From Amia ocellicauda (lineage: Eukaryota; Chordata; Actinopteri; Amiiformes; Amiidae), in the NCBI RefSeq assembly GCF_036373705.1, contig NC_089860.1, forward strand, positions 36,734,921 through 36,798,920: DNA of 64,000 nt, read 5' to 3'. The notes under the pieces are model-generated. The model searched no databases. It was not told the origin of the DNA and saw only the letters and a program-made list of their open reading frames with translations. Position numbers and translations under genes: made by a program. This document shows, piece after piece, positions 1 to 64,000 of this stretch; within the stretch, counting starts at the first letter, position 1; every line of letters starts with the position of its first letter.

Positions 1-161
1 ATTTATTTTGCAAACTGCGCATTTATCATTTAGATTTAACATTTATATTAATATTTAACATTTAGATTTATATACGGTTTAATTATTTACTAAATGTGGA
101 AAAAAAACACCAGGTTTAACTTAAATGTGTGAAAAAAGTGCACTGTTTTACATTTGGCGCC
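1..161 (+). repeat. Right arm of inverted repeat, partial at window start
   Basis: Same sequence as 26607-26767. Its left partner would lie before the window. Confidence 0.75.
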
Positions 162-1080
162 GACAGATTGAACTAATATTTCCCAAAGGAGAATTGCTGG
201 CAAAAAAGGTCCATGTGAGGTAAGTCTTTTCCAGAGGTTAGTGTCAATTGCTGGTTTGTTGGTCAAGCCCTGCCTTTGCCAAATGTTCAACACATGTACA
301 TATTTGTCTGTTTAAGAAAAAAGGGCCAATCATGTGTAAGAATAGAGCAGACACTAATTCAATCATATATCAATTAACTAATTCAACAACTTCACAAATG
401 GCATTTTCTGCACAAGAGAACGATCTGCCCGCTGAAATCTGAAATTGGGGTTTTCTTAACATTTTGAGCCACACTGACGCCTGGAGGCTGCAATACAGGT
501 GAACATTTGAATTATTGGACACGTGTATACAACAGGGTTAAATGCTACTACCGATCAAAACCAGCGACCACTGTAGAGCCAATTATGCATTTTATAAAAA
601 ATTGAGCTTCAGAGTGTTTTGCATTATATTTCTGGTAATTTCACGACCCTTTAGTGTCACTTCTCTTTCGTAGAAAAGGAGTTTGCCACTATAAGGGTGG
701 GTTACATGTATAGGTTAGCCTATGTTCTTGTGTTGATCTGATCACATTTCAGCATTTTAAATACATAAAGGTGTGATTGGGATTAGTATGAAATGTAGAA
801 AAACAACAGACTCGTTATATTGCATGTGTGTTCCTTAATTATAATGAATGCTAGGCAACATCTGATAATAATATTAATACATTATACACAAATCAGCGAA
901 GTGAATTAAACCATTAGATTTCATCCATCATTGCGTGTTTTCGAATGATTTCTATACTGGTGTCATTGTATAATTTGCTAACAATAACAACTAGACGTCT
1001 CTCGAAGATCACAATAGTCTTTTTTGTTTTGTGTTATCTGCGCAGAATATACACAGTTATATATTTTAAGTTTAATATAA
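162..1080. other. AT-rich upstream DNA, no gene seen
   Basis: No coding signal, RNA gene or recognisable element seen. A strong splice-donor-like GTAAGT lies at about 217-222, in line with the unit-end promoter-like region and a possible non-coding 5' exon. The same stretch recurs at 26768-27680 and 58025-58940. Confidence 0.5.
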
Positions 1081-1121
1081 CATTATATATATTATTATAT
1101 ATTATTATTATTATTATTATT

Positions 1122-1167
<46 letters not shown>

Positions 1168-1168
1168 T
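1081..1168. repeat. (ATT)n/(AAT)n microsatellite, unit 1
   Basis: A run of ATT units switches to AAT units, giving a self-complementary microsatellite. Its length differs among units and causes a 9-base offset change between units 1 and 2. It produces an artefactual poly-Ile/Asn open frame. Confidence 0.9.
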
Positions 1169-1475
1169 TTCTTGGCAGACGCCCTTATCCAGGGCGACTT
1201 AAACATAAGTGCAAAACAAAGTACAAAAATACAGTTCAATAAAGGCATCAATCATTACAAATTCAATTTAACTAAAACACAGCATTTTACAACTTCCAAT
1301 TTACACAGGTAAGTACAGTAAGTGAGGTCCTACATCCTGGACGGTAAAGCTAAGTCCTGTCAAGATGTAGAGTCACAGTCAAGGGCTACGGGAAAGGGAG
1401 CAAGGAGGAAAACAAATCGAAAACAAGAAGCATAATAAAGTAGTAGTAGACCTAGTAGTAGTAGTAGTAGTAGTA
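1169..1475. repeat. Interspersed repeat with TTCTTGGCAGACGCCC start, plus (GTA)n, unit 1
   Basis: The stretch begins TTCTTGGCAGACGCCC right after the AAT run, a start I associate from memory with a repeat common in ray-finned fish genomes. It ends at a GTA/AGT trinucleotide run at 1441-1475. No coding capacity. The class is not assigned. Confidence 0.45.
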
Positions 1476-1783
1476 TAAAAACGTTGTTAAAATGACCCAT
1501 GTTCTAACTTTAACATTCAACTTTGACATTTAGTGCATTCACGCACAAGGCTATTCAGCATGTCTTATAGAAAGGCGTCCAATGACGCTGTACAGTATAT
1601 AAACATAGAAGCAAACGGATATTTTTATTTTATGATGGCCGTGCTCTTTATGATTCGTAATAGATGTAAATTACGACCTTTGAGTGATACATAATTTCCG
1701 TGTGGGTTTAAATTGTAATTTATTCTATTATATGTTTAAAACGCTATTATCAGTGTGCTGTAAGGCATCGAGGTCTTTGTTAC

Positions 1784-1832
1784 GTCATGTATTCGAAACA
1801 GGGCATTGCGTCTTTTCGCCATTATGACGTCA
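1784..1832 (+). promoter_or_regulatory. Two CRE-like sites upstream of gene 1, unit 1
   Basis: A perfect cAMP-response element TGACGTCA lies at 1825-1832, and a half-type TTACGTCA lies about 40 bases upstream. Both are within 130 bases of the gene 1 start codon at 1913, so they are well placed for a proximal promoter. No clear TATA box is seen between them and the ATG. CREB/CREM/ATF binding is the known meaning of this motif. Use here is inferred. Confidence 0.5.
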
Positions 1833-1912
1833 TGGTGGTTCTCGAACACCTTAGACTATAAGTTTGTGAGCACAGCTAATACTCATACTAAATGTGCTAC
1901 TGTCCAGTGAAG

Positions 1913-4900
1913 ATGGATTTGAAGTCGATGTTGCCATACACTGTCCCTGGAGCTGTGCTGGCGGCTGTCGCGTGGCAGTGCTACAAGACACCCCAAAACA
2001 AAAACAAAGTGGAAGATTCTGCAGGTGGGTCATAAACCTTAGAATTGTTTCATCATCTCTTTGTCTAATGCTATTGCTTGTGTTGTAAAGAAGACTCTGA
2101 ACCTTCCTGTACCATTGCCAACAAGTCTAGCTAATTACACCTTGCAAAACAAAATTAAACATACAAAGGTCCATTACTTGTCCACCATCTTTAGTCTCCA
2201 CCTTACAAGAGTTTCCTGTCAATTGCTCTTGCTCCTCCAAGTCTTAAAATTTGAAACATCCTTCTGCAGCACCTTGCACACAATCAGTGAACAGTCTTCA
2301 TGTGTAACTGCAAATTAGTGCTGTCAAAAAGCTTTTGTTTTTAAGATGAAAACAGGGTTTTTACTTTTGTACAACCCAAATGTTAGCACAATGCATATCA
2401 AATGTTCAACAGTCTCATTATGGTGTCTTGGTGGTGTGTGTGTAGAATTTATTAATCTGAACTCTCCAGCACAGGTGGCAGAGGGGACCACGGAGGTCTG
2501 ATGCCAGAGCTCAGCAGCTCAGTAAGGGCCAGGTCAGCTCAGGCTGCATGTGGTGAATGTAGCTGGGACAGTGCACACTCCCCTGCTTCACTAGCCTATG
2601 TGGAAATGTGCCCCCCCCACGCCTGTGTCATGCTTCAGGGCAGAGCGGGGCCCTGAAGCTTTGTGTTGACTGTACACTGTGTTGTTTGCAGGCTCCGATG
2701 TGCAGACCATGCCAGCAGAGGAGATCGCCGGCTGCGCCAGCCAAGCCACACGGGCGCAGACACCAGATCCCAACATCCAGGAGGCCATGGTTCCCAAGGT
2801 GAGAACGTCTGAAGGGAGGCCAGAGAATCTGTGGACGGCTAGAAGGGAAACTGACGCTTAGGAGATTGAGGGGGAATCAGGCTGCTTCACTGGGGAGCTC
2901 ACTGCCTAACCTTCCCATGTTGAAACCCAGGCTATTGTCAGTACCCCAGGCTACTAGAGGCTGGTGAAGAGGTAGTGGTGCCACCTGATCCACAGGCTGG
3001 GGATGAGGTGTGTAGCCAAGATACACAATAATAGCTTGACTGGAGAGAGAAGCAGAAGACTCAGTGCATTCAGGACTGTGACACCCTTTTGTGTGCGTCT
3101 GTCTGGTGTATGTCAGCTGTAATTGTGTGTCTCCGTGTGTGTCTGTCCATCCACAGGAGGAGCTCTGCACACTGCAAAAGAGCCATGATGAAGCCCTGGA
3201 GACAGTGCGCGCCATGGAGGGCCAGCTGGAGACCCTCCAACGTGACATGAATGAATTGCGGCTCACCCTACAAAACGCAGAAGAGAACAGGAGCATGGTA
3301 AGGAGGGCAGGGCTGTATCCTTGCAATCATCATTTCACTGTATTTTAGGCCGTACAGAAGATGTTGGTATATGCCACAATGTGTTTGAAGACTAGTATAG
3401 TCCTATACTATAGTTTTATGGATATTGTCCAACCCTAATGGTGAGAGAATCTCTCCTCACAGGCCCTCACACTCTCTATCTAACTCTGATTAAGCTCTTC
3501 TCGGTTGGAGCAAAAATCAAGTTGAGAGTTTTATCCCTGATATGTAATATAAAGGTCAAATCAGCTGTTTTGGAATCCAGCAGTGTGTGGAACGGGTCTG
3601 TTCCCTTGTGTTGCAGGAGCTGCAGAGACACAGGCAGGAGAAGATGGAGCTGGAGGCTCAAGTCTGCGCTCATCAGGACAAAGAGACGCTCAGGAGGGTG
3701 AGTACCGAAGGTTTCTGGTGATTTTGGTGTGTCCAGCGCAGCCCCGGATTCCCACAGTTAAAGTTATCGTTTAAGAAAACAAACCAGGAAAAACATCACA
3801 AATGTTACAAGTTACCTCAAGGGCCTGGATGATTCTCAGTATAAATATAATAGTGTGACGGGGTGGGGTTGGGCAGAGGTCCCCGGCAGACAAGCGGGAC
3901 CCCCCGTTTCATCCCACACAAAGCAACCTTCCATATAACTCCTGGGACTACGCCACCTTTAGGTTTATTATGGTGAGGGGAAACCCCTTACTATCCCACG
4001 TAACATGCAGTCGCCCACAGAGCCACCATGGACAGAATCAAATACACAATGTTTATTCATGATACACATTGAGACCAGATCCACATTTGCCTCATTCAAA
4101 AGGGAAAACAAATACTTGATACTCAACGAAAACACACAAACAATACAATCATACATCCATCTTCATAACCACTTATCCATGTGGGTCGAGGGGGACGCCA
4201 GAGCTGAACCCAGCAAACATAGTTCGCAAGGTGGGAATACACCCAGGATGGGACACCAGTCCATTGCTGGGCACACACACACACAGGACAAATTAGTGTG
4301 GCCAATCAACCTAACCAGCACATCTTTGGATGGGGGGAGAACATACAAACTCCACACAGACAGACACCCTGAGCCGATACTCGAACCCAGGACCCCTGGA
4401 GCTGTGAGGCAGGAGCACTAACCACCACACCACCATGCCACCCTACAACCATACATAGAAAACGAAATCCTTAGATTATTAAAAACACTCCTTCCCTTTC
4501 TTACGATAATGAGACTCAAGACAGACATACAAACTAAAGAGATCCCGTTTCCCTTCAGCTCCCTCCCTTTTCTCTTCATTCAGAGACCTTTAAGCCGTCC
4601 TTCCTTCGCCCCCTCCATGGCTTCCTTTAGAATCCAGTGTCCACATAATAAGCAGTCCGTCTCATTCCGCCAGTGCAGCAAAGTCCAGGCACGGCACCCA
4701 CAGAGCCACCAGTAAATACAGCGCTTATTTCCCACCCGCATCTTCTAACAGCCCGATAACTACGACATGCTCCAATACAACTCTCCACATTGCCAAGGCC
4801 GCGCCATTTGACTACAGCACGCAGGGGAGGCCCGAGCTGTACCATGGCACTGTACTCTGCTTCCAGTCGCTCTCCTCGGAGCCCCCCGCCGACTATCCTG

Positions 4901-7900
4901 AATACATATAGCAATGTCCACTCAACTCTGGACAGTGCATCAAACTCCGTCTCGGGTCTCGGTTCTCGGGTCCCCATGATACACGGAAGGGGGGCGGCAA
5001 CCACCGATTTCAACCTTTCCATACGGCAGGCTGCCGCACACACCTGTCACTTCCACATCTCCCGATCTCTGAACTCTCTCTCAGCCCCTGCTTTTGAATC
5101 CGGGTCTCTCACGCAGAGGGGACGCCTCCCAATTCAAAATCCAGTGTGTGTGCAGTTAGATGATTTCTTTAAATCAATAATTAGTTAAATACACACGTGT
5201 TAACGCAATCATGGAGGAAAACAATAAAATAACTAAGGCACTTTTGCGCAATCAAAATAATCAACACAACAACCAAAAAAAACAAAGCCCTTTTACCTCC
5301 TGTGACACTAGCTTGGCTGGAGAGGAAAGCAGAAGACTCAGTGCGTTCAGGACTGTGACACCCTTTTGTGTGCGTCTGTCTGGTGTATGTCAGCTGTAAT
5401 TGTGTGTCTCTGTGTGTGTCTGTCCATCCACAGGAGGAGCTCTGCACACTGCATGAGAGACTTAGTGAAGCCCTGGCGAAAGCGTATGTCATGGAGAGTC
5501 GGTGGGAAACCCTTCAATTTGACATGACTGAATTGCGGCTCACCCTGGAGAACGCAGAAGAGGACAGGAGCATAGTAAGGAGGGCAGGGCTGTATCCTTG
5601 CCATCATCATTTCACTGTATTTTAGGCCGTACAGAAGATGTTGGTATATGCCACAATGTGTTTGAAGACTAGTATAGTCCTATACTACAGTTTTATGGAC
5701 ATTGTCCAACCCTAATGGTGAGAGAATCTCTCCTCACAGGCCCTCACACTCTCTATCTAACTCTGATTAAGCTCTTCTCGGTTGGAGCAAAAATCAAGTT
5801 GAGAGTTTTAACCCTGATATGTAATATAAAGGTCAAATCAGCTGTTTTGGAATCCAGCAGTGTGTGGAACGGGCCTGTTCCCTTGTGTTGCAGGAGCAGC
5901 AGAGACACAGGCAGGAGAAGATGGAGCTGGAGACTCGAGTCTGCGCTCTTCAGGACAAAGAGACGCTCAGGAAGGTGAGTATCGAAGGTGTCTGATGATT
6001 TTGGTGACACTGGACGGCCTGCCCGTCACTGACATCCCTTCTGTGTTCATAACTGGAGGGAGGTCTGTGTGTAATCCACACAGCCACCCATGTGTCCAGC
6101 GCAGCCCCGGGTTCCCACAGTTAAAGTTATTGTGTAAGAAAATAATAAACCAGGAAAAACATCACAAATGTTACAAGTTACCCCAAGGGCCTGGATCATT
6201 CTCAGTATAAATATAATAGCTTGGCTGCAGAGGAAAGCAGAAGACTCAGTGCATTCAGGACTGTGACACCCTTTTGTGTGCGTCTGTCTGGTGTATGTCA
6301 GCTGTAATTGTGTGTCTCCGTGTGTGTCTGTCCATCCACAGGAGGAGCTCTGCACACTGCAAAAGAGCTGTGATGAAGCCCTGGAGACAGTGCGCGCCAT
6401 GGAGGGTCAGCGGGAGACCCTGCTACGTCACATGGACGAATTGCGGCTCACCCTGCAAAACGCAGAAGAGGACAGGAGCATAGTAAGGAGGGCAGGGCTG
6501 TATCCTTGCCATCATCATTTCACTGTGTTTTATGCCGTACAGAAGATGTTGGTATATGCCACAATGTGTTTGAAGACTAGTATAGTCCTATACTATAGTT
6601 TTATGGACATTGTCCAACCCTAATGGCGAGAGAATCTCTCCTCACAGGCCCTCACACTCTCTATCTAACTCTGATTAAGCTCTTCTCGGTTGGAGCAAAA
6701 ATCAAGTTGAGAGTTTTAACCCTGATATGTAATATAAAGGTCAAATCAGCTGTTTTGGAATCCAGCAGTGTGTGGAACAGGCCTGTTCTCTTGTGTTGCA
6801 GGAGCTGCAGAGACACAGGCAGGAGAAGATGGAGCTGGAGGCTCAAGTCTGCGGTCTTCAGGACAAAGAGACGCTCAGGAAGGTGAGTATCGAAGGTTTC
6901 TGGTGATTTTGGTGTGTCCAGCGCAGCCCCGTATTCCCACAGTTAAAGTTATCGTGTAAGAAAACAAACCAGGAAAAACATCACAAATGTTACAAGTTAC
7001 CTCAAGGGCCTGGATGATTCTCAATATAAATATAATAGTGTGACGGGGTGGGGTTGGGCAGATGTCCCCGGCAGACAAGCGGGACCCTCCGTTTAATCCC
7101 ACACGAAGCAACCTTCCATATAACTCCTGGGACTACGCCACCTTAAGGTATATTATGTTGAGGGGAAACCCCTTACTATCCCAAGTAACATGCAGTTGCC
7201 CACAGAGCCACCATGGACATAATCAAATACACAATGTTTATTCATGATACACATTGAGACCAGATCCACATTTGCCTCATTCAAAAGGGAAAACAAATAC
7301 TTGATACTCAACGAAAACACACAAACAATACAACCACTTATCCATGTGGGTCGAGGGGGACGCCAGAGCTGATCCCAGCAAACATAGTGCACAAGGTGGG
7401 AATACACCCAGGATGGGACACCAGTCCATCACTGGGCACACACACTCACAGGACAAATTAGTGTGGCCAATCAACCTAACCAGCACATCTTTGGATGGGG
7501 GGAGGAAACCCACACGGGCACGGGGAGAACATACAAACTCCACACAGACAGACACCCTGAGCCGATACTTGAACCCAGGAACCTTGGAGCTATGAGGCAG
7601 GAGAACTAACCACCGCACCACCATGCCACCCTACAACCATACATAGAAAACGAAATCCTTAGATTATTAAAAACACTCCTTCCCTTTCTTACGATAATGA
7701 GACTCAAGACAGACATACAAACTAAATAGATCCCGTTTCCCTTCAGCTCCCTCCCTTTTCTCTTCATTCAGAGTCCTTTAAGCCGTCCTTCCTTCGCCCC
7801 CTCCATGGCTTCCTTTAGAATCCAGTGTCCACATAATAAGCAGTCCGTCTCATTCCGCCAGTGCAGCAAAGTCCAGGCACGGCACCCACAGAGCCACCAG

Positions 7901-10900
7901 TAAATACAGCGCTTATTTCCCACCCGCATCTTCTAACAGCCCGATAACTACGACATGCTCCAATACAACTCTCCACATTGCCAAGGCCGCGCCATTCGAC
8001 TACAGCACGAAGGGGAGGCCCGAGCTGTACCATGGCACTGTACTCTGCTTCCAGTCGCTCTCCTCGGAGCCCCCCGCCGACTGTCCTGAATACATATAGC
8101 AATGTCCACTCAACTCTGGACAGTGCATCAAACTCCGTCTCAGGTCTCGGGTCCCCATGATACACGGAAGGGGGGCGGCAACCACCGATTTCAACCTTTC
8201 CATACGGCAGGCTGCCGCACACACCTGTCACTTCCACATCTCCCGATCTCTGAACTCTCTCTCAGCCCCTCCTTTTGAATCCGGGGCTCTCACGCAGAGG
8301 GGACGCCTCCCAATTCAAAAACCAGTGTGTGTGCAGTTAGATGATTTCTTTAAATCAATAATTAGTTAAATACACACGTGTTAACGCAATCATGGAGGAA
8401 AACAACAAAATAACTAAGGCACTTTTGCGCAATCAAAATAATCAACACAACAACCAAAAAAAACAAAGCCCTGTTACCTCCTGTGACATTAGCTTGGCTG
8501 GAGAGGAAAGCAGAAGACTCAGTGCGTTCAGGACTGTGACACCCTTTTGTGTGCGTCTGTCTGGTGTATGTCAGCTGTAATTGTGTGTCTCTGTGTGTGT
8601 CTGTCCATCCACAGGAGGAGCTCTGCACACTGCATGAGAGCCTTAGTGAAGCCCAGGCGAAAGCGTATGTCATGGAGAGTCGGTGGGAAACCCTGCAATT
8701 TGACATGACTGAATTGCGGCTCACCCTGGAAAACTCAGAAGAGGACAGGAGCATAGTAAGGAGGGCAGGGCTGTATCCTTGCCATCATCATTTCACTGTA
8801 TTTTAGGCCGTACAGAAGATGTTGGTATATGCCACAATGTGTTTGAAGACTAGTATAGTCCTATACTACAGTTTTATGGACATTGTCCAACCCTAATGGT
8901 GAGAGAATCTCTCCTCACAGGCCCTCACACTCTCTATCTAACTCTGATTAAGCTCTTCTCGGTTGGAGCAAAAATCAAGTTGAGAGTTTTAACCCTGATA
9001 TGTAATATAAAGGTCAAATCAGCTGTTTTGGAATCCAGCAGTGTGTGGAACGGGCCTGTTCCCTTGTGTTGCAGGAGCAGCAGAGACACAGGCAGGAGAA
9101 GATGGAGCTGGAGGCTCGAGTCTGCGCTCTTCAGGACAAAGAGACGCTCAGGAAGGTGAGTATCGAAGGTGTCTGATGATTTTGGTGACACTGGACGGCC
9201 TGCCCGTCACTGACATCCCTTCTGTGTTCATAACTGGAGGGAGGTCTGTGTGTAATCCACACAGCCACCCATGTGTCCAGCGCAGCCCCGGATTCCCACA
9301 GTTTAAGTTATTGTGTAAGAAAATACTAAACCAGGAAAAACATCACAAATGTTACAAGTTACCCCAAGGGCCTGGATGATTCTCCGTATAAATATAATAG
9401 CTTGGCTGGAGAGGAAAGCAGAAGACTCAGTGCATTCAGGACTGTGACACCCTTTTGTGTGCGTCTGTCTGGTGTATGTCAGCTGTAATTGTGTGTCTCC
9501 GTGTGTGTCTGTCCATCCACAGGAGGAGCTCTGCACACTGCAAAAGAGCTGTGATGAAGCCCTGGAGACAGTGCGCGCCATGGAGGGTCAGCGGGAGACC
9601 CTGCTACGTGAAATGGACGAATTGCGGCTCACCCTACAAAACGCAGAAGAGGACAGGAGCATAGTAAGGAGGGCAGGGCTGTATCCTTGCCATCATCATT
9701 TCACTGTATTTTAGGCCGTACAGAAGATGTTGGTATATGCCACAATGTGTTTGAAGACTAGTATAGTCCTATACTATAGTTTTATGGACATTGTCCAACC
9801 CTAATGGTGAGAGAATCTCTCCTCACAGGCCCTCACACTCTCTATCTAACTCTGATTAAGCTCTTCTCGGTTGTAGCAAAAATCAAATTGATAGTTTTAA
9901 CCCTGATATGTAATATAAAGGTCAAATCAGCCGTTTTGGAATCCAGCAGTGTGTGGAACGGGCCTGTTCTCTTGTGTTGCAGGATCTGCAGAGACACAGG
10001 CAGGAGAAGATGGAGCTGGAGGCTCAAGTCTGCGCTCATCAGGACAAAGAGACGCTCAGGAGGGTGAGTACCGAAGGTTTCTGGTGATTTTGGTGTGTCC
10101 AGCGCAGCCCCGGATTCCCACAGTTAAAGTTATCGTGTAAGAAAACAAACTAGGAAAAACATCACAAATGTTACAAGTTACCTCAAGGGCCTGGATGATT
10201 CTCAGTATAAATATAATAGTGTGACGGGGTGGGGTTGGGCAGAGGTCCCCGGCAGACAAGCGGGACCCCCCGTTTAATCCCACACGAAGCAACCTTCCAT
10301 ATAACTCCTGGGACTACGCCACCTTTAGGTATATTATGTTGAGGGGAAACCCCTTACTATCCCAAGTAACATGCAGTTGCCCACAGAGCCACCATGGACA
10401 GAATCACATACACAATGTTTATTCATGATACACATTGAGACCAGATCCACATTTGCCTCATTCAAAAGGGAAAACAAATACTTGATACTCAACGAAAACA
10501 CACAAACAATACAACCACTTATCCATGTGGGTCGAGGGGGACACCAGAGCTGATCCCAGCAAACATAGTGCACAAGGTGGGAATACACCCAGGATGGGAC
10601 ACCAGTCCATCACTGGGCACACACACTCACAGGACAAATTAGTGTGGCCAATCAACCTAACCAGCACATCTTTGGATGGGGGGAGGAAACCCACACGGGT
10701 ACGGGGAGAACATACAAACTCCACACAGACAGACACCCTGAGCCGATACTTGAACCCAGGAACCTTGGAGCTATGAGGCAGGAGCACTAACCACCGCACC
10801 ACCATGCCACCCTACAGCCATACATAGAAAACGAAATCCTTAGATTATTAAAAACACTCCTTCCCTTTCTTACGATAATGAGACTCAAGACAGACATACA

Positions 10901-13900
10901 AACTAAAGAGATCCCGTTTCCCTTCAGCTCCCTCCCTTTTCTCTTCATTCAGAGTCCTTTAAGCCGTCCTTCCTTCGCCCCCTCCATGGCTTCCTTTAGA
11001 ATCCAGTGTCCACATAATAATCAGTCCGTCTCATTCCGCCAGTGCAGCAAAGTCCAGGCACGGCACCCACAGAGCCACCAGTAAATACAGCGCTTATTTC
11101 CCACCCGCATCTTCTAACAGCCCGATAACTACGACATGCTCCAATACAACTCTCCACATTGCCAAGGCCGCGCCATTCGACTACAGCACGCAGGGGAGGC
11201 CCGAGCTGTACCATGGCACTGTACTCTGCTTCCAGTCGCTCTCCTCGGAGCCCCCCGCCGACTGTCCTGAATACATATAGCAATGTCCACTCAACTCTGG
11301 ACAGTGCATCAAACTCCGTCTCGGGTCCCCATGATACACGGAAGGGGGGCGGCAACCACCGATTTCAACCTTTCCATACGGCAGGCTGCCGCACACACCT
11401 GTCACTTCCACATCTCCCGATCTCTGAACTCTCTCTCAGCCCCTCCTTTTGAATCCGGGGCTCTCACGCAGAGGGGACGCCTCCCAATTCAAAAACCAGT
11501 GTGTGTGCAGTTAGATGATTTCTTTAAATCAATAATTAGTTAAATACACACGTGTTAACGCAATCATGGAGGAAAACAATAAAATAACTAAGGCACTTTT
11601 GCGCAATCAAAATAATCAACACAACAACCAAAAAAAACAAAGCCCTGTTACCTCCTGTGACACTAGCTTGGCTGGAGAGGAAAGCAGAAGACTCAGTGCA
11701 TTCAGGACTGTGACACCCTTTTGTGTGCGTCTGTCTGGTGTATGTCAGCTGTAATTGTGTGTCTCTGTGTGTGTCTGTCCATCCACAGGAGGAGCTCTGC
11801 ACACTGCATGAGAGCCTTAGTGAAGCCCTGGCGAAAGAGTATGTCATGGAGGGTCGGTGGGAAACCCTGCAATTTGACATGGACGAATTGCGGCTCACCC
11901 TGAAAGAAGAGGAAGAGGAGAAGTGTCAGGCCCTCAGGGATACTGCTTTGATGAGCATGGTAAGGAGGGCAGGGCTGTATCCTTGCCATCATCATTTCAC
12001 TGTATTTTAGGCCGTACAGAAGATGTTGGTATATGCCACAATGTGTTTGAAGACTAGTATAGTCCTATACTATAGTTTTATGGACATTGTCCAACCCTAA
12101 TGGCGAGAGAATCTCTCCTCACAGGCCCTCACACTCTCTATCTAACTCTGATTAAGCTCTTCTCGGTTGGAGCAAAAATCAAGTTGAGAGCTTTAACCCT
12201 GATATTTAATATAAAGGTCAAATCAGCTGTTTTGGAATCCAGCAGTGTGTGGAACGGGCCTGTTCTCTTGTGTTGCAGGAGCTGCAGAGACACAGGCAGG
12301 GGAAGATGGAGCTGGAGGCTCAAGTCTGCGCTCTTCAGGACAAAGAGACGCTCAGGAAGGTCAGTACCGAAGGTGTCTGGTGATTTTGGTGACACTGGAC
12401 GGCCTGCCCGTCACTGACATCCCTTCTGTGTTTATAACTGGAGGGAGGTCTGTGTGTAATCCACACAGCCACCCATGTGTCCAGCGCAGCCCCGGATTCC
12501 CACAGTTAAAGTTATTGTGTAAGAGAATAATAAACCAGGAATAACATCACAAATATTACAAGTTACCCCAAGGGCCTGGATGATTCTCCGTATAAATATA
12601 ATAGCTTGGCTGGAGAGGAAAGCAGAAGACTCAGTGCATTCAGGACTGTGACACCCTTTTGTGTGCGTCTGTCTGGTGTATGTCAGCTTTAATTGTGTGT
12701 CTCCGTGTGTGTCTGTCCATCCACAGGAGGAGCTCTGCACACTGCAAAAGAGCTGTGATGAAGCCCTGGAGACAGTGCGCGTCATGGAGGGTCAGCGGGA
12801 GACCCTGCTACGTGACATGGACGAATTGCGGCTCACCCTGGAAGAAGAGGAAGAGGAGAAGTGTCAGGCTCTCAGGGATACTGCTTTGATGAGCATGGTA
12901 AGGAGGGCAGGGCTGTATCCTTGCCATCATCATTTCACTGTATTTTAGGCCGTACAGAAGATGTTGGTATATGCCACAATGTGTTTGAAGACTAGTATAG
13001 TCCTATACTATAGTTTTATGGACATTGTCCAACCCTAATGGCGAGAGAATCTCTCCTCACAGGCCCTCACACTCTCTATCTAACTCTGATTAAGCTCTTC
13101 TCGGTTGGAGCAAAAATCAAGTTGAGAGTTTTAACCCTGATATGTAATATAAAGGTCAAATCAGCTGTTTTGGAATCCAGCAGTGTGTGGAACGGGCCTG
13201 TTCTCTTGTGTTGCAGGAGCTGAAGAGACACAGGCAGGGGAAGATGGAGCTGGAGGCTCAAGTCTGCGCTCTTCAGGAAAAAGAGACGCTCAGGAAGGTG
13301 AGTACCGAAGGTGTCTGGTGATTTTGGTGACACTGGACGGCCTGCCCGTCACTGACATCCCTTCTGTGTTTATAACTGGAGGGAGGTCTGTGTGTTATCC
13401 ACACAGCCACCCATGTGTCCAGCGCAGCCCCGGATTCCCACAGTTTAAGTTATTGTGTAAGAGAATAATAAACCAGGAAAAACATCACAAATGTTACAAG
13501 TTACCCCAAGGGCCTGGATGATTCTCCGTATAAATATAATAGCTTGGCTGGAGAGGAAAGCAGAAGACTCAGTGCATTCAGGACTGTGACACCCTTTTGT
13601 GTGCGTCTGTCTGGTGTATGTCAGCTTTAATTGTGTGTCTCCGTGTGTGTCTGTCCATCCACAGGAGGAGCTCTGCACACTGCAAAAGAGCTGTGATGAA
13701 GCCCTGGAGACAGTGCGCGCCATGGAGGGTCAACGGGAGACCCTGCTACGTGACATGGACGAATTGCGGCTCACCCTGCAAAACGCAGAAGAGGACAGGA
13801 GCATAGTAAGGAGGGCAGGGCTGTGTCCTTGCCAACATCTTTTCACTGTATTTTAGGTCGTTCAGAAGATGTTGGTATATGCCACAATGTGTTTGATGAC

Positions 13901-14847
13901 TAGTATAGTCCTATACTATAGTTTTATGGACATTGTCCAACCCTAATGGTGAGAGAATCTCTCCTCACAGGCCTTCACACTCTCTATCTAACTCTGATTA
14001 AGCTCTTCTCGGTTGGAGCAAAAATCAAGTTGAGAGTTTTAACCCTGATATGTAATATAAAGGTCAAATCAGCTGTTTTGGAATCCAGCAGTGTGTGGAA
14101 CGGGTCTGTTCTCTTGTGTTGCAGGAGCTGCAGAGACACAGGCAGGAGAAGATGGAGCTGGAGGCTCAAGTCTGCGCTCTTCAGGACAAAGAGACGCTCA
14201 GGAAGGTGAGTATCGAAGGTGTCTGGTGATTTTGGTGACACTGGACAGCCTGCCCATCACTGACATCCCTTCTGTGTTCATAACTGGAGGGAGGTCTGTG
14301 TGTAATCCACACAGCCACCCATGTGTCCAGCGCAGCCCCGGATTCCCACAGTTAAAGTTATTGTGTAAGAAAATAATAAACCAGGAAATACATCACAAAT
14401 GTTATAAGTTACCCCAAGGGCCTGGATGATTCTCAGTATAAATATAATAGCTTGGCTGGAGAGGAAAGCAGAAGACTCAGTGTGTTCATGGAGGGTCAGT
14501 TGGAGACCATGCAATATGAGATGGACGAATTGCGGGTCATGCTGCAGGAGCAGCAGGCTGATGCCTACTGGGAAGCTGCTGACATGAGCAGGGTTAGGAG
14601 AGAAACCCTGATTTTCCTGACAGTCCTACCCCACTGTAATGGACCAGCCCGTTTCTGAGCCTTTTTTAATCGAGTTGACTGAGCGTTCACACTTCAACAA
14701 CTGTCCTATTTTTCTATTCTGTAGGAGCAGAGCAGCGATGAGGAGAGTGCGACGGGAGAGTGGTGGGAGAGAAGGAAGGCAAGCTTTTGCCAACAGAAAC
14801 ATGGCGAGGCCTTCCAAGTGCTCAATATGCAGGGGTCAAATGCCTGA
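1913..14847 (+). CDS. Gene 1 copy 1: N-anchored coiled-coil protein with repeated exon pairs
   Basis: Family not recognised. Exon 1 (1913-2024) starts MDLKSMLPYTVPGAVLAAVA, a hydrophobic segment at residues 6-24 that could be a signal anchor. Exon 2 is 2692-2798. A exons: 3157-3297, 5434-5574, 6342-6482, 8615-8755, 9523-9663, 11789-11959, 12727-12897, 13665-13805. B exons: 3617-3697, 5894-5974, 6802-6882, 9075-9155, 9983-10063, 12279-12359, 13217-13297, 14125-14205. The last exon, 14725-14847, ends in TGA. All have AG acceptors and GT donors. Exons 1+2 total 219 nt, and every A and B exon is phase 0 at both ends, so the join stays open for about 725 aa. Exon A reads EELCTLQK...DELRLTLQNAEEDRSI with hydrophobic residues at heptad spacing (3, 6, 10, 13, 17, 20, 27, 31, 34, 38, 41). 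Exon B reads ELQRHRQEKMELEAQVCALQ. A long parallel coiled coil tethered by its N terminus is inferred. A damaged ninth A exon (14488-14592) is probably skipped. Confidence 0.65.
3854..5307 (-). mobile_element. Solo LTR in gene 1 intron, unit 1 copy 1 (nested SINE)
   Basis: Read on the minus strand it begins TGTCACAGGAGG and ends ACCCCGTCACA, the TG...CA ends of an LTR. An AATAAA lies in its distal third on that strand (CATGAATAAACATTG). Introns without it read ATAATAGCTTGG. With it they read ATAATAG-LTR-CTAGCTTGG, which fits a 4-bp target duplication (ATAG, one copy changed). No internal retroviral genes are present. All eight copies sit at the same intron position, so the insertion predates exon amplification. 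Confidence 0.6.
4150..4445 (-). mobile_element. tRNA-derived SINE nested in the LTR, unit 1 copy 1
   Basis: On the minus strand it starts GGGTGGCATGGTGGTG with an A-box-like TGGTG..GTGGTTAGTG and a B-box-like GGGTTCGAGTATC. It ends GGATAAGTGGTTATGAAGAT with a GGATG-type tail, as in the common fish SINE ending GGATAAGCGG. This copy lacks about 22 bases next to the GGGGGG tract (near 4341). Confidence 0.65.
7039..8488 (-). mobile_element. Solo LTR in gene 1 intron, unit 1 copy 2
   Basis: Same LTR and position in the module. The right flank reads ATTAG instead of CTAG. Contains the nested SINE. Confidence 0.6.
7333..7633 (-). mobile_element. tRNA-derived SINE nested in the LTR, unit 1 copy 2
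   Basis: Same SINE. It keeps the segment missing from copy 1 but has lost the GATGGATG tail (ends at GATAAGTGGTTGTATTG). Confidence 0.65.
10220..11662 (-). mobile_element. Solo LTR in gene 1 intron, unit 1 copy 3
   Basis: Same LTR and position. Shortest copy of the internal 7-bp tandem repeat near 11320. Confidence 0.6.
10513..10813 (-). mobile_element. tRNA-derived SINE nested in the LTR, unit 1 copy 3
   Basis: Same form as copy 2: segment present, tail lost. Confidence 0.65.
12727..14205 (+). repeat. Gene 1 single exon-pair modules, unit 1 (A7-B7, A8-B8)
   Basis: Two modules with a 938-base period and no LTR in the intron. A7 (12727-12897) is long and joins an LQK-type head to the EEEEEKCQ tail. 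A8 (13665-13805) is the short form. B7 begins ELKRHRQGK. Confidence 0.9.
14488..14592 (+). pseudogene. Damaged terminal A exon of gene 1, unit 1
   Basis: Reads MEGQLETMQYEMDELRVMLQ and ends in a donor (GTTAGG at 14593). Compared with intact A exons, a deletion has joined the upstream intron (CTCAGTGTGTTC) directly to the ATGGAGG within the exon, removing the normal TCCATCCACAG acceptor and about 60 coding bases. A weak AG at 14460-14463 would give the right frame, but it lacks a pyrimidine tract. Because B8 ends and the last exon begins in phase 0, skipping it does no harm. Confidence 0.6.
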
Positions 14848-14913
14848 TCGCTTACATTAATTTTTTGGGGAGACATTAACACTTTACAATAGATCACCCA
14901 AATTAATTTTATA

Positions 14914-16169
14914 ATGAGGGACATGATGATGCTCTATTGTTGTGGATGGCGCAGGACGTTCCTTTTGCTGTTTGCACCAGGACTGTTAGGCGTCAGACGG
15001 GTCACGGTACAGACGATGCACTTCCAGTTCGGTCGGAATCAGTTTTTTTCCCTGATTGGCATTATAGGAAAGACATGGCTGGTGGCTTCTGTGATGTGCC
15101 AAACGTATAGCACTTACACAGACCCCAGGGAAGACAGACATATTGAGCATGACGCATCTGCCTGGTATCGTACAGCTACATACACTGATTCTCCGTATAT
15201 ACACCGATAAGCCATAACATTATGAGCACTGACAGGTGAATGAATAACACTGATAATCTCATTATCATGGCACCTGTCAGTGGGTGGGATATATTGGGCA
15301 GCAAGTGAACATTTTGTCCTCATAGTTGATGTGTTAGAAGCAGGAAAAATGGGCAAGCGTAAGGATCTGAGAGACTTTGACAAGGGCCAAATTGATGACT
15401 GGGTCAGAGCATCTCCAAAACTGCAGCTCTTGTGGGGTGTTCCCGGTCTGCAGTGGTCAGTACCTATCAAAAGTGCTCCAAGGAAGGAAAAGCGGGCCAG
15501 CCTTCGCTCCATTGATGCACGTTTGGAGCGAAGGCTGGCCCGTGTGGTCCGATCCAACAGACGTCTGTTGGATCGGACCACACGGGCCAGCCTTCGCTCC
15601 ACACGTGCATCAATGAGCCTTGGCCGCCCATGACCCTGTCGCCGGTTCAACGCTTTTCCTTCCTTGGAGCACTTTTGATAGGTACTGACCACTGCAGACC
15701 GGGAACACCCCACAAGAGCTGCAGGTTTGGAGATGCTCTGACCCAGTCGTCTAGCCATCACAATTTGACTCTTGTCAAAGTCGCTCAGATCCTTACGCTG
15801 GCCCATTTTTCCTGCTTCTAACACATCAACTATGAGGACAAAATGTTCACTTGCTGCCCAATATATCCAACCCACTGACAGGTGCCATGATAACGAGATT
15901 ACCAGTGTTATTCACTTCACCTGTCAGTGCTCATAATGTTATGGCTTATCAGTGTATATACAGAGAATCAGTGTATATAGCTGTACGATACCAGGCAGAC
16001 GCGTCATGCTCAATATGTCTGTCTTCCCTGGGGTCTGTGTAGGTGCTATAGGTTTGGCACATCACAGAAGCCACCAGCCATGTCTTTCGTATAATGCCAA
16101 TCAGGGAAAAAAACTGATTCCGAATGTCCTGCGCCATCCACAATAGAGCATCGTCATGTCTCTCATCTG
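14914..16169. mobile_element. 1.26-kb imperfect palindrome with head-to-head Tc1 fragments, unit 1
   Basis: Centre at 15562/15563 (CCAACAGACGTCTGTTGG, self-complementary). Each arm runs outward through a Tc1-like transposase N-terminal fragment, the Tc1 5' region (CACTGACAGGTGAATGAATA), and then about 200 bases of non-Tc1 sequence, ending near 14914 and 16169. The right arm encodes, on the minus strand from ATG 15806, [20 protein letters not shown]...[14 protein letters not shown], the paired-type DNA-binding start of Tc1 transposases. The left arm (ATG 15349) has lost about 12 bases and is frameshifted. It also has a 14-base inverted copy in place of about 35 bases, and about 74 extra bases near 14960-15035. 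No catalytic domain is present. It lies in the 3' UTR region of gene 1. Confidence 0.85.
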
Positions 16170-16181
16170 AAAATGAAAGGA

Positions 16182-16187
16182 AATAAA
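16182..16187 (+). terminator. Candidate poly(A) signal of gene 1, unit 1
   Basis: AATAAA just beyond the right end of the palindrome, and the first I noticed after the stop codon at 14847. It implies a 3' UTR that contains the whole palindrome. Unproven. Confidence 0.4.
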
Positions 16188-16189
16188 GT

Positions 16190-18240
16190 GTACTCTAACT
16201 TGCAGCTCTTGGTTTCTTGTTCATTATTTCTCGCTCACATCAGCTGAGCCTCCCTGCCTCATAATTGTGTTCATGTATATTTACACATTCATATTGTAAA
16301 AGGTCACCAACACAATGTGGACCGAAGAACAAATCCCTGCTGGTTCGGACTCCAAAGCCACTACACAGTCAGATCTAATCAAGCCATCTTTTACAGCTAA
16401 CCTTACAGCCAGCATTGCAACAAGACATTGGTCATCTATTCCTTTGGCGAGGCCTGGATTGGATTCACCCAGTGTTCGGTCAAGTTGCCTCCTTTTCCCG
16501 GACCTGATGCTAGACAACGTGCAAGAGCTCACTTCAAGGGGGGGAAAATTACAATAATATCAATAGGAAGGGAAACCAGACACTCAAACGTCTGCTCTTG
16601 GACTCATAATTCCAACTGACCTAAATCAGTAAAACACCTGCAAAAGTCTCATCCTACTCACTGCCTGGGACTTGGACTAGAAAACACAGTGCAGGGCCGA
16701 TCAGCTCGCTTTCACACGATGAAGCACAACACCTGTTGTTGTTGTTGTTGTTAGTTTCTCTAAATATAATCCCCAATATGTTGGGGAAATCGCTGCAGAT
16801 TTCTTCTAGGCTGTACCCCTCCCTGCCGCCCCTGAACCATCAGTTTCAGCACTTCCTGAAAAGTCATCATCGCAGACGGCCCAAACCCTCGCCTACAAAA
16901 CACCAGACCATGCTGGTTCCCACGGCCCGGCACGGATGATCAAAGCAAAGCCATTGAAGACCGTTTTCCATTTCGATATCTGGTTAATTTTTATCCCTCC
17001 CTATAGAAGCAAACTCGGGTCCTGTTCCTTGTTGACCGTAATGTTAGCACTGTGTAACTATTTACAGTAACTATAGGATGGGGATTTTCCTCACAGGTTT
17101 TGGGAGAATAATATCAAGAAAACATCTTGTAGTATTGTTTTTCCAGGAGCAGTGAATTAGTTGGAGAGACAGTATCAGCTGCAACTTCATCCTACATTGA
17201 GCTGGAAACCTCTCACTAGACTGTAAGAAAACTAACAACTATTAGGAAAAGGAATTTCAAAGATAATTGCTTGGATATTCCTGAGAAAGAATGTGTTTTG
17301 TTGAATTATTGGTTTGCTGTGCAACACTAATGGAAGCGTTCCAACTGAAGGTGGAAAAAAGCATTGATCTGTTTTTCAATGTCAGGAAAGTACGATATCT
17401 TGGAAAAGATCATTCAGAGAAGAGATGGAAATAGGATACATGACAAGATGTAGGCATTTATTTTTCACAAGACATACAAGAGAAGAGATCCCTCCCTTGC
17501 CACCAGTGCGTGCCGAGGTCTGGGCGGGGGTCCTCAATGATGGCAAGAAAACCGAAGGACAGGCCAAGAGTCTGAGGAAACCATAGCTGTCCACCTTCGA
17601 CATCGAGTCCGCAAGCTGGCAAGACGCCGGTCACCATGCAGTAGAGTTTATAGGATATCGTGCATCTCCTTCGACCGACGGATGTTGAGCGGCTGACGTC
17701 CCCCACGACTCTGGTCAAAGCCATCCTTCTTCAGTGTGGGGCCGTTATGCGTTGAGCAAAATCAATGGCTTCATCTCGTCCAGAACATCCATACGTCCAC
17801 CGCAGCGGCATAGGCCACCAGACTGGGACCCGGCGGCCTGATCAGTGGACTCGGAACTGGCGCTGCTTAAATATCCCCATCTGTGAAGCAGTCCAGTACG
17901 CAGTGGAAGAAACAAACCATATAAAACATGACAACGTGTACAAATAAAACGACCGCTACTTTCTACATGGTTGTGACAGCAAGAAATGAATTAAAAACGA
18001 GATCTGGAGTCCTGTGAAGCACAGCGGGGGGGGCAGGTCCTTGTGTTTCTCAACGTCTGTCCTGAGAGAGAGGGGGGGGGGTTAATTAATGATGAGGCTG
18101 CATTAATGAGACTGACCAAACACTTGTCTTGATATGGAAGAACAAATTAATACTTAAATATATACTAAGATATATTTCTAAGATTAATATTGGTTGTGTG
18201 TTACTATGTGTAGATGCCCATGATTGACATATTCTTGGAA
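16190..18240. other. Intergenic stretch, no gene seen, unit 1
   Basis: Contains a (GTT)n run at about 16733-16752 and G-runs near 18025 and 18070. Short open frames exist, but none has a recognisable domain or splice context. A stretch at about 17460-17880 looks vaguely like decayed coding DNA with in-frame stops. I could not assign it. Equivalent to 46900-48950 in unit 2. Confidence 0.4.
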
Positions 18241-18340
18241 ATTAAAATAAATCAGTCAGTCTCGGATAATAAGCACTGATCGAGTCCGGCGGTGTGGGCC
18301 GACTGGTACCAACCCGCGCCCGGCACCTCAGTCCTGCGCG

Positions 18341-21300
18341 ATGGACGGGAACTTGAGCTCCGAGATCTCCGAGTCGGGGGAGCTGCTGCCACTGCGGTCG
18401 CTGTAAGTGTCCCTGCGGGAGACAAGTACAGCCCACTCAAGCTTCCGGAAGGAGGTGGAGACGACAGCGACAAAGACAGAGGAATAAAAGGAAGCGGTCT
18501 CGGTCTTCTGAACGCCCAGAGCAGCTGTGGAACAGATGTTCTACACCAGGGGTTCCCAGCCCTGGTCCCGGAGGAGCCCCTGCCCAACCGAGCTCTCAAT
18601 TGCTTAATGTCCTAAATCAGAGACATTTTAAACAGCAGGGGTTTTAAGCATATGATATGATATACTTAGATTTTCAAAAAGCTTTTGATAAGGTTCCACA
18701 CCAAAGACTGATCCTCAAATTGGAAGCTGTAGGCATTCAGGGTAAGGTAAGTAGATGGATTATGAACTGGTTGATGTATAGGAAACAGAGGGTGTCGATT
18801 AGAGGAGTCGCTTCTGACTGGAGTGAGGTTGTTAGTGGAGATCCACAGGGATCAGTATTAGGGCCTGTGCTTTTTCTAATCTATATTAATGATCTGGACT
18901 CTGGGATAGTTAGCAAACTTGTCAAATTTGCAGATGATACTAAAATAGGCGGCTCAGCAGATACAATCTCGACAGCACAGGCTATTCAGAGGGACTTAGA
19001 TAATATTCAGTTGTGGGCCGACACCTGGCAGATGAAATTCAATGTGGACAAGTGCAAGATAATACACGCAGGTAAAAAAAATGTCCCTATAATTACACTA
19101 TGAGAGGAATAGAACTAGTCTATGTGGACTCCTCACTTTCTCCATCCAAACAATGTGGGGAAGCAATAAAAAAGGCAAACAGGATGTTAGGGTATATTGT
19201 CAAAAGTGTAGAATTGAGAACAAGGGCAGTGATGTTCAGACTGTACAATGCACTAGTTAGAGCTCATCTGGATACTATGGACAGTTCTGGGCTCCACACC
19301 ACTATTAACCAACAACTCTTAATAAATTACAATAATACTCTTCTCCTTTTAACTCTAATCTTGCCATTTTTAACTAACATTTTGATTTCTAGATCAAATT
19401 TTTCCTTTACAAGAAAGTCCCTTCAGTATAAAGGTCCTCTCTTTGAACCTGGTTTTTCTTTTAGTCTGAATGGTGCTGAACATCTTCAGAATCTGGAATT
19501 AAATAAGTAAATGTCCTGTTGGTGTCGGTAAGATGGCTGTAAAATAAGCAAAACATATTGGTGACTGACTATACAAATAGGCATGTTAAAATTAGTAGTT
19601 GTATTAAACACCACTCCAAAACAATATGCATTTATATTTTAAATCTAATAAGTGTTTCACTATCAGATTGCACAGTGAGGTTTGCAGAAGCTGTCCGGTA
19701 ACTAGAGGGTTAGAAATGTGATGAGCAACGGCAGGACGTGTCCCCCCTCGGTGTCGGCGAGTTGTAGGTCTAAAAACCACTCGTTGAACTCCTAAAAATA
19801 TACACTCAACTAAAGGATTATTAGGAACACCATACTAATACTGTGTTTGACCCCCTTTCGCCTTCAGAACTGCCTTAATTCTACGTGGCATTGATTCAAC
19901 AAGGTGCTGAAAGCATTCTTTAGAAATGTTGGCCCATATTGATAGGATAGCATCTTGCAGTTGATGGAGATTTGTGGGATGCACATCCAGGGCACGAAGC
20001 TCCCGTTCCACCACATCCCAAAGATGCTCTATTGGGTTGAGATCTGGTGACTGTGGGGGCCAGTTTAGTACAGTGAACTCATTGTCATGTTCAAGAAACC
20101 AATTTGAAATGATTCGACCTTTGTGACATGGTGCATTATCCTGCTGGAAGTAGCCATCAGAGGATGGGTACATGGTGGTCATAAAGGGATGGACATGGTC
20201 AGAAACAATGCTCAGGTAGGCCGTGGCATTTAAACGATGCCCAATTGGCACTAAGGGGCCTAAAGTGTGCCAAGAAAACATCCCCCACACCAGTACACCA
20301 CCACCACCAGCCTGCACAGTGGTAACAAGGCATGATGGATCCATGTTCTCATTCTGTTTACGCCAAATTCTGACTCTACCATCTGAATGTCTCAACAGAA
20401 ATCGAGACTCATCAGACCAGGCAACATTTTTCCAGTCTTCAACTGTCCAATTTTGGTGAGCTTGTGCAAATTGTAGCCTCTTTTTCCTGTAACGAGTGGT
20501 TATTTCAGTCAAAGTTGCTCTTCTATCATTCTCTTCATTGAAGCAACTGCCATGTGATTGGTTGGTTAGATAATTGCATTAATGAGAAATTGAACAGGTG
20601 TTGCTAATAATCCTTTAGGTGAGTGTAGTATACACTTTATTATTGAATGTACTGTATTTAAACAAAATAAACTGAAGTTAAAATTTTAAAAACTGAATTT
20701 TAACATGTTTACAGTCCGCACTGGCGGGGTTGATGGCATTTGTGTTATTTCATTCCAGGCTTTATTTTTATTTGCATTTCCCCCCAAATTTACCTGTTAT
20801 TAGTTGCCCAACTATCGCAAGTTTTTAATCTTCAGTGAGATTTGTATTTTTTACTTGACAAGCAGCCTTTTTTTTTTCTCCAAAATCATAATAGACTTTG
20901 CCGTTTAGCAACAGCAGGTAAGCCAGGCTGACGTAGGACCTGTGAGGTTTTGTTTTGTGCAGTGGTCTTGCGTAAGTCCAGAATCGCAGGCATTGGACTA
21001 AGACTTAATGCAAGATCTTCTTAGTGCAACCGGCCCCAGATTCCTGATGCAGTTTCTCTGAGGTTCAGACTAGATCAGCTGAATGCGAGGGTCTCGTGTT
21101 CGCCCCGGAGGACCTCGCGTGTCTCGCTGATGGGTTTGATCTTTGGTTCTGATTATCCACTGCAGTCAGGGGGGGTGGCCTGGCGGTGATGACACACTTG
21201 CCCTCACTGAGAGCTCGGCTCGATAATGAGAACTCTACTGTACTCAATTGTGCTGAGCCAGGCCGGCCCCCAGACTAACGAGTTGATTAGGTCTGTAGCT

Positions 21301-22313
21301 TTTGGCCACACGGTGATCACTACTGATGCAAAAACTCGCTCTGGGTTTTCCCAGGCTTGTGGTTTCAGAAACCGCGGTTTAATTTCTGCTCTGTACCAGC
21401 AGACTGCAAATGGAAAGCAAGGGGTACCTGCAGTAGTCTTTAATGTGAACCCTTCTCTTGCAGAACCGGCTTGGGCCGGCCTTGCTGCTTGTGGTCCATT
21501 ATAACAGCGGGAAGTCGTTCTCGGAGATGCTCAGACTGGTAAGTCACAGGTCCACTATAACTAGTGATAGTTTTTGAATAAGATGTTTGTCCGAGCACCA
21601 GGTTCAGAAGCCCCGTCTATCGTGGGTGCGATCTGGGAGTATCTCCACTACCAGGCCCATCCCAGGCACCCTGGGATGGGCCTGGTAGTGAGGAGACTCT
21701 TGTGCTGATGGAGAACCCAGCCTTGTAATCTTGGGCAGTTCAAATGCACTGCGTTCTGGAGAAACTGCTGAGAATCGTCTTGAACTACAGGCTTCAGTGC
21801 CGCCGCACGCTTTCCAAGGATCGGGGCTGACCGTAGCCTCTGATTCTCCAAGAGCGTGCCAGAGCAACGGGGGGTCTTTGACAGTCCAGTCCGGTCCTTG
21901 TCTGGTGCCGTCACTCTACTCTCCCACACTTAACCCCCTCTGTGCTGGAGCCCGGTCCCATGTGACCAGTAATCTGCTTCTCCAGGAGACTCTGGCTAAC
22001 TAACTCTCCCTCTCTGTGCAGGTGTTGGACTGGCGCACCCTGTCTGTTGCTGAACTGGACCCCTCACTCTGAGGTAAGCTCGACCTGCTTAGACCATTTT
22101 CTTGTAATGCCAGGCTGTTCTGTGAGTTCTGGCCCAGTCGAAGCCCTGCCCAGGGCTCTGCTGACCGGTGATGACACCCTACACAGTTGTGGACTGCTGG
22201 ATGATGCTTGCGGATATGGGACTGAGGGCAGCAGAGTCCTGGTACTGGGTCAGAGTGAGAATGGGCTCGAGTGTTGTCTCATCCCTGACACTGCTTGTAT
22301 CTGTGCTACACAG
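18341..22313 (+). CDS. Gene 2, unit 1: fragments of an unrecognised gene (possibly broken)
   Basis: Three coding pieces with good splice sites. Exon 18341-18402 starts at a well-placed ATG in GC-rich DNA (MDGNLSSEISESGELLPLRS) and ends before GTAAGT in phase 2. Exon 21464-21538 (acceptor TTCTCTTGCAG) reads, in its natural-looking frame, NRLGPALLLVVHYNSGKSFS and then EMLRL. Exon 22022-22072 continues VLDWRTLSVAELDPSL and stops. The second and third fit together in phase 0, but the first ends in phase 2. So at least one exon between them is missing or unseen, or the first exon belongs elsewhere. Direct joining gives a different open frame of about 70 codons, rich in Cys, Trp and Arg. A LINE fragment and a Tc1 element occupy the 3-kb gap. 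Function unknown. Confidence 0.45.
18540..18650. repeat. Fragment of a dispersed fish repeat, unit 1
   Basis: Contains ACCAGGGGTTCCCAGCCCTG followed by GTCCCGGAGGAGCCCCTGCC, which I recognise from memory as a motif found in many places in fish genomes. Class not assigned. It directly precedes the LINE fragment. The unit 2 copy is at 49250-49360. Confidence 0.4.
18657..19290 (+). mobile_element. LINE reverse-transcriptase fragment, unit 1
   Basis: Open frame 18657-19103 contains LDFQKAFDKVPHQRL, GDPQGSVLGPVLFLIYINDL and KFADDTKI, the RT fingers and the FADD catalytic motif of non-LTR retrotransposons, followed by WADTWQMKFNVDKCK. The frame then shifts near 19100 to a piece reading KKANRMLGYI...ALVRAHLD, the typical region after the RT palm. 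The endonuclease and the 3' end are missing. It looks CR1/Jockey-like, clade not assigned. Dead copy. Confidence 0.85.
19801..20627 (-). mobile_element. Short Tc1/mariner element with transposase C-terminal domain, unit 1
   Basis: Ends TACACTCAACTAAAGGATTA (19801) and TAATCCTTTAGGTGAGTGTA (20627) are inverted repeats flanked by TA, as in Tc1 elements. The minus-strand frame 20512-19835 (225 aa) has SDESRF, QQDNAPCH and, 34 residues on, NPIEHLWD, the DD34E triad of Tc1 transposases, and it is uninterrupted. The N-terminal DNA-binding domains are missing, and the element is about 830 bp where full ones are larger. It is an internally deleted, non-autonomous copy in the gap of gene 2. Confidence 0.9.
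20628..21463. other. Gene 2 intron region, no further feature seen, unit 1
   Basis: No exon with good splice sites, repeat or RNA gene recognised. The unit 2 equivalent, 51338-52172, differs by one indel near 51590. Confidence 0.4.
21646..21690. other. Perfect 21-bp hairpin in gene 2 intron, unit 1
   Basis: CACTACCAGGCCCATCCCAGG at 21646-21666 and its exact reverse complement at 21670-21690, with a 3-base loop. Function unknown. Confidence 0.8.
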
Positions 22314-22412
22314 GGTGTGGACACGGCGCCTCGGTGACTGAGCTGCCTGGTCCGAAGGAAGCGTCTGATCTGTGCGGTTGTGTGCTTTAATAAAACTACA
22401 TTATTCTGAAAC
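22314..22412 (+). other. Gene 2 3' UTR exon with poly(A) signal, unit 1
   Basis: Just after the stop at 22072 there is a donor (GAG|GTAAGC at 22074). An acceptor CTACACAG ends at 22313, and AATAAA at 22389-22394 closes the gene. An intron one base after the stop should not trigger nonsense-mediated decay. Confidence 0.5.
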
Positions 22413-23630
22413 CATGGTCTTGTCTTGTTAATGAAATGTTAAGCAACAGGTTTTCTGCAAACTGTGACAGAAACTGGGAGGCCTGCTGGTAATGCATGGG
22501 ACCTGCTGGAAATTAGATTTTAAAAGCTGCCAATGCATTCTCAAATTTACATTGTATGCCTAGAGACCAGTGTTAAGACGTAAAATCCATTGCACATTCT
22601 TGGGCTCTTCAAACCTACCAGCAACTGCTTCCAAAACCTCCTGCACCAAATTCTCCATGGTTGGCAGCTGGCTAGAACCCCTGGAAACAAAAACTAAATG
22701 AACCAGTTTAAGTGCCCTTGGCAGAGTAGCCACTATGACAAAGGTTAAAATATATATATATATTTCTATGCTGTCACTAAAGCTGTTCAGGATCAACTGC
22801 TACACAATACTATGGTTGGAAATGGAGTGAATTACTTCAATTGAATTGTGATCTAAAAGCTCAGAAAACATTGACTGACTAAGCAACACTTCACCTGCTG
22901 TTACACAACCTCCAGTCTTCACACAATCGCAAGCCTAATCATTTGTTACTGATTTGATGGTATAGGGATGTGCATTTGTGCTCCGAGATACCAGTGGGAA
23001 TATTCATGTGCAGTTTTTTTCAGATGAATCGTGTCACTTTATTTCACAGATGTTTAGGAATTACAGCTACAGTGAACAAATCTACCACAAAAGGTCAAAT
23101 ACGCAGACTTTGTCCTCCCTGCCAAGGAACTATTTAGAAATGAGAGATTGGTGATCATGTTTAACTTGTCTTCAAACATTTGTTCACTATGCTTTAGTGT
23201 GCAGTGTAAATTGCTCTCCTAATGAAGCAGGTTTGTGATGATCTAGAAACAATAAAATCAACACATTGTGAGGCAATTAAGGGTTCTACATGAAATCAAA
23301 AATGTTTTTCTGCAAATAATTGAACCGTGAAAAGAGGAATCCCAGCTTAATGAACATGCGAAAGGTGACGTTTGAGAAAATGTAATGTTTTCGTTCTCTC
23401 TAGTGGATGACGAGACTAAACTGGAGACTGGTTTTTGTGTTGGGTGCTGACCTTGAGACATTGCACACCAATATAACTTAAAACTTGAAGTACAATATTT
23501 GTATTTGCAAAGCAAACTTGTCAAGAGCCATTAAATTGACTTAAATAAGCTCCTACATAACTCAAGAAATTGTATCCACAAAGGGGTGTTTTTGGTTTTA
23601 TTAGAGATTCCCTGCATAGATTAATATGGG
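22413..23630. other. Downstream of gene 2, no gene seen, unit 1
   Basis: Includes a short (TA)n run near 22748 and no recognisable gene. The unit 2 equivalent is 53122-54339. Confidence 0.4.
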
Positions 23631-23838
23631 GTGCCAAATGTATAACAGCACACCCTTTTTTCAAGTGTCTTTTCACAAATTTAAGTTAAACCTTGTTTTT
23701 TTTTCCACATTTAGTAAATACTTAAGCCATATATAAATATAAATGTAAAATATAAATTTAAAACTTAAATGTAAATGTTAAATATAAATGTTAAATGTGC
23801 AGTTTGCAAAATAAATATAAAGCTAACATGCAAATAAT
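23631..23838 (-). repeat. Left arm of inverted repeat around the minisatellite segment, unit 1
   Basis: Reverse complement of this arm matches 26586-26767 along about 190 bases. Shared blocks include GCAGTTTGCAAAATAAATAT, CCACATTTAGTAAATA and GCCAAATGT. The arms bound a segment of about 3.1 kb holding the minisatellite, a unique stretch, a 51-bp tandem repeat and the GC-rich region. Confidence 0.8.
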
Positions 23839-23897
23839 GTCTCGTGCCTCTGGTCAGTCAGCCTCTCAGCAGTGGACGGGGTGTAATGCCTTAATGG

Positions 23898-25755
23898 TGG
23901 CAGTGTAGTGACAGTGTAGTGTATTGTAGTGTTTTGTACTGTAGTGCAGTGACAGTGTAGTGTATTGTACTGTAGTGCAGTGACAGTGTAGTGACAGTGT
24001 AGTGTATTGTACTGTAGTGCAGTGACAGTGTAGTGTATTGTAGTGTATTGTACTGTAGTGCAGTGACAGTGTAGTGTATTGTAGTGTAGTGACAGTGTAT
24101 TGTAGTGCAGTGACAGTGTAGTGTATTGTAGTGTATTGTACTGCAGTGTATTGACAGTGTAGTGTAGTGTATTGTAGTGCAGTGACAGTGTAGTGTCGTG
24201 TACTGTAGTGTAGTGACAGTGTAGTGTACTGTAGTGTAGTGACAGTGTAGTGTAGTGTATTGCAGTGTAGTGACAGTGTAGTGTATTGCAGTGCAGTGAC
24301 AGTGTAGTGTAGTATATTGTAGTGCAGTGACAGTGTAGTGTAGTGTATTGTAGTGCAGTGACAGTGTAGTGTATTGTAGTGTATTGTACTGTAGTGTAGT
24401 GACAGTGTAGTGTATTGTAGTGCAGTGACAGTGTAGTGTATTGTACTGTAGTGTAGTGACAGTACAGTGTATTGTACTGTAGTGCAGTGACAGTGTAGTG
24501 TAGTGTATTGCAGTGTAGTGACAGTGTAGTGTATTGTAGTGCAGTGACAGTGTAGTGTAGTGTATTGCAGTGTAGTGACAGTGTAGTGTATTGTAGTGCA
24601 GTGACAGTGTAGTGTAGTGTATTGCAGTGTAGTGACAGTGTAGTGTATTGCAGTGCAGTGACAGTGTAGTGTAGTATATTGTAGTGCAGTGACAGTGTAG
24701 TGTAGTGTATTGTAGTGCAGTGACAGTGTAGTGTATTGTAGTGTATTGTACTGTAGTGTAGTGACAGTGTAGTGTATTGTAGTGCAGTGACAGTGTAGTG
24801 TATTGTACTGTAGTGCAGTGACAGTGTAGTGTATTGTACTGTAGTGCAGTGACAGTGTAGTGACAGTGTAGTGTATTGTACTGTAGTGCAGTGACAGTGT
24901 AGTGTATTGTAGTGTATTGTACTGTAGTGCAGTGACAGTGTAGTGTATTGTAGTGCAGTGACAGTGTAGTGTATTGTAGTGTATTGTACTGCAGTGTATT
25001 GACAGTGTAGTGTAGTGTATTGTAGTGCAGTGACAGTGTAGTGTTGTGTACTGTAGTGTAGTGACAGTGTAGTGTACTGTAGTGTAGTGACAGTGTAGTG
25101 TAGTGTATTGCAGTGTAGTGACAGTGTAGTGTATTGCAGTGCAGTGACAGTGTAGTGTAGTATATTGTAGTGCAGTGACAGTGTAGTGTAGTGTATTGTA
25201 GTGCAGTGACAGTGTAGTGTATTGTAGTGTATTGTACTGTAGTGTAGTGACAGTGTAGTGTATTGTAGTGCAGTGACAGTGTAGTGTATTGTATTGTAGT
25301 GTAGTGACAGTGCAGTGTATTGTACTGTAGTGCAGTGACAGTGTAGTGTAGTGTATTGCAGTGTAGTGACAGTGTAGTGTATTGTAGTGCAGTGACAGTG
25401 TAGTGTAGTGTATTGCAGTGTAGTGTATTGTAGTGCAGTGACAGTGTAGTGTATTGTAGTGTATTGTACTGTAGTGTAGTGACAGTGTAGTGTAGTGTAG
25501 TGTATCGTAGTGCAGTGACAGTGTAGTGTATTGTAGTGTATTGTACTGTAGTGTAGTGACAGTGTAGTGTATTGTACTGTAGTGCAGTGACAGTGTAGTG
25601 TAGTGTATTGCAGTGTAGTGACAGTGTAGTGTATTGTAGTGCAGTGACAGTGTAGTGTATTGCAGTGCAGTGACAGTGTAGTGTAGTGACAGTGTAGTGT
25701 AGTGTAGTGTAGTGTATTGTAGTGCAGTGACAGTGTAGTGACAGTGTAGTGACAG
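23898..25755. repeat. GTAGT-type minisatellite, unit 1 (about 1.86 kb)
   Basis: Built from 5-base words (AGTGT, ATTGT, ACTGT, AGTGC, AGTGA) in varying order, with a recurring CAGTGACAGTGTAGTG core that forms longer repeats. Its reverse complement contains none of the three stop codons, so all minus frames stay open for over 600 codons. That is a composition effect, not a gene. Confidence 0.95.
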
Positions 25756-26126
25756 CGGGTCCAGTGTATAATGTGTCTGTTATTAAGAGAGAGATCCTGT
25801 CCGCACACAGCACTGAAAGGAAACAAAGTTAGACATTTATTTATTTGTGGAATCAGGTCTTAAAGGCTGAAGAGAAAAAACAGCTATTCAGTTCATCAGC
25901 GCTTAGGAAGCGCAGCTCACAAGCCCAGTGTTTCTGTTATGAGATTAACTTCGGGGAAATTAAAAACATGTTGAAAATTCATCAATGCACATCTTACGAG
26001 GCATTCTCAATTAAACTATCTGAATCTCACGATCCCTCCTATATTGAGTGTTTTATACACGAGTATCCCACAATGCATCTGGTTACAGGCATGACCGGCC
26101 ATTATCACAGTGCGCTGGTTCAGTGA
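25756..26126. other. Conserved unique stretch after the minisatellite, unit 1
   Basis: An open frame without clear features runs to 26126 (93 codons without a good start). It has one amino-acid difference from unit 2 (KIH versus KLH). No domain recognised and not called a gene. The unit 2 equivalent is 56491-56861. Confidence 0.35.
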
Positions 26127-26274
26127 GTGACCACTGGTGACCAGGACTGAGTGATATTTATTATAAATACAATATGAGTGACCACTGACGACCAGCACTG
26201 GGTGATATTTATTATAAATACAATATGACCACTGATGACTAGCACTGGGTGATATTTATTATAAATACAATATG
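26127..26274. repeat. Three-copy tandem repeat of about 51 bp, unit 1
   Basis: Unit contains GTGACCACTG, CCAGCACTGGGTGATATTTA and TTATAAATACAATATGA. The third copy is slightly shorter. Confidence 0.9.
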
Positions 26275-26366
26275 CTGGTGTGATGGTGGCCAGTGTCTCA
26301 AAGGGGAAACGACTCTCTGCCAGTTTATACTCAAACCCTGGCTGCTGCTCCGCTGGCCGCTCACTG

Positions 26367-26595
26367 TATATAAAGTCCTGCACTGACCCTCCCGCCGCTT
26401 TCTTAGTCCGATGATTGTTGTTAATTCAGTTTTTACTGGGAGCCAGTGTATGAGCCCATACCAGTGTCCACTCAGTGGTCAGTGACCTGCAGCTCCACTG
26501 ACCGCATCACGGAAACGCAGCTGCCATTACAGGTCACTGAAGCCCCGCCCACTGCTAGAGGCGGGGCGGTCCGGGGGGCGGGGCGTTATTTGCAT
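26367..26595 (+). promoter_or_regulatory. TATA/GC-box/octamer region at unit end, unit 1
   Basis: TATATAAAG at 26367-26375, then GC boxes at about 26543-26550, 26564-26569 and 26573-26585, and an octamer ATTTGCAT at 26588-26595. A strong donor (GAG|GTAAGT) follows near 26824. This could be a promoter with a non-coding first exon feeding gene 1 of the next unit. Inferred. Confidence 0.4.
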
Positions 26596-26767
26596 GTGAG
26601 CTTTATATTTATTTTGCAAACTGCGCATTTATCATTTAGATTTAACATTTATATTAATATTTAACATTTAGATTTATATACGGCTTAATTATTTACTAAA
26701 TGTGGAAAAAAAACACCAGGTTTAACTTAAATGTGTGAAAAAAGTGCACTGTTTTACATTTGGCGCC
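26586..26767 (+). repeat. Right arm of inverted repeat, unit 1/unit 2 boundary
   Basis: Partner of 23631-23838. It lies across the position where window base 1 repeats, so the window begins inside the equivalent arm (1-161). Confidence 0.8.
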
Positions 26768-27686
26768 GACAGATTGAACTAATATTTCCCAAAGGAGAAT
26801 TGCTGGCAAAAAAGGTCCATGTGAGGTAAGTCTTTTCCAGAGGTTAGTGTCAATTGCTGGTTTGTTGGTCAAGCCCTGCCTTTGCCAAATGTTCAACACA
26901 TGTACATATTTGTCTGTTTAAGAAAAAAGGGCCAATCATGTGTAAGAATAGAGCAGACACTAATTCAATCATATATCAATTAACTAATTCAACAACTTCA
27001 CAAATGGCATTTTCTGCACAAGAGAACGATCTGCCCGCTGAAATCTGAAATTGGGGTTTTCTTAACATTTTGAGCCACACTGACGCCTGGAGGCTGCAAT
27101 ACAGGTGAACATTTGAATTATTGGACACGTGTATACAACAGGGTTAAATGCTACTACCGATCAAAACCAGCGACCACTGTAGAGCCAATTATGCATTTTA
27201 TAAAAAAATTGAGCTTCAGAGTGTTTTGCATTATATTTCTGGTAATTTCACGACCCTTTAGTGTCACTTCTCTTTCGTAGAAAAGGAGTTTGCCACTATA
27301 AGGGTGGGTTACATGTATAGGTTAGCCTATGTTCTTGTGTTGATTTGATCACATTTCAGCATTTTAAATACATAAAGGTGTGATTGGGATTAGTATGAAA
27401 TGTAGAAAAACAACAGACTCGTTATATTGCATGTGTGTTCCTTAATTATAATGAATGCTAGGCAACATCTGATAATAATATTAATACATTATACACAAAT
27501 CAGCGAAGTGAATTAAACCATTAGATTTCATCCATCATTGCGTGTTTTCGAATGATTTCTATACTGGTGTCATTGTATAATTTGCTAACAATAACAACTA
27601 GACGTCTCTCGAAGATCACAATAGTCTTTTTTGTTTTGTGTTATCTGCGCAGAATATACACAGTTATATATTTTAAGTTTAATATA

Positions 27687-27721
27687 ACATTATATATATA
27701 TTATATATTATTATTATTATT

Positions 27722-27763
<42 letters not shown>
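27687..27763. repeat. (ATT)n/(AAT)n microsatellite, unit 2
   Basis: Same locus as the unit 1 microsatellite, with fewer ATT and AAT units. Confidence 0.9.
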
Positions 27764-27764
<1 letters not shown>

Positions 27765-28071
27765 TTTCTTGGCAGACGCCCTTATCCAGGGCGACTTAAA
27801 CATAAGTGCAAAACAAAGTACAAAAATACAGTTCAATAAAGGCATCAATCATTACAAATTCAATTTAACTAAAACACAGCATTTTACAACTTCCAATTTA
27901 CACAAGTAAGTACAGTAAGTGAGGTCCTACATCCTGGACGGTAAAGCTAAGTCCTGTCAAGATGTAGAGTCACAGTCAAGGGCTACGGGAAAGGGAGCAA
28001 GGAGGAAAACAAATCGAAAACAAGAAGCATAATAAAGTAGTAGTAGACCTAGTAGTAGTAGTAGTAGTAGT
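27765..28071. repeat. Interspersed repeat plus (GTA)n, unit 2
   Basis: Copy of the unit 1 element, with the same start after the AAT run and a GTA run at its end. Confidence 0.45.
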
Positions 28072-28380
28072 ATAAAAACGTTGTTAAAATGACCCATGTT
28101 CTAACTTTAACATTCAACTTTGACATTTAGTGCATTCACGCACAAGGCTATTCAGCATGTCTTATAGAAAGGCGTCCAATGACGCTGTACAGTATATAAA
28201 CATAGAAGCAAACGGATATTTTTATTTTATGATGGCCGTGCTCTTTATGATTCGTAATAGATGTAAATTACGACCTTTGAGTGATACATAATTTCCGTGT
28301 GGGTTTAAATTGTAATTTATTCTATTATATGTTTAAAACGCTATTATCAGTGTGCTGTAAGGCATCGAGGTCTTTGTTAC

Positions 28381-28429
28381 GTCATGTATTCGAAACAGGG
28401 CATTGCGTCTTTTCGCCATTATGACGTCA
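28381..28429 (+). promoter_or_regulatory. Two CRE-like sites upstream of gene 1, unit 2
   Basis: Same arrangement as unit 1, with TGACGTCA at 28422-28429 and the upstream ACGTCA half site kept. Confidence 0.5.
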
Positions 28430-28509
28430 TGGTGGTTCTCGAACACCTTAGACTATAAGTTTGTGAGCACAGCTAATACTCATACTAAATGTGCTACTGT
28501 CCAGTGAAG

Positions 28510-31500
28510 ATGGATTTGAAGTCGATGTTGCCATACACTGTCCCTGGAGCTGTGCTGGCGGCTGTCGCGTGGCAGTGCTACAAGACACCCCAAAACAAAA
28601 ACAAAGTGGACGATTCTGCAGGTGGGTCATAAACCTTAGAATTGTTTCATCATCTCTTTGTCTAATGCTATTGCTTGTGTTGTAAAGAAGACTCTGAACC
28701 TTCCTGTACCATTGCCAACAAGTCTAGCTAATTACACCTTGCAAAACAAAATTAAACATACAAAGGTCCATTACTTGTCCACCATCTTTAGTCTCCACCT
28801 TACAAGAGTTTCCTGTCAATTGCTCTTGCTCCTCCAAGTCTTAAAATTTGAAACATCCTTCTGCAGCACCTTGCACACAATCAGTGAACAGTCTTCATGT
28901 GTAACTGCAAATTAGTGCTGTCAAAAAGCTTTTGTTTTTAAGATGAAAACAGGGTTTTTACTTTTGTACAACCCAAATGTTAGCACAATGCATATCAAAT
29001 GTTCAACAGTCTCATTATGGTGTCTTTGTGGTGTGTGTGTAGAATTTATTAATCTGAACTCTCCAGCACAGGTGGCAGAGGGGACCACGGAGGTCTGATG
29101 CCAGAGCTCAGCAGCTCAGTAAGGGCCAGGTCAGCTCAGGCTGCATGTGGTGAATGTAGCTGGGACAGTGCACACTCCCCTGCTTCACTAGCCTATGTGG
29201 AAATGTGCCCCCCCCACGCCTGTGTCATGCTTCAGGGCAGAGCGGGGCCCTGAAGCTTTGTGTTGACTGTACACTGTGTTGTTTGCAGGCTCCGATGTGC
29301 AGACCATGCCAGCAGAGGAGATCGCCGGCTGCGCCAGCCAAGCCACACGGGCGCAGACACCAGATCCCAACATCCAGGAGGCCATGGTTCCCAAGGTGAG
29401 AACGTCTGAAGGGAGGCCAGAGAATCTGAGGACGGCTAGAAGGGAAACTGACGCTTAGGAGATTGAGGAGGAATCAGGCTGCTTCACTGGGGAGCTCACT
29501 GCCTAACCTTCCCATGTTGAAACCCAGGCTATTGTCAGTACCCCAGGCTACTAGAGGCTGGTGAAGAGGTAGTGGTGCCACCTGATCCACAGGCTGGGGA
29601 TGAGGTGTGTAGCCAAGATACACAATAATAGCTTGACTGGAGAGAGAAGCAGAAGACTCAGTGCATTCAGGACTGTGACACCCTTTTGTGTGCGTCTGTC
29701 TGGTGTATGTCAGCTGTAATTGTGTGTCTCCGTGTGTGTCTGTCCATCCACAGGAGGAGCTCTGCACACTGCAAAAGAGCCATGATGAAGCCCTGGAGAC
29801 AGTGCGCGCCATGGAGGGCCAGCTGGAGACCCTCCAACGTGACATGAATGAATTGCGGCTCACCCTACAAAACGCAGAAGAGGACAGGAGCATGGTAAGG
29901 AGGGCAGGGCTGTATCCTTGCAATCATCATTTCACTGTATTTTAGGCCGTACAGAAGATGTTGGTATATGCCACAATGTGTTTGAAGACTAGTATAGTCC
30001 TATACTATAGTTTTATGGATATTGTCCAACCCTAATGGTGAGAGAATCTCTCCTCACAGGCCCTCACACTCTCTATCTAACTCTGATTAAGCTCTTCTCG
30101 GTTGGAGCAAAAATCAAGTTGAGAGTTTTATCCCTGATATGTAATATAAAGGTCAAATCAGCTGTTTTGGAATCCAGCAGTGTGTGGAACGGGCCTGTTC
30201 TCTTGTGTTGCAGGAGCTGCAGAGACACAGGCAGGAGAAGATGGAGCTGGAGGCTCAAGTCTGTGCTCATCAGGACAAAGAGACGCTCAGGAGGGTGAGT
30301 ACTGAAGGTTTCTGGTGATTTTGGTGTGTCCAGCGCAGCCCCGGATTCCCACAGTTAAAGTTATCGTGTAAGAAAACAAACCAGGAAAAACATCACAAAT
30401 GTTACAAGTTACCTCAAGGGCCTGGATGATTCTCAGTATAAATATAATAGTGTGACGGGGTGGGGTTGGGCAGAGGTCCCCGGCAGACAAGCGGGACCCC
30501 CCGTTTCATCCCACACAAAGCAACCTTCCATATAACTCCTGGGACTACGCCACCTTTAGGTTTATTATGGTGAGGGGAAACCCCTTACTATCCCAAGTAA
30601 CATGCAGTCGCCCACAGAGCCACCATGGACAGAATCAAATACACAATGTTTATTCATGATACACATTGAGACCAGATCCACATTTGCCTCATTCAAAAGG
30701 GAAAACAAATACTTGATACTCAACGAAAACACACAAACAATACAATCATACATCCATCTTCATAACCACTTATCCATGTGGGTCGAGGGGGACGCCAGAG
30801 CTGAACCCAGCAAACAGAGTTCGCAAGGTGGGAATACACCCAGGATGGGACACCAGTCCATTGCTGGGCACACACACACACACAGGACAAATTAGTGTGG
30901 CCAATCAACCTAACCAGCACAACTTTGGATGGGGGGAGAACATACAAACTCCACACAGACAGACACCCTGAGCCGATACTCGAACCCAGGAACCTTGGAG
31001 CTATGAGGCAGGAGCACTAACCACCGCACCACCATGCCACCCTACAACCATACATAGAAAACGAAATCCTTAGATTATTAAAAACACTCCTTCCCTTTCT
31101 TACGATAATGAGACTCAAGACAGACATACAAACTAAAGAGATCCCGTTTCCCTTCAGCTCCCTCCCTTTTCTCTTCATTCAGAGTCCTTTAAGCTGTCCT
31201 TCCTTCGCCCCCTCCATGGCTTCCTTTAGAATCCAGTGTCCACATAATAAGCAGTCCGTCTCATTCCGCCAGTGCAGCAAAGTCCAGGCACGGCACCCAC
31301 AGAGCCACCAGTAAATACAGCGCTTATTTCCCACCCGCATCTTCTAACAGCCCGATAACTACGACATGCTCCAATACAACTCTCCACATTGCCAAGGCCG
31401 CGCCATTTGACTACAGCACGCAGGGGAGGCCCGAGCTGTACCATGGCACTGTACTCTGCTTCCAGTCGCTCTCCTCGGAGCCCCCCGCCGACTGTCCTGA

Positions 31501-34500
31501 ATACATATAGCAATGTCCACTCAACTCTGGACAGTGCATCAAACTCCGTCTCGGGTCTCGGGTCTCGGGTCCCCATGATACACGGAAGGGGGGCGGCAAC
31601 CACCGATTTCAACCTTTCCATACGGCAGGCTGCCGCACACACCTGTCACTTCCACATCTCCCGATCTCTGAACTCTCTCTCAGCCCCTGCTTTTGAATCC
31701 GGGTCTCTCACGCAGAGGGGACGCCTCCCAATTCAAAATCCAGTGTGTGTGCAGTTAGATGATTTCTTTAAATCAATAATTAGTTAAATACACACGTGTT
31801 AACGCAATCATGGAGGAAAACAATAAAATAACTAAGGCACTTTTGCGCAATCAAAATAATCAACACAACAACCAAAAAAAACAAAGCCCTGTTACCTCCT
31901 GTGACACTAGCTTGGCTGGAGAGGAAAGCAGAAGACTCAGTGCGTTCAGGACTGTGACACCCTTTTGTGTGCGTCTGTCTGGTGTATGTCAGCTGTAATT
32001 GTGTGTCTCTGTGTGTGTCTGTCCATCCACAGGAGGAGCTCTGCACACTGCATGAGAGACTTAGTGAAGCCCTGGCGAAAGCGTATGTCATGGAGAGTCG
32101 GTGGGAAACCCTTCAATTTGACATGACTGAATTGCGGCTCACCCTGGAGAACGCAGAAGAGGACAGGAGCATAGTAAGGAGGGCAGGGCTGTATCCTTGC
32201 CATCATCATTTCACTGTATTTTAGGCCGTACAGAAGATGTTGGTATATGCCACAATGTGTTTGAAGACTAGTATAGTCCTATACTACAGTTTTATGGACA
32301 TTGTCCAACCCTAATGGCGAGAGAATCTCTCCTCACAGGCCTTCACACTCTCTATCTAACTCTGATTAAGCTCTTCTCGGTTGGAGCAAAAATCAAGTTG
32401 AGAGTTTTAACCCTGATATGTAATATAAAGGTCAAATCAGCTGTTTTGGAATCCAGCAGTGTGTGGAACGGGCCTGTTCCCTTGTGTTGCAGGAGCAGCA
32501 GAGACACAGGCAGGAGAAGATGGAGCTGGAGACTCGAGTCTGCGCTCTTCAGGACAAAGAGACGCTCAGGAAGGTGAGTATCGAAGGTGTCTGATGATTT
32601 TGGTGACACTGGACGGCCTGCCCGTCACTGACATCCCTTCTGTGTTCATAGCTGGAGGGAGGTCTGTGTGTAATCCACACAGCCACCCATGTGTCCAGCG
32701 CAGCCCCGGGTTCCCACAGTTAAAGTTATTGTGTAAGAAAATAATAAACCAGGAAAAACATCACAAATGTTACAAGTTACCCCAAGGGCCTGGATCATTC
32801 TCAGTATAAATATAATAGCTTGGCTGGAGAGGAAAGCAGAAGACTCAGTGCATTCAGGACTGTGACACCCTTTTGTGTGCGTCTGTCTGGTGTATGTCAG
32901 CTGTAATTGTGTGTCTCTGTGTGTGTCTGTCCATCCACAGGAGGAGCTCTGCACACTGCAAAAGAGCCATGATGAAGCCCTGGAGACAGTGCGCGCCATG
33001 GAGGGCCAGCTGGAGACCCTCCAACGTGACATGAATGAATTGCGGCTCACCCTACAAAACGCAGAAGAGGACAGGAGCATGGTAAGGAGGGCAGGGCTGT
33101 ATCCTTGCAATCATCATTTCACTGTATTTTAGGCCGTACAGAAGATGTTGGTATATGCCACAATGTGTTTGAAGACTAGTATAGTCCTATACTATAGTTT
33201 TATGGATATTGTCCAACCCTAATGGTGAGAGAATCTCTCCTCACAGGCCCTCACACTCTCTATCTAACTCTGATTAAGCTCTTCTCGGTTGGAGCAAAAA
33301 TCAAGTTGAGAGTTTTATCCCTGATATGTAATATAAAGGTCAAATCAGCTGTTTTGGAATCCAGCAGTGTGTGGAACGGGTCTGTTCCCTTGTGTTGCAG
33401 GAGCTGCAGAGACACAGGCAGGAGAAGATGGAGCTGGAGGCTCAAGTCTGCGCTCATCAGGACAAAGAGACGCTCAGGAGGGTGAGTACCGAAGGTTTCT
33501 GGTGATTTTGGTGTGTCCAGCGCAGCCCCGGATTCCCACAGTTAAAGTTATCGTGTAAGAAAACAAACCAGGAAAAACATCACAAATGTTACAAGTTACC
33601 TCAAGGGCCTGGATGATTCTCAGTATAAATATAATAGTGTGACGGGGTGGGGTTGGGCAGAGGTCCCCGGCAGACAAGCGGGACCCCCCGTTTCATCCCA
33701 CACAAAGCAACCTTCCATATAACTCCTGGGACTACGCCACCTTTAGGTTTATTATGGTGAGGGGAAACCCCTTACTATCCCAAGTAACATGCAGTCGCCC
33801 ACAGAGCCACCATGGACAGAATCAAATACACAATGTTTATTCATGATACACATTGAGACCAGATCCACATTTGCCTCATTCAAAAGGGAAAACAAATACT
33901 TGATACTCAACGAAAACACACAAGCAATACAATCATACATCCATCTTCATAACCACTTATCCATGTGGGTCGAGGGGGACGCCAGAGCTGAACCCAGCAA
34001 ACAGAGTTCGCAAGGTGGGAATACACCCAGGATGGGACACCAGTCCATTGCTGGGCACACACACACACACAGGACAAATTAGTGTGGCCAATCAACCTAA
34101 CCAGCACAACTTTGGATGGGGGGAGAACATACAAACTCCACACAGACAGACACCCTGAGCCGATACTCGAACCCAGGAACCTTGGAGCTATGAGGCAGGA
34201 GCACTAACCACCGCACCACCATGCCACCCTACAACCATACATAGAAAACGAAATCCTTAGATTATTAAAAACACTCCTTCCCTTTCTTACGATAATGAGA
34301 CTCAAGACAGACATACAAACTAAAGAGATCCCGTTTCCCTTCAGCTCCCTCCCTTTTCTCTTCATTCAGAGTCCTTTAAGCTGTCCTTCCTTCGCCCCCT
34401 CCATGGCTTCCTTTAGAATCCAGTGTCCACATAATAAGCAGTCCGTCTCATTCCGCCAGTGCAGCAAAGTCCAGGCACGGCACCCACAGAGCCACCAGTA

Positions 34501-37500
34501 AATACAGCGCTTATTTCCCACCCGCATCTTCTAACAGCCCGATAACTACGACATGCTCCAATACAACTCTCCACATTGCCAAGGCCGCGCCATTCGACTA
34601 CAGCACGAAGCGGAGGCCCGAGCTGTACCATGGCACTGTACTCTGCTTCCAGTCGCTCTCCTCGGAGCCCCCCGCCGACTGTCCTGAATACATATAGCAA
34701 TGTCCACTCAACTCTGGACAGTGCATCAAACTCCGTCTCGGGTCTCGGGTCTCGGGTCACCATGATACACGGAAGGGGGGCGGCAACCACCGATTTCAAC
34801 CTTTCCATACGGCAGGCTGCCGCACACACCTGTCACTTCCACATCTCCCGATCTCTGAACTCTCTCTCAGCCCCTCCTTTTGAATCCGGGGCTCTCACGC
34901 AGAGGGGACGCCTCCCAATTCAAAAACCAGTGTGCGTGCAGTTAGATGATTTCTTTAAATCAATAATTAGTTAAATACACACGTGTTAACGCAATCATGG
35001 AGGAAAACAACAAAATAACTAAGGCACTTTTGCGCAATCAAAATAATCAACACAACAACCAAAAAAAACAAAGCCCTGTTACCTCCTGTGACACTAGCTT
35101 GGCTGGAGAGGAAAGCAGAAGACTCAGTGCGTTCAGGACTGTGACACCCTTTTGTGTGCGTCTGTCTGGTGTATGTCAGCTATAATTGTGTGTCTCTGTG
35201 TGTGTCTGTCCATCCACAGGAGGAGCTCTGCACACTGCATGAGAGCCTTAGTGAAGCCCAGGCGAAAGCGTATGTCATGGAGAGTCGGTGGGAAACCCTG
35301 CAATTTGACATGACTGAATTGCGGCTCACCCTGGAAAACTCAGAAGAGGACAGGAGCATAGTAAGGAGGGCAGGGCTGTATCCTTGCCATCATCATTTCA
35401 CTGTATTTTAGGCCGTACAGAAGATGTTGGTATATGCCACAATGTGTTTGAAGACTAGTATAGTCCTATACTACAGTTTTATGGACATTGTCCAACCCTA
35501 ATGGTGAGAGAATCTCTCCTCACAGGCCCTCACACTCTCTATCTAACTCTGATTAAGCTCTTCTCGGTTGGAGCAAAAATCAAGTTGAGAGTTTTAACCC
35601 TGATATGTAATATAAAGGTCAAATCAGCTGTTTTGGAATCCAGCAGTGTGTGGAACGGGCCTGTTCCCTTGTGTTGCAGGAGCAGCAGAGACACAGGCAG
35701 GAGAAGATGGAGCTGGAGGCTCGAGTCTGCGCTCTTCAGGACAAAGAGACGCTCAGGAAGGTGAGTATCGAAGGTGTCTGATGATTTTGGTGACACTGGA
35801 CGGCCTGCCCGTCACTGACATCCCTTCTGTGTTCATAACTGGAGGGAGGTCTGTGTGTAATCCACACAGCCACCCATGTGTCCAGCGCAGCCCCGGATTC
35901 CCACAGTTTAAGTTATTGTGTAAGAAAATACTAAACCAGGAAAAACATCACAAATGTTACATGTTACCCCAAGGGCCTGGATGATTCTCCGTATAAATAT
36001 AATAGCTTGGCTGGAGAGGAAAGCAGAAGACTCAGTGCATTCAGGACTGTGACACCCTTTTGTGTGCGTCTGTCTGGTGTATGTCAGCTGTAATTGTGTG
36101 TCTCCGTGTGTGTCTGTCCATCCACAGGAGGAGCTCTGCACACTGCAAAAGAGCTGTGATGAAGCCCTGGAGACAGTGCGCGCCATGGAGGGTCAGCGGG
36201 AGACCCTGCTACGTGAAATGGACGAATTGCGGCTCACCCTGCAAAACGCAGAAGAGGACAGGAGCATAGTAAGGAGGGCAGGGCTGTATCCTTGCCATCA
36301 TCATTTCACTGTATTTTAGGCCGTACAGAAGATGTTGGTATATGCCACAATGTGTTTGAAGACTAGTATAGTCCTATACTATAGTTTTATGGACATTGTC
36401 CAACCCTAATGGTGAGAGAATCTCTCCTCACAGGCCCTCACACTCTCTATCTAACTCTGATTAAGCTCTTCTCGGTTGTAGCAAAAATCAAATTGATAGT
36501 TTTAACCCTGATATGTAATATAAAGGTCAAATCAGCCGTTTTGGAATCCAGCAGTGTGTGGAACGGGCCTGTTCTCTTGTGTTGCAGGATCTGCAGAGAC
36601 ACAGGCAGGAGAAGATGGAGCTGGAGGCTCAAGTCTGCGCTCATCAGGACAAAGAGACGCTCAGGAGGGTGAGTACCGAAGGTTTCTGGTGATTTTGGTG
36701 TGTCCAGCGCAGCCCCGGATTCCCACAGTTAAAGTTATCGTGTAAGAAAACAAACCAGGAAAAACATCACAAATGTTACAAGTTACCTCAAGGGCCTGGA
36801 TGATTCTCAGTATAAATATAATAGTGTGACGGGGTGGGGTTGGGCAGAGGTCCCTGGCAGACAAGCGGGACCCCCCGTTTAATCCCACACGAAGCAACCT
36901 TCCATATAACTCCTGGGACTACGCCACCTTTAGGTATATTATGTTGAGGGGAAACCCCTTACTATCCCAAGTAACATGCAGTTGCCCACAGAGCCACCAT
37001 GGACAGAATCACATACACAATGTTTATTCATGATACACATTGAGACCAGATCCACATTTGCCTCATTCAAAAGGGAAAACAAATACTTGATACTCAACGA
37101 AAACACACAAACAATACAACCACTTATCCATGTGGGTCGAGGGGGACGCCAGAGCTGATCCCAGCAAACATAGTGCACAAGGTGGGAATACACCCAGGAT
37201 GGGACACCAGTCCATCACTGGGCACACACACTCACAGGACAAATTAGTGTGGCCAATCAACCTAACCAGCACATCTTTGGATGGGGGGAGGAAACCCACA
37301 CTGGTACGGGGAGAACATACAAACTCCACACAGACAGACACCCTGAGCCGATACTTGAACCCAGGAACCTTGGAGCTATGAGGCAGGAGAACTAACCACC
37401 GCACCACCATGCCACCCTACAACCATACATAGAAAACGAAATCCTTAGATTATTAAAAACACTCCTTCCCTTTCTTACGATAATGAGACTCAAGACAGAC

Positions 37501-40500
37501 ATACAAACTAAAGAGATCCCATTTCCCTTCAGCTCCCTCCCTTTTCTCTTCATTCAGAGTCCTTTAAGCCGTCCTTCCTTCGCCCCCTCCATGGCTTCCT
37601 TTAGAATCCAGTGTCCACATAATAAGCAGTCCGTCTCATTCCGCCAGTGCAGCAAAGTCCAGGCACGGCACCCACAGAGCCACCAGTAAATACAGCGCTT
37701 ATTTCCCACCCGCATCTTCTAACAGCCCGATAACTACGACATGCTCCAATACAACTCTCCACATTGCCAAGGCCGCGCCATTCGACTACAGCACGAAGGG
37801 GAGGCCCGAGCTGTACCATGGCACTGTACTCTGCTTCCAGTCGCTCTCCTCGGAGCCCCCCGCCGACTGTCCTGAATACATATAGCAATGTCCACTCAAC
37901 TCTGGACAGTGCATCAAACTCCGTCTCGGGTCTCGGGTCCCCATGATACACGGAAGGGGGGCGGCAACCACCGATTTCAACCTTTCCATACGGCAGGCTG
38001 CCGCACACACCTGTCACTTCCACATCTCCCGATCTCTGAACTCTCTCTCAGCCCCTCCTTTTGAATCCGGGGCTCTCACGCAGAGGGGACGCCTCCCAAT
38101 TCAAAAACCAGTGTGTGTGCAGTTAGATGATTTCTTTAAATCAATAATTAGTTAAATACACACGTGTTAACGCAATCATGGAGGAAAACAACAAAATAAC
38201 TAAGGCACTTTTGCGCAATCAAAATAATCAACACAACAACCAAAAAAAACAAAACCCTGTTACCTCCTGTGACACTAGCTTGGCTGGAGAGGAATGCAGA
38301 AGACTCAGTGCGTTCAGGACTGTGACACCCTTTTGTGTGCGTCTGTCTGGTGTATGTCAGCTATAATTGTGTGTCTCTGTGTGTGTCTGTCCATCCACAG
38401 GAGGAGCTCTGCACACTGCATGAGAGCCTTAGTGAAGCCCAGGCGAAAGCGTATGTCATGGAGAGTCGGTGGGAAACCCTGCAATTTGACATGACTGAAT
38501 TGCGGCTCACCCTGGAAAACTCAGAAGAGGACAGGAGCATAGTAAGGAGGGCAGGGCTGTATCCTTGCCATCATCATTTCACTGTATTTTAGGCCGTACA
38601 GAAGATGTTGGTATATGCCACAATGTGTTTGAAGACTAGTATAGTCCTATACTACAGTTTTATGGACATTGTCCAACCCTAATGGTGAGAGAATCTCTCC
38701 TCACAGGCCCTCACACTCTCTATCTAACTCTGATTAAGCTCTTCTCGGTTGGAGCAAAAATCAAGTTGAGAGTTTTAACCCTGATATGTAATATAAAGGT
38801 CAAATCAGCTGTTTTGGAATCCAGCAGTGTGTGGAACGGGCCTGTTCCCTTGTGTTGCAGGAGCAGCAGAGACACAGGCAGGAGAAGATGGAGCTGGAGG
38901 CTCGAGTCTGCGCTCTTCAGGACAAAGAGACGCTCAGGAAGGTGAGTATCGAAGGTGTCTGATGATTTTGGTGACACTGGACGGCCTGCCCGTCACTGAC
39001 ATCCCTTCTGTGTTCATAACTGGAGGGAGGTCTGTGTGTAATCCACACAGCCACCCATGTGTCCAGCGCAGCCCCGGATTCCCACAGTTTAAGTTATTGT
39101 GTAAGAAAATACTAAACCAGGAAAAACATCACAAATGTTACAAGTTACCCCAAGGGCCTGGATGATTCTCCGTATAAATATAATAGCTTGGCTGGAGAGG
39201 AAAGCAGAAGACTCAGTGCATTCAGGACTGTGACACCCTTTTGTGTGCGTCTGTCTGGTGTATGTCAGCTGTAATTGTGTGTCTCCGTGTGTGTCTGTCC
39301 ATCCACAGGAGGAGCTCTGCACACTGCAAAAGAGCTGTGATGAAGCCCTGGAGACAGTGCGCGCCATGGAGGGTCAGCGGGAGACCCTGCTACGTGAAAT
39401 GGACGAATTGCGGCTCACCCTACAAAACGCAGAAGAGGACAGGAGCATAGTAAGGAGGGCAGGGCTGTATCCTTGCCATCATCATTTCACTGTATTTTAG
39501 GCCGTACAGAAGATGTTGGTATATGCCACAATGTGTTTGAAGACTAGTATAGTCCTATACTATAGTTTTATGGACATTGTCCAACCCTAATGGTGAGAGA
39601 ATCTCTCCTCACAGGCCCTCACACTCTCTATCTAACTCTGATTAAGCTCTTCTCGGTTGTAGCAAAAATCAAATTGATAGTTTTAACCCTGATATGTAAT
39701 ATAAAGGTCAAATCAGCCGTTTTGGAATCCAGCAGTGTGTGGAACGGGCCTGTTCTCTTGTGTTGCAGGATCTGCAGAGACACAGGCAGGAGAAGATGGA
39801 GCTGGAGGCTCAAGTCTGCGCTCATCAGGACAAAGAGACGCTCAGGAGGGTGAGTACCGAAGGTTTCTGATGATTTTGGTGTGTCCAGCGCAGCCCCGGA
39901 TTCCCACAGTTAAAGTTATCGTGTAAGAAAACAAACCAGGAAAAACATCACAAATGTTACAAGTTACCTCAAGGGCCTGGATGATTCTCAGTATAAATAT
40001 AATAGTGTGACGGGGTGGGGTTGGGCAGAGGTCCCCGGCAGACAAGCGGGACCCCCCGTTTAATCCCACACGAAGCAACCTTCCATATAACTCCTGGGAC
40101 TACGCCACCTTTAGGTATATTATGTTGAGGGGAAACCCCTTACTATCCCAAGTAACATGCAGTTGCCCACAGAGCCACCATGGACAGAATCACATACACA
40201 ATGTTTATTCATGATACACATTGAGACCAGATCCACATTTGCCTCATTCAAAAGGGAAAACAAATACTTGATACTCAACGAAAACACACAAACAATACAA
40301 CCACTTATCCATGTGGGTCGAGGGGGACGCCAGAGCTGATCCCAGCAAACATAGTGCACAAGGTGGGAATACACCCAGGATGGGACACCAGTCCATCACT
40401 GGGCACACACACTCACAGGACAAATTAGTGTGGCCAATCAACCTAACCAGCACATCTTTGGATGGGGGGAGGAAACCCACACGGGTACGGGGAGAACATA

Positions 40501-43500
40501 CAAACTCCACACAGACAGACACCCTGAGCCGATACTTGAACCCAGGAACCTTGGAGCTATGAGGCAGGAGAACTAACCACCGCACCACCATGCCACCCTA
40601 CAACCATACATAGAAAACGAAATCCTTAGATTATTAAAAACACTCCTTCCCTTTCTTACGATAATGAGACTCAAGACAGACATACAAACTAAAGAGATCC
40701 CGTTTCCCTTCAGCTCCCTCCCTTTTCTCTTCATTCAGAGTCCTTTAAGCCGTCCTTCCTTCGCCCCCTCCATGGCTTCCTTTAGAATCCAGTGTCCACA
40801 TAATAAGCAGTCCGTCTCATTCCGCCAGTGCAGCAAAGTCCAGGCACGGCACCCACAGAGCCACCAGTAAATACAGCGCTTATTTCCCACCCGCATCTTC
40901 TAACAGCCCGATAACTACGACATGCTCCAATACAACTCTCCACATTGCCAAGGCCGCGCCATTCGACTACAGCACGAAGGGGAGGCCCGAGCTGTACCAT
41001 GGCACTGTACTCTGCTTCCAGTCGCTCTCCTCGGAGCCCCCCGCCGACTGTCCTGAATACATATAGCAATGTCCACTCAACTCTGGACAGTGCATCAAAC
41101 TCCGTCTCGGGTCTCGGGTCCCCATGATACACGGAAGGGGGGCGGCAACCACCGATTTCAACCTTTCCATACGGCAGGCTGCCGCACACACCTGTCACTT
41201 CCACATCTCCCGATCTCTGAACTCTCTCTCAGCCCCTCCTTTTGAATCCGGGGCTCTCACGCAGAGGGGACGCCTCCCAATTCAAAAACCAGTGTGTGTG
41301 CAGTTAGATGATTTCTTTAAATCAATAATTAGTTAAATACACACGTGTTAACGCAATCATGGAGGAAAACAATAAAATAACTAAGGCACTTTTGCGCAAT
41401 CAAAATAATCAACACAACAACCAAAAAAAACAAAGCCCTGTTACCTCCTGTGACACTAGCTTGGCTGGAGAGGAAAGCAGAAGACTCAGTGCATTCAGGA
41501 CTGTGACACCCTTTTGTGTGCGTCTGTCTGGTGTATGTCAGCTGTATGTGTGTGTCTGTCCATCCACAGGAGGAGCTCTGCACACTGCATGAGAGCCTTA
41601 GTGAAGCCCTGGCGAAAGAGTATGTCATGGAGGGTCGGTGGGAAACCCTGCAATTTGACATGGACGAATTGCGGCTCACCCTGAAAGAAGAGGAAGAGGA
41701 GAAGTGTCAGGCCCTCAGGGATACTGCTTTGATGAGCATGGTAAGGAGGGCAGGGCTGTATCCTTGCCATCATCATTTCACTGTATTTTAGGCCGTACAG
41801 AAGATGTTGGTATATGCCACAATGTGTTTGAAGACTAGTATAGTCCTATACTATAGTTTTATGGACATTGTCCAACCCTAATGGCGAGAGAATCTCTCCT
41901 CACAGGCCCTCACACTCTCTATCTAACTCTGATTAAGCTCTTCTCGGTTGGAGCAAAAATCAAGTTGAGAGCTTTAACCCTGATATGTAATATAAAGGTC
42001 AAATCAGCTGTTTTGGAATCCAGCAGTGTGTGGAACGGGCCTGTTCTCTTGTGTTGCAGGAGCTGAACAGACACAGGCAGGGGAAGATGGAGCTGGAGGC
42101 TCAAGTCTGCGCTCTTCAGGACAAAGAGACGCTCAGGAAGGTCAGTACCGAAGGTGTCTGGTGATTTTGGTGACACTGGACGGCCTGCCCGTCACTGACA
42201 TCCCTTCTGTGTTTATAACTGGAGGGAGGTCTGTGTGTAATCCACACAGCCACCCATGTGTCCAGCGCAGCCCCGGATTCCCACAGTTAAAGTTATTGTG
42301 TAAGAGAATAATAAACCAGGAATAACATCACAAATATTACAAGTTACCCCAAGGGCCTGGATGATTCTCCGTATAAATATAATAGCTTGGCTGGAGAGGA
42401 AAGCAGAAGACTCAGTGCATTCAGGACTGTGACACCCTTTTGTGTGCGTCTGTCTGGTGTATATCAGCTTTAATTGTGTGTCTCCGTGTGTGTCTGTCCA
42501 TCCACAGGAGGAGCTCTGCACACTGCAAAAGAGCTGTGATGAAGCCCTGGAGACAGTGCGCGCCATGGAGATTCAGCGGGAGACCCTGCTACGTGACATG
42601 GACGAATTGCGGCTCACCCTGAAAGAAGAGGAAGAGGAGAAGTGTCAGGCTCTCAGGGATACTGCTTTGATGAGCATGGTAAGGAGGGCAGGGCTGTATC
42701 CTTGCCATCATCATTTCACTGTATTTTAGGCCGTACAGAAGATGTTGGTATATGCCACAATGTGTTTGAAGACTAGTATAGTCCTATACTATAGTTTTAT
42801 GGACATTGTCCAACCCTAATGGCGAGAGAATCTCTCCTCACAGGCCCTCACACTCTCTAACTCTGATTAAGCTCTTCTCGGTTGGAGCAAAAATCAAGTT
42901 GAGAGCTTTAACCCTGATATGTAATATAAAGGTCAAATCAGCTGTTTTGGAATCCAGCAGTGTGTGGAACGGGCCTGTTCTCTTGTGTTGCAGGAGCTGA
43001 ACAGACACAGGCAGGGGAAGATGGAGCTGGAGGCTCAAGTCTGCGCTCTTCAGGACAAAGAGACGCTCAGGAAGGTGAGTACCGAAGGTGTCTGGTGATT
43101 TTGGTGACACTGGACGGCCTGCCCGTCACTGACATCCCTTCTGTGTTTATAACTGGAGGGAGGTCTGTGTGTAATCCACACAGCCACCCATGTGTCCAGC
43201 ACAGCCCCGGATTCCCACAGTTAAAGTTATTGTGTAAGAGAATAATAAACCAGGAAAAACATCACAAATGTTACAAGTTCCCCCAAGGGCCTGGATGATT
43301 CTCCGTATAAATATAATAGCTTGGCTGGAGAGGAAAGCAGAAGACTCAGTGCATTCAGGACTGTGACACCCTTTTGTGTGCGTCTGTCTGGTGTATGTCA
43401 GCTTTAATTGTGTGTCTCCGTGTGTGTCTGTCCATCCACAGGAGGAGCTCTGCACACTGCAAAAGAGCTGTGATGAAGCCCTGGAGACAGTGCGCGCCAT

Positions 43501-45558
43501 GGAGGGTCAGCGGGAGACCCTGCTACGTGACATGGACGAATTGCGGCTCACCCTGGAAGAAGAGGAAGAGGAGAAGTGTCAGGCTCTCAGGGATACTGCT
43601 TTGATGAGCATGGTAAGGAGGGCAGGGCTGTATCCTTGCCATCATCATTTCACTGTATTTTAGGCCGTACAGAAGATGTTGGTATATGCCACAATGTGTT
43701 TGAAGACTAGTATAGTCCTATACTATAGTTTTATGGACATTGTCCAACCCTAATGGCGAGAGAATCTCTCCTCACAGGCCCTCACACTCTCTAACTCTGA
43801 TTAAGCTCTTCTCGGTTGGAGCAAAAATCAAGTTGAGAGCTTTAACCCTGATATGTAATATAAAGGTCAAATCAGCTGTTTTGGAATCCAGCAGTGTGTG
43901 GAACGGGCCTGTTCTCTTGTGTTGCAGGAGCTGAACAGACACAGGCAGGGGAAGATGGAGCTGGAGGCTCAAGTCTGCGCTCTTCAGGACAAAGAGACGC
44001 TCAGGAAGGTGAGTACCGAAGGTGTCTGGTGATTTTGGTGACACTGGACGGCCTGCCCGTCACTGACATCCCTTCTGTGTTTATAACTGGAGGGAGGTCT
44101 GTGTGTAATCCACACAGCCACCCATGTGTCCAGCACAGCCCCGGATTCCCACAGTTAAAGTTATTGTGTAAGAGAATAATAAACCAGGAAAAACATCACA
44201 AATGTTACAAGTTCCCCCAAGGGCCTGGATGATTCTCCGTATAAATATAATAGCTTGGCTGGAGAGGAAAGCAGAAGACTCAGTGCATTCAGGACTGTGA
44301 CACCCTTTTGTGTGCGTCTGTCTGGTGTATGTCAGCTTTAATTGTGTGTCTCCGTGTGTGTCTGTCCATCCACAGGAGGAGCTCTGCACACTGCAAAAGA
44401 GCTGTGATGAAGCCCTGGAGACAGTGCGCGCCATGGAGGGTCAACGGGAGACCCTGCTACGTGACATGGACGAATTGCGGCTCACCCTGCAAAACGCAGA
44501 AGAGGACAGGAGCATAGTAAGGAGGGCAGGGCTGTGTCCTTGCCAACATCTTTTCACTGTATTTTAGGTCGTTCAGAAGATGTTGGTATATGCCACAATG
44601 TGTTTGATGACTAGTATAGTCCTATACTATAGTTTTATGGACATTGTCCAACCCTAATGGTGAGAGAATCTCTCCTCACAGGCCTTCACACTCTCTATCT
44701 AACTCTGATTAAGCTCTTCTCGGTTGGAGCAAAAATCAAGTTGAGAGTTTTAACCCTGATATGTAATATAAAGGTCAAATCAGCTGTTTTGGAATCCAGC
44801 AGTGTGTGGAACGGGTCTGTTCTCTTGTGTTGCAGGAGCTGCAGAGACACAGGCAGGAGAAGATGGAGCTGGAGGCTCAAGTCTGCGCTCTTCAGGACAA
44901 AGAGACGCTCAGGAAGGTGAGTATCGAAGGTGTCTGGTGATTTTGGTGACACTGGACAGCCTGCCCGTCACTGACATCCCTTTTGTGTTCATAACTGGAG
45001 GGAGGTCTGTGTGTAATCCACACAGCCACCCATGTGTCCAGCGCAGCCCCGGATTCCCACAGTTAAAGTTATTGTGTAAGAAAATAATAAACCAGGAAAT
45101 ACATCACAAATGTTATAAGTTACCCCAAGGGCCTGGATGATTCTCAGTATAAATATAATAGCTTGGCTGGAGAGGAAAGCAGAAGACTCAGTGTGTTCAT
45201 GGAGGGTCAGTTGGAGACCATGCAATATGAGATGGACGAATTGGGGGTCATGCTGGAGGAGCAGCAGGCTGATGCCTACTGGGAAGCTGCTGACATGAGC
45301 AGGGTTAGGAGAGAAACCCTGATTTTCCTGACAGTCCTACCCCACTGTAATGGACCAGCCCGTTTCTGAGCCTTTTTTACTCGAGTTGACTGAGCGTTCA
45401 CACTTCAACAACTGTCCTATTTTTCTATTCTGTAGGAGCAGAGCAGCGATGAGGAGAGTGCGACGGGAGAGTGGTGGGAGAGAAGGAAGGCAAGCTTTTG
45501 CCAACAGAAACATGGCGAGGCCTTCCAAGTGCTCAATATGCAGGGGTCAAATGCCTGA
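28510..45558 (+). CDS. Gene 1 copy 2: N-anchored coiled-coil protein, expanded to 11 exon pairs
   Basis: Same gene as copy 1. Exon 1 is 28510-28621 and exon 2 is 29289-29395. A exons: 29754-29894, 32033-32173, 32941-33081, 35220-35360, 36128-36268, 38401-38541, 39309-39449, 41570-41740, 42508-42678, 43442-43612, 44376-44516. B exons: 30214-30294, 32493-32573, 33401-33481, 35680-35760, 36588-36668, 38861-38941, 39769-39849, 42060-42140, 42994-43074, 43928-44008, 44836-44916. The last exon is 45436-45558. The joined frame is open for about 957 aa, some 230 residues longer than copy 1. The extra pairs are one higher-order repeat (32941-35760 duplicates the first module) and one single module (42508-43074 and 43442-44008 are almost identical). 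Exon 1 carries Asp where copy 1 has Glu near its end (VDDS versus VEDS). Three A exons are the long 57-codon form. Confidence 0.65.
30451..31906 (-). mobile_element. Solo LTR in gene 1 intron, unit 2 copy 1
   Basis: Same LTR. Shares CTTTAAGCTGTCC near 31190 with unit 2 copy 2, where units 1 and 3 read AAGCCG. Confidence 0.6.
30748..31043 (-). mobile_element. tRNA-derived SINE nested in the LTR, unit 2 copy 1
   Basis: Long-tail form as in unit 1 copy 1, but with the AACCTTGGAGCTATGAGG variant of the short-tail copies, so it looks mosaic. Confidence 0.65.
33638..35093 (-). mobile_element. Solo LTR in gene 1 intron, unit 2 copy 2
   Basis: Same LTR, in the extra higher-order repeat of unit 2. 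Its SINE-side half is like copy 1 and its other half like copies 3 and 4. Confidence 0.6.
33935..34230 (-). mobile_element. tRNA-derived SINE nested in the LTR, unit 2 copy 2
   Basis: Near-identical to unit 2 copy 1. Confidence 0.65.
36825..38274 (-). mobile_element. Solo LTR in gene 1 intron, unit 2 copy 3
   Basis: Same LTR and insertion site, with the nested SINE. Confidence 0.6.
37118..37418 (-). mobile_element. tRNA-derived SINE nested in the LTR, unit 2 copy 3
   Basis: Short-tail form. Confidence 0.65.
40006..41455 (-). mobile_element. Solo LTR in gene 1 intron, unit 2 copy 4
   Basis: Same LTR and insertion site, with the nested SINE. Confidence 0.6.
40299..40600 (-). mobile_element. 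tRNA-derived SINE nested in the LTR, unit 2 copy 4
   Basis: Short-tail form. Confidence 0.65.
42508..44916 (+). repeat. Gene 1 single exon-pair modules, unit 2 (three copies)
   Basis: A9-B9, A10-B10 and A11-B11 with exact 934-base periods. The first two are almost identical to each other, including a shared small deletion in the A-to-B intron (CTCTCTAACTC instead of CTCTCTATCTAACTC). That marks a very recent single-module duplication. A9 and A10 are long, A11 is short. Confidence 0.9.
45199..45303 (+). pseudogene. Damaged terminal A exon of gene 1, unit 2
   Basis: Same deletion as in unit 1. It differs by two coding changes (DELGVMLEE versus DELRVMLQE). Confidence 0.6.
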
Positions 45559-45624
45559 TCGCTTACATTAATTTTTTGGGGAGACATTAACACTTTACAA
45601 TAGATCACCCAAATTAATTTTATA

Positions 45625-46879
45625 ATGAGGGACATGATGATGCTCTATTGTTGTGGATGGCGCAGGACGTTCCTTTTGCTGTTTGCACCAGGACTGTTAG
45701 GCGTCAGACGGGTCACGGTACAGACGATGCACTTCCAGTTCGGTCGGAATCAGTTTTTTTCCCTGATTGGCATTATAGGAAAGACATGGCTGGTGGCTTC
45801 TGTGATGTGCCAAACGTATAGCACTTACACAGACCCCAGGGAAGACAGACATATTGAGCATGACGCGTCTGCCTGGTATCGTACAGCTACATACACTGAT
45901 TCTCCGTATATACACCGATAAGCCATAACATTATGAGCACTGACAGGTGAATGAATAACACTGATAATCTCATTATCATGGCACCTGTCAGTGGGTGGGA
46001 TATATTGGGCAGCAAGTGAACATTTTTTCCTCATAGTTGATGTGTTAGAAGCAGGAAAAATGGGCAAGCGTAAGGATCTGAGAGACTTTGACAAGGGCCA
46101 AATTGATGACTGGGTCAGAGCATCTCCAAAACTGCAGCTCTTGTGGGGTGTTCCCGGTCTGCAGTGGTCAGTACCTATCAAAAGTGCTCCAAGGAAGGAA
46201 AAGCGGGCCAGCCTTCGCTCCATTGATGCACGTTTGGAGCGAAGGCTGGCCCGTGTGGTCCGATCCAACAGACGTCTGTTGGATCGGACCACACGGGCCA
46301 GCCTTCGCTCCACACGTGCATCAATGAGCCTTGGCCGCCCATGACCCTGTCGCCGGTTCAACGCTTTTCCTTCCTTGGAGCACTTTTGATAGGTACTGAC
46401 CACTGCAGACCGGGAACACCCCACAAGAGCTGCAGGTTTGGAGATGCTCTGACCCAGTCGTCTAGCCATCACAATTTGGCTCTTGTCAAAGTCGCTCAGA
46501 TCCTTACGCTGGCCCATTTTTCCTGCTTCTAACACATCAACTATGAGGACAAAATGTTCACTTGCTGCCCAATATATCCAACCCACTGACAGGTGCCATG
46601 ATAATGAGATTATCAGTGTTATTCATTCACCTGTCAGTGCTCATAATGTTATGGCTTATCGGTGTATATACAGAGAATCAGTGTATATAGCTGTACGATA
46701 CCAGGCAGACGCGTCATGCTCAATATGTCTGTCTTCCCTGGGGTCTGTGTAGGTGCTATAGGTTTGGCACATCACAGAAGCCACCAGCCATGTCTTTCGT
46801 ATAATGCCAATCAGGGAAAAAAACTGATTCCGAATGTCCTGCGCCATCCACAATAGAGCATCGTCATGTCTCTCATCTG
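45625..46879. mobile_element. 1.26-kb imperfect palindrome with head-to-head Tc1 fragments, unit 2
   Basis: Same palindrome, centre at 46273/46274. The same arm asymmetries are present, so the structure predates the unit duplication. Confidence 0.85.
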
Positions 46880-46891
46880 AAAATGAAAGGA

Positions 46892-46897
46892 AATAAA
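46892..46897 (+). terminator. Candidate poly(A) signal of gene 1, unit 2
   Basis: AATAAA in the same position after the unit 2 palindrome. Confidence 0.4.
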
Positions 46898-46899
46898 GT

Positions 46900-48950
46900 G
46901 TACTCTAACTTGCAGCTCTTGGTTTCTTGTTCATTATTTCTCGCTCACATCAGCTGAGCCTCCCTGCCTCATAATTGTGTTCATGTATATTTACACATTC
47001 ATATTGTAAAAGGTCACCAACACAATGTGGACCGAAGAACAAATCCCTGCTGGTTCGGACTCCAAAGCCACTACACAGTCAGATCTAATCAAGCCATCTT
47101 TTACAGCTAACCTTACAGCCAGCATTGTAACAAGACATTGGTCATCTATTCCTTTGGCGAGGCCTGGATTGGATTCACCCAGTGTTCGGTCAAGTTGCCT
47201 CCTTTTCCCGGACCTGATGCTAGACAACGTGCAAGAGCTCACTTCAAGGGGGGGAAAATTACAATAATATCAATAGGAAGGGAAACCAGACACTCAAACG
47301 TCTGCTCTTGGACTCATAATTCCAACTGACCTAAATCAGTAAAACACCTGCAAAAGTCTCATCCTACTCACTGCCTGGGACTTGGACTAGAAAACACAGT
47401 GCAGGGCCGATCAGCTCGCTTTCACACGATGAAGCACAACACCTGTTGTTGTTGTTGTTGTTAGTTTCTCTAAATATAATCCCCAATATGTTGGGGAAAT
47501 CGCTGCAGATTTCTTCTAGGCTGTACCCCTCCCTGCCTCCCCTGAACCATCAGTTTCAGCACTTCCTGAAAAGTCATCATCGCAGACGGCCCAAACCCTC
47601 GCCTACAAAACACCAGACCATGCTGGTTCCCACGGCCCGGCACGGATGATCAAAGCAAAGCCATTGAAGACCGTTTTCCATTTCGATATCTGGTTAATTT
47701 TTATCCCTCCCTATAGAAGCAAACTCGGGTCCTGTTCCTTGTTGACCGTAATGTTAGCACTGTGTAACTATTTACAGTAACTATAGGATGGGGATTTTCC
47801 TCACAGGTTTTGGGAGAATAATATCAAGAAAACATCTTGTAGTATTGTTTTTCCAGGAGCAGTGAATTAGTTGGAGAGACAGTATCAGCTGCAACTTCAT
47901 CCTACATTGAGCTGGAAACCTCTCACTAGACTGTAAGAAAACTAACAACTATTAGGAAAAGGAATTTCAAAGATAATTGCTTGGATATTCCTGAGAAAGA
48001 ATGTGTTTTGTTGAATTATTGGTTTGCTGTGCAACACTAATGGAAGCGTTCCAACTGAAGGTGGAAAAAAGCATTGATCTGTTTTTCAATGTCAGGAAAG
48101 TACGATATCTTGGAAAAGATCATTCAGAGAAGAGATGGAAATAGGATACATGACAAGATGTAGGCATTTATTTTTCACAAGACATACAAGAGAAGAGATC
48201 CCTCCCTTGCCACCAGTGCGTGCCGAGGTCTGGGCGGGGGTCCTCAATGATGGCAAGAAAACCGAAGGACAGGCCAAGAGTCTGAGGAAACCATAGCTGT
48301 CCACCTTCGACATCGAGTCCGCAAGCTGGCAAGACGCCGGTCACCATGCAGTAGAGTTTATAGGATATCGTGCATCTCCTTCGACCGACGGATGTTGAGC
48401 GGCTGACGTCCCCCACGACTCTGGTCAAAGCCATCCTTCTTCAGTGTGGGGCCGTTATGCGTTGAGCAAAATCAATGGCTTCATCTCGTCCAGAACATCC
48501 ATACGTCCGCCGCAGCGGCATAGGCCACCAGACTGGGACCCGGCGGCCTGATCAGTGGACTCGGAACTGGCGCTGCTTAAATATCCCCATCTGTGAAGCA
48601 GTCCAGTACGCAGTGGAAGAAACAAACCATATAAAACATGACAACGTGTACAAATAAAACGACCGCTACTTTCTACATGGTTGTGACAGCAAGAAATGAA
48701 TTAAAAACGAGATCTGGAGTCCTGTGAAGCACAGCGGGGGGGGCAGGTCCTTGTGTTTCTCAACGTCTGTCCTGAGAGAGAGGGGGGGGGGTTAATTAAT
48801 GATGAGGCTGCATTAATGAGACTGACCAAACACTTGTCTTGATATGGAAGAACAAATTAATACTTAAATATATACTAAGATATATTTCTAAGATTAATAT
48901 TGGTTGTGTGTTACTATGTGTAGATGCCCATGATTGACATATTCTTGGAA
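46900..48950. other. Intergenic stretch, no gene seen, unit 2
   Basis: Near-identical copy of 16190-18240, with only a few substitutions. No gene recognised. Confidence 0.4.
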
Positions 48951-49050
48951 ATTAAAATAAATCAGTCAGTCTCGGATAATAAGCACTGATCGAGTCCGGC
49001 GGTGTGGGCCGACTGGTACCAACCCGCGCCCGGCACCTCAGTCCTGCGCG

Positions 49051-52000
49051 ATGGACGGGAACTTGAGCTCCGAGATCTCCGAGTCGGGGGAGCTGCTGCC
49101 ACTGCGGTCGCTGTAAGTGTCCCTGCGGGAGACAAGTACAGCCCACTCAAGCTTCCGGAAGGAGGTGGAGACGACAGCGACAAAGACAGAGGAATAAAAG
49201 GAAGCGGTCTCGGTCTTCTGAACGCCCAGAGCAGCTGTGGAACAGATGTTCTACACCAGGGGTTCCCAGCCCTGGTCCCGGAGGAGCCCCTGCCCAACCG
49301 AGCTCTTAATTGCTTAATGTCCTAAATCAGAGACATTTTAAACAGCAGGGGTTTTAAGCATATGATATGATATACTTAGATTTTCAAAAAGCTTTTGATA
49401 AGGTTCCACACCAAAGACTGATCCTCAAATTGGAAGCTGTAGGCATTCAGGGTAAGGTAAGTAGATGGATTATGAACTGGTTGATGTATAGGAAACAGAG
49501 GGTGTCGATTAGAGGAGTCGCTTCTGACTGGAGTGAGGTTGTTAGTGGAGATCCACAGGGATCAGTATTAGGGCCTGTGCTTTTTCTAATCTATATTAAT
49601 GATCTGGACTCTGGGATAGTTAGCAAACTTGTCAAATTTGCAGATGATACTAAAATAGGCGGCTCAGCAGATACAATCTCGGCAGCACAGGCTATTCAGA
49701 GGGACTTAGATAATATTCAGTTGTGGGCCGACACCTGGCAGATGAAATTCAATGTGGACAAGTGCAAGATAATACACGCAGGTAACAAAAATGTCCCTAT
49801 AATTACACTATGAGAGGAATAGAACTAGTCTATGTGGACTCCTCACTTTCTCCATCCAAACAATGTGGGGAAGCAATAAAAAAGGCAAACAGGATGTTAG
49901 GGTATATTGTCAAAAGTGTAGAATTGAGAACAAGGGCAGTGATGTTCAGACTGTACAATGCACTAGTTAGAGCTCATCTGGATACTATGGACAGTTCTGG
50001 GCTCCACACCACTATTAACCAACAACTCTTAATAAATTACAATAATACTCTTCTCCTTTTAACTCTAATCTTGCCATTTTTAACTAACATTTTGATTTCT
50101 AGATCAAATTTTTCCTTTACAAGAAAGTCCCTTCAGTATAAAGGTCCTCTCTTTGAACCTGGTTTTTCTTTTAGTCTGAATGGTGCTGAACATCTTCAGA
50201 ATCTGGAATTAAATAAGTAAATGTCCTGTTGGTGTCGGTAAGATGGCTGTAAAATAAGCAAAACATATTGGTGACTGACTATACAAATAGGCATGTTAAA
50301 ATTAGTAGTTGTATTAAACACCACTCCAAAACAATATGCATTTATATTTTAAATCTAATAAGTGTTTCACTATCAGATTGCACAGTGAGGTTTGCAGAAG
50401 CTGTCCGGTAACTTGAGGGTTAGAAATGTGATGAGCAACGGCAGGACGTGTCCCCCCTCGGTGTCGGCGAGTTGTAGGTCTAAAAACCACTCGTTGAACT
50501 CCTAAAAATATACACTCAACTAAAGGATTATTAGGAACACCATACTAATACTGTGTTTGACCCCCTTTCGCCTTCAGAACTGCCTTAATTCTACGTGGCA
50601 TTGATTCAACAAGGTGCTGAAAGCATTCTTTAGAAATGTTGGCCCATATTGATAGGATAGCATCTTGCAGTTGATGGAGATTTGTGGGATGCACATCCAG
50701 GGCACGAAGCTCCCGTTCCACCACATCCCAAAGATGCTCTATTGGGTTGAGATCTGGTGACTGTGGGGGCCAGTTTAGTACAGTGAACTCATTGTCATGT
50801 TCAAGAAACCAATTTGAAATGATTCGACCTTTGTGACATGGTGCATTATCCTGCTGGAAGTAGCCATCAGAGGATGGGTACATGGTGGTCATAAAGGGAT
50901 GGACATGGTCAGAAACAATGCTCAGGTAGGCCGTGGCATTTAAACGATGCCCAATTGGCACTAAGGGGCCTAAAGTGTGCCAAGAAAACATCCCCCACAC
51001 CAGTACACCACCACCACCAGCCTGCACAGTGGTAACAAGGCATGATGGATCCATGTTCTCATTCTGTTTACGCCAAATTCTGACTCTACCATCTGAATGT
51101 CTCAACAGAAATCGAGACTCATCAGACCAGGCAACATTTTTCCAGTCTTCAACTGTCCAATTTTGGTGAGCTTGTGCAAATTGTAGCCTCTTTTTCCTGT
51201 AACGAGTGGTTATTTCAGTCAAAGTTGCTCTTCTATCATTCTCTTCATTGAAGCAACTGCCATGTGATTGGTTGGTTAGATAATTGCATTAATGAGAAAT
51301 TGAACAGGTGTTGCTAATAATCCTTTAGGTGAGTGTAGTATACACTTTATTATTGAATGTACTGTATTTAAACAAAATAAACTGAAGTTAAAGTTTTAAA
51401 AACTGAATTTTAACACGTTTACAGTCCGCACTGGCGGGGTTGATGGCATTTGTGTTATTTCATTCCAGGCTTTATTTTTATTTGCATTTCCCCCCAAATT
51501 TACCTGTTATTAGTTGCCCAACTATCGCAAGTTTTTAATCTTCAGTGAGATTTGTATTTTTTACTTGACAAGCAGCCTTTTTTTTTCTCAAAAATCAGAC
51601 TAGACTTTGCCGTTTAGCAACAGCAGGTAAGCCAGGCTGACGTAGGACCTGTGAGGTTTTGTTTTGTGCAGTGGTCTTGCGTAAGTCCAGAATCGCAGGC
51701 ATTGGACTAAGACTTAATGCAAGATCTTCTTAGTGCAACCGGCCCCAGATTCCTGATGCAGTTTCTCTGAGGTTCAGACTAGATCAGCTGAATGCGAGGG
51801 TCTCGTGTTCGCCCCGGAGGACCTCGCGTGTCTCGCTGATGGGTTTGATCTTTGGTTCTGATTATCCACTGCAGTCAGGGGGGGTGGCCTGGCGGTGATG
51901 ACACACTTGCCCTCACTGAGAGCTCGGCTCGATAATGAGAACTCTACTGTACTCAATTGTGCTGAGCCAGGCCGGCCCCCAGACTAACGAGTTGATTAGG

Positions 52001-53022
52001 TCTGTAGCTTTTGGCCACACGGTGATCACTACTGATGCAAAAACTCGCTCTGGGTTTTCCCAGGCTTGTGGTTTCAGAAACCGCGGTTTAATTTCTGCTC
52101 TGTACCAGCAGACTGCAAATGGAAAGCAAGGGGTACCTGCAGTAGTCTTTAATGTGAACCCTTCTCTTGCAGAACCGGCTTGGGCCGGCCTTGCTGCTTG
52201 TGGTCCATTATAACAGCGGGAAGTCGTTCTCGGAGATGCTCAGACTGGTAAGTCACAGGTCCACTATAACTAGTGATAGTTTTTGAATAAGATGTTTGTC
52301 CGAGCACCAGGTTCAGAAGCCCCGTCTATCGTGGGTGCGATCTGGGAGTATCTCCACTACCGGGCCCATCCCAGGCACCCTGGGATGGGCCTGGTAGTGA
52401 GGAGACTCTTGTGCTGATGGAGAACCCAGCCTTGTAATCTTGGGCAGTTCAAATGCACTGCGTTCTGGAGAAACTGCTGAGAATCGTCTTGAACTACAGG
52501 CTTCAGTGCCGCCGCACGCTTTCCAAGGATCGGGGCTGACCGTAGCCTCTGATTCTCCAAGAGCGTGCCAGAGCAACGGGGGGTCTTTGACAGTCCAGTC
52601 CGGTCCTTGTCTGGTGCCGTCACTCTACTCTCCCACACTTAACCCCCTCTGTGCTGGAGCCCGGTCCCATGTGACCAGTAATCTGCTTCTCCAGGAGACT
52701 CTGGCTAACTAACTCTCCCTCTCTGTGCAGGTGTTGGACTGGCGCACCCTGTCTGTTGCTGAACTGGACCCCTCACTCTGAGGTAAGCTCGACCTGCTTA
52801 GACCATTTTCTTGTAATGCCAGGCTGTTCTGTGAGTTCTGGCCCAGTCGAAGCCCTGCCCAGGGCTCTGCTGACCGGTGATGACACCCTACACAGTTGTG
52901 GACTGCTGGATGATGCTTGCGGATATGGGACTGAGGGCAGCAGAGTCCTGGTACTGGGTCAGAGTGAGAATGGGCTCGAGTGTTGTCTCATCCCTGACAC
53001 TGCTTGTATCTGTGCTACACAG
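49051..53022 (+). CDS. Gene 2, unit 2: fragments of an unrecognised gene (possibly broken)
   Basis: Same pieces as unit 1: 49051-49112, 52173-52247 and 52731-52781, with no coding differences noticed. The phase mismatch between the first and second exon is the same. Confidence 0.45.
49367..50000 (+). mobile_element. LINE reverse-transcriptase fragment, unit 2
   Basis: Same fragment, with two or three substitutions (HAGNKN versus HAGKKN). Confidence 0.85.
50511..51337 (-). mobile_element. Short Tc1/mariner element with transposase C-terminal domain, unit 2
   Basis: Identical organisation, with transposase fragment frame 51222-50545 and the DD34E residues intact. Confidence 0.9.
52355..52399. 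other. Hairpin in gene 2 intron, unit 2 (one mismatch)
   Basis: Same hairpin, with one substitution in the left arm (52362 G), giving a G-T wobble-type break in the stem. Confidence 0.8.
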
Positions 53023-53121
53023 GGTGTGGACACGGCGCCTCGGTGACTGAGCTGCCTGGTCCGAAGGAAGCGTCTGATCTGTACGGTTGTGTGCTTTAAT
53101 AAAACTACATTATTCTGAAAC
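53023..53121 (+). other. Gene 2 3' UTR exon with poly(A) signal, unit 2
   Basis: Same structure as unit 1, with AATAAA at 53098-53103. Confidence 0.5.
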
Positions 53122-54339
53122 CATGGTCTTGTCTTGTTAATGAAATGTTAAGCAACAGGTTTTCTGCAAACTGTGACAGAAACTGGGAGGCCTGCTGGTA
53201 ATCCATGGGACCTGCTGGAAATTAGATTTTAAAAGCTGCCAATGCATTCTCAAATTTACATTGTATGCCTAGAGACCAGTGTTAAGACGTAAAATCCATT
53301 GCACATTCTTGGGCTCTTCAAACCTACCAGCAACTGCTTCCAAAACCTCCTGCACCAAATTCTCCATGGTTGGCAGCTGGCTAGAACCCCTGGAAACAAA
53401 AACTAAATGAACCAGTTTAAGTGCCCTTGGCAGAGTAGCCACTATGACAAAGGTTAAAATATATATATATATTTCTATGCTGTCACTAAAGCTGTTCAGG
53501 ATCAACTGCTACACAATACTATGGTTGGAAATGGAGTGAATTACTTCAATTGAATTGTGATCTAAAAGCTCAGAAAACATTGACTGACTAAGCAACACTT
53601 CACCTGCTGTTACACAACCTCCAGTCTTCACACAATCGCAAGCCTAATCATTTGTTACTGATTTGATGGTATAGGGATGTGCATTTGTGCTCCGAGATAC
53701 CAGTGGGAATATTCATGTGCAGTTTTTTTCAGATGAATCGTGTCACTTTATTTCACAGATGTTTAGGAATTACAGCTACAGTGAACAAATCTACCACAAA
53801 AGGTCAAATACGCAGACTTTGTCCTCCCTGCCAAGGAACTATTTAGAAATGAGAGATTGGTGATCATGTTTAACTTGTCTTCAAACATTTGTTCACTATG
53901 CTTTAGTGTGCAGTGTAAATTGCTCTCCTAATGAAGCAGGTTTGTGATGATCTAGAAACAATAAAATCAACACATTGTGAGGCAATTAAGGGTTCTACAT
54001 GAAATCAAAAATGTTTTTCTGCAAATAATTGAACCGTGAAAAGAGGAATCCCAGCTTAATGAACATGCGAAAGGTGACGTTTGAGAAAATGTAATGTTTT
54101 CGTTCTCTCTAGTGGATGACGAGACTAAACTGGAGACTGGTTTTTGTGTTGGGTGCTGACCTTGAGACATTGCACACCAATATAACTTAAAACTTGAAGT
54201 ACAATATTTGTATTTGCAAAGCAAACTTGTCAAGAGCCATTAAATTGACTTAAATAAGCTCCTACATAACTCAAGAAATTGTATCCACAAAGGGGTGTTT
54301 TTGGTTTTATTAGAGATTCCCTGCATAGATTAATATGGG
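53122..54339. other. Downstream of gene 2, no gene seen, unit 2
   Basis: Near-identical copy of 22413-23630. Confidence 0.4.
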
Positions 54340-54548
54340 GTGCCAAATGTATAACAGCACACCCTTTTTTCAAGTGTCTTTTCACAAATTTAAGTTAAAC
54401 CTTGTTTTTTTTTCCACATTTAGTAAATACTTAAGCCATATATAAATATAAATGTAAAATATAAATTTAAAACTTAAATATAAATGTTAAATATAAATGT
54501 TAAATGTGCAGTTTGCAAAATAAATATAAAGCTAACATGCAAATAATG
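54340..54548 (-). repeat. Left arm of inverted repeat, unit 2
   Basis: Copy of 23631-23838. Partner at 57843-58024. Confidence 0.8.
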
Positions 54549-54606
54549 TCTCGTGCCTCTGGTCAGTCGGCCTCTCAGCAGTGGATGGGGTGTAATGCCT
54601 TAATGG

Positions 54607-56490
54607 TGGCAGTGTAGTGACAGTGTAGTGTATTGTAGTGTTTTGTACTGTAGTGCAGTGACAGTGTAGTGTATTGTACTGTAGTGCAGTGACAGTGTAG
54701 TGTATTGTACTGTAGTGCAGTGACAGTGTAGTGACAGTGTAGTGTATTGTACTGTAGTGCAGTGACAGTGTAGTGTATTGTAGTGTATTGTACTGTAGTG
54801 CAGTGACAGTGTAGTGTATTGTAGTGTAGTGACAGTGTATTGTAGTGCAGTGACAGTGTAGTGTATTGTAGTGTATTGTACTGCAGTGTATTGACAGTGT
54901 AGTGTAGTGTATTGTAGTGCAGTGACAGTGTAGTGTCGCGTACTGTAGTGTAGTGACAGTGTAGTGTAGTGTATTGCAGTGTAGTGACAGTGTAGTGTAT
55001 TGCAGTGCAGTGACAGTGTAGTGTAGTATATTGTAGTGCAGTGACAGTGTAGTGTAGTGTATTGTAGTGCAGTGACAGTGTAGTGTATTCTAGTGTATTG
55101 TACTGTAGTGTAGTGACAGTGTAGTGTATTGTAGTGCAGTGACAGTGTAGTGTATTGTACTGTAGTGTAGTGACAGTGCAGTGTATTGTACTGTAGTGCA
55201 GTGACAGTGTAGTGTAGTGTATTGCAGTGTAGTGACAGTGTAGTGTATTGTAGTGCAGTGACAGTGTAGTGTAGTGTATTGCAGTGTAGTGACAGTGTAG
55301 TGTATTGTAGTGCAGTGACAGTGTAGTGTAGTGTATTGCAGTGTAGTGACAGTGTAGTGTATTGCAGTGCAGTGACAGTGTAGTGTAGTATATTGTAGTG
55401 CAGTGACAGTGTAGTGTAGTGTATTGTAGTGCAGTGACAGTGTAGTGTATTGTAGTGTATTGTACTGTAGTGTAGTGACAGTGTAGTGTATTGTAGTGCA
55501 GTGACAGTGTAGTGTATTGTACTGTAGTGCAGTGACAGTGTAGTGTATTGTAGTGCAGTGACAGTGTAGTGTATTGTACTGTAGTGCAGTGACAGTGTAG
55601 TGTATTGTACTGTAGTGCAGTGACAGTGTAGTGACAGTGTAGTGTATTGTACTGTAGTGCAGTGACAGTGTAGTGTATTGTAGTGTATTGTACTGTAGTG
55701 CAGTGACAGTGTAGTGTATTGTAGTGTAGTGACAGTGTATTGTAGTGCAGTGACAGTGTAGTGTATTGTAGTGTATTGTACTGCAGTGTATTGACAGTGT
55801 AGTGTAGTGTAGTGTATTGTAGTGCAGTGACAGTGTAGTGTCGTGTACTGTAGTGTAGTGACAGTGTAGTGTACTGTAGTGTAGTGACAGTGTAGTGTAG
55901 TGTATTGCAGTGTAGTGACAGTGTAGTGTATTGCAGTGCAGTGACAGTGTAGTGTAGTATATTGTAGTGCAGTGACAGTGTAGTGTAGTGTATTGTAGTG
56001 CAGTGACAGTGTAGTGTATTGTAGTGTATTGTACTGTAGTGTAGTGACAGTGCAGTGTATTGTACTGTAGTGCAGTGACAGTGTAGTGTAGTGTATTGCA
56101 GTGTAGTGACAGTGTAGTGTATTGTAGTGCAGTGACAGTGTAGTGTAGTGTATTGCAGTGTAGTGTATTGTAGTGCAGTGACAGTGTAGTGTATTGTAGT
56201 GTATTGTACTGTAGTGTAGTGACAGTGTAGTGTAGTGTATCGTAGTGCAGTGACAGTGTAGTGTATTGTAGTGTATTGTACTGTAGTGTAGTGACAGTGT
56301 AGTGTATTGTACTGTAGTGCAGTGACAGTGTAGTGTAGTGTATTGCAGTGTAGTGACAGTGTAGTGTATTGTAGTGCAGTGACAGTGTAGTGTATTGCAG
56401 TGCAGTGACAGTGTAGTGTAGTGACAGTGTAGTGTAGTGTAGTGTAGTGTATTGTAGTGCAGTGACAGTGTAGTGACAGTGTAGTGACAG
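54607..56490. repeat. GTAGT-type minisatellite, unit 2 (about 1.88 kb)
   Basis: Same array, with a different internal order of words and larger repeats than unit 1. It has changed faster than the flanks. Confidence 0.95.
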
Positions 56491-56861
56491 CGGGTCCAGT
56501 GTATAATGTGTCTGTTATTAAGAGAGAGATCCTGTCCGCACACAGCACTGAAAGGAAACAAAGTTAGACATTTATTTATTTGTGGAATCAGGTCTTAAAG
56601 GCTGAAGAGAAAAAACAGCTATTCAGTTCATCAGCGCTTAGGAAGCGCAGCTCACAAGCCCAGTGTTTCTGTTATGAGATTAACTTCGGGGAAATTAAAA
56701 ACATGTTGAAACTTCATCAATGCACATCTTACGAGGCATTCTCAATTAAACTATCTGAATCTCACGATCCCTCCTATATTGAGTGTTTTATACACGAGTA
56801 TCCCACAATGCATCTGGTTACAGGCATGACCGGCCATTATCACAGTGCGCTGGTTCAGTGA

Positions 56862-57009
56862 GTGACCACTGGTGACCAGGACTGAGTGATATTTATTATA
56901 AATACAATATGAGTGACCACTGACGACCAGCACTGGGTGATATTTATTATAAATACAATATGACCACTGATGACTAGCACTGGGTGATATTTATTATAAA
57001 TACAATATG
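56862..57009. repeat. Three-copy tandem repeat of about 51 bp, unit 2
   Basis: Identical arrangement to unit 1. Confidence 0.9.
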
Positions 57010-57071
57010 CTGGTGTGATGGTGGCCAGTGTCTCAAAGGGGAAACGACTCTCTGCCAGTTTATACTCAAAC

Positions 57072-57593
57072 GAGTCCAAGATCTTTTAAAGATCTTTTAA
57101 AGATTTTATGAATGATTGTTTTTAAAAGAAGATTTTAAATAATGAATCTTAATTGTTTTTAAAGATTTAGTTGTTTTTAAATCACATTGTTTAGGGCTTT
57201 TTAGGTATAGTTTTGTTATATTTTGTTGTCAAATACATTGACCGTTTTTGGGTTAATTTAAAATGCATTAGACTTTTTTTGTTTGTTTTTTATTTTTTCC
57301 TTTTAATTGTTTCTTTATTTTGTCTAATGCATTTTCTGTTATTTTCAATGTATTTGACTCTTTTGTTGGTGTGCAGTTTTTGCTTTTATCACGTTTTGTT
57401 TATTTGATTTGAGCACGTTTATTTTAAAGTTAATTGTTTTAGTTTTGTTAAAAAATCACAAAGATTTTAATTTTTTTTAAGTGATTTTAATGATTGATAT
57501 TTTAATTGATTTTAATCAAAAGTATTAAAATTGGAAATGTTTTATTTTAAGAAATGTAAAATACTCAACCCAATAAACAGTTTATACTCAAAC
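57072..57593. mobile_element. Unit 2-specific 506-bp AT-rich insertion with 16-bp target duplication
   Basis: The target CAGTTTATACTCAAAC occurs once in unit 1 (near 26326) and twice here (57056-57071 and 57578-57593) around 506 bases of AT-rich DNA. The insert has an internal inverted repeat (57228-57273 with 57322-57358, for example GTCAAATACATTGA and its complement) and starts with a tandem AGATCTTTTAA motif. It has no coding capacity. A 16-bp duplication fits target-primed retroposition, but no poly(A) tail or recognised family is seen. Confidence 0.85.
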
Positions 57594-57623
57594 CCTGGCT
57601 GCTGCTCCGCTGGCCGCTCACTG

Positions 57624-57852
57624 TATATAAAGTCCTGCACTGACCCTCCCGCCGCTTTCTTAGTCCGGTGATTGTTGTTAATTCAGTTTTTACTGGGAGC
57701 CAGTGTATGAGCCCATACCAGTGTCCACTCAGTGGTCAGTGACCTGCAGCTCCACTGACCGCATCACGGAAACGCAGCTGCCATTACAGGTCACTGAAGC
57801 CCCGCCCACTGCTAGAGGCAGGGCGGTCCGGGGGGCGGGGCGTTATTTGCAT
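57624..57852 (+). promoter_or_regulatory. TATA/GC-box/octamer region at unit end, unit 2
   Basis: Same motifs, with one GC box changed (GGCAGGGCGG). Precedes gene 1 copy 3. Confidence 0.4.
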
Positions 57853-58024
57853 GTGAGCTTTATATTTATTTTGCAAACTGCGCATTTATCATTTAGATTT
57901 AACATTTATATTAATATTTAACATTTAGATTTATATACGGCTTAATTATTTACTAAATGTAGAAAAAAAACACCAGGTTTAACTTAAATGTGTGAAAAAA
58001 GTGCACTGTTTTACATTTGGCGCC
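57843..58024 (+). repeat. Right arm of inverted repeat, unit 2/unit 3 boundary
   Basis: Copy of 26586-26767. Confidence 0.8.
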
Positions 58025-58942
58025 GACAGATTGAACTAATATTTCCCAAAGGAGAATTGCTGGCAAAAAAGGTCCATGTGAGGTAAGTCTTTTCCAGAGG
58101 TTAGTGTCAATTGCTGGTTTGTTGGTCAAGCCCTGCCTTTGCCAAATGTTCAACACATGTACATATTTGTCTGTTTAAGAAAAAAGGGCCAATCATGTGT
58201 AAGAATAGAGCAGACACTAATTCAATCATATATCAATTAACTAATTCAACAACTTCACAAATGGCATTTTCTGCACAAGAGAACGATCTGCCCGATGAAA
58301 TCTGAAATTGGGGTTTTCTTAACATTTTGAGCCACACTGACGCCTGGAGGCTGCAATACAGGTGAACATTTGAATTATTGGACACGTGTATACAACAGGG
58401 TTAAATGCTACTACCGATCAAAACCAGCGACCACTGTAGAGCCAATTATGCATTTTATAAAAAAATTGAGCTTCAGAGTGTTTTGCATTATATTTCTGGT
58501 AATTTCACGACCCTTTAGTGTCACTTCTCTTTCGTAGAAAAGGAGTTTGCCACTATAAGGGTGGGTTACATGTATAGGTTAGCCTATGTTCTTGTGTTGA
58601 TTTGATCACATTTCAGCATTTTAAATACATAAAGGTGTGATTGGGATTAGTATGAAATGTAGAAAAACAACAGACTCGTTATATTGCATGTGTGTTCCTT
58701 AATTATAATGAATGCTAGGCAACATCTGATAATAATATTAATACATTATACACAAATCAGCGAAGTGAATTAAACCATTAGATTTCATCCATCATTGCGT
58801 GTTTTCGAATGATTTCTATACTGGTGTCATTGTATAATTTGCTAACAATAACAACTAGACGTCTCTCGAAGATCACAATAGTCTTTTTTGTTTTGTGTTA
58901 TCTGCGCAGAATATACACAGTTATATATTTTAAGTTTAATAT

Positions 58943-58979
58943 AACATTATATATATTATTATATATTATTATTATTATT

Positions 58980-59031
<52 letters not shown>
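58943..59031. repeat. (ATT)n/(AAT)n microsatellite, unit 3
   Basis: Same locus in unit 3, with a short ATT half and a long AAT half. Confidence 0.9.
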
Positions 59032-59032
59032 T

Positions 59033-59341
59033 TTCTTGGCAGACGCCCTTATCCAGGGCGACTTAAACATAAGTGCAAAACAAAGTACAAAAATACAGTT
59101 CAATAAAGGCATCAATCATTACAAATTCAATTTAACTAAAACACAGCATTTTACAACTTCCAATTTACACAGGTAAGTACAGTAAGTGAGGTCCTACATC
59201 CTGGACGGTAAAGCTAAGTCCTGTCAAGATGTAGAGTCACAGTCAAGGGCTACGGGAAAGGGAGCAAGGAGGAAAACAAATCGAAAACAAGAAGCATAAT
59301 AAAGTAGTAGTAGACCTAGTAGTAGTAGTAGTAGTAGTAGT
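59033..59341. repeat. Interspersed repeat plus (GTA)n, unit 3
   Basis: Copy of the unit 1 element. The GTA run is one unit longer, and a small deletion follows at about 59390. Confidence 0.45.
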
Positions 59342-59641
59342 ATAAAAACGTTGTTAAAATGACCCATGTTCTAACTTTAACATTCAACTTTTAGTGCATT
59401 CACGCACAAGGCTATTCAGCATGTCTTATAGAAAGGCGTCCAATGACGCTGTACAGTATATAAACATAGAAGCAAACGGATATTTTTATTTTATGATGGC
59501 CGTGCTCTTTATGATTCGTAATAGATGTAAATTACGACCTTTGAGTGATACATAATTTCCGTGTGGGTTTAAATTGTAATTTATTCTATTATATGTTTAA
59601 AACGCTATTATCAGTGTGCTGTAAGGCATCGAGGTCTTTGT

Positions 59642-59693
59642 TACGTCATGTATTCGAAACAGGGCATTGCGTCTTTTCGCCATTATGACGTCA
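59642..59693 (+). promoter_or_regulatory. Two CRE-like sites upstream of gene 1, unit 3
   Basis: Same arrangement, with TGACGTCA at 59686-59693. Both motifs are unchanged in all three units. Confidence 0.5.
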
Positions 59694-59773
59694 TGGTGGT
59701 TCTCGAACACCTTAGACTATAAGTTTGTGAGCACAGCTAATACTCATACTAAATGTGCTACTGTCCAGTGAAG

Positions 59774-62700
59774 ATGGATTTGAAGTCGATGTTGCCATAC
59801 ACTGTCCCTGGAGCTGTGCTGGCGGCTGTCGCGTGGCAGTGCTACAAGACACCCCAAAACAAAAACAAAGTGGACGATTCTGCAGGTGGGTCATAAACCT
59901 TAGAATTGTTTCATCATCTCTTTGTCTAATGCTATTGCTTGTGTTGTAAAGAAGACTCTGAACCTTCCTGTACCATTGCCAACAAGTCTAGCTAATTACA
60001 CCTTGCAAAACAAAATTAAACATACAAAGGTCCATTACTTGTCCACCATCTTTAGTCTCCACCTTACAAGAGTTTCCTGTCAATTGCTCTTGCTCCTCCA
60101 AGTCTTAAAATTTGAAACATCCTTCTGCAGCACCTTGCACACAATCAGTGAACAGTCTTCATGTGTAACTGCAAATTAGTGCTGTCAAAAAGCTTTTGTT
60201 TTTAAGATGAAAACAGGGTTTTTACTTTTGTACAACCCAAATGTTAGCACAATGCATATCAAATGTTCAACAGTCTCATTATGGTGTCTTGGTGGTGTGT
60301 GTGTAGAATTTATTAATCTGAACTCTCCAGCACAGGTGGCAGAGGGGACCACGGAGGTCTGATGCCAGAGCTCAGCAGCTCAGTAAGGGCCAGGTCAGCT
60401 CAGGCTGCATGTGGTGAATGTAGCTGGGACAGTGCACACTCCCCTGCTTCACTAGCCTATGTGGAAATGTGCCCCCCCCACGCCTGTGTCATGCTTCAGG
60501 GCAGAGCGGGGCCCTGAAGCTTTGTGTTGACTGTACACTGTGTTGTTTGCAGGCTCCGATGTGCAGACCATGCCAGCAGAGGAGATCGCCGGCTGCGCCA
60601 GCCAAGCCACACGGGCGCAGACACCAGATCCCAACATCCAGGAGGCCATGGTTCCCAAGGTGAGAACGTCTGAAGGGAGGCCAGAGAATCTGAGGACGGC
60701 TAGAAGGGAAACTGACGCTTAGGAGATTGAGGGGGAATCAGGCTGCTTCACTGGGGAGCTCACTGCCTAACCTTCCCATGTTGAAACCCAGGCTATTGTC
60801 AGTACCCCAGGCTACTAGAGGCTGGTGAAGAGGTAGTGGTGCCACCTGATCCACAGGCTGGGGATGAGGTGTGTAGCCAAGATACACAATAATAGCTTGA
60901 CTGGAGAGAGAAGCAGAAGACTCAGTGCATTCAGGACTGTGACACCCTTTTGTGTGCGTCTGTCTGGTGTATGTCAGCTGTAATTGTGTGTCTCCGTGTG
61001 TGTCTGTCCATCCACAGGAGGAGCTCTGCACACTGCAAAAGAGCCATGATGAAGCCCTGGAGACAGTGCGCACCATGGAGGGCCAGCTGGAGACCCTCCA
61101 ACGTGACATGAATGAATTGCGGCTCACCCTACAAAACGCAGAAGAGGACAGGAGCATGGTAAGGAGGGCAGGGCTGTATCCTTGCAATCATCATTTCACT
61201 GTATTTTAGGCCGTACAGAAGATGTTGGTATATGCCACAATGTGTTTGAAGACTAGTATAGTCCTATACTATAGTTTTATGGATATTGTCCAACCCTAAT
61301 GGTGAGAGAATCTCTCCTCACAGGCCCTCACACTCTCTATCTAACTCTGATTAAGCTCTTCTCGGTTGGAGCAAAAATCAAGTTGAGAGTTTTATCCCTG
61401 ATATGTAATATAAAGGTCAAATCAGCTGTTTTGGAATCCAGCAGTGTGTGGAACGGGTCTGTTCCCTTGTGTTGCAGGAGCTGCAGAGACACAGGCAGGA
61501 GAAGATGGAGCTGGAGGCTCAAGTCTGCGCTCATCAGGACAAAGAGACGCTCAGGAGGGTGAGTACCAAAGGTTTCTGGTGATTTTGGTGTGTCCAGCGC
61601 AGCCCCGGATTCCCACAGTTAAAGTTATCGTGTAAGAAAACAAACCAGGAAAAACATCACAAATGTTACAAGTTACCTCAAGGGCCTGGATGATTCTCAG
61701 TATAAATATAATAGTGTGACGGGGTGGGGTTGGGCAGAGATCCCCGGCAGACAAGCGGGACCCCCCGTTTCATCCCACACAAAGCAACCTTCCATATAAC
61801 TCCTGGGACTACGCCACCTTTAGGTTTATTATGGTGAGGGGAAACCCCTTACTATCCCAAGTAACATGCAGTCGCCCACAGAGCCACCATGGACAGAATC
61901 AAATACACAATGTTTATTCATGATACACATTGAGACCAGATCCACATTTGCCTCATTCAAAAGGGAAAACAAATACTTGATACTCAACGAAAACACACAA
62001 ACAATACAATCATACATCCATCTTCATAACCACTTATCCATGTGGGTCGAGGGGGACGCCAGAGCTGAACCCAGCAAACATAGTTCGCAAGGTGGGAATA
62101 CACCCAGGATGGGACACCAGTCCATTGCTGGGCACACACACACACAGGACAAATTAGTGTGGCCAATCAACCTAACCAGCACATCTTTGGATGGGGGGAG
62201 AACATACAAACTCCACACAGACAGACACCCTGAGCCGATACTCGAACCCAGGACCCCTGGAGCTGTGAGGCAGGAGCACTAACCACCACACCACCATGCC
62301 ACCCTACAACCATACATAGAAAACGAAATCCTTAGATTATTAAAAACACTCCTTCCCTTTCTTACGATAATGAGACTCAAGACAGACATACAAACTAAAG
62401 AGATCCCGTTTCCCTTCAGCTCCCTCCCTTTTCTCTTCATTCAGAGACCTTTAAGCCGTCCTTCCTTCGCCCCCTCCATGGCTTCCTTTAGAATCCAGTG
62501 TCCACATAATAAGCAGTCCGTCTCATTCCGCCAGTGCAGCAAAGTCCAGGCACGGCACCCACAGAGCCACCAGTAAATACAGCGCTTATTTCCCACCCGC
62601 ATCTTCTAACAGCCCGATAACTACGACATGCTCCAATACAACTCTCCACATTGCCAAGGCCGCGCCATTTGACTACAGCACGCAGGGGAGGCCCGAGCTG

Positions 62701-64000
62701 TACCATGGCACTGTACTCTGCTTCCAGTCGCTCTCCTCGGAGCCCCCCGCCGACTATCCTGAATACATATAGCAATGTCCACTCAACTCTGGACAGTGCA
62801 TCAAACTCCGTCTCGGGTCTCGGGTCTCGGGTCCCCATGATACACGGAAGGGGGGCGGCAACCACCGATTTCAACCTTTCCATACGGCAGGCTGCCGCAC
62901 ACACCTGTCACTTCCACATCTCCCGATCTCTGAACTCTCTCTCAGCCCCTGCTTTTGAATCCGGGTCTCTCACGCAGAGGGGACGCCTCCCAATTCAAAA
63001 TCCAGTGTGTGTGCAGTTAGATGATTTCTTTAAATCAATAATTAGTTAAATACACACGTGTTAACGCAATCATGGAGGAAAACAATAAAATAACTAAGGC
63101 ACTTTTGCACAATCAAAATAATCAACACAACAACCAAAAAAAACAAAGCTCTGTTACCTCCTGTGACACTAGCTTGGCTGGAGAGGAAAGCAGAAGACTC
63201 AGTGCGTTCAGGACTGTGACACCCTTTTGTGTGCGTCTGTCTGGTGTATGTCAGCTGTAATTGTGTGTCTCTGTGTGTGTCTGTCCATCCACAGGAGGAG
63301 CTCTGCACACTGCATGAGAGACTTAGTGAAGCCCTGGCGAAAGCGTATGTCATGGAGAGTCGGTGGGAAACCCTTCAATTTGACATGACTGAATTGCGGC
63401 TCACCCTGGAGAACGCAGAAGAGGACAGGAGCATAGTAAGGAGGGCAGGGCTGTATCCTTGCCATCATCATTTCACTGTATTTTAGGCCGTACAGAAGAT
63501 GTTGGTATATGCCACAATGTGTTTGAAGACTAGTATAGTCTTATACTACAGTTTTATGGACATTGTCCAACCCTAATGGTGAGAGAATCTCTCCTCACAG
63601 GCCCTCACACTCTCTATCTAACTCTGATTAAGCTCTTCTCGGTTGGAGCAAAAATCAAGTTGAGAGTTTTAACCCTGATATGTAATATAAAGGTCAAATC
63701 AGCTGTTTTGGAATCCAGCAGTGTGTGGAACGGGCCTGTTCCCTTGTGTTGCAGGAGCAGCAGAGACACAGGCAGGAGAAGATGGAGCTGGAGACTCGAG
63801 TCTGCGCTCTTCAGGACAAAGAGACGCTCAGGAAGGTGAGTATCGAAGGTGTCTGATGATTTTGGTGACACTGGACGGCCTGCCCGTCACTGACATCCCT
63901 TCTGTGTTCATAACTGGAGGGAGGTCTGTGTGTAATCCACACAGCCACCCATGTGTCCAGCGCAGCCCCGGGTTCCCACAGTTAAAGTTATTGTGTAAGA
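59774..64000 (+). CDS. Gene 1 copy 3 (5' part only, cut by window end)
   Basis: Exons seen: 59774-59885, 60553-60659, A1 61018-61158, B1 61478-61558, A2 63295-63435, B2 63755-63835, all with intact splice sites and an open frame. A1 has one Ala-to-Thr change (VRTMEGQ). The rest of the gene lies beyond the window. Confidence 0.6.
61715..63168 (-). mobile_element. Solo LTR in gene 1 intron, unit 3
   Basis: Same LTR. Shares AGAGACCTTTAAGCC and the SINE variants with unit 1 copy 1, not with unit 2. Confidence 0.6.
62012..62304 (-). mobile_element. tRNA-derived SINE nested in the LTR, unit 3
   Basis: Long-tail form, identical in its diagnostic sites to unit 1 copy 1 (GGACCCCTGGAGCTGTGAGG). Confidence 0.65.

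Follow-up and report, generated by a model that had tools for sequence, protein, structure and literature searches.

The 64,000-nt stretch of bowfin (Amia ocellicauda) DNA analysed here, referred to below as the window, holds two complete copies of a gene and the start of a third, each assembled from repeated pairs of small exons, A and B. The explanation that we favour, with a probability of roughly 55%, is a tandem array of a spliced protein-coding gene whose introns are homogenised by gene conversion, whose A exons are kept as two types by selection, and whose product is a predicted helical rod. Near-identical duplicates occur at three levels, namely single pairs, two-pair blocks and whole 27-31 kb gene units, an arrangement far beyond what chance would produce.

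Gene copies and exon structure

Scripted exon finding and splicing gave 8 A-B pairs, 19 exons and 725 residues for gene 1 (1913-14847, plus strand), and 11 pairs, 25 exons and 957 residues for gene 2 (28510-45558, plus strand). Gene 3 runs from 59774 past the window end, with two pairs inside the window (Table 1). The 21 A exons measure 141 or 171 nt and the 21 B exons 81 nt, that is 47 or 57 and 27 codons, so that a pair encodes 74 or 84 residues. Each of these exons is in phase 0 at both ends, free of stops and bounded by GT/AG sites, with a weaker GTCAGT donor at one B exon each in genes 1 and 2. Exons 1 and 2 total 219 nt and also end in phase 0. Because the A and B exons are in phase 0, the frame is kept at any pair number. 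No splice site in genes 1-3 is broken, and the two last exons are likewise intact. A further A-exon remnant, whose 5' part and acceptor are gone, lies ahead of the last exon; its gene 2 copy is left out of NCBI's model.

A preliminary description of this locus had proposed a coiled-coil gene array built from phase-0 exon pairs, with 8 versus 11 pairs and 725 versus 957 residues, joined as A-B-A-B. The open exons and the spliced models bear out the array and its counts. The splicing order agrees with the public record: our gene 2 model equals residues 8-964 of NCBI P0001, 'trichohyalin-like [Amia ocellicauda]', letter for letter, and is already public as an NCBI protein. P0001 has seven more residues at its N terminus (MCYCPVK) because its start is placed 21 nt further upstream, at another ATG in the same frame.

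Table 1. Exons, exon pairs and putative solo LTRs of the three gene copies (positions in the window)
Feature	Position	Strand	Remarks
Gene 1 exon 1	1892..2024	+	ATG 1913; in-frame upstream ATG (choice of NCBI's gene 2 model) here 1892
Gene 1 exon 2	2692..2798	+	107 nt
Gene 1 pair 1, type I	3157..3697	+	A 3157-3297, B 3617-3697
Putative solo LTR, gene 1 B1-A2 intron	3854..5307		TG...CA ends
Gene 1 pair 2, type II	5434..5974	+	A 5434-5574, B 5894-5974
Gene 1 pair 3, type I	6342..6882	+	A 6342-6482, B 6802-6882
Putative solo LTR, gene 1 B3-A4 intron	7039..8488		
Gene 1 pair 4, type II	8615..9155	+	A 8615-8755, B 9075-9155
Gene 1 pair 5, type I	9523..10063	+	A 9523-9663, B 9983-10063
Putative solo LTR, gene 1 B5-A6 intron	10220..11662		
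Gene 1 pair 6, type II	11789..12359	+	Long 171-nt A 11789-11959, B 12279-12359, donor GTCAGT
Gene 1 pair 7, type I	12727..13297	+	Long A 12727-12897, B 13217-13297
Gene 1 pair 8, type I	13665..14205	+	A 13665-13805, B 14125-14205
Gene 1 A-exon remnant	14488..14592	+	Without 5' part and acceptor
Gene 1 last exon	14725..14847	+	With stop codon
Gene 2 exon 1	28489..28621	+	ATG 28510; in-frame upstream ATG 28489
Gene 2 exon 2	29289..29395	+	
Gene 2 pair 1, type I	29754..30294	+	A 29754-29894, B 30214-30294
Putative solo LTR, gene 2	30451..31906		
Gene 2 pair 2, type II	32033..32573	+	A 32033-32173, B 32493-32573
Gene 2 pair 3, type I	32941..33481	+	A 32941-33081, B 33401-33481
Putative solo LTR, gene 2	33638..35093		
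Gene 2 pair 4, type II	35220..35760	+	A 35220-35360, B 35680-35760
Gene 2 pair 5, type I	36128..36668	+	A 36128-36268, B 36588-36668
Putative solo LTR, gene 2	36825..38274		
Gene 2 pair 6, type II	38401..38941	+	A 38401-38541, B 38861-38941
Gene 2 pair 7, type I	39309..39849	+	A 39309-39449, B 39769-39849
Putative solo LTR, gene 2	40006..41455		
Gene 2 pair 8, type II	41570..42140	+	Long A 41570-41740, B 42060-42140, donor GTCAGT
Gene 2 pair 9, type I	42508..43074	+	Long A 42508-42678, B 42994-43074
Gene 2 pair 10, type I	43442..44008	+	Long A 43442-43612, B 43928-44008
Gene 2 pair 11, type I	44376..44916	+	A 44376-44516, B 44836-44916
Gene 2 A-exon remnant	45199..45303	+	
Gene 2 last exon	45436..45558	+	With stop codon
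Gene 3 exon 1	59753..59885	+	ATG 59774; in-frame upstream ATG 59753
Gene 3 exon 2	60553..60659	+	
Gene 3 pair 1, type I	61018..61558	+	A 61018-61158, B 61478-61558
Putative solo LTR, gene 3	61715..63168		
Gene 3 pair 2, type II	63295..63835	+	A 63295-63435, B 63755-63835; gene leaves window

Duplication at three levels

Pairs with no insert between them are spaced 908, 934 or 938 bp apart, and single pairs at 934-938 bp stand near the 3' end of each complete gene. Two-pair blocks, made of a type II and a type I pair and measured from one type II start to the next, span 3169-3187 bp and carry one TG...CA insert each, and the gene starts lie 26,597 and 31,264 bp apart. The three levels had been recognised in the preliminary description and hold at high identity: 99.68% for the extra single pair of gene 2 (pair 9 against pair 10), 99.56% for its extra two-pair block (pairs 4-5 against 6-7), and 98.4-99.5% between gene copies over their longest aligned blocks. 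Pairs 2-3 of genes 1 and 2 are only 96.6% identical, so that this block too has been reshaped. The difference in pair number may reflect gain in gene 2, as the 'growing' of the preliminary description implies, or loss in gene 1.

The insert is about 1.45 kb long, has TG...CA ends and sits at the identical position in all eight introns that bear it; of its flanks, only 'TAG' is repeated on both sides. The two-pair repeat of about 3.18 kb described earlier thus stands, and the solo LTR that it was said to carry is a plausible identity for the insert.

Sequence common to the regions upstream of genes 1, 2 and 3 is already present at the window start before gene 1, so the array probably continues outside the window, which is itself free of N. 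The 5' gene ends (28510-29753 against 1913-3156 and 59774-61017) are far more alike than the repeats: copies differ at 0-1 of 667 nt in intron 1 and at 1-2 of 358 nt in intron 2. This likeness suggests that there may have been recent conversion or selection at the 5' end.

Sequences copied with the gene unit

Both complete units include further sequence between the genes. A cluster of three snoRNAs, SNORD103/85, SNORA44 and SNORD99, is found at 21179-22233 and 51888-52942 (plus strand). In human, SNHG12 hosts SNORA44 and SNORD99 (PMC5223416), and the locus of an SNHG12-type snoRNA host appears to have undergone tandem duplication together with the repeat gene. A strongly G-rich, C-poor minisatellite of 1.9 kb, with a 5-bp core and higher periods of 26/31/57 bp, occupies 23897-25755 and 54606-56490; three overlapping minus-strand ORFs of 637-678 residues in its first copy are probably meaningless. 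Pieces with reverse-transcriptase (RVT_1) and DDE_3 transposase domains, by a domain scan that covered those of the first unit, lie between the genes at 18648-19103 and 19835-20578, with copies at 49358-49813 and 50545-51288. Directly downstream of genes 1 and 2 (15114-15911 and 45825-46622) is a fragment with inverted halves, which by our reading would be Tc1-like; one ORF of it was scanned and had no Pfam match.

Two types of A exon between near-identical introns

The A exons fall into two types, I and II, a distinction absent from the preliminary description. They alternate from the 5' end of both complete genes, in the order I-II-I-II-I-II-I-I in gene 1 and I-II-I-II-I-II-I-II-I-I-I in gene 2. 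Averaged over the 104 I-II pairs among the 21 repeats, the types differ by 20.0% in the A exon and 5.3% in the B exon; for the A-B intron the mean is 1.9%, and for the 125 bp ahead of A it is 2.6%. In a profile of 20-bp bins the main peak of 35% falls mid exon A and wholly inside it, and the bins of the A-B intron and of the intron ahead of A all lie between 0 and 5.5%. Exon A is not quite the only divergent part: the first 30 bp after B average 7.9%, and the two downstream-edge bins of the profile right after B stand at 7-8%. Variable columns free of gaps number 45 among the 141 of exon A, against 33 among the 428 of the flanking introns (P=1.6e-11); in B there are 12 among 81, a marginal excess over the introns (P=0.053).

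The eight insert-bearing introns differ from one another by 0.4-2.3% over all 28 comparisons. The introns of type I and type II repeats thus resemble each other no less than copies of one insert-bearing intron do. The I/II split must predate the amplification of the two-pair block. Introns usually diverge more than exons; the opposite contrast between these repeats suggests that two kinds of module in the protein have been kept different. In the literature search no other case came up in which one exon holds most of the divergence and the introns around it are almost identical; such a case may still have been described.

Exchange between repeats

The repeats have exchanged tracts, some of which end inside exon A. 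A tails are short or long (by 30 nt), and both kinds accompany both types, 10 short and 3 long among the 13 type I exons and 6 short and 2 long among the 8 of type II; tracts exchanged between types therefore end inside exon A. In a four-gamete test without gapped columns, all four combinations occur at 477 of the 2701 site pairs, part of which could come from repeated mutation; 185 of the 477 lie within exon A, 97 join exon A to the A-B intron and 13 lie within the A-B intron.

The A remnant is still alignable to the A exons, and the 125 nt that follow it match the A-B intron no better than shuffled sequence does. In this single case, then, a diverged A is accompanied by an intron that can no longer be recognised; this intron may have been replaced rather than decayed. 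The intron ahead of the remnant is identical at 265 of 276 positions to the intron after pair 6. The contrast between exons and introns fits gene conversion that homogenises introns and leaves exon centres distinct.

Tests for selection on the repeats

In the first 114 nt of A the two types show 16 fixed nucleotide differences in 12 codons, and the residue is changed in 11 of the 12. By NG86, comparisons of type I with type II give a mean dN of 0.23-0.27 and a dS of 0.19 in A (ratio means 1.2-1.4), and 0.068 and 0.005 in B (ratio 13.9); for A exons compared within types the ratio means are 0.4-0.8. Between-type omega is 1.2-3.5, with replacements dominating, and is seldom significantly above 1. 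A simpler fit found omega different from 1 at 0.05 in one of five repeat pairs, and a within-type codon fit of A+B placed omega below 1 in four of six pairs and above 1 in two, none significantly.

A joint fit of exons and introns, with kappa fixed at 3, covered eight I-II pairs out of the 104; the pairs fitted have a common history. All eight reject neutral divergence at the rate of the introns (P 4e-8 to 2e-12), and such neutrality is excluded for exon A. Six of them also reject, at 0.05, one clock shared by introns and exon synonymous sites, and two do not; fitted with that shared clock, omega between types is 7-15, and with free exon and intron clocks it differs from 1 at 0.05 in two of the eight.

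Among variable columns, 30 are replacement-only and 6 silent-only when the 10 in multiply hit codons are excluded (P=0.13 against neutrality). Adding the A remnant (8 to 1, counted by eye) brings this to P=0.06. The B exons alone have 11 replacement-only columns to 1 silent-only. None of 49 minimum changes is a nonsense change where about 2 were expected, a deficit with P 0.10-0.14, and neither this nor within-type omega (none of six pairs) gives a significant signal of purifying selection on the repeats. Exons 1, 2 and the last are nearly unchanged between copies, as are introns 1 and 2, so these exons carry no sign of constraint.

The preliminary description had held that a dN/dS near 1 between repeats, as a sign of no protein-level constraint, would refute its reading. 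Such ratios are found in part, 1.2-1.4 between types and 0.4-0.8 within them, with no within-type test significant; exon A, however, differs far more than its introns, so plain neutrality does not explain it. Selection that maintains two A types would be the best reading of these comparisons.

The predicted product

When the gene 1 protein was scanned against Pfam with matches admitted to E=1, exons 1-2 (73 residues) and the last exon matched no family. One match, TraI-like_C (E=5e-8), was the sole one above its curated cut-off; together with five weaker ones it was judged to be noise from helical composition, since different families matched different stretches and none fell on exons 1-2 or the last exon. 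A PDB search with two pairs reached a best E of 0.51.

The gene 2 repeats contain no proline. Of the 844 residues in these repeats, 505 have a coiled-coil score of P>0.5. The mean over 40 shuffles is 410 and the maximum 544, so that much of the score can be put down to composition. The score dips at the B-A junctions and in the long type II module. A test for heptad period, with shuffles drawn from 6 of the 12 unique pairs, found 174 of 500 shuffles to be as good. At the N terminus the best 19-residue Kyte-Doolittle mean is 1.15, and the usual transmembrane cut-off is 1.6. Of the N-anchored coiled coil of adjustable length envisaged in the preliminary description, the predicted helical rod of adjustable length is reasonable; a coiled coil is plausible, at a score inside the range of the shuffles; and membrane anchoring is only a possibility, given so weak a hydrophobic stretch.

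Relatives and known systems

The homology searches that the preliminary description had called for, on exons 1-2 and the last exon, were run against protein and Pfam collections and found no relative outside bowfin and no family. With exons 1-2 plus the last exon as query, none of 36 candidates of 184-586 residues matched, and among 89 candidates of 490-1557 residues only the bowfin protein did; with gene 1 as query, it was alone among 8000 candidates listed. These searches need shared 5-residue words, and a fast-evolving gar relative could be missed by them. The 725-residue product of gene 1 is itself absent from the matches although it was the query, the gene 2 product alone being returned, so the annotation of the array may be incomplete. 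The literature search found no paper on this gene, and the main text of the bowfin genome paper uses 'trichohyalin' and 'tandem' 0 times (PMC8423624).

Assignment to trichohyalin, NBPF, LPA or BG was considered and rejected, the defining domains of each being unmatched in the Pfam scan up to E=1. Trichohyalin has Glu/Arg/Gln-rich, probably helical repeats, as does the bowfin protein. It also has an N-terminal S100/EF-hand part, and its repeats are coded in one large exon; the bowfin repeats, in contrast, are spread over 16 and 22 exons, and no S100/EF-hand match was found at E=1. Kringles, the disulphide-bonded folded units of LPA, are likewise unmatched in the gene 1 protein up to E=1, as are Olduvai (DUF1220) and Ig domains.

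The preliminary description was mistaken in stating that no named gene family has this arrangement, since NBPF/Olduvai and LPA KIV-2 are precedents. NBPF20 has two-exon repeat units in higher-order repeats whose copies are about 1% apart, the monomers within them differing by 17-19% (PMC9584774), and NBPF comprises 23 genes (PMC13028154). The two-exon monomer, the higher-order tandem repeats and the several gene copies are shared with bowfin, but the higher-order repeat is a 2-mer of 0.9-kb monomers in bowfin and a 3-mer of 1.6-kb monomers in NBPF. Divergence in bowfin lies mostly in one exon between nearly identical introns, a pattern that may also hold in NBPF. In human LPA the KIV-2 unit, two exons in 5.5 kb, is present in 1 to >40 copies, and gene conversion has been considered as a source of its variants (PMC4378929). 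LPA shares with bowfin a two-exon unit in variable number and differs in being a single gene with a larger unit. The chicken BG genes form a tandem family whose cytoplasmic, presumably coiled-coil tail comes from 13 to 36 small repeated exons (PMC4046983); these exons, of 21-24 nt, follow Ig-V and transmembrane exons, unlike the 141/171-nt A and 81-nt B exons here. The arrangement is thus already known (NBPF, LPA, BG), and the bowfin gene resembles these genes in how length changes.

Competing explanations

Could rapid diversifying selection alone account for the pattern? The pairs would then be young, at about 2% neutral divergence, their A exons would have raced apart, and conversion would have no special role. 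The excess of exon A, and marginally of B, over the introns agrees with this, as do the residue changes in 11 of 12 fixed codons, the shared-clock omega of 7-15 and, in B, the 11:1 columns and the ratio of 13.9. However, an exon A that evolved fast only since 2% divergence would have synonymous sites matching the introns, and its synonymous divergence lies above the intron value, the shared clock being rejected in 6 of 8 pairs though not in 2. A number of codons have been hit two or three times, which is a lot at 2% divergence, and tail kinds have been recombined between A types. We consider this account unlikely. The same grade seems right for a neutral or relaxed repeat, possibly a dying or never-functional gene, that expands, stays open by chance and on one occasion received its A block through a short conversion tract from a diverged paralogue. 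Its dN/dS would be compatible with 1, as in most tests, and the nonsense deficit is not beyond chance; no relatives were found, the gene 2 product alone being returned among the candidates listed; and by a rough hand estimate a divergent block of about 110 bp inside a 141-bp exon of a unit of about 740 bp is not very improbable. The near-identity of exons 1, 2 and the last among the copies is matched by that of introns 1 and 2, and so is no mark of constraint. This account sits poorly with the 42 of 42 intact A and B exons, both intact last exons and intact splice sites throughout the three copies, and with an I/II alternation that both complete genes retain.

Alternative haplotypes or mis-joined reads placed end to end by the assembly would be a very improbable source of the array. 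Copies 98.4-99.5% identical are the kind of repeat that assemblers mishandle, and scaffolding of the published AmiCal1 assembly of bowfin drew on shotgun, Chicago and Hi-C data (PMC8423624). The window, however, contains no N, the copies differ by whole repeat blocks, and gene 1 is preceded at the window start by the sequence that also precedes genes 2 and 3, which is what a true array would show.

Under the favoured reading, a spliced gene array with conversion-homogenised introns and selected A types, unequal exchange would have made the pair, block and gene duplicates, and the I/II split would be older than the present introns. Gene conversion would even out the introns and, to a lesser degree, the B exons. 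The centre of A would escape because selection keeps two helical modules distinct and alternating, with mismatches that block conversion probably helping. The product would be a mostly helical rod with its length set by the number of pairs, at 74 or 84 residues each. A further step, on which the gene is specific to bowfin, conversion erases intron differences and selection keeps the alternating helices as a two-letter code of a length that varies from one neighbouring gene to the next, diversifying as in host-parasite or gamete conflict, is tentative and rather doubtful.

Implications

The closest precedents found for exon-pair amplification with higher-order repeats, NBPF and LPA, are from primates, and an unrelated case in a fish, with three duplication levels inside 64 kb, would suggest a general process. 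Divergence in one exon between homogenised introns also acts as an internal control, in that the introns report exchange and the exons report what escapes it. With this contrast one can test which of the two, selection or conversion mechanics, holds the repeat types apart.
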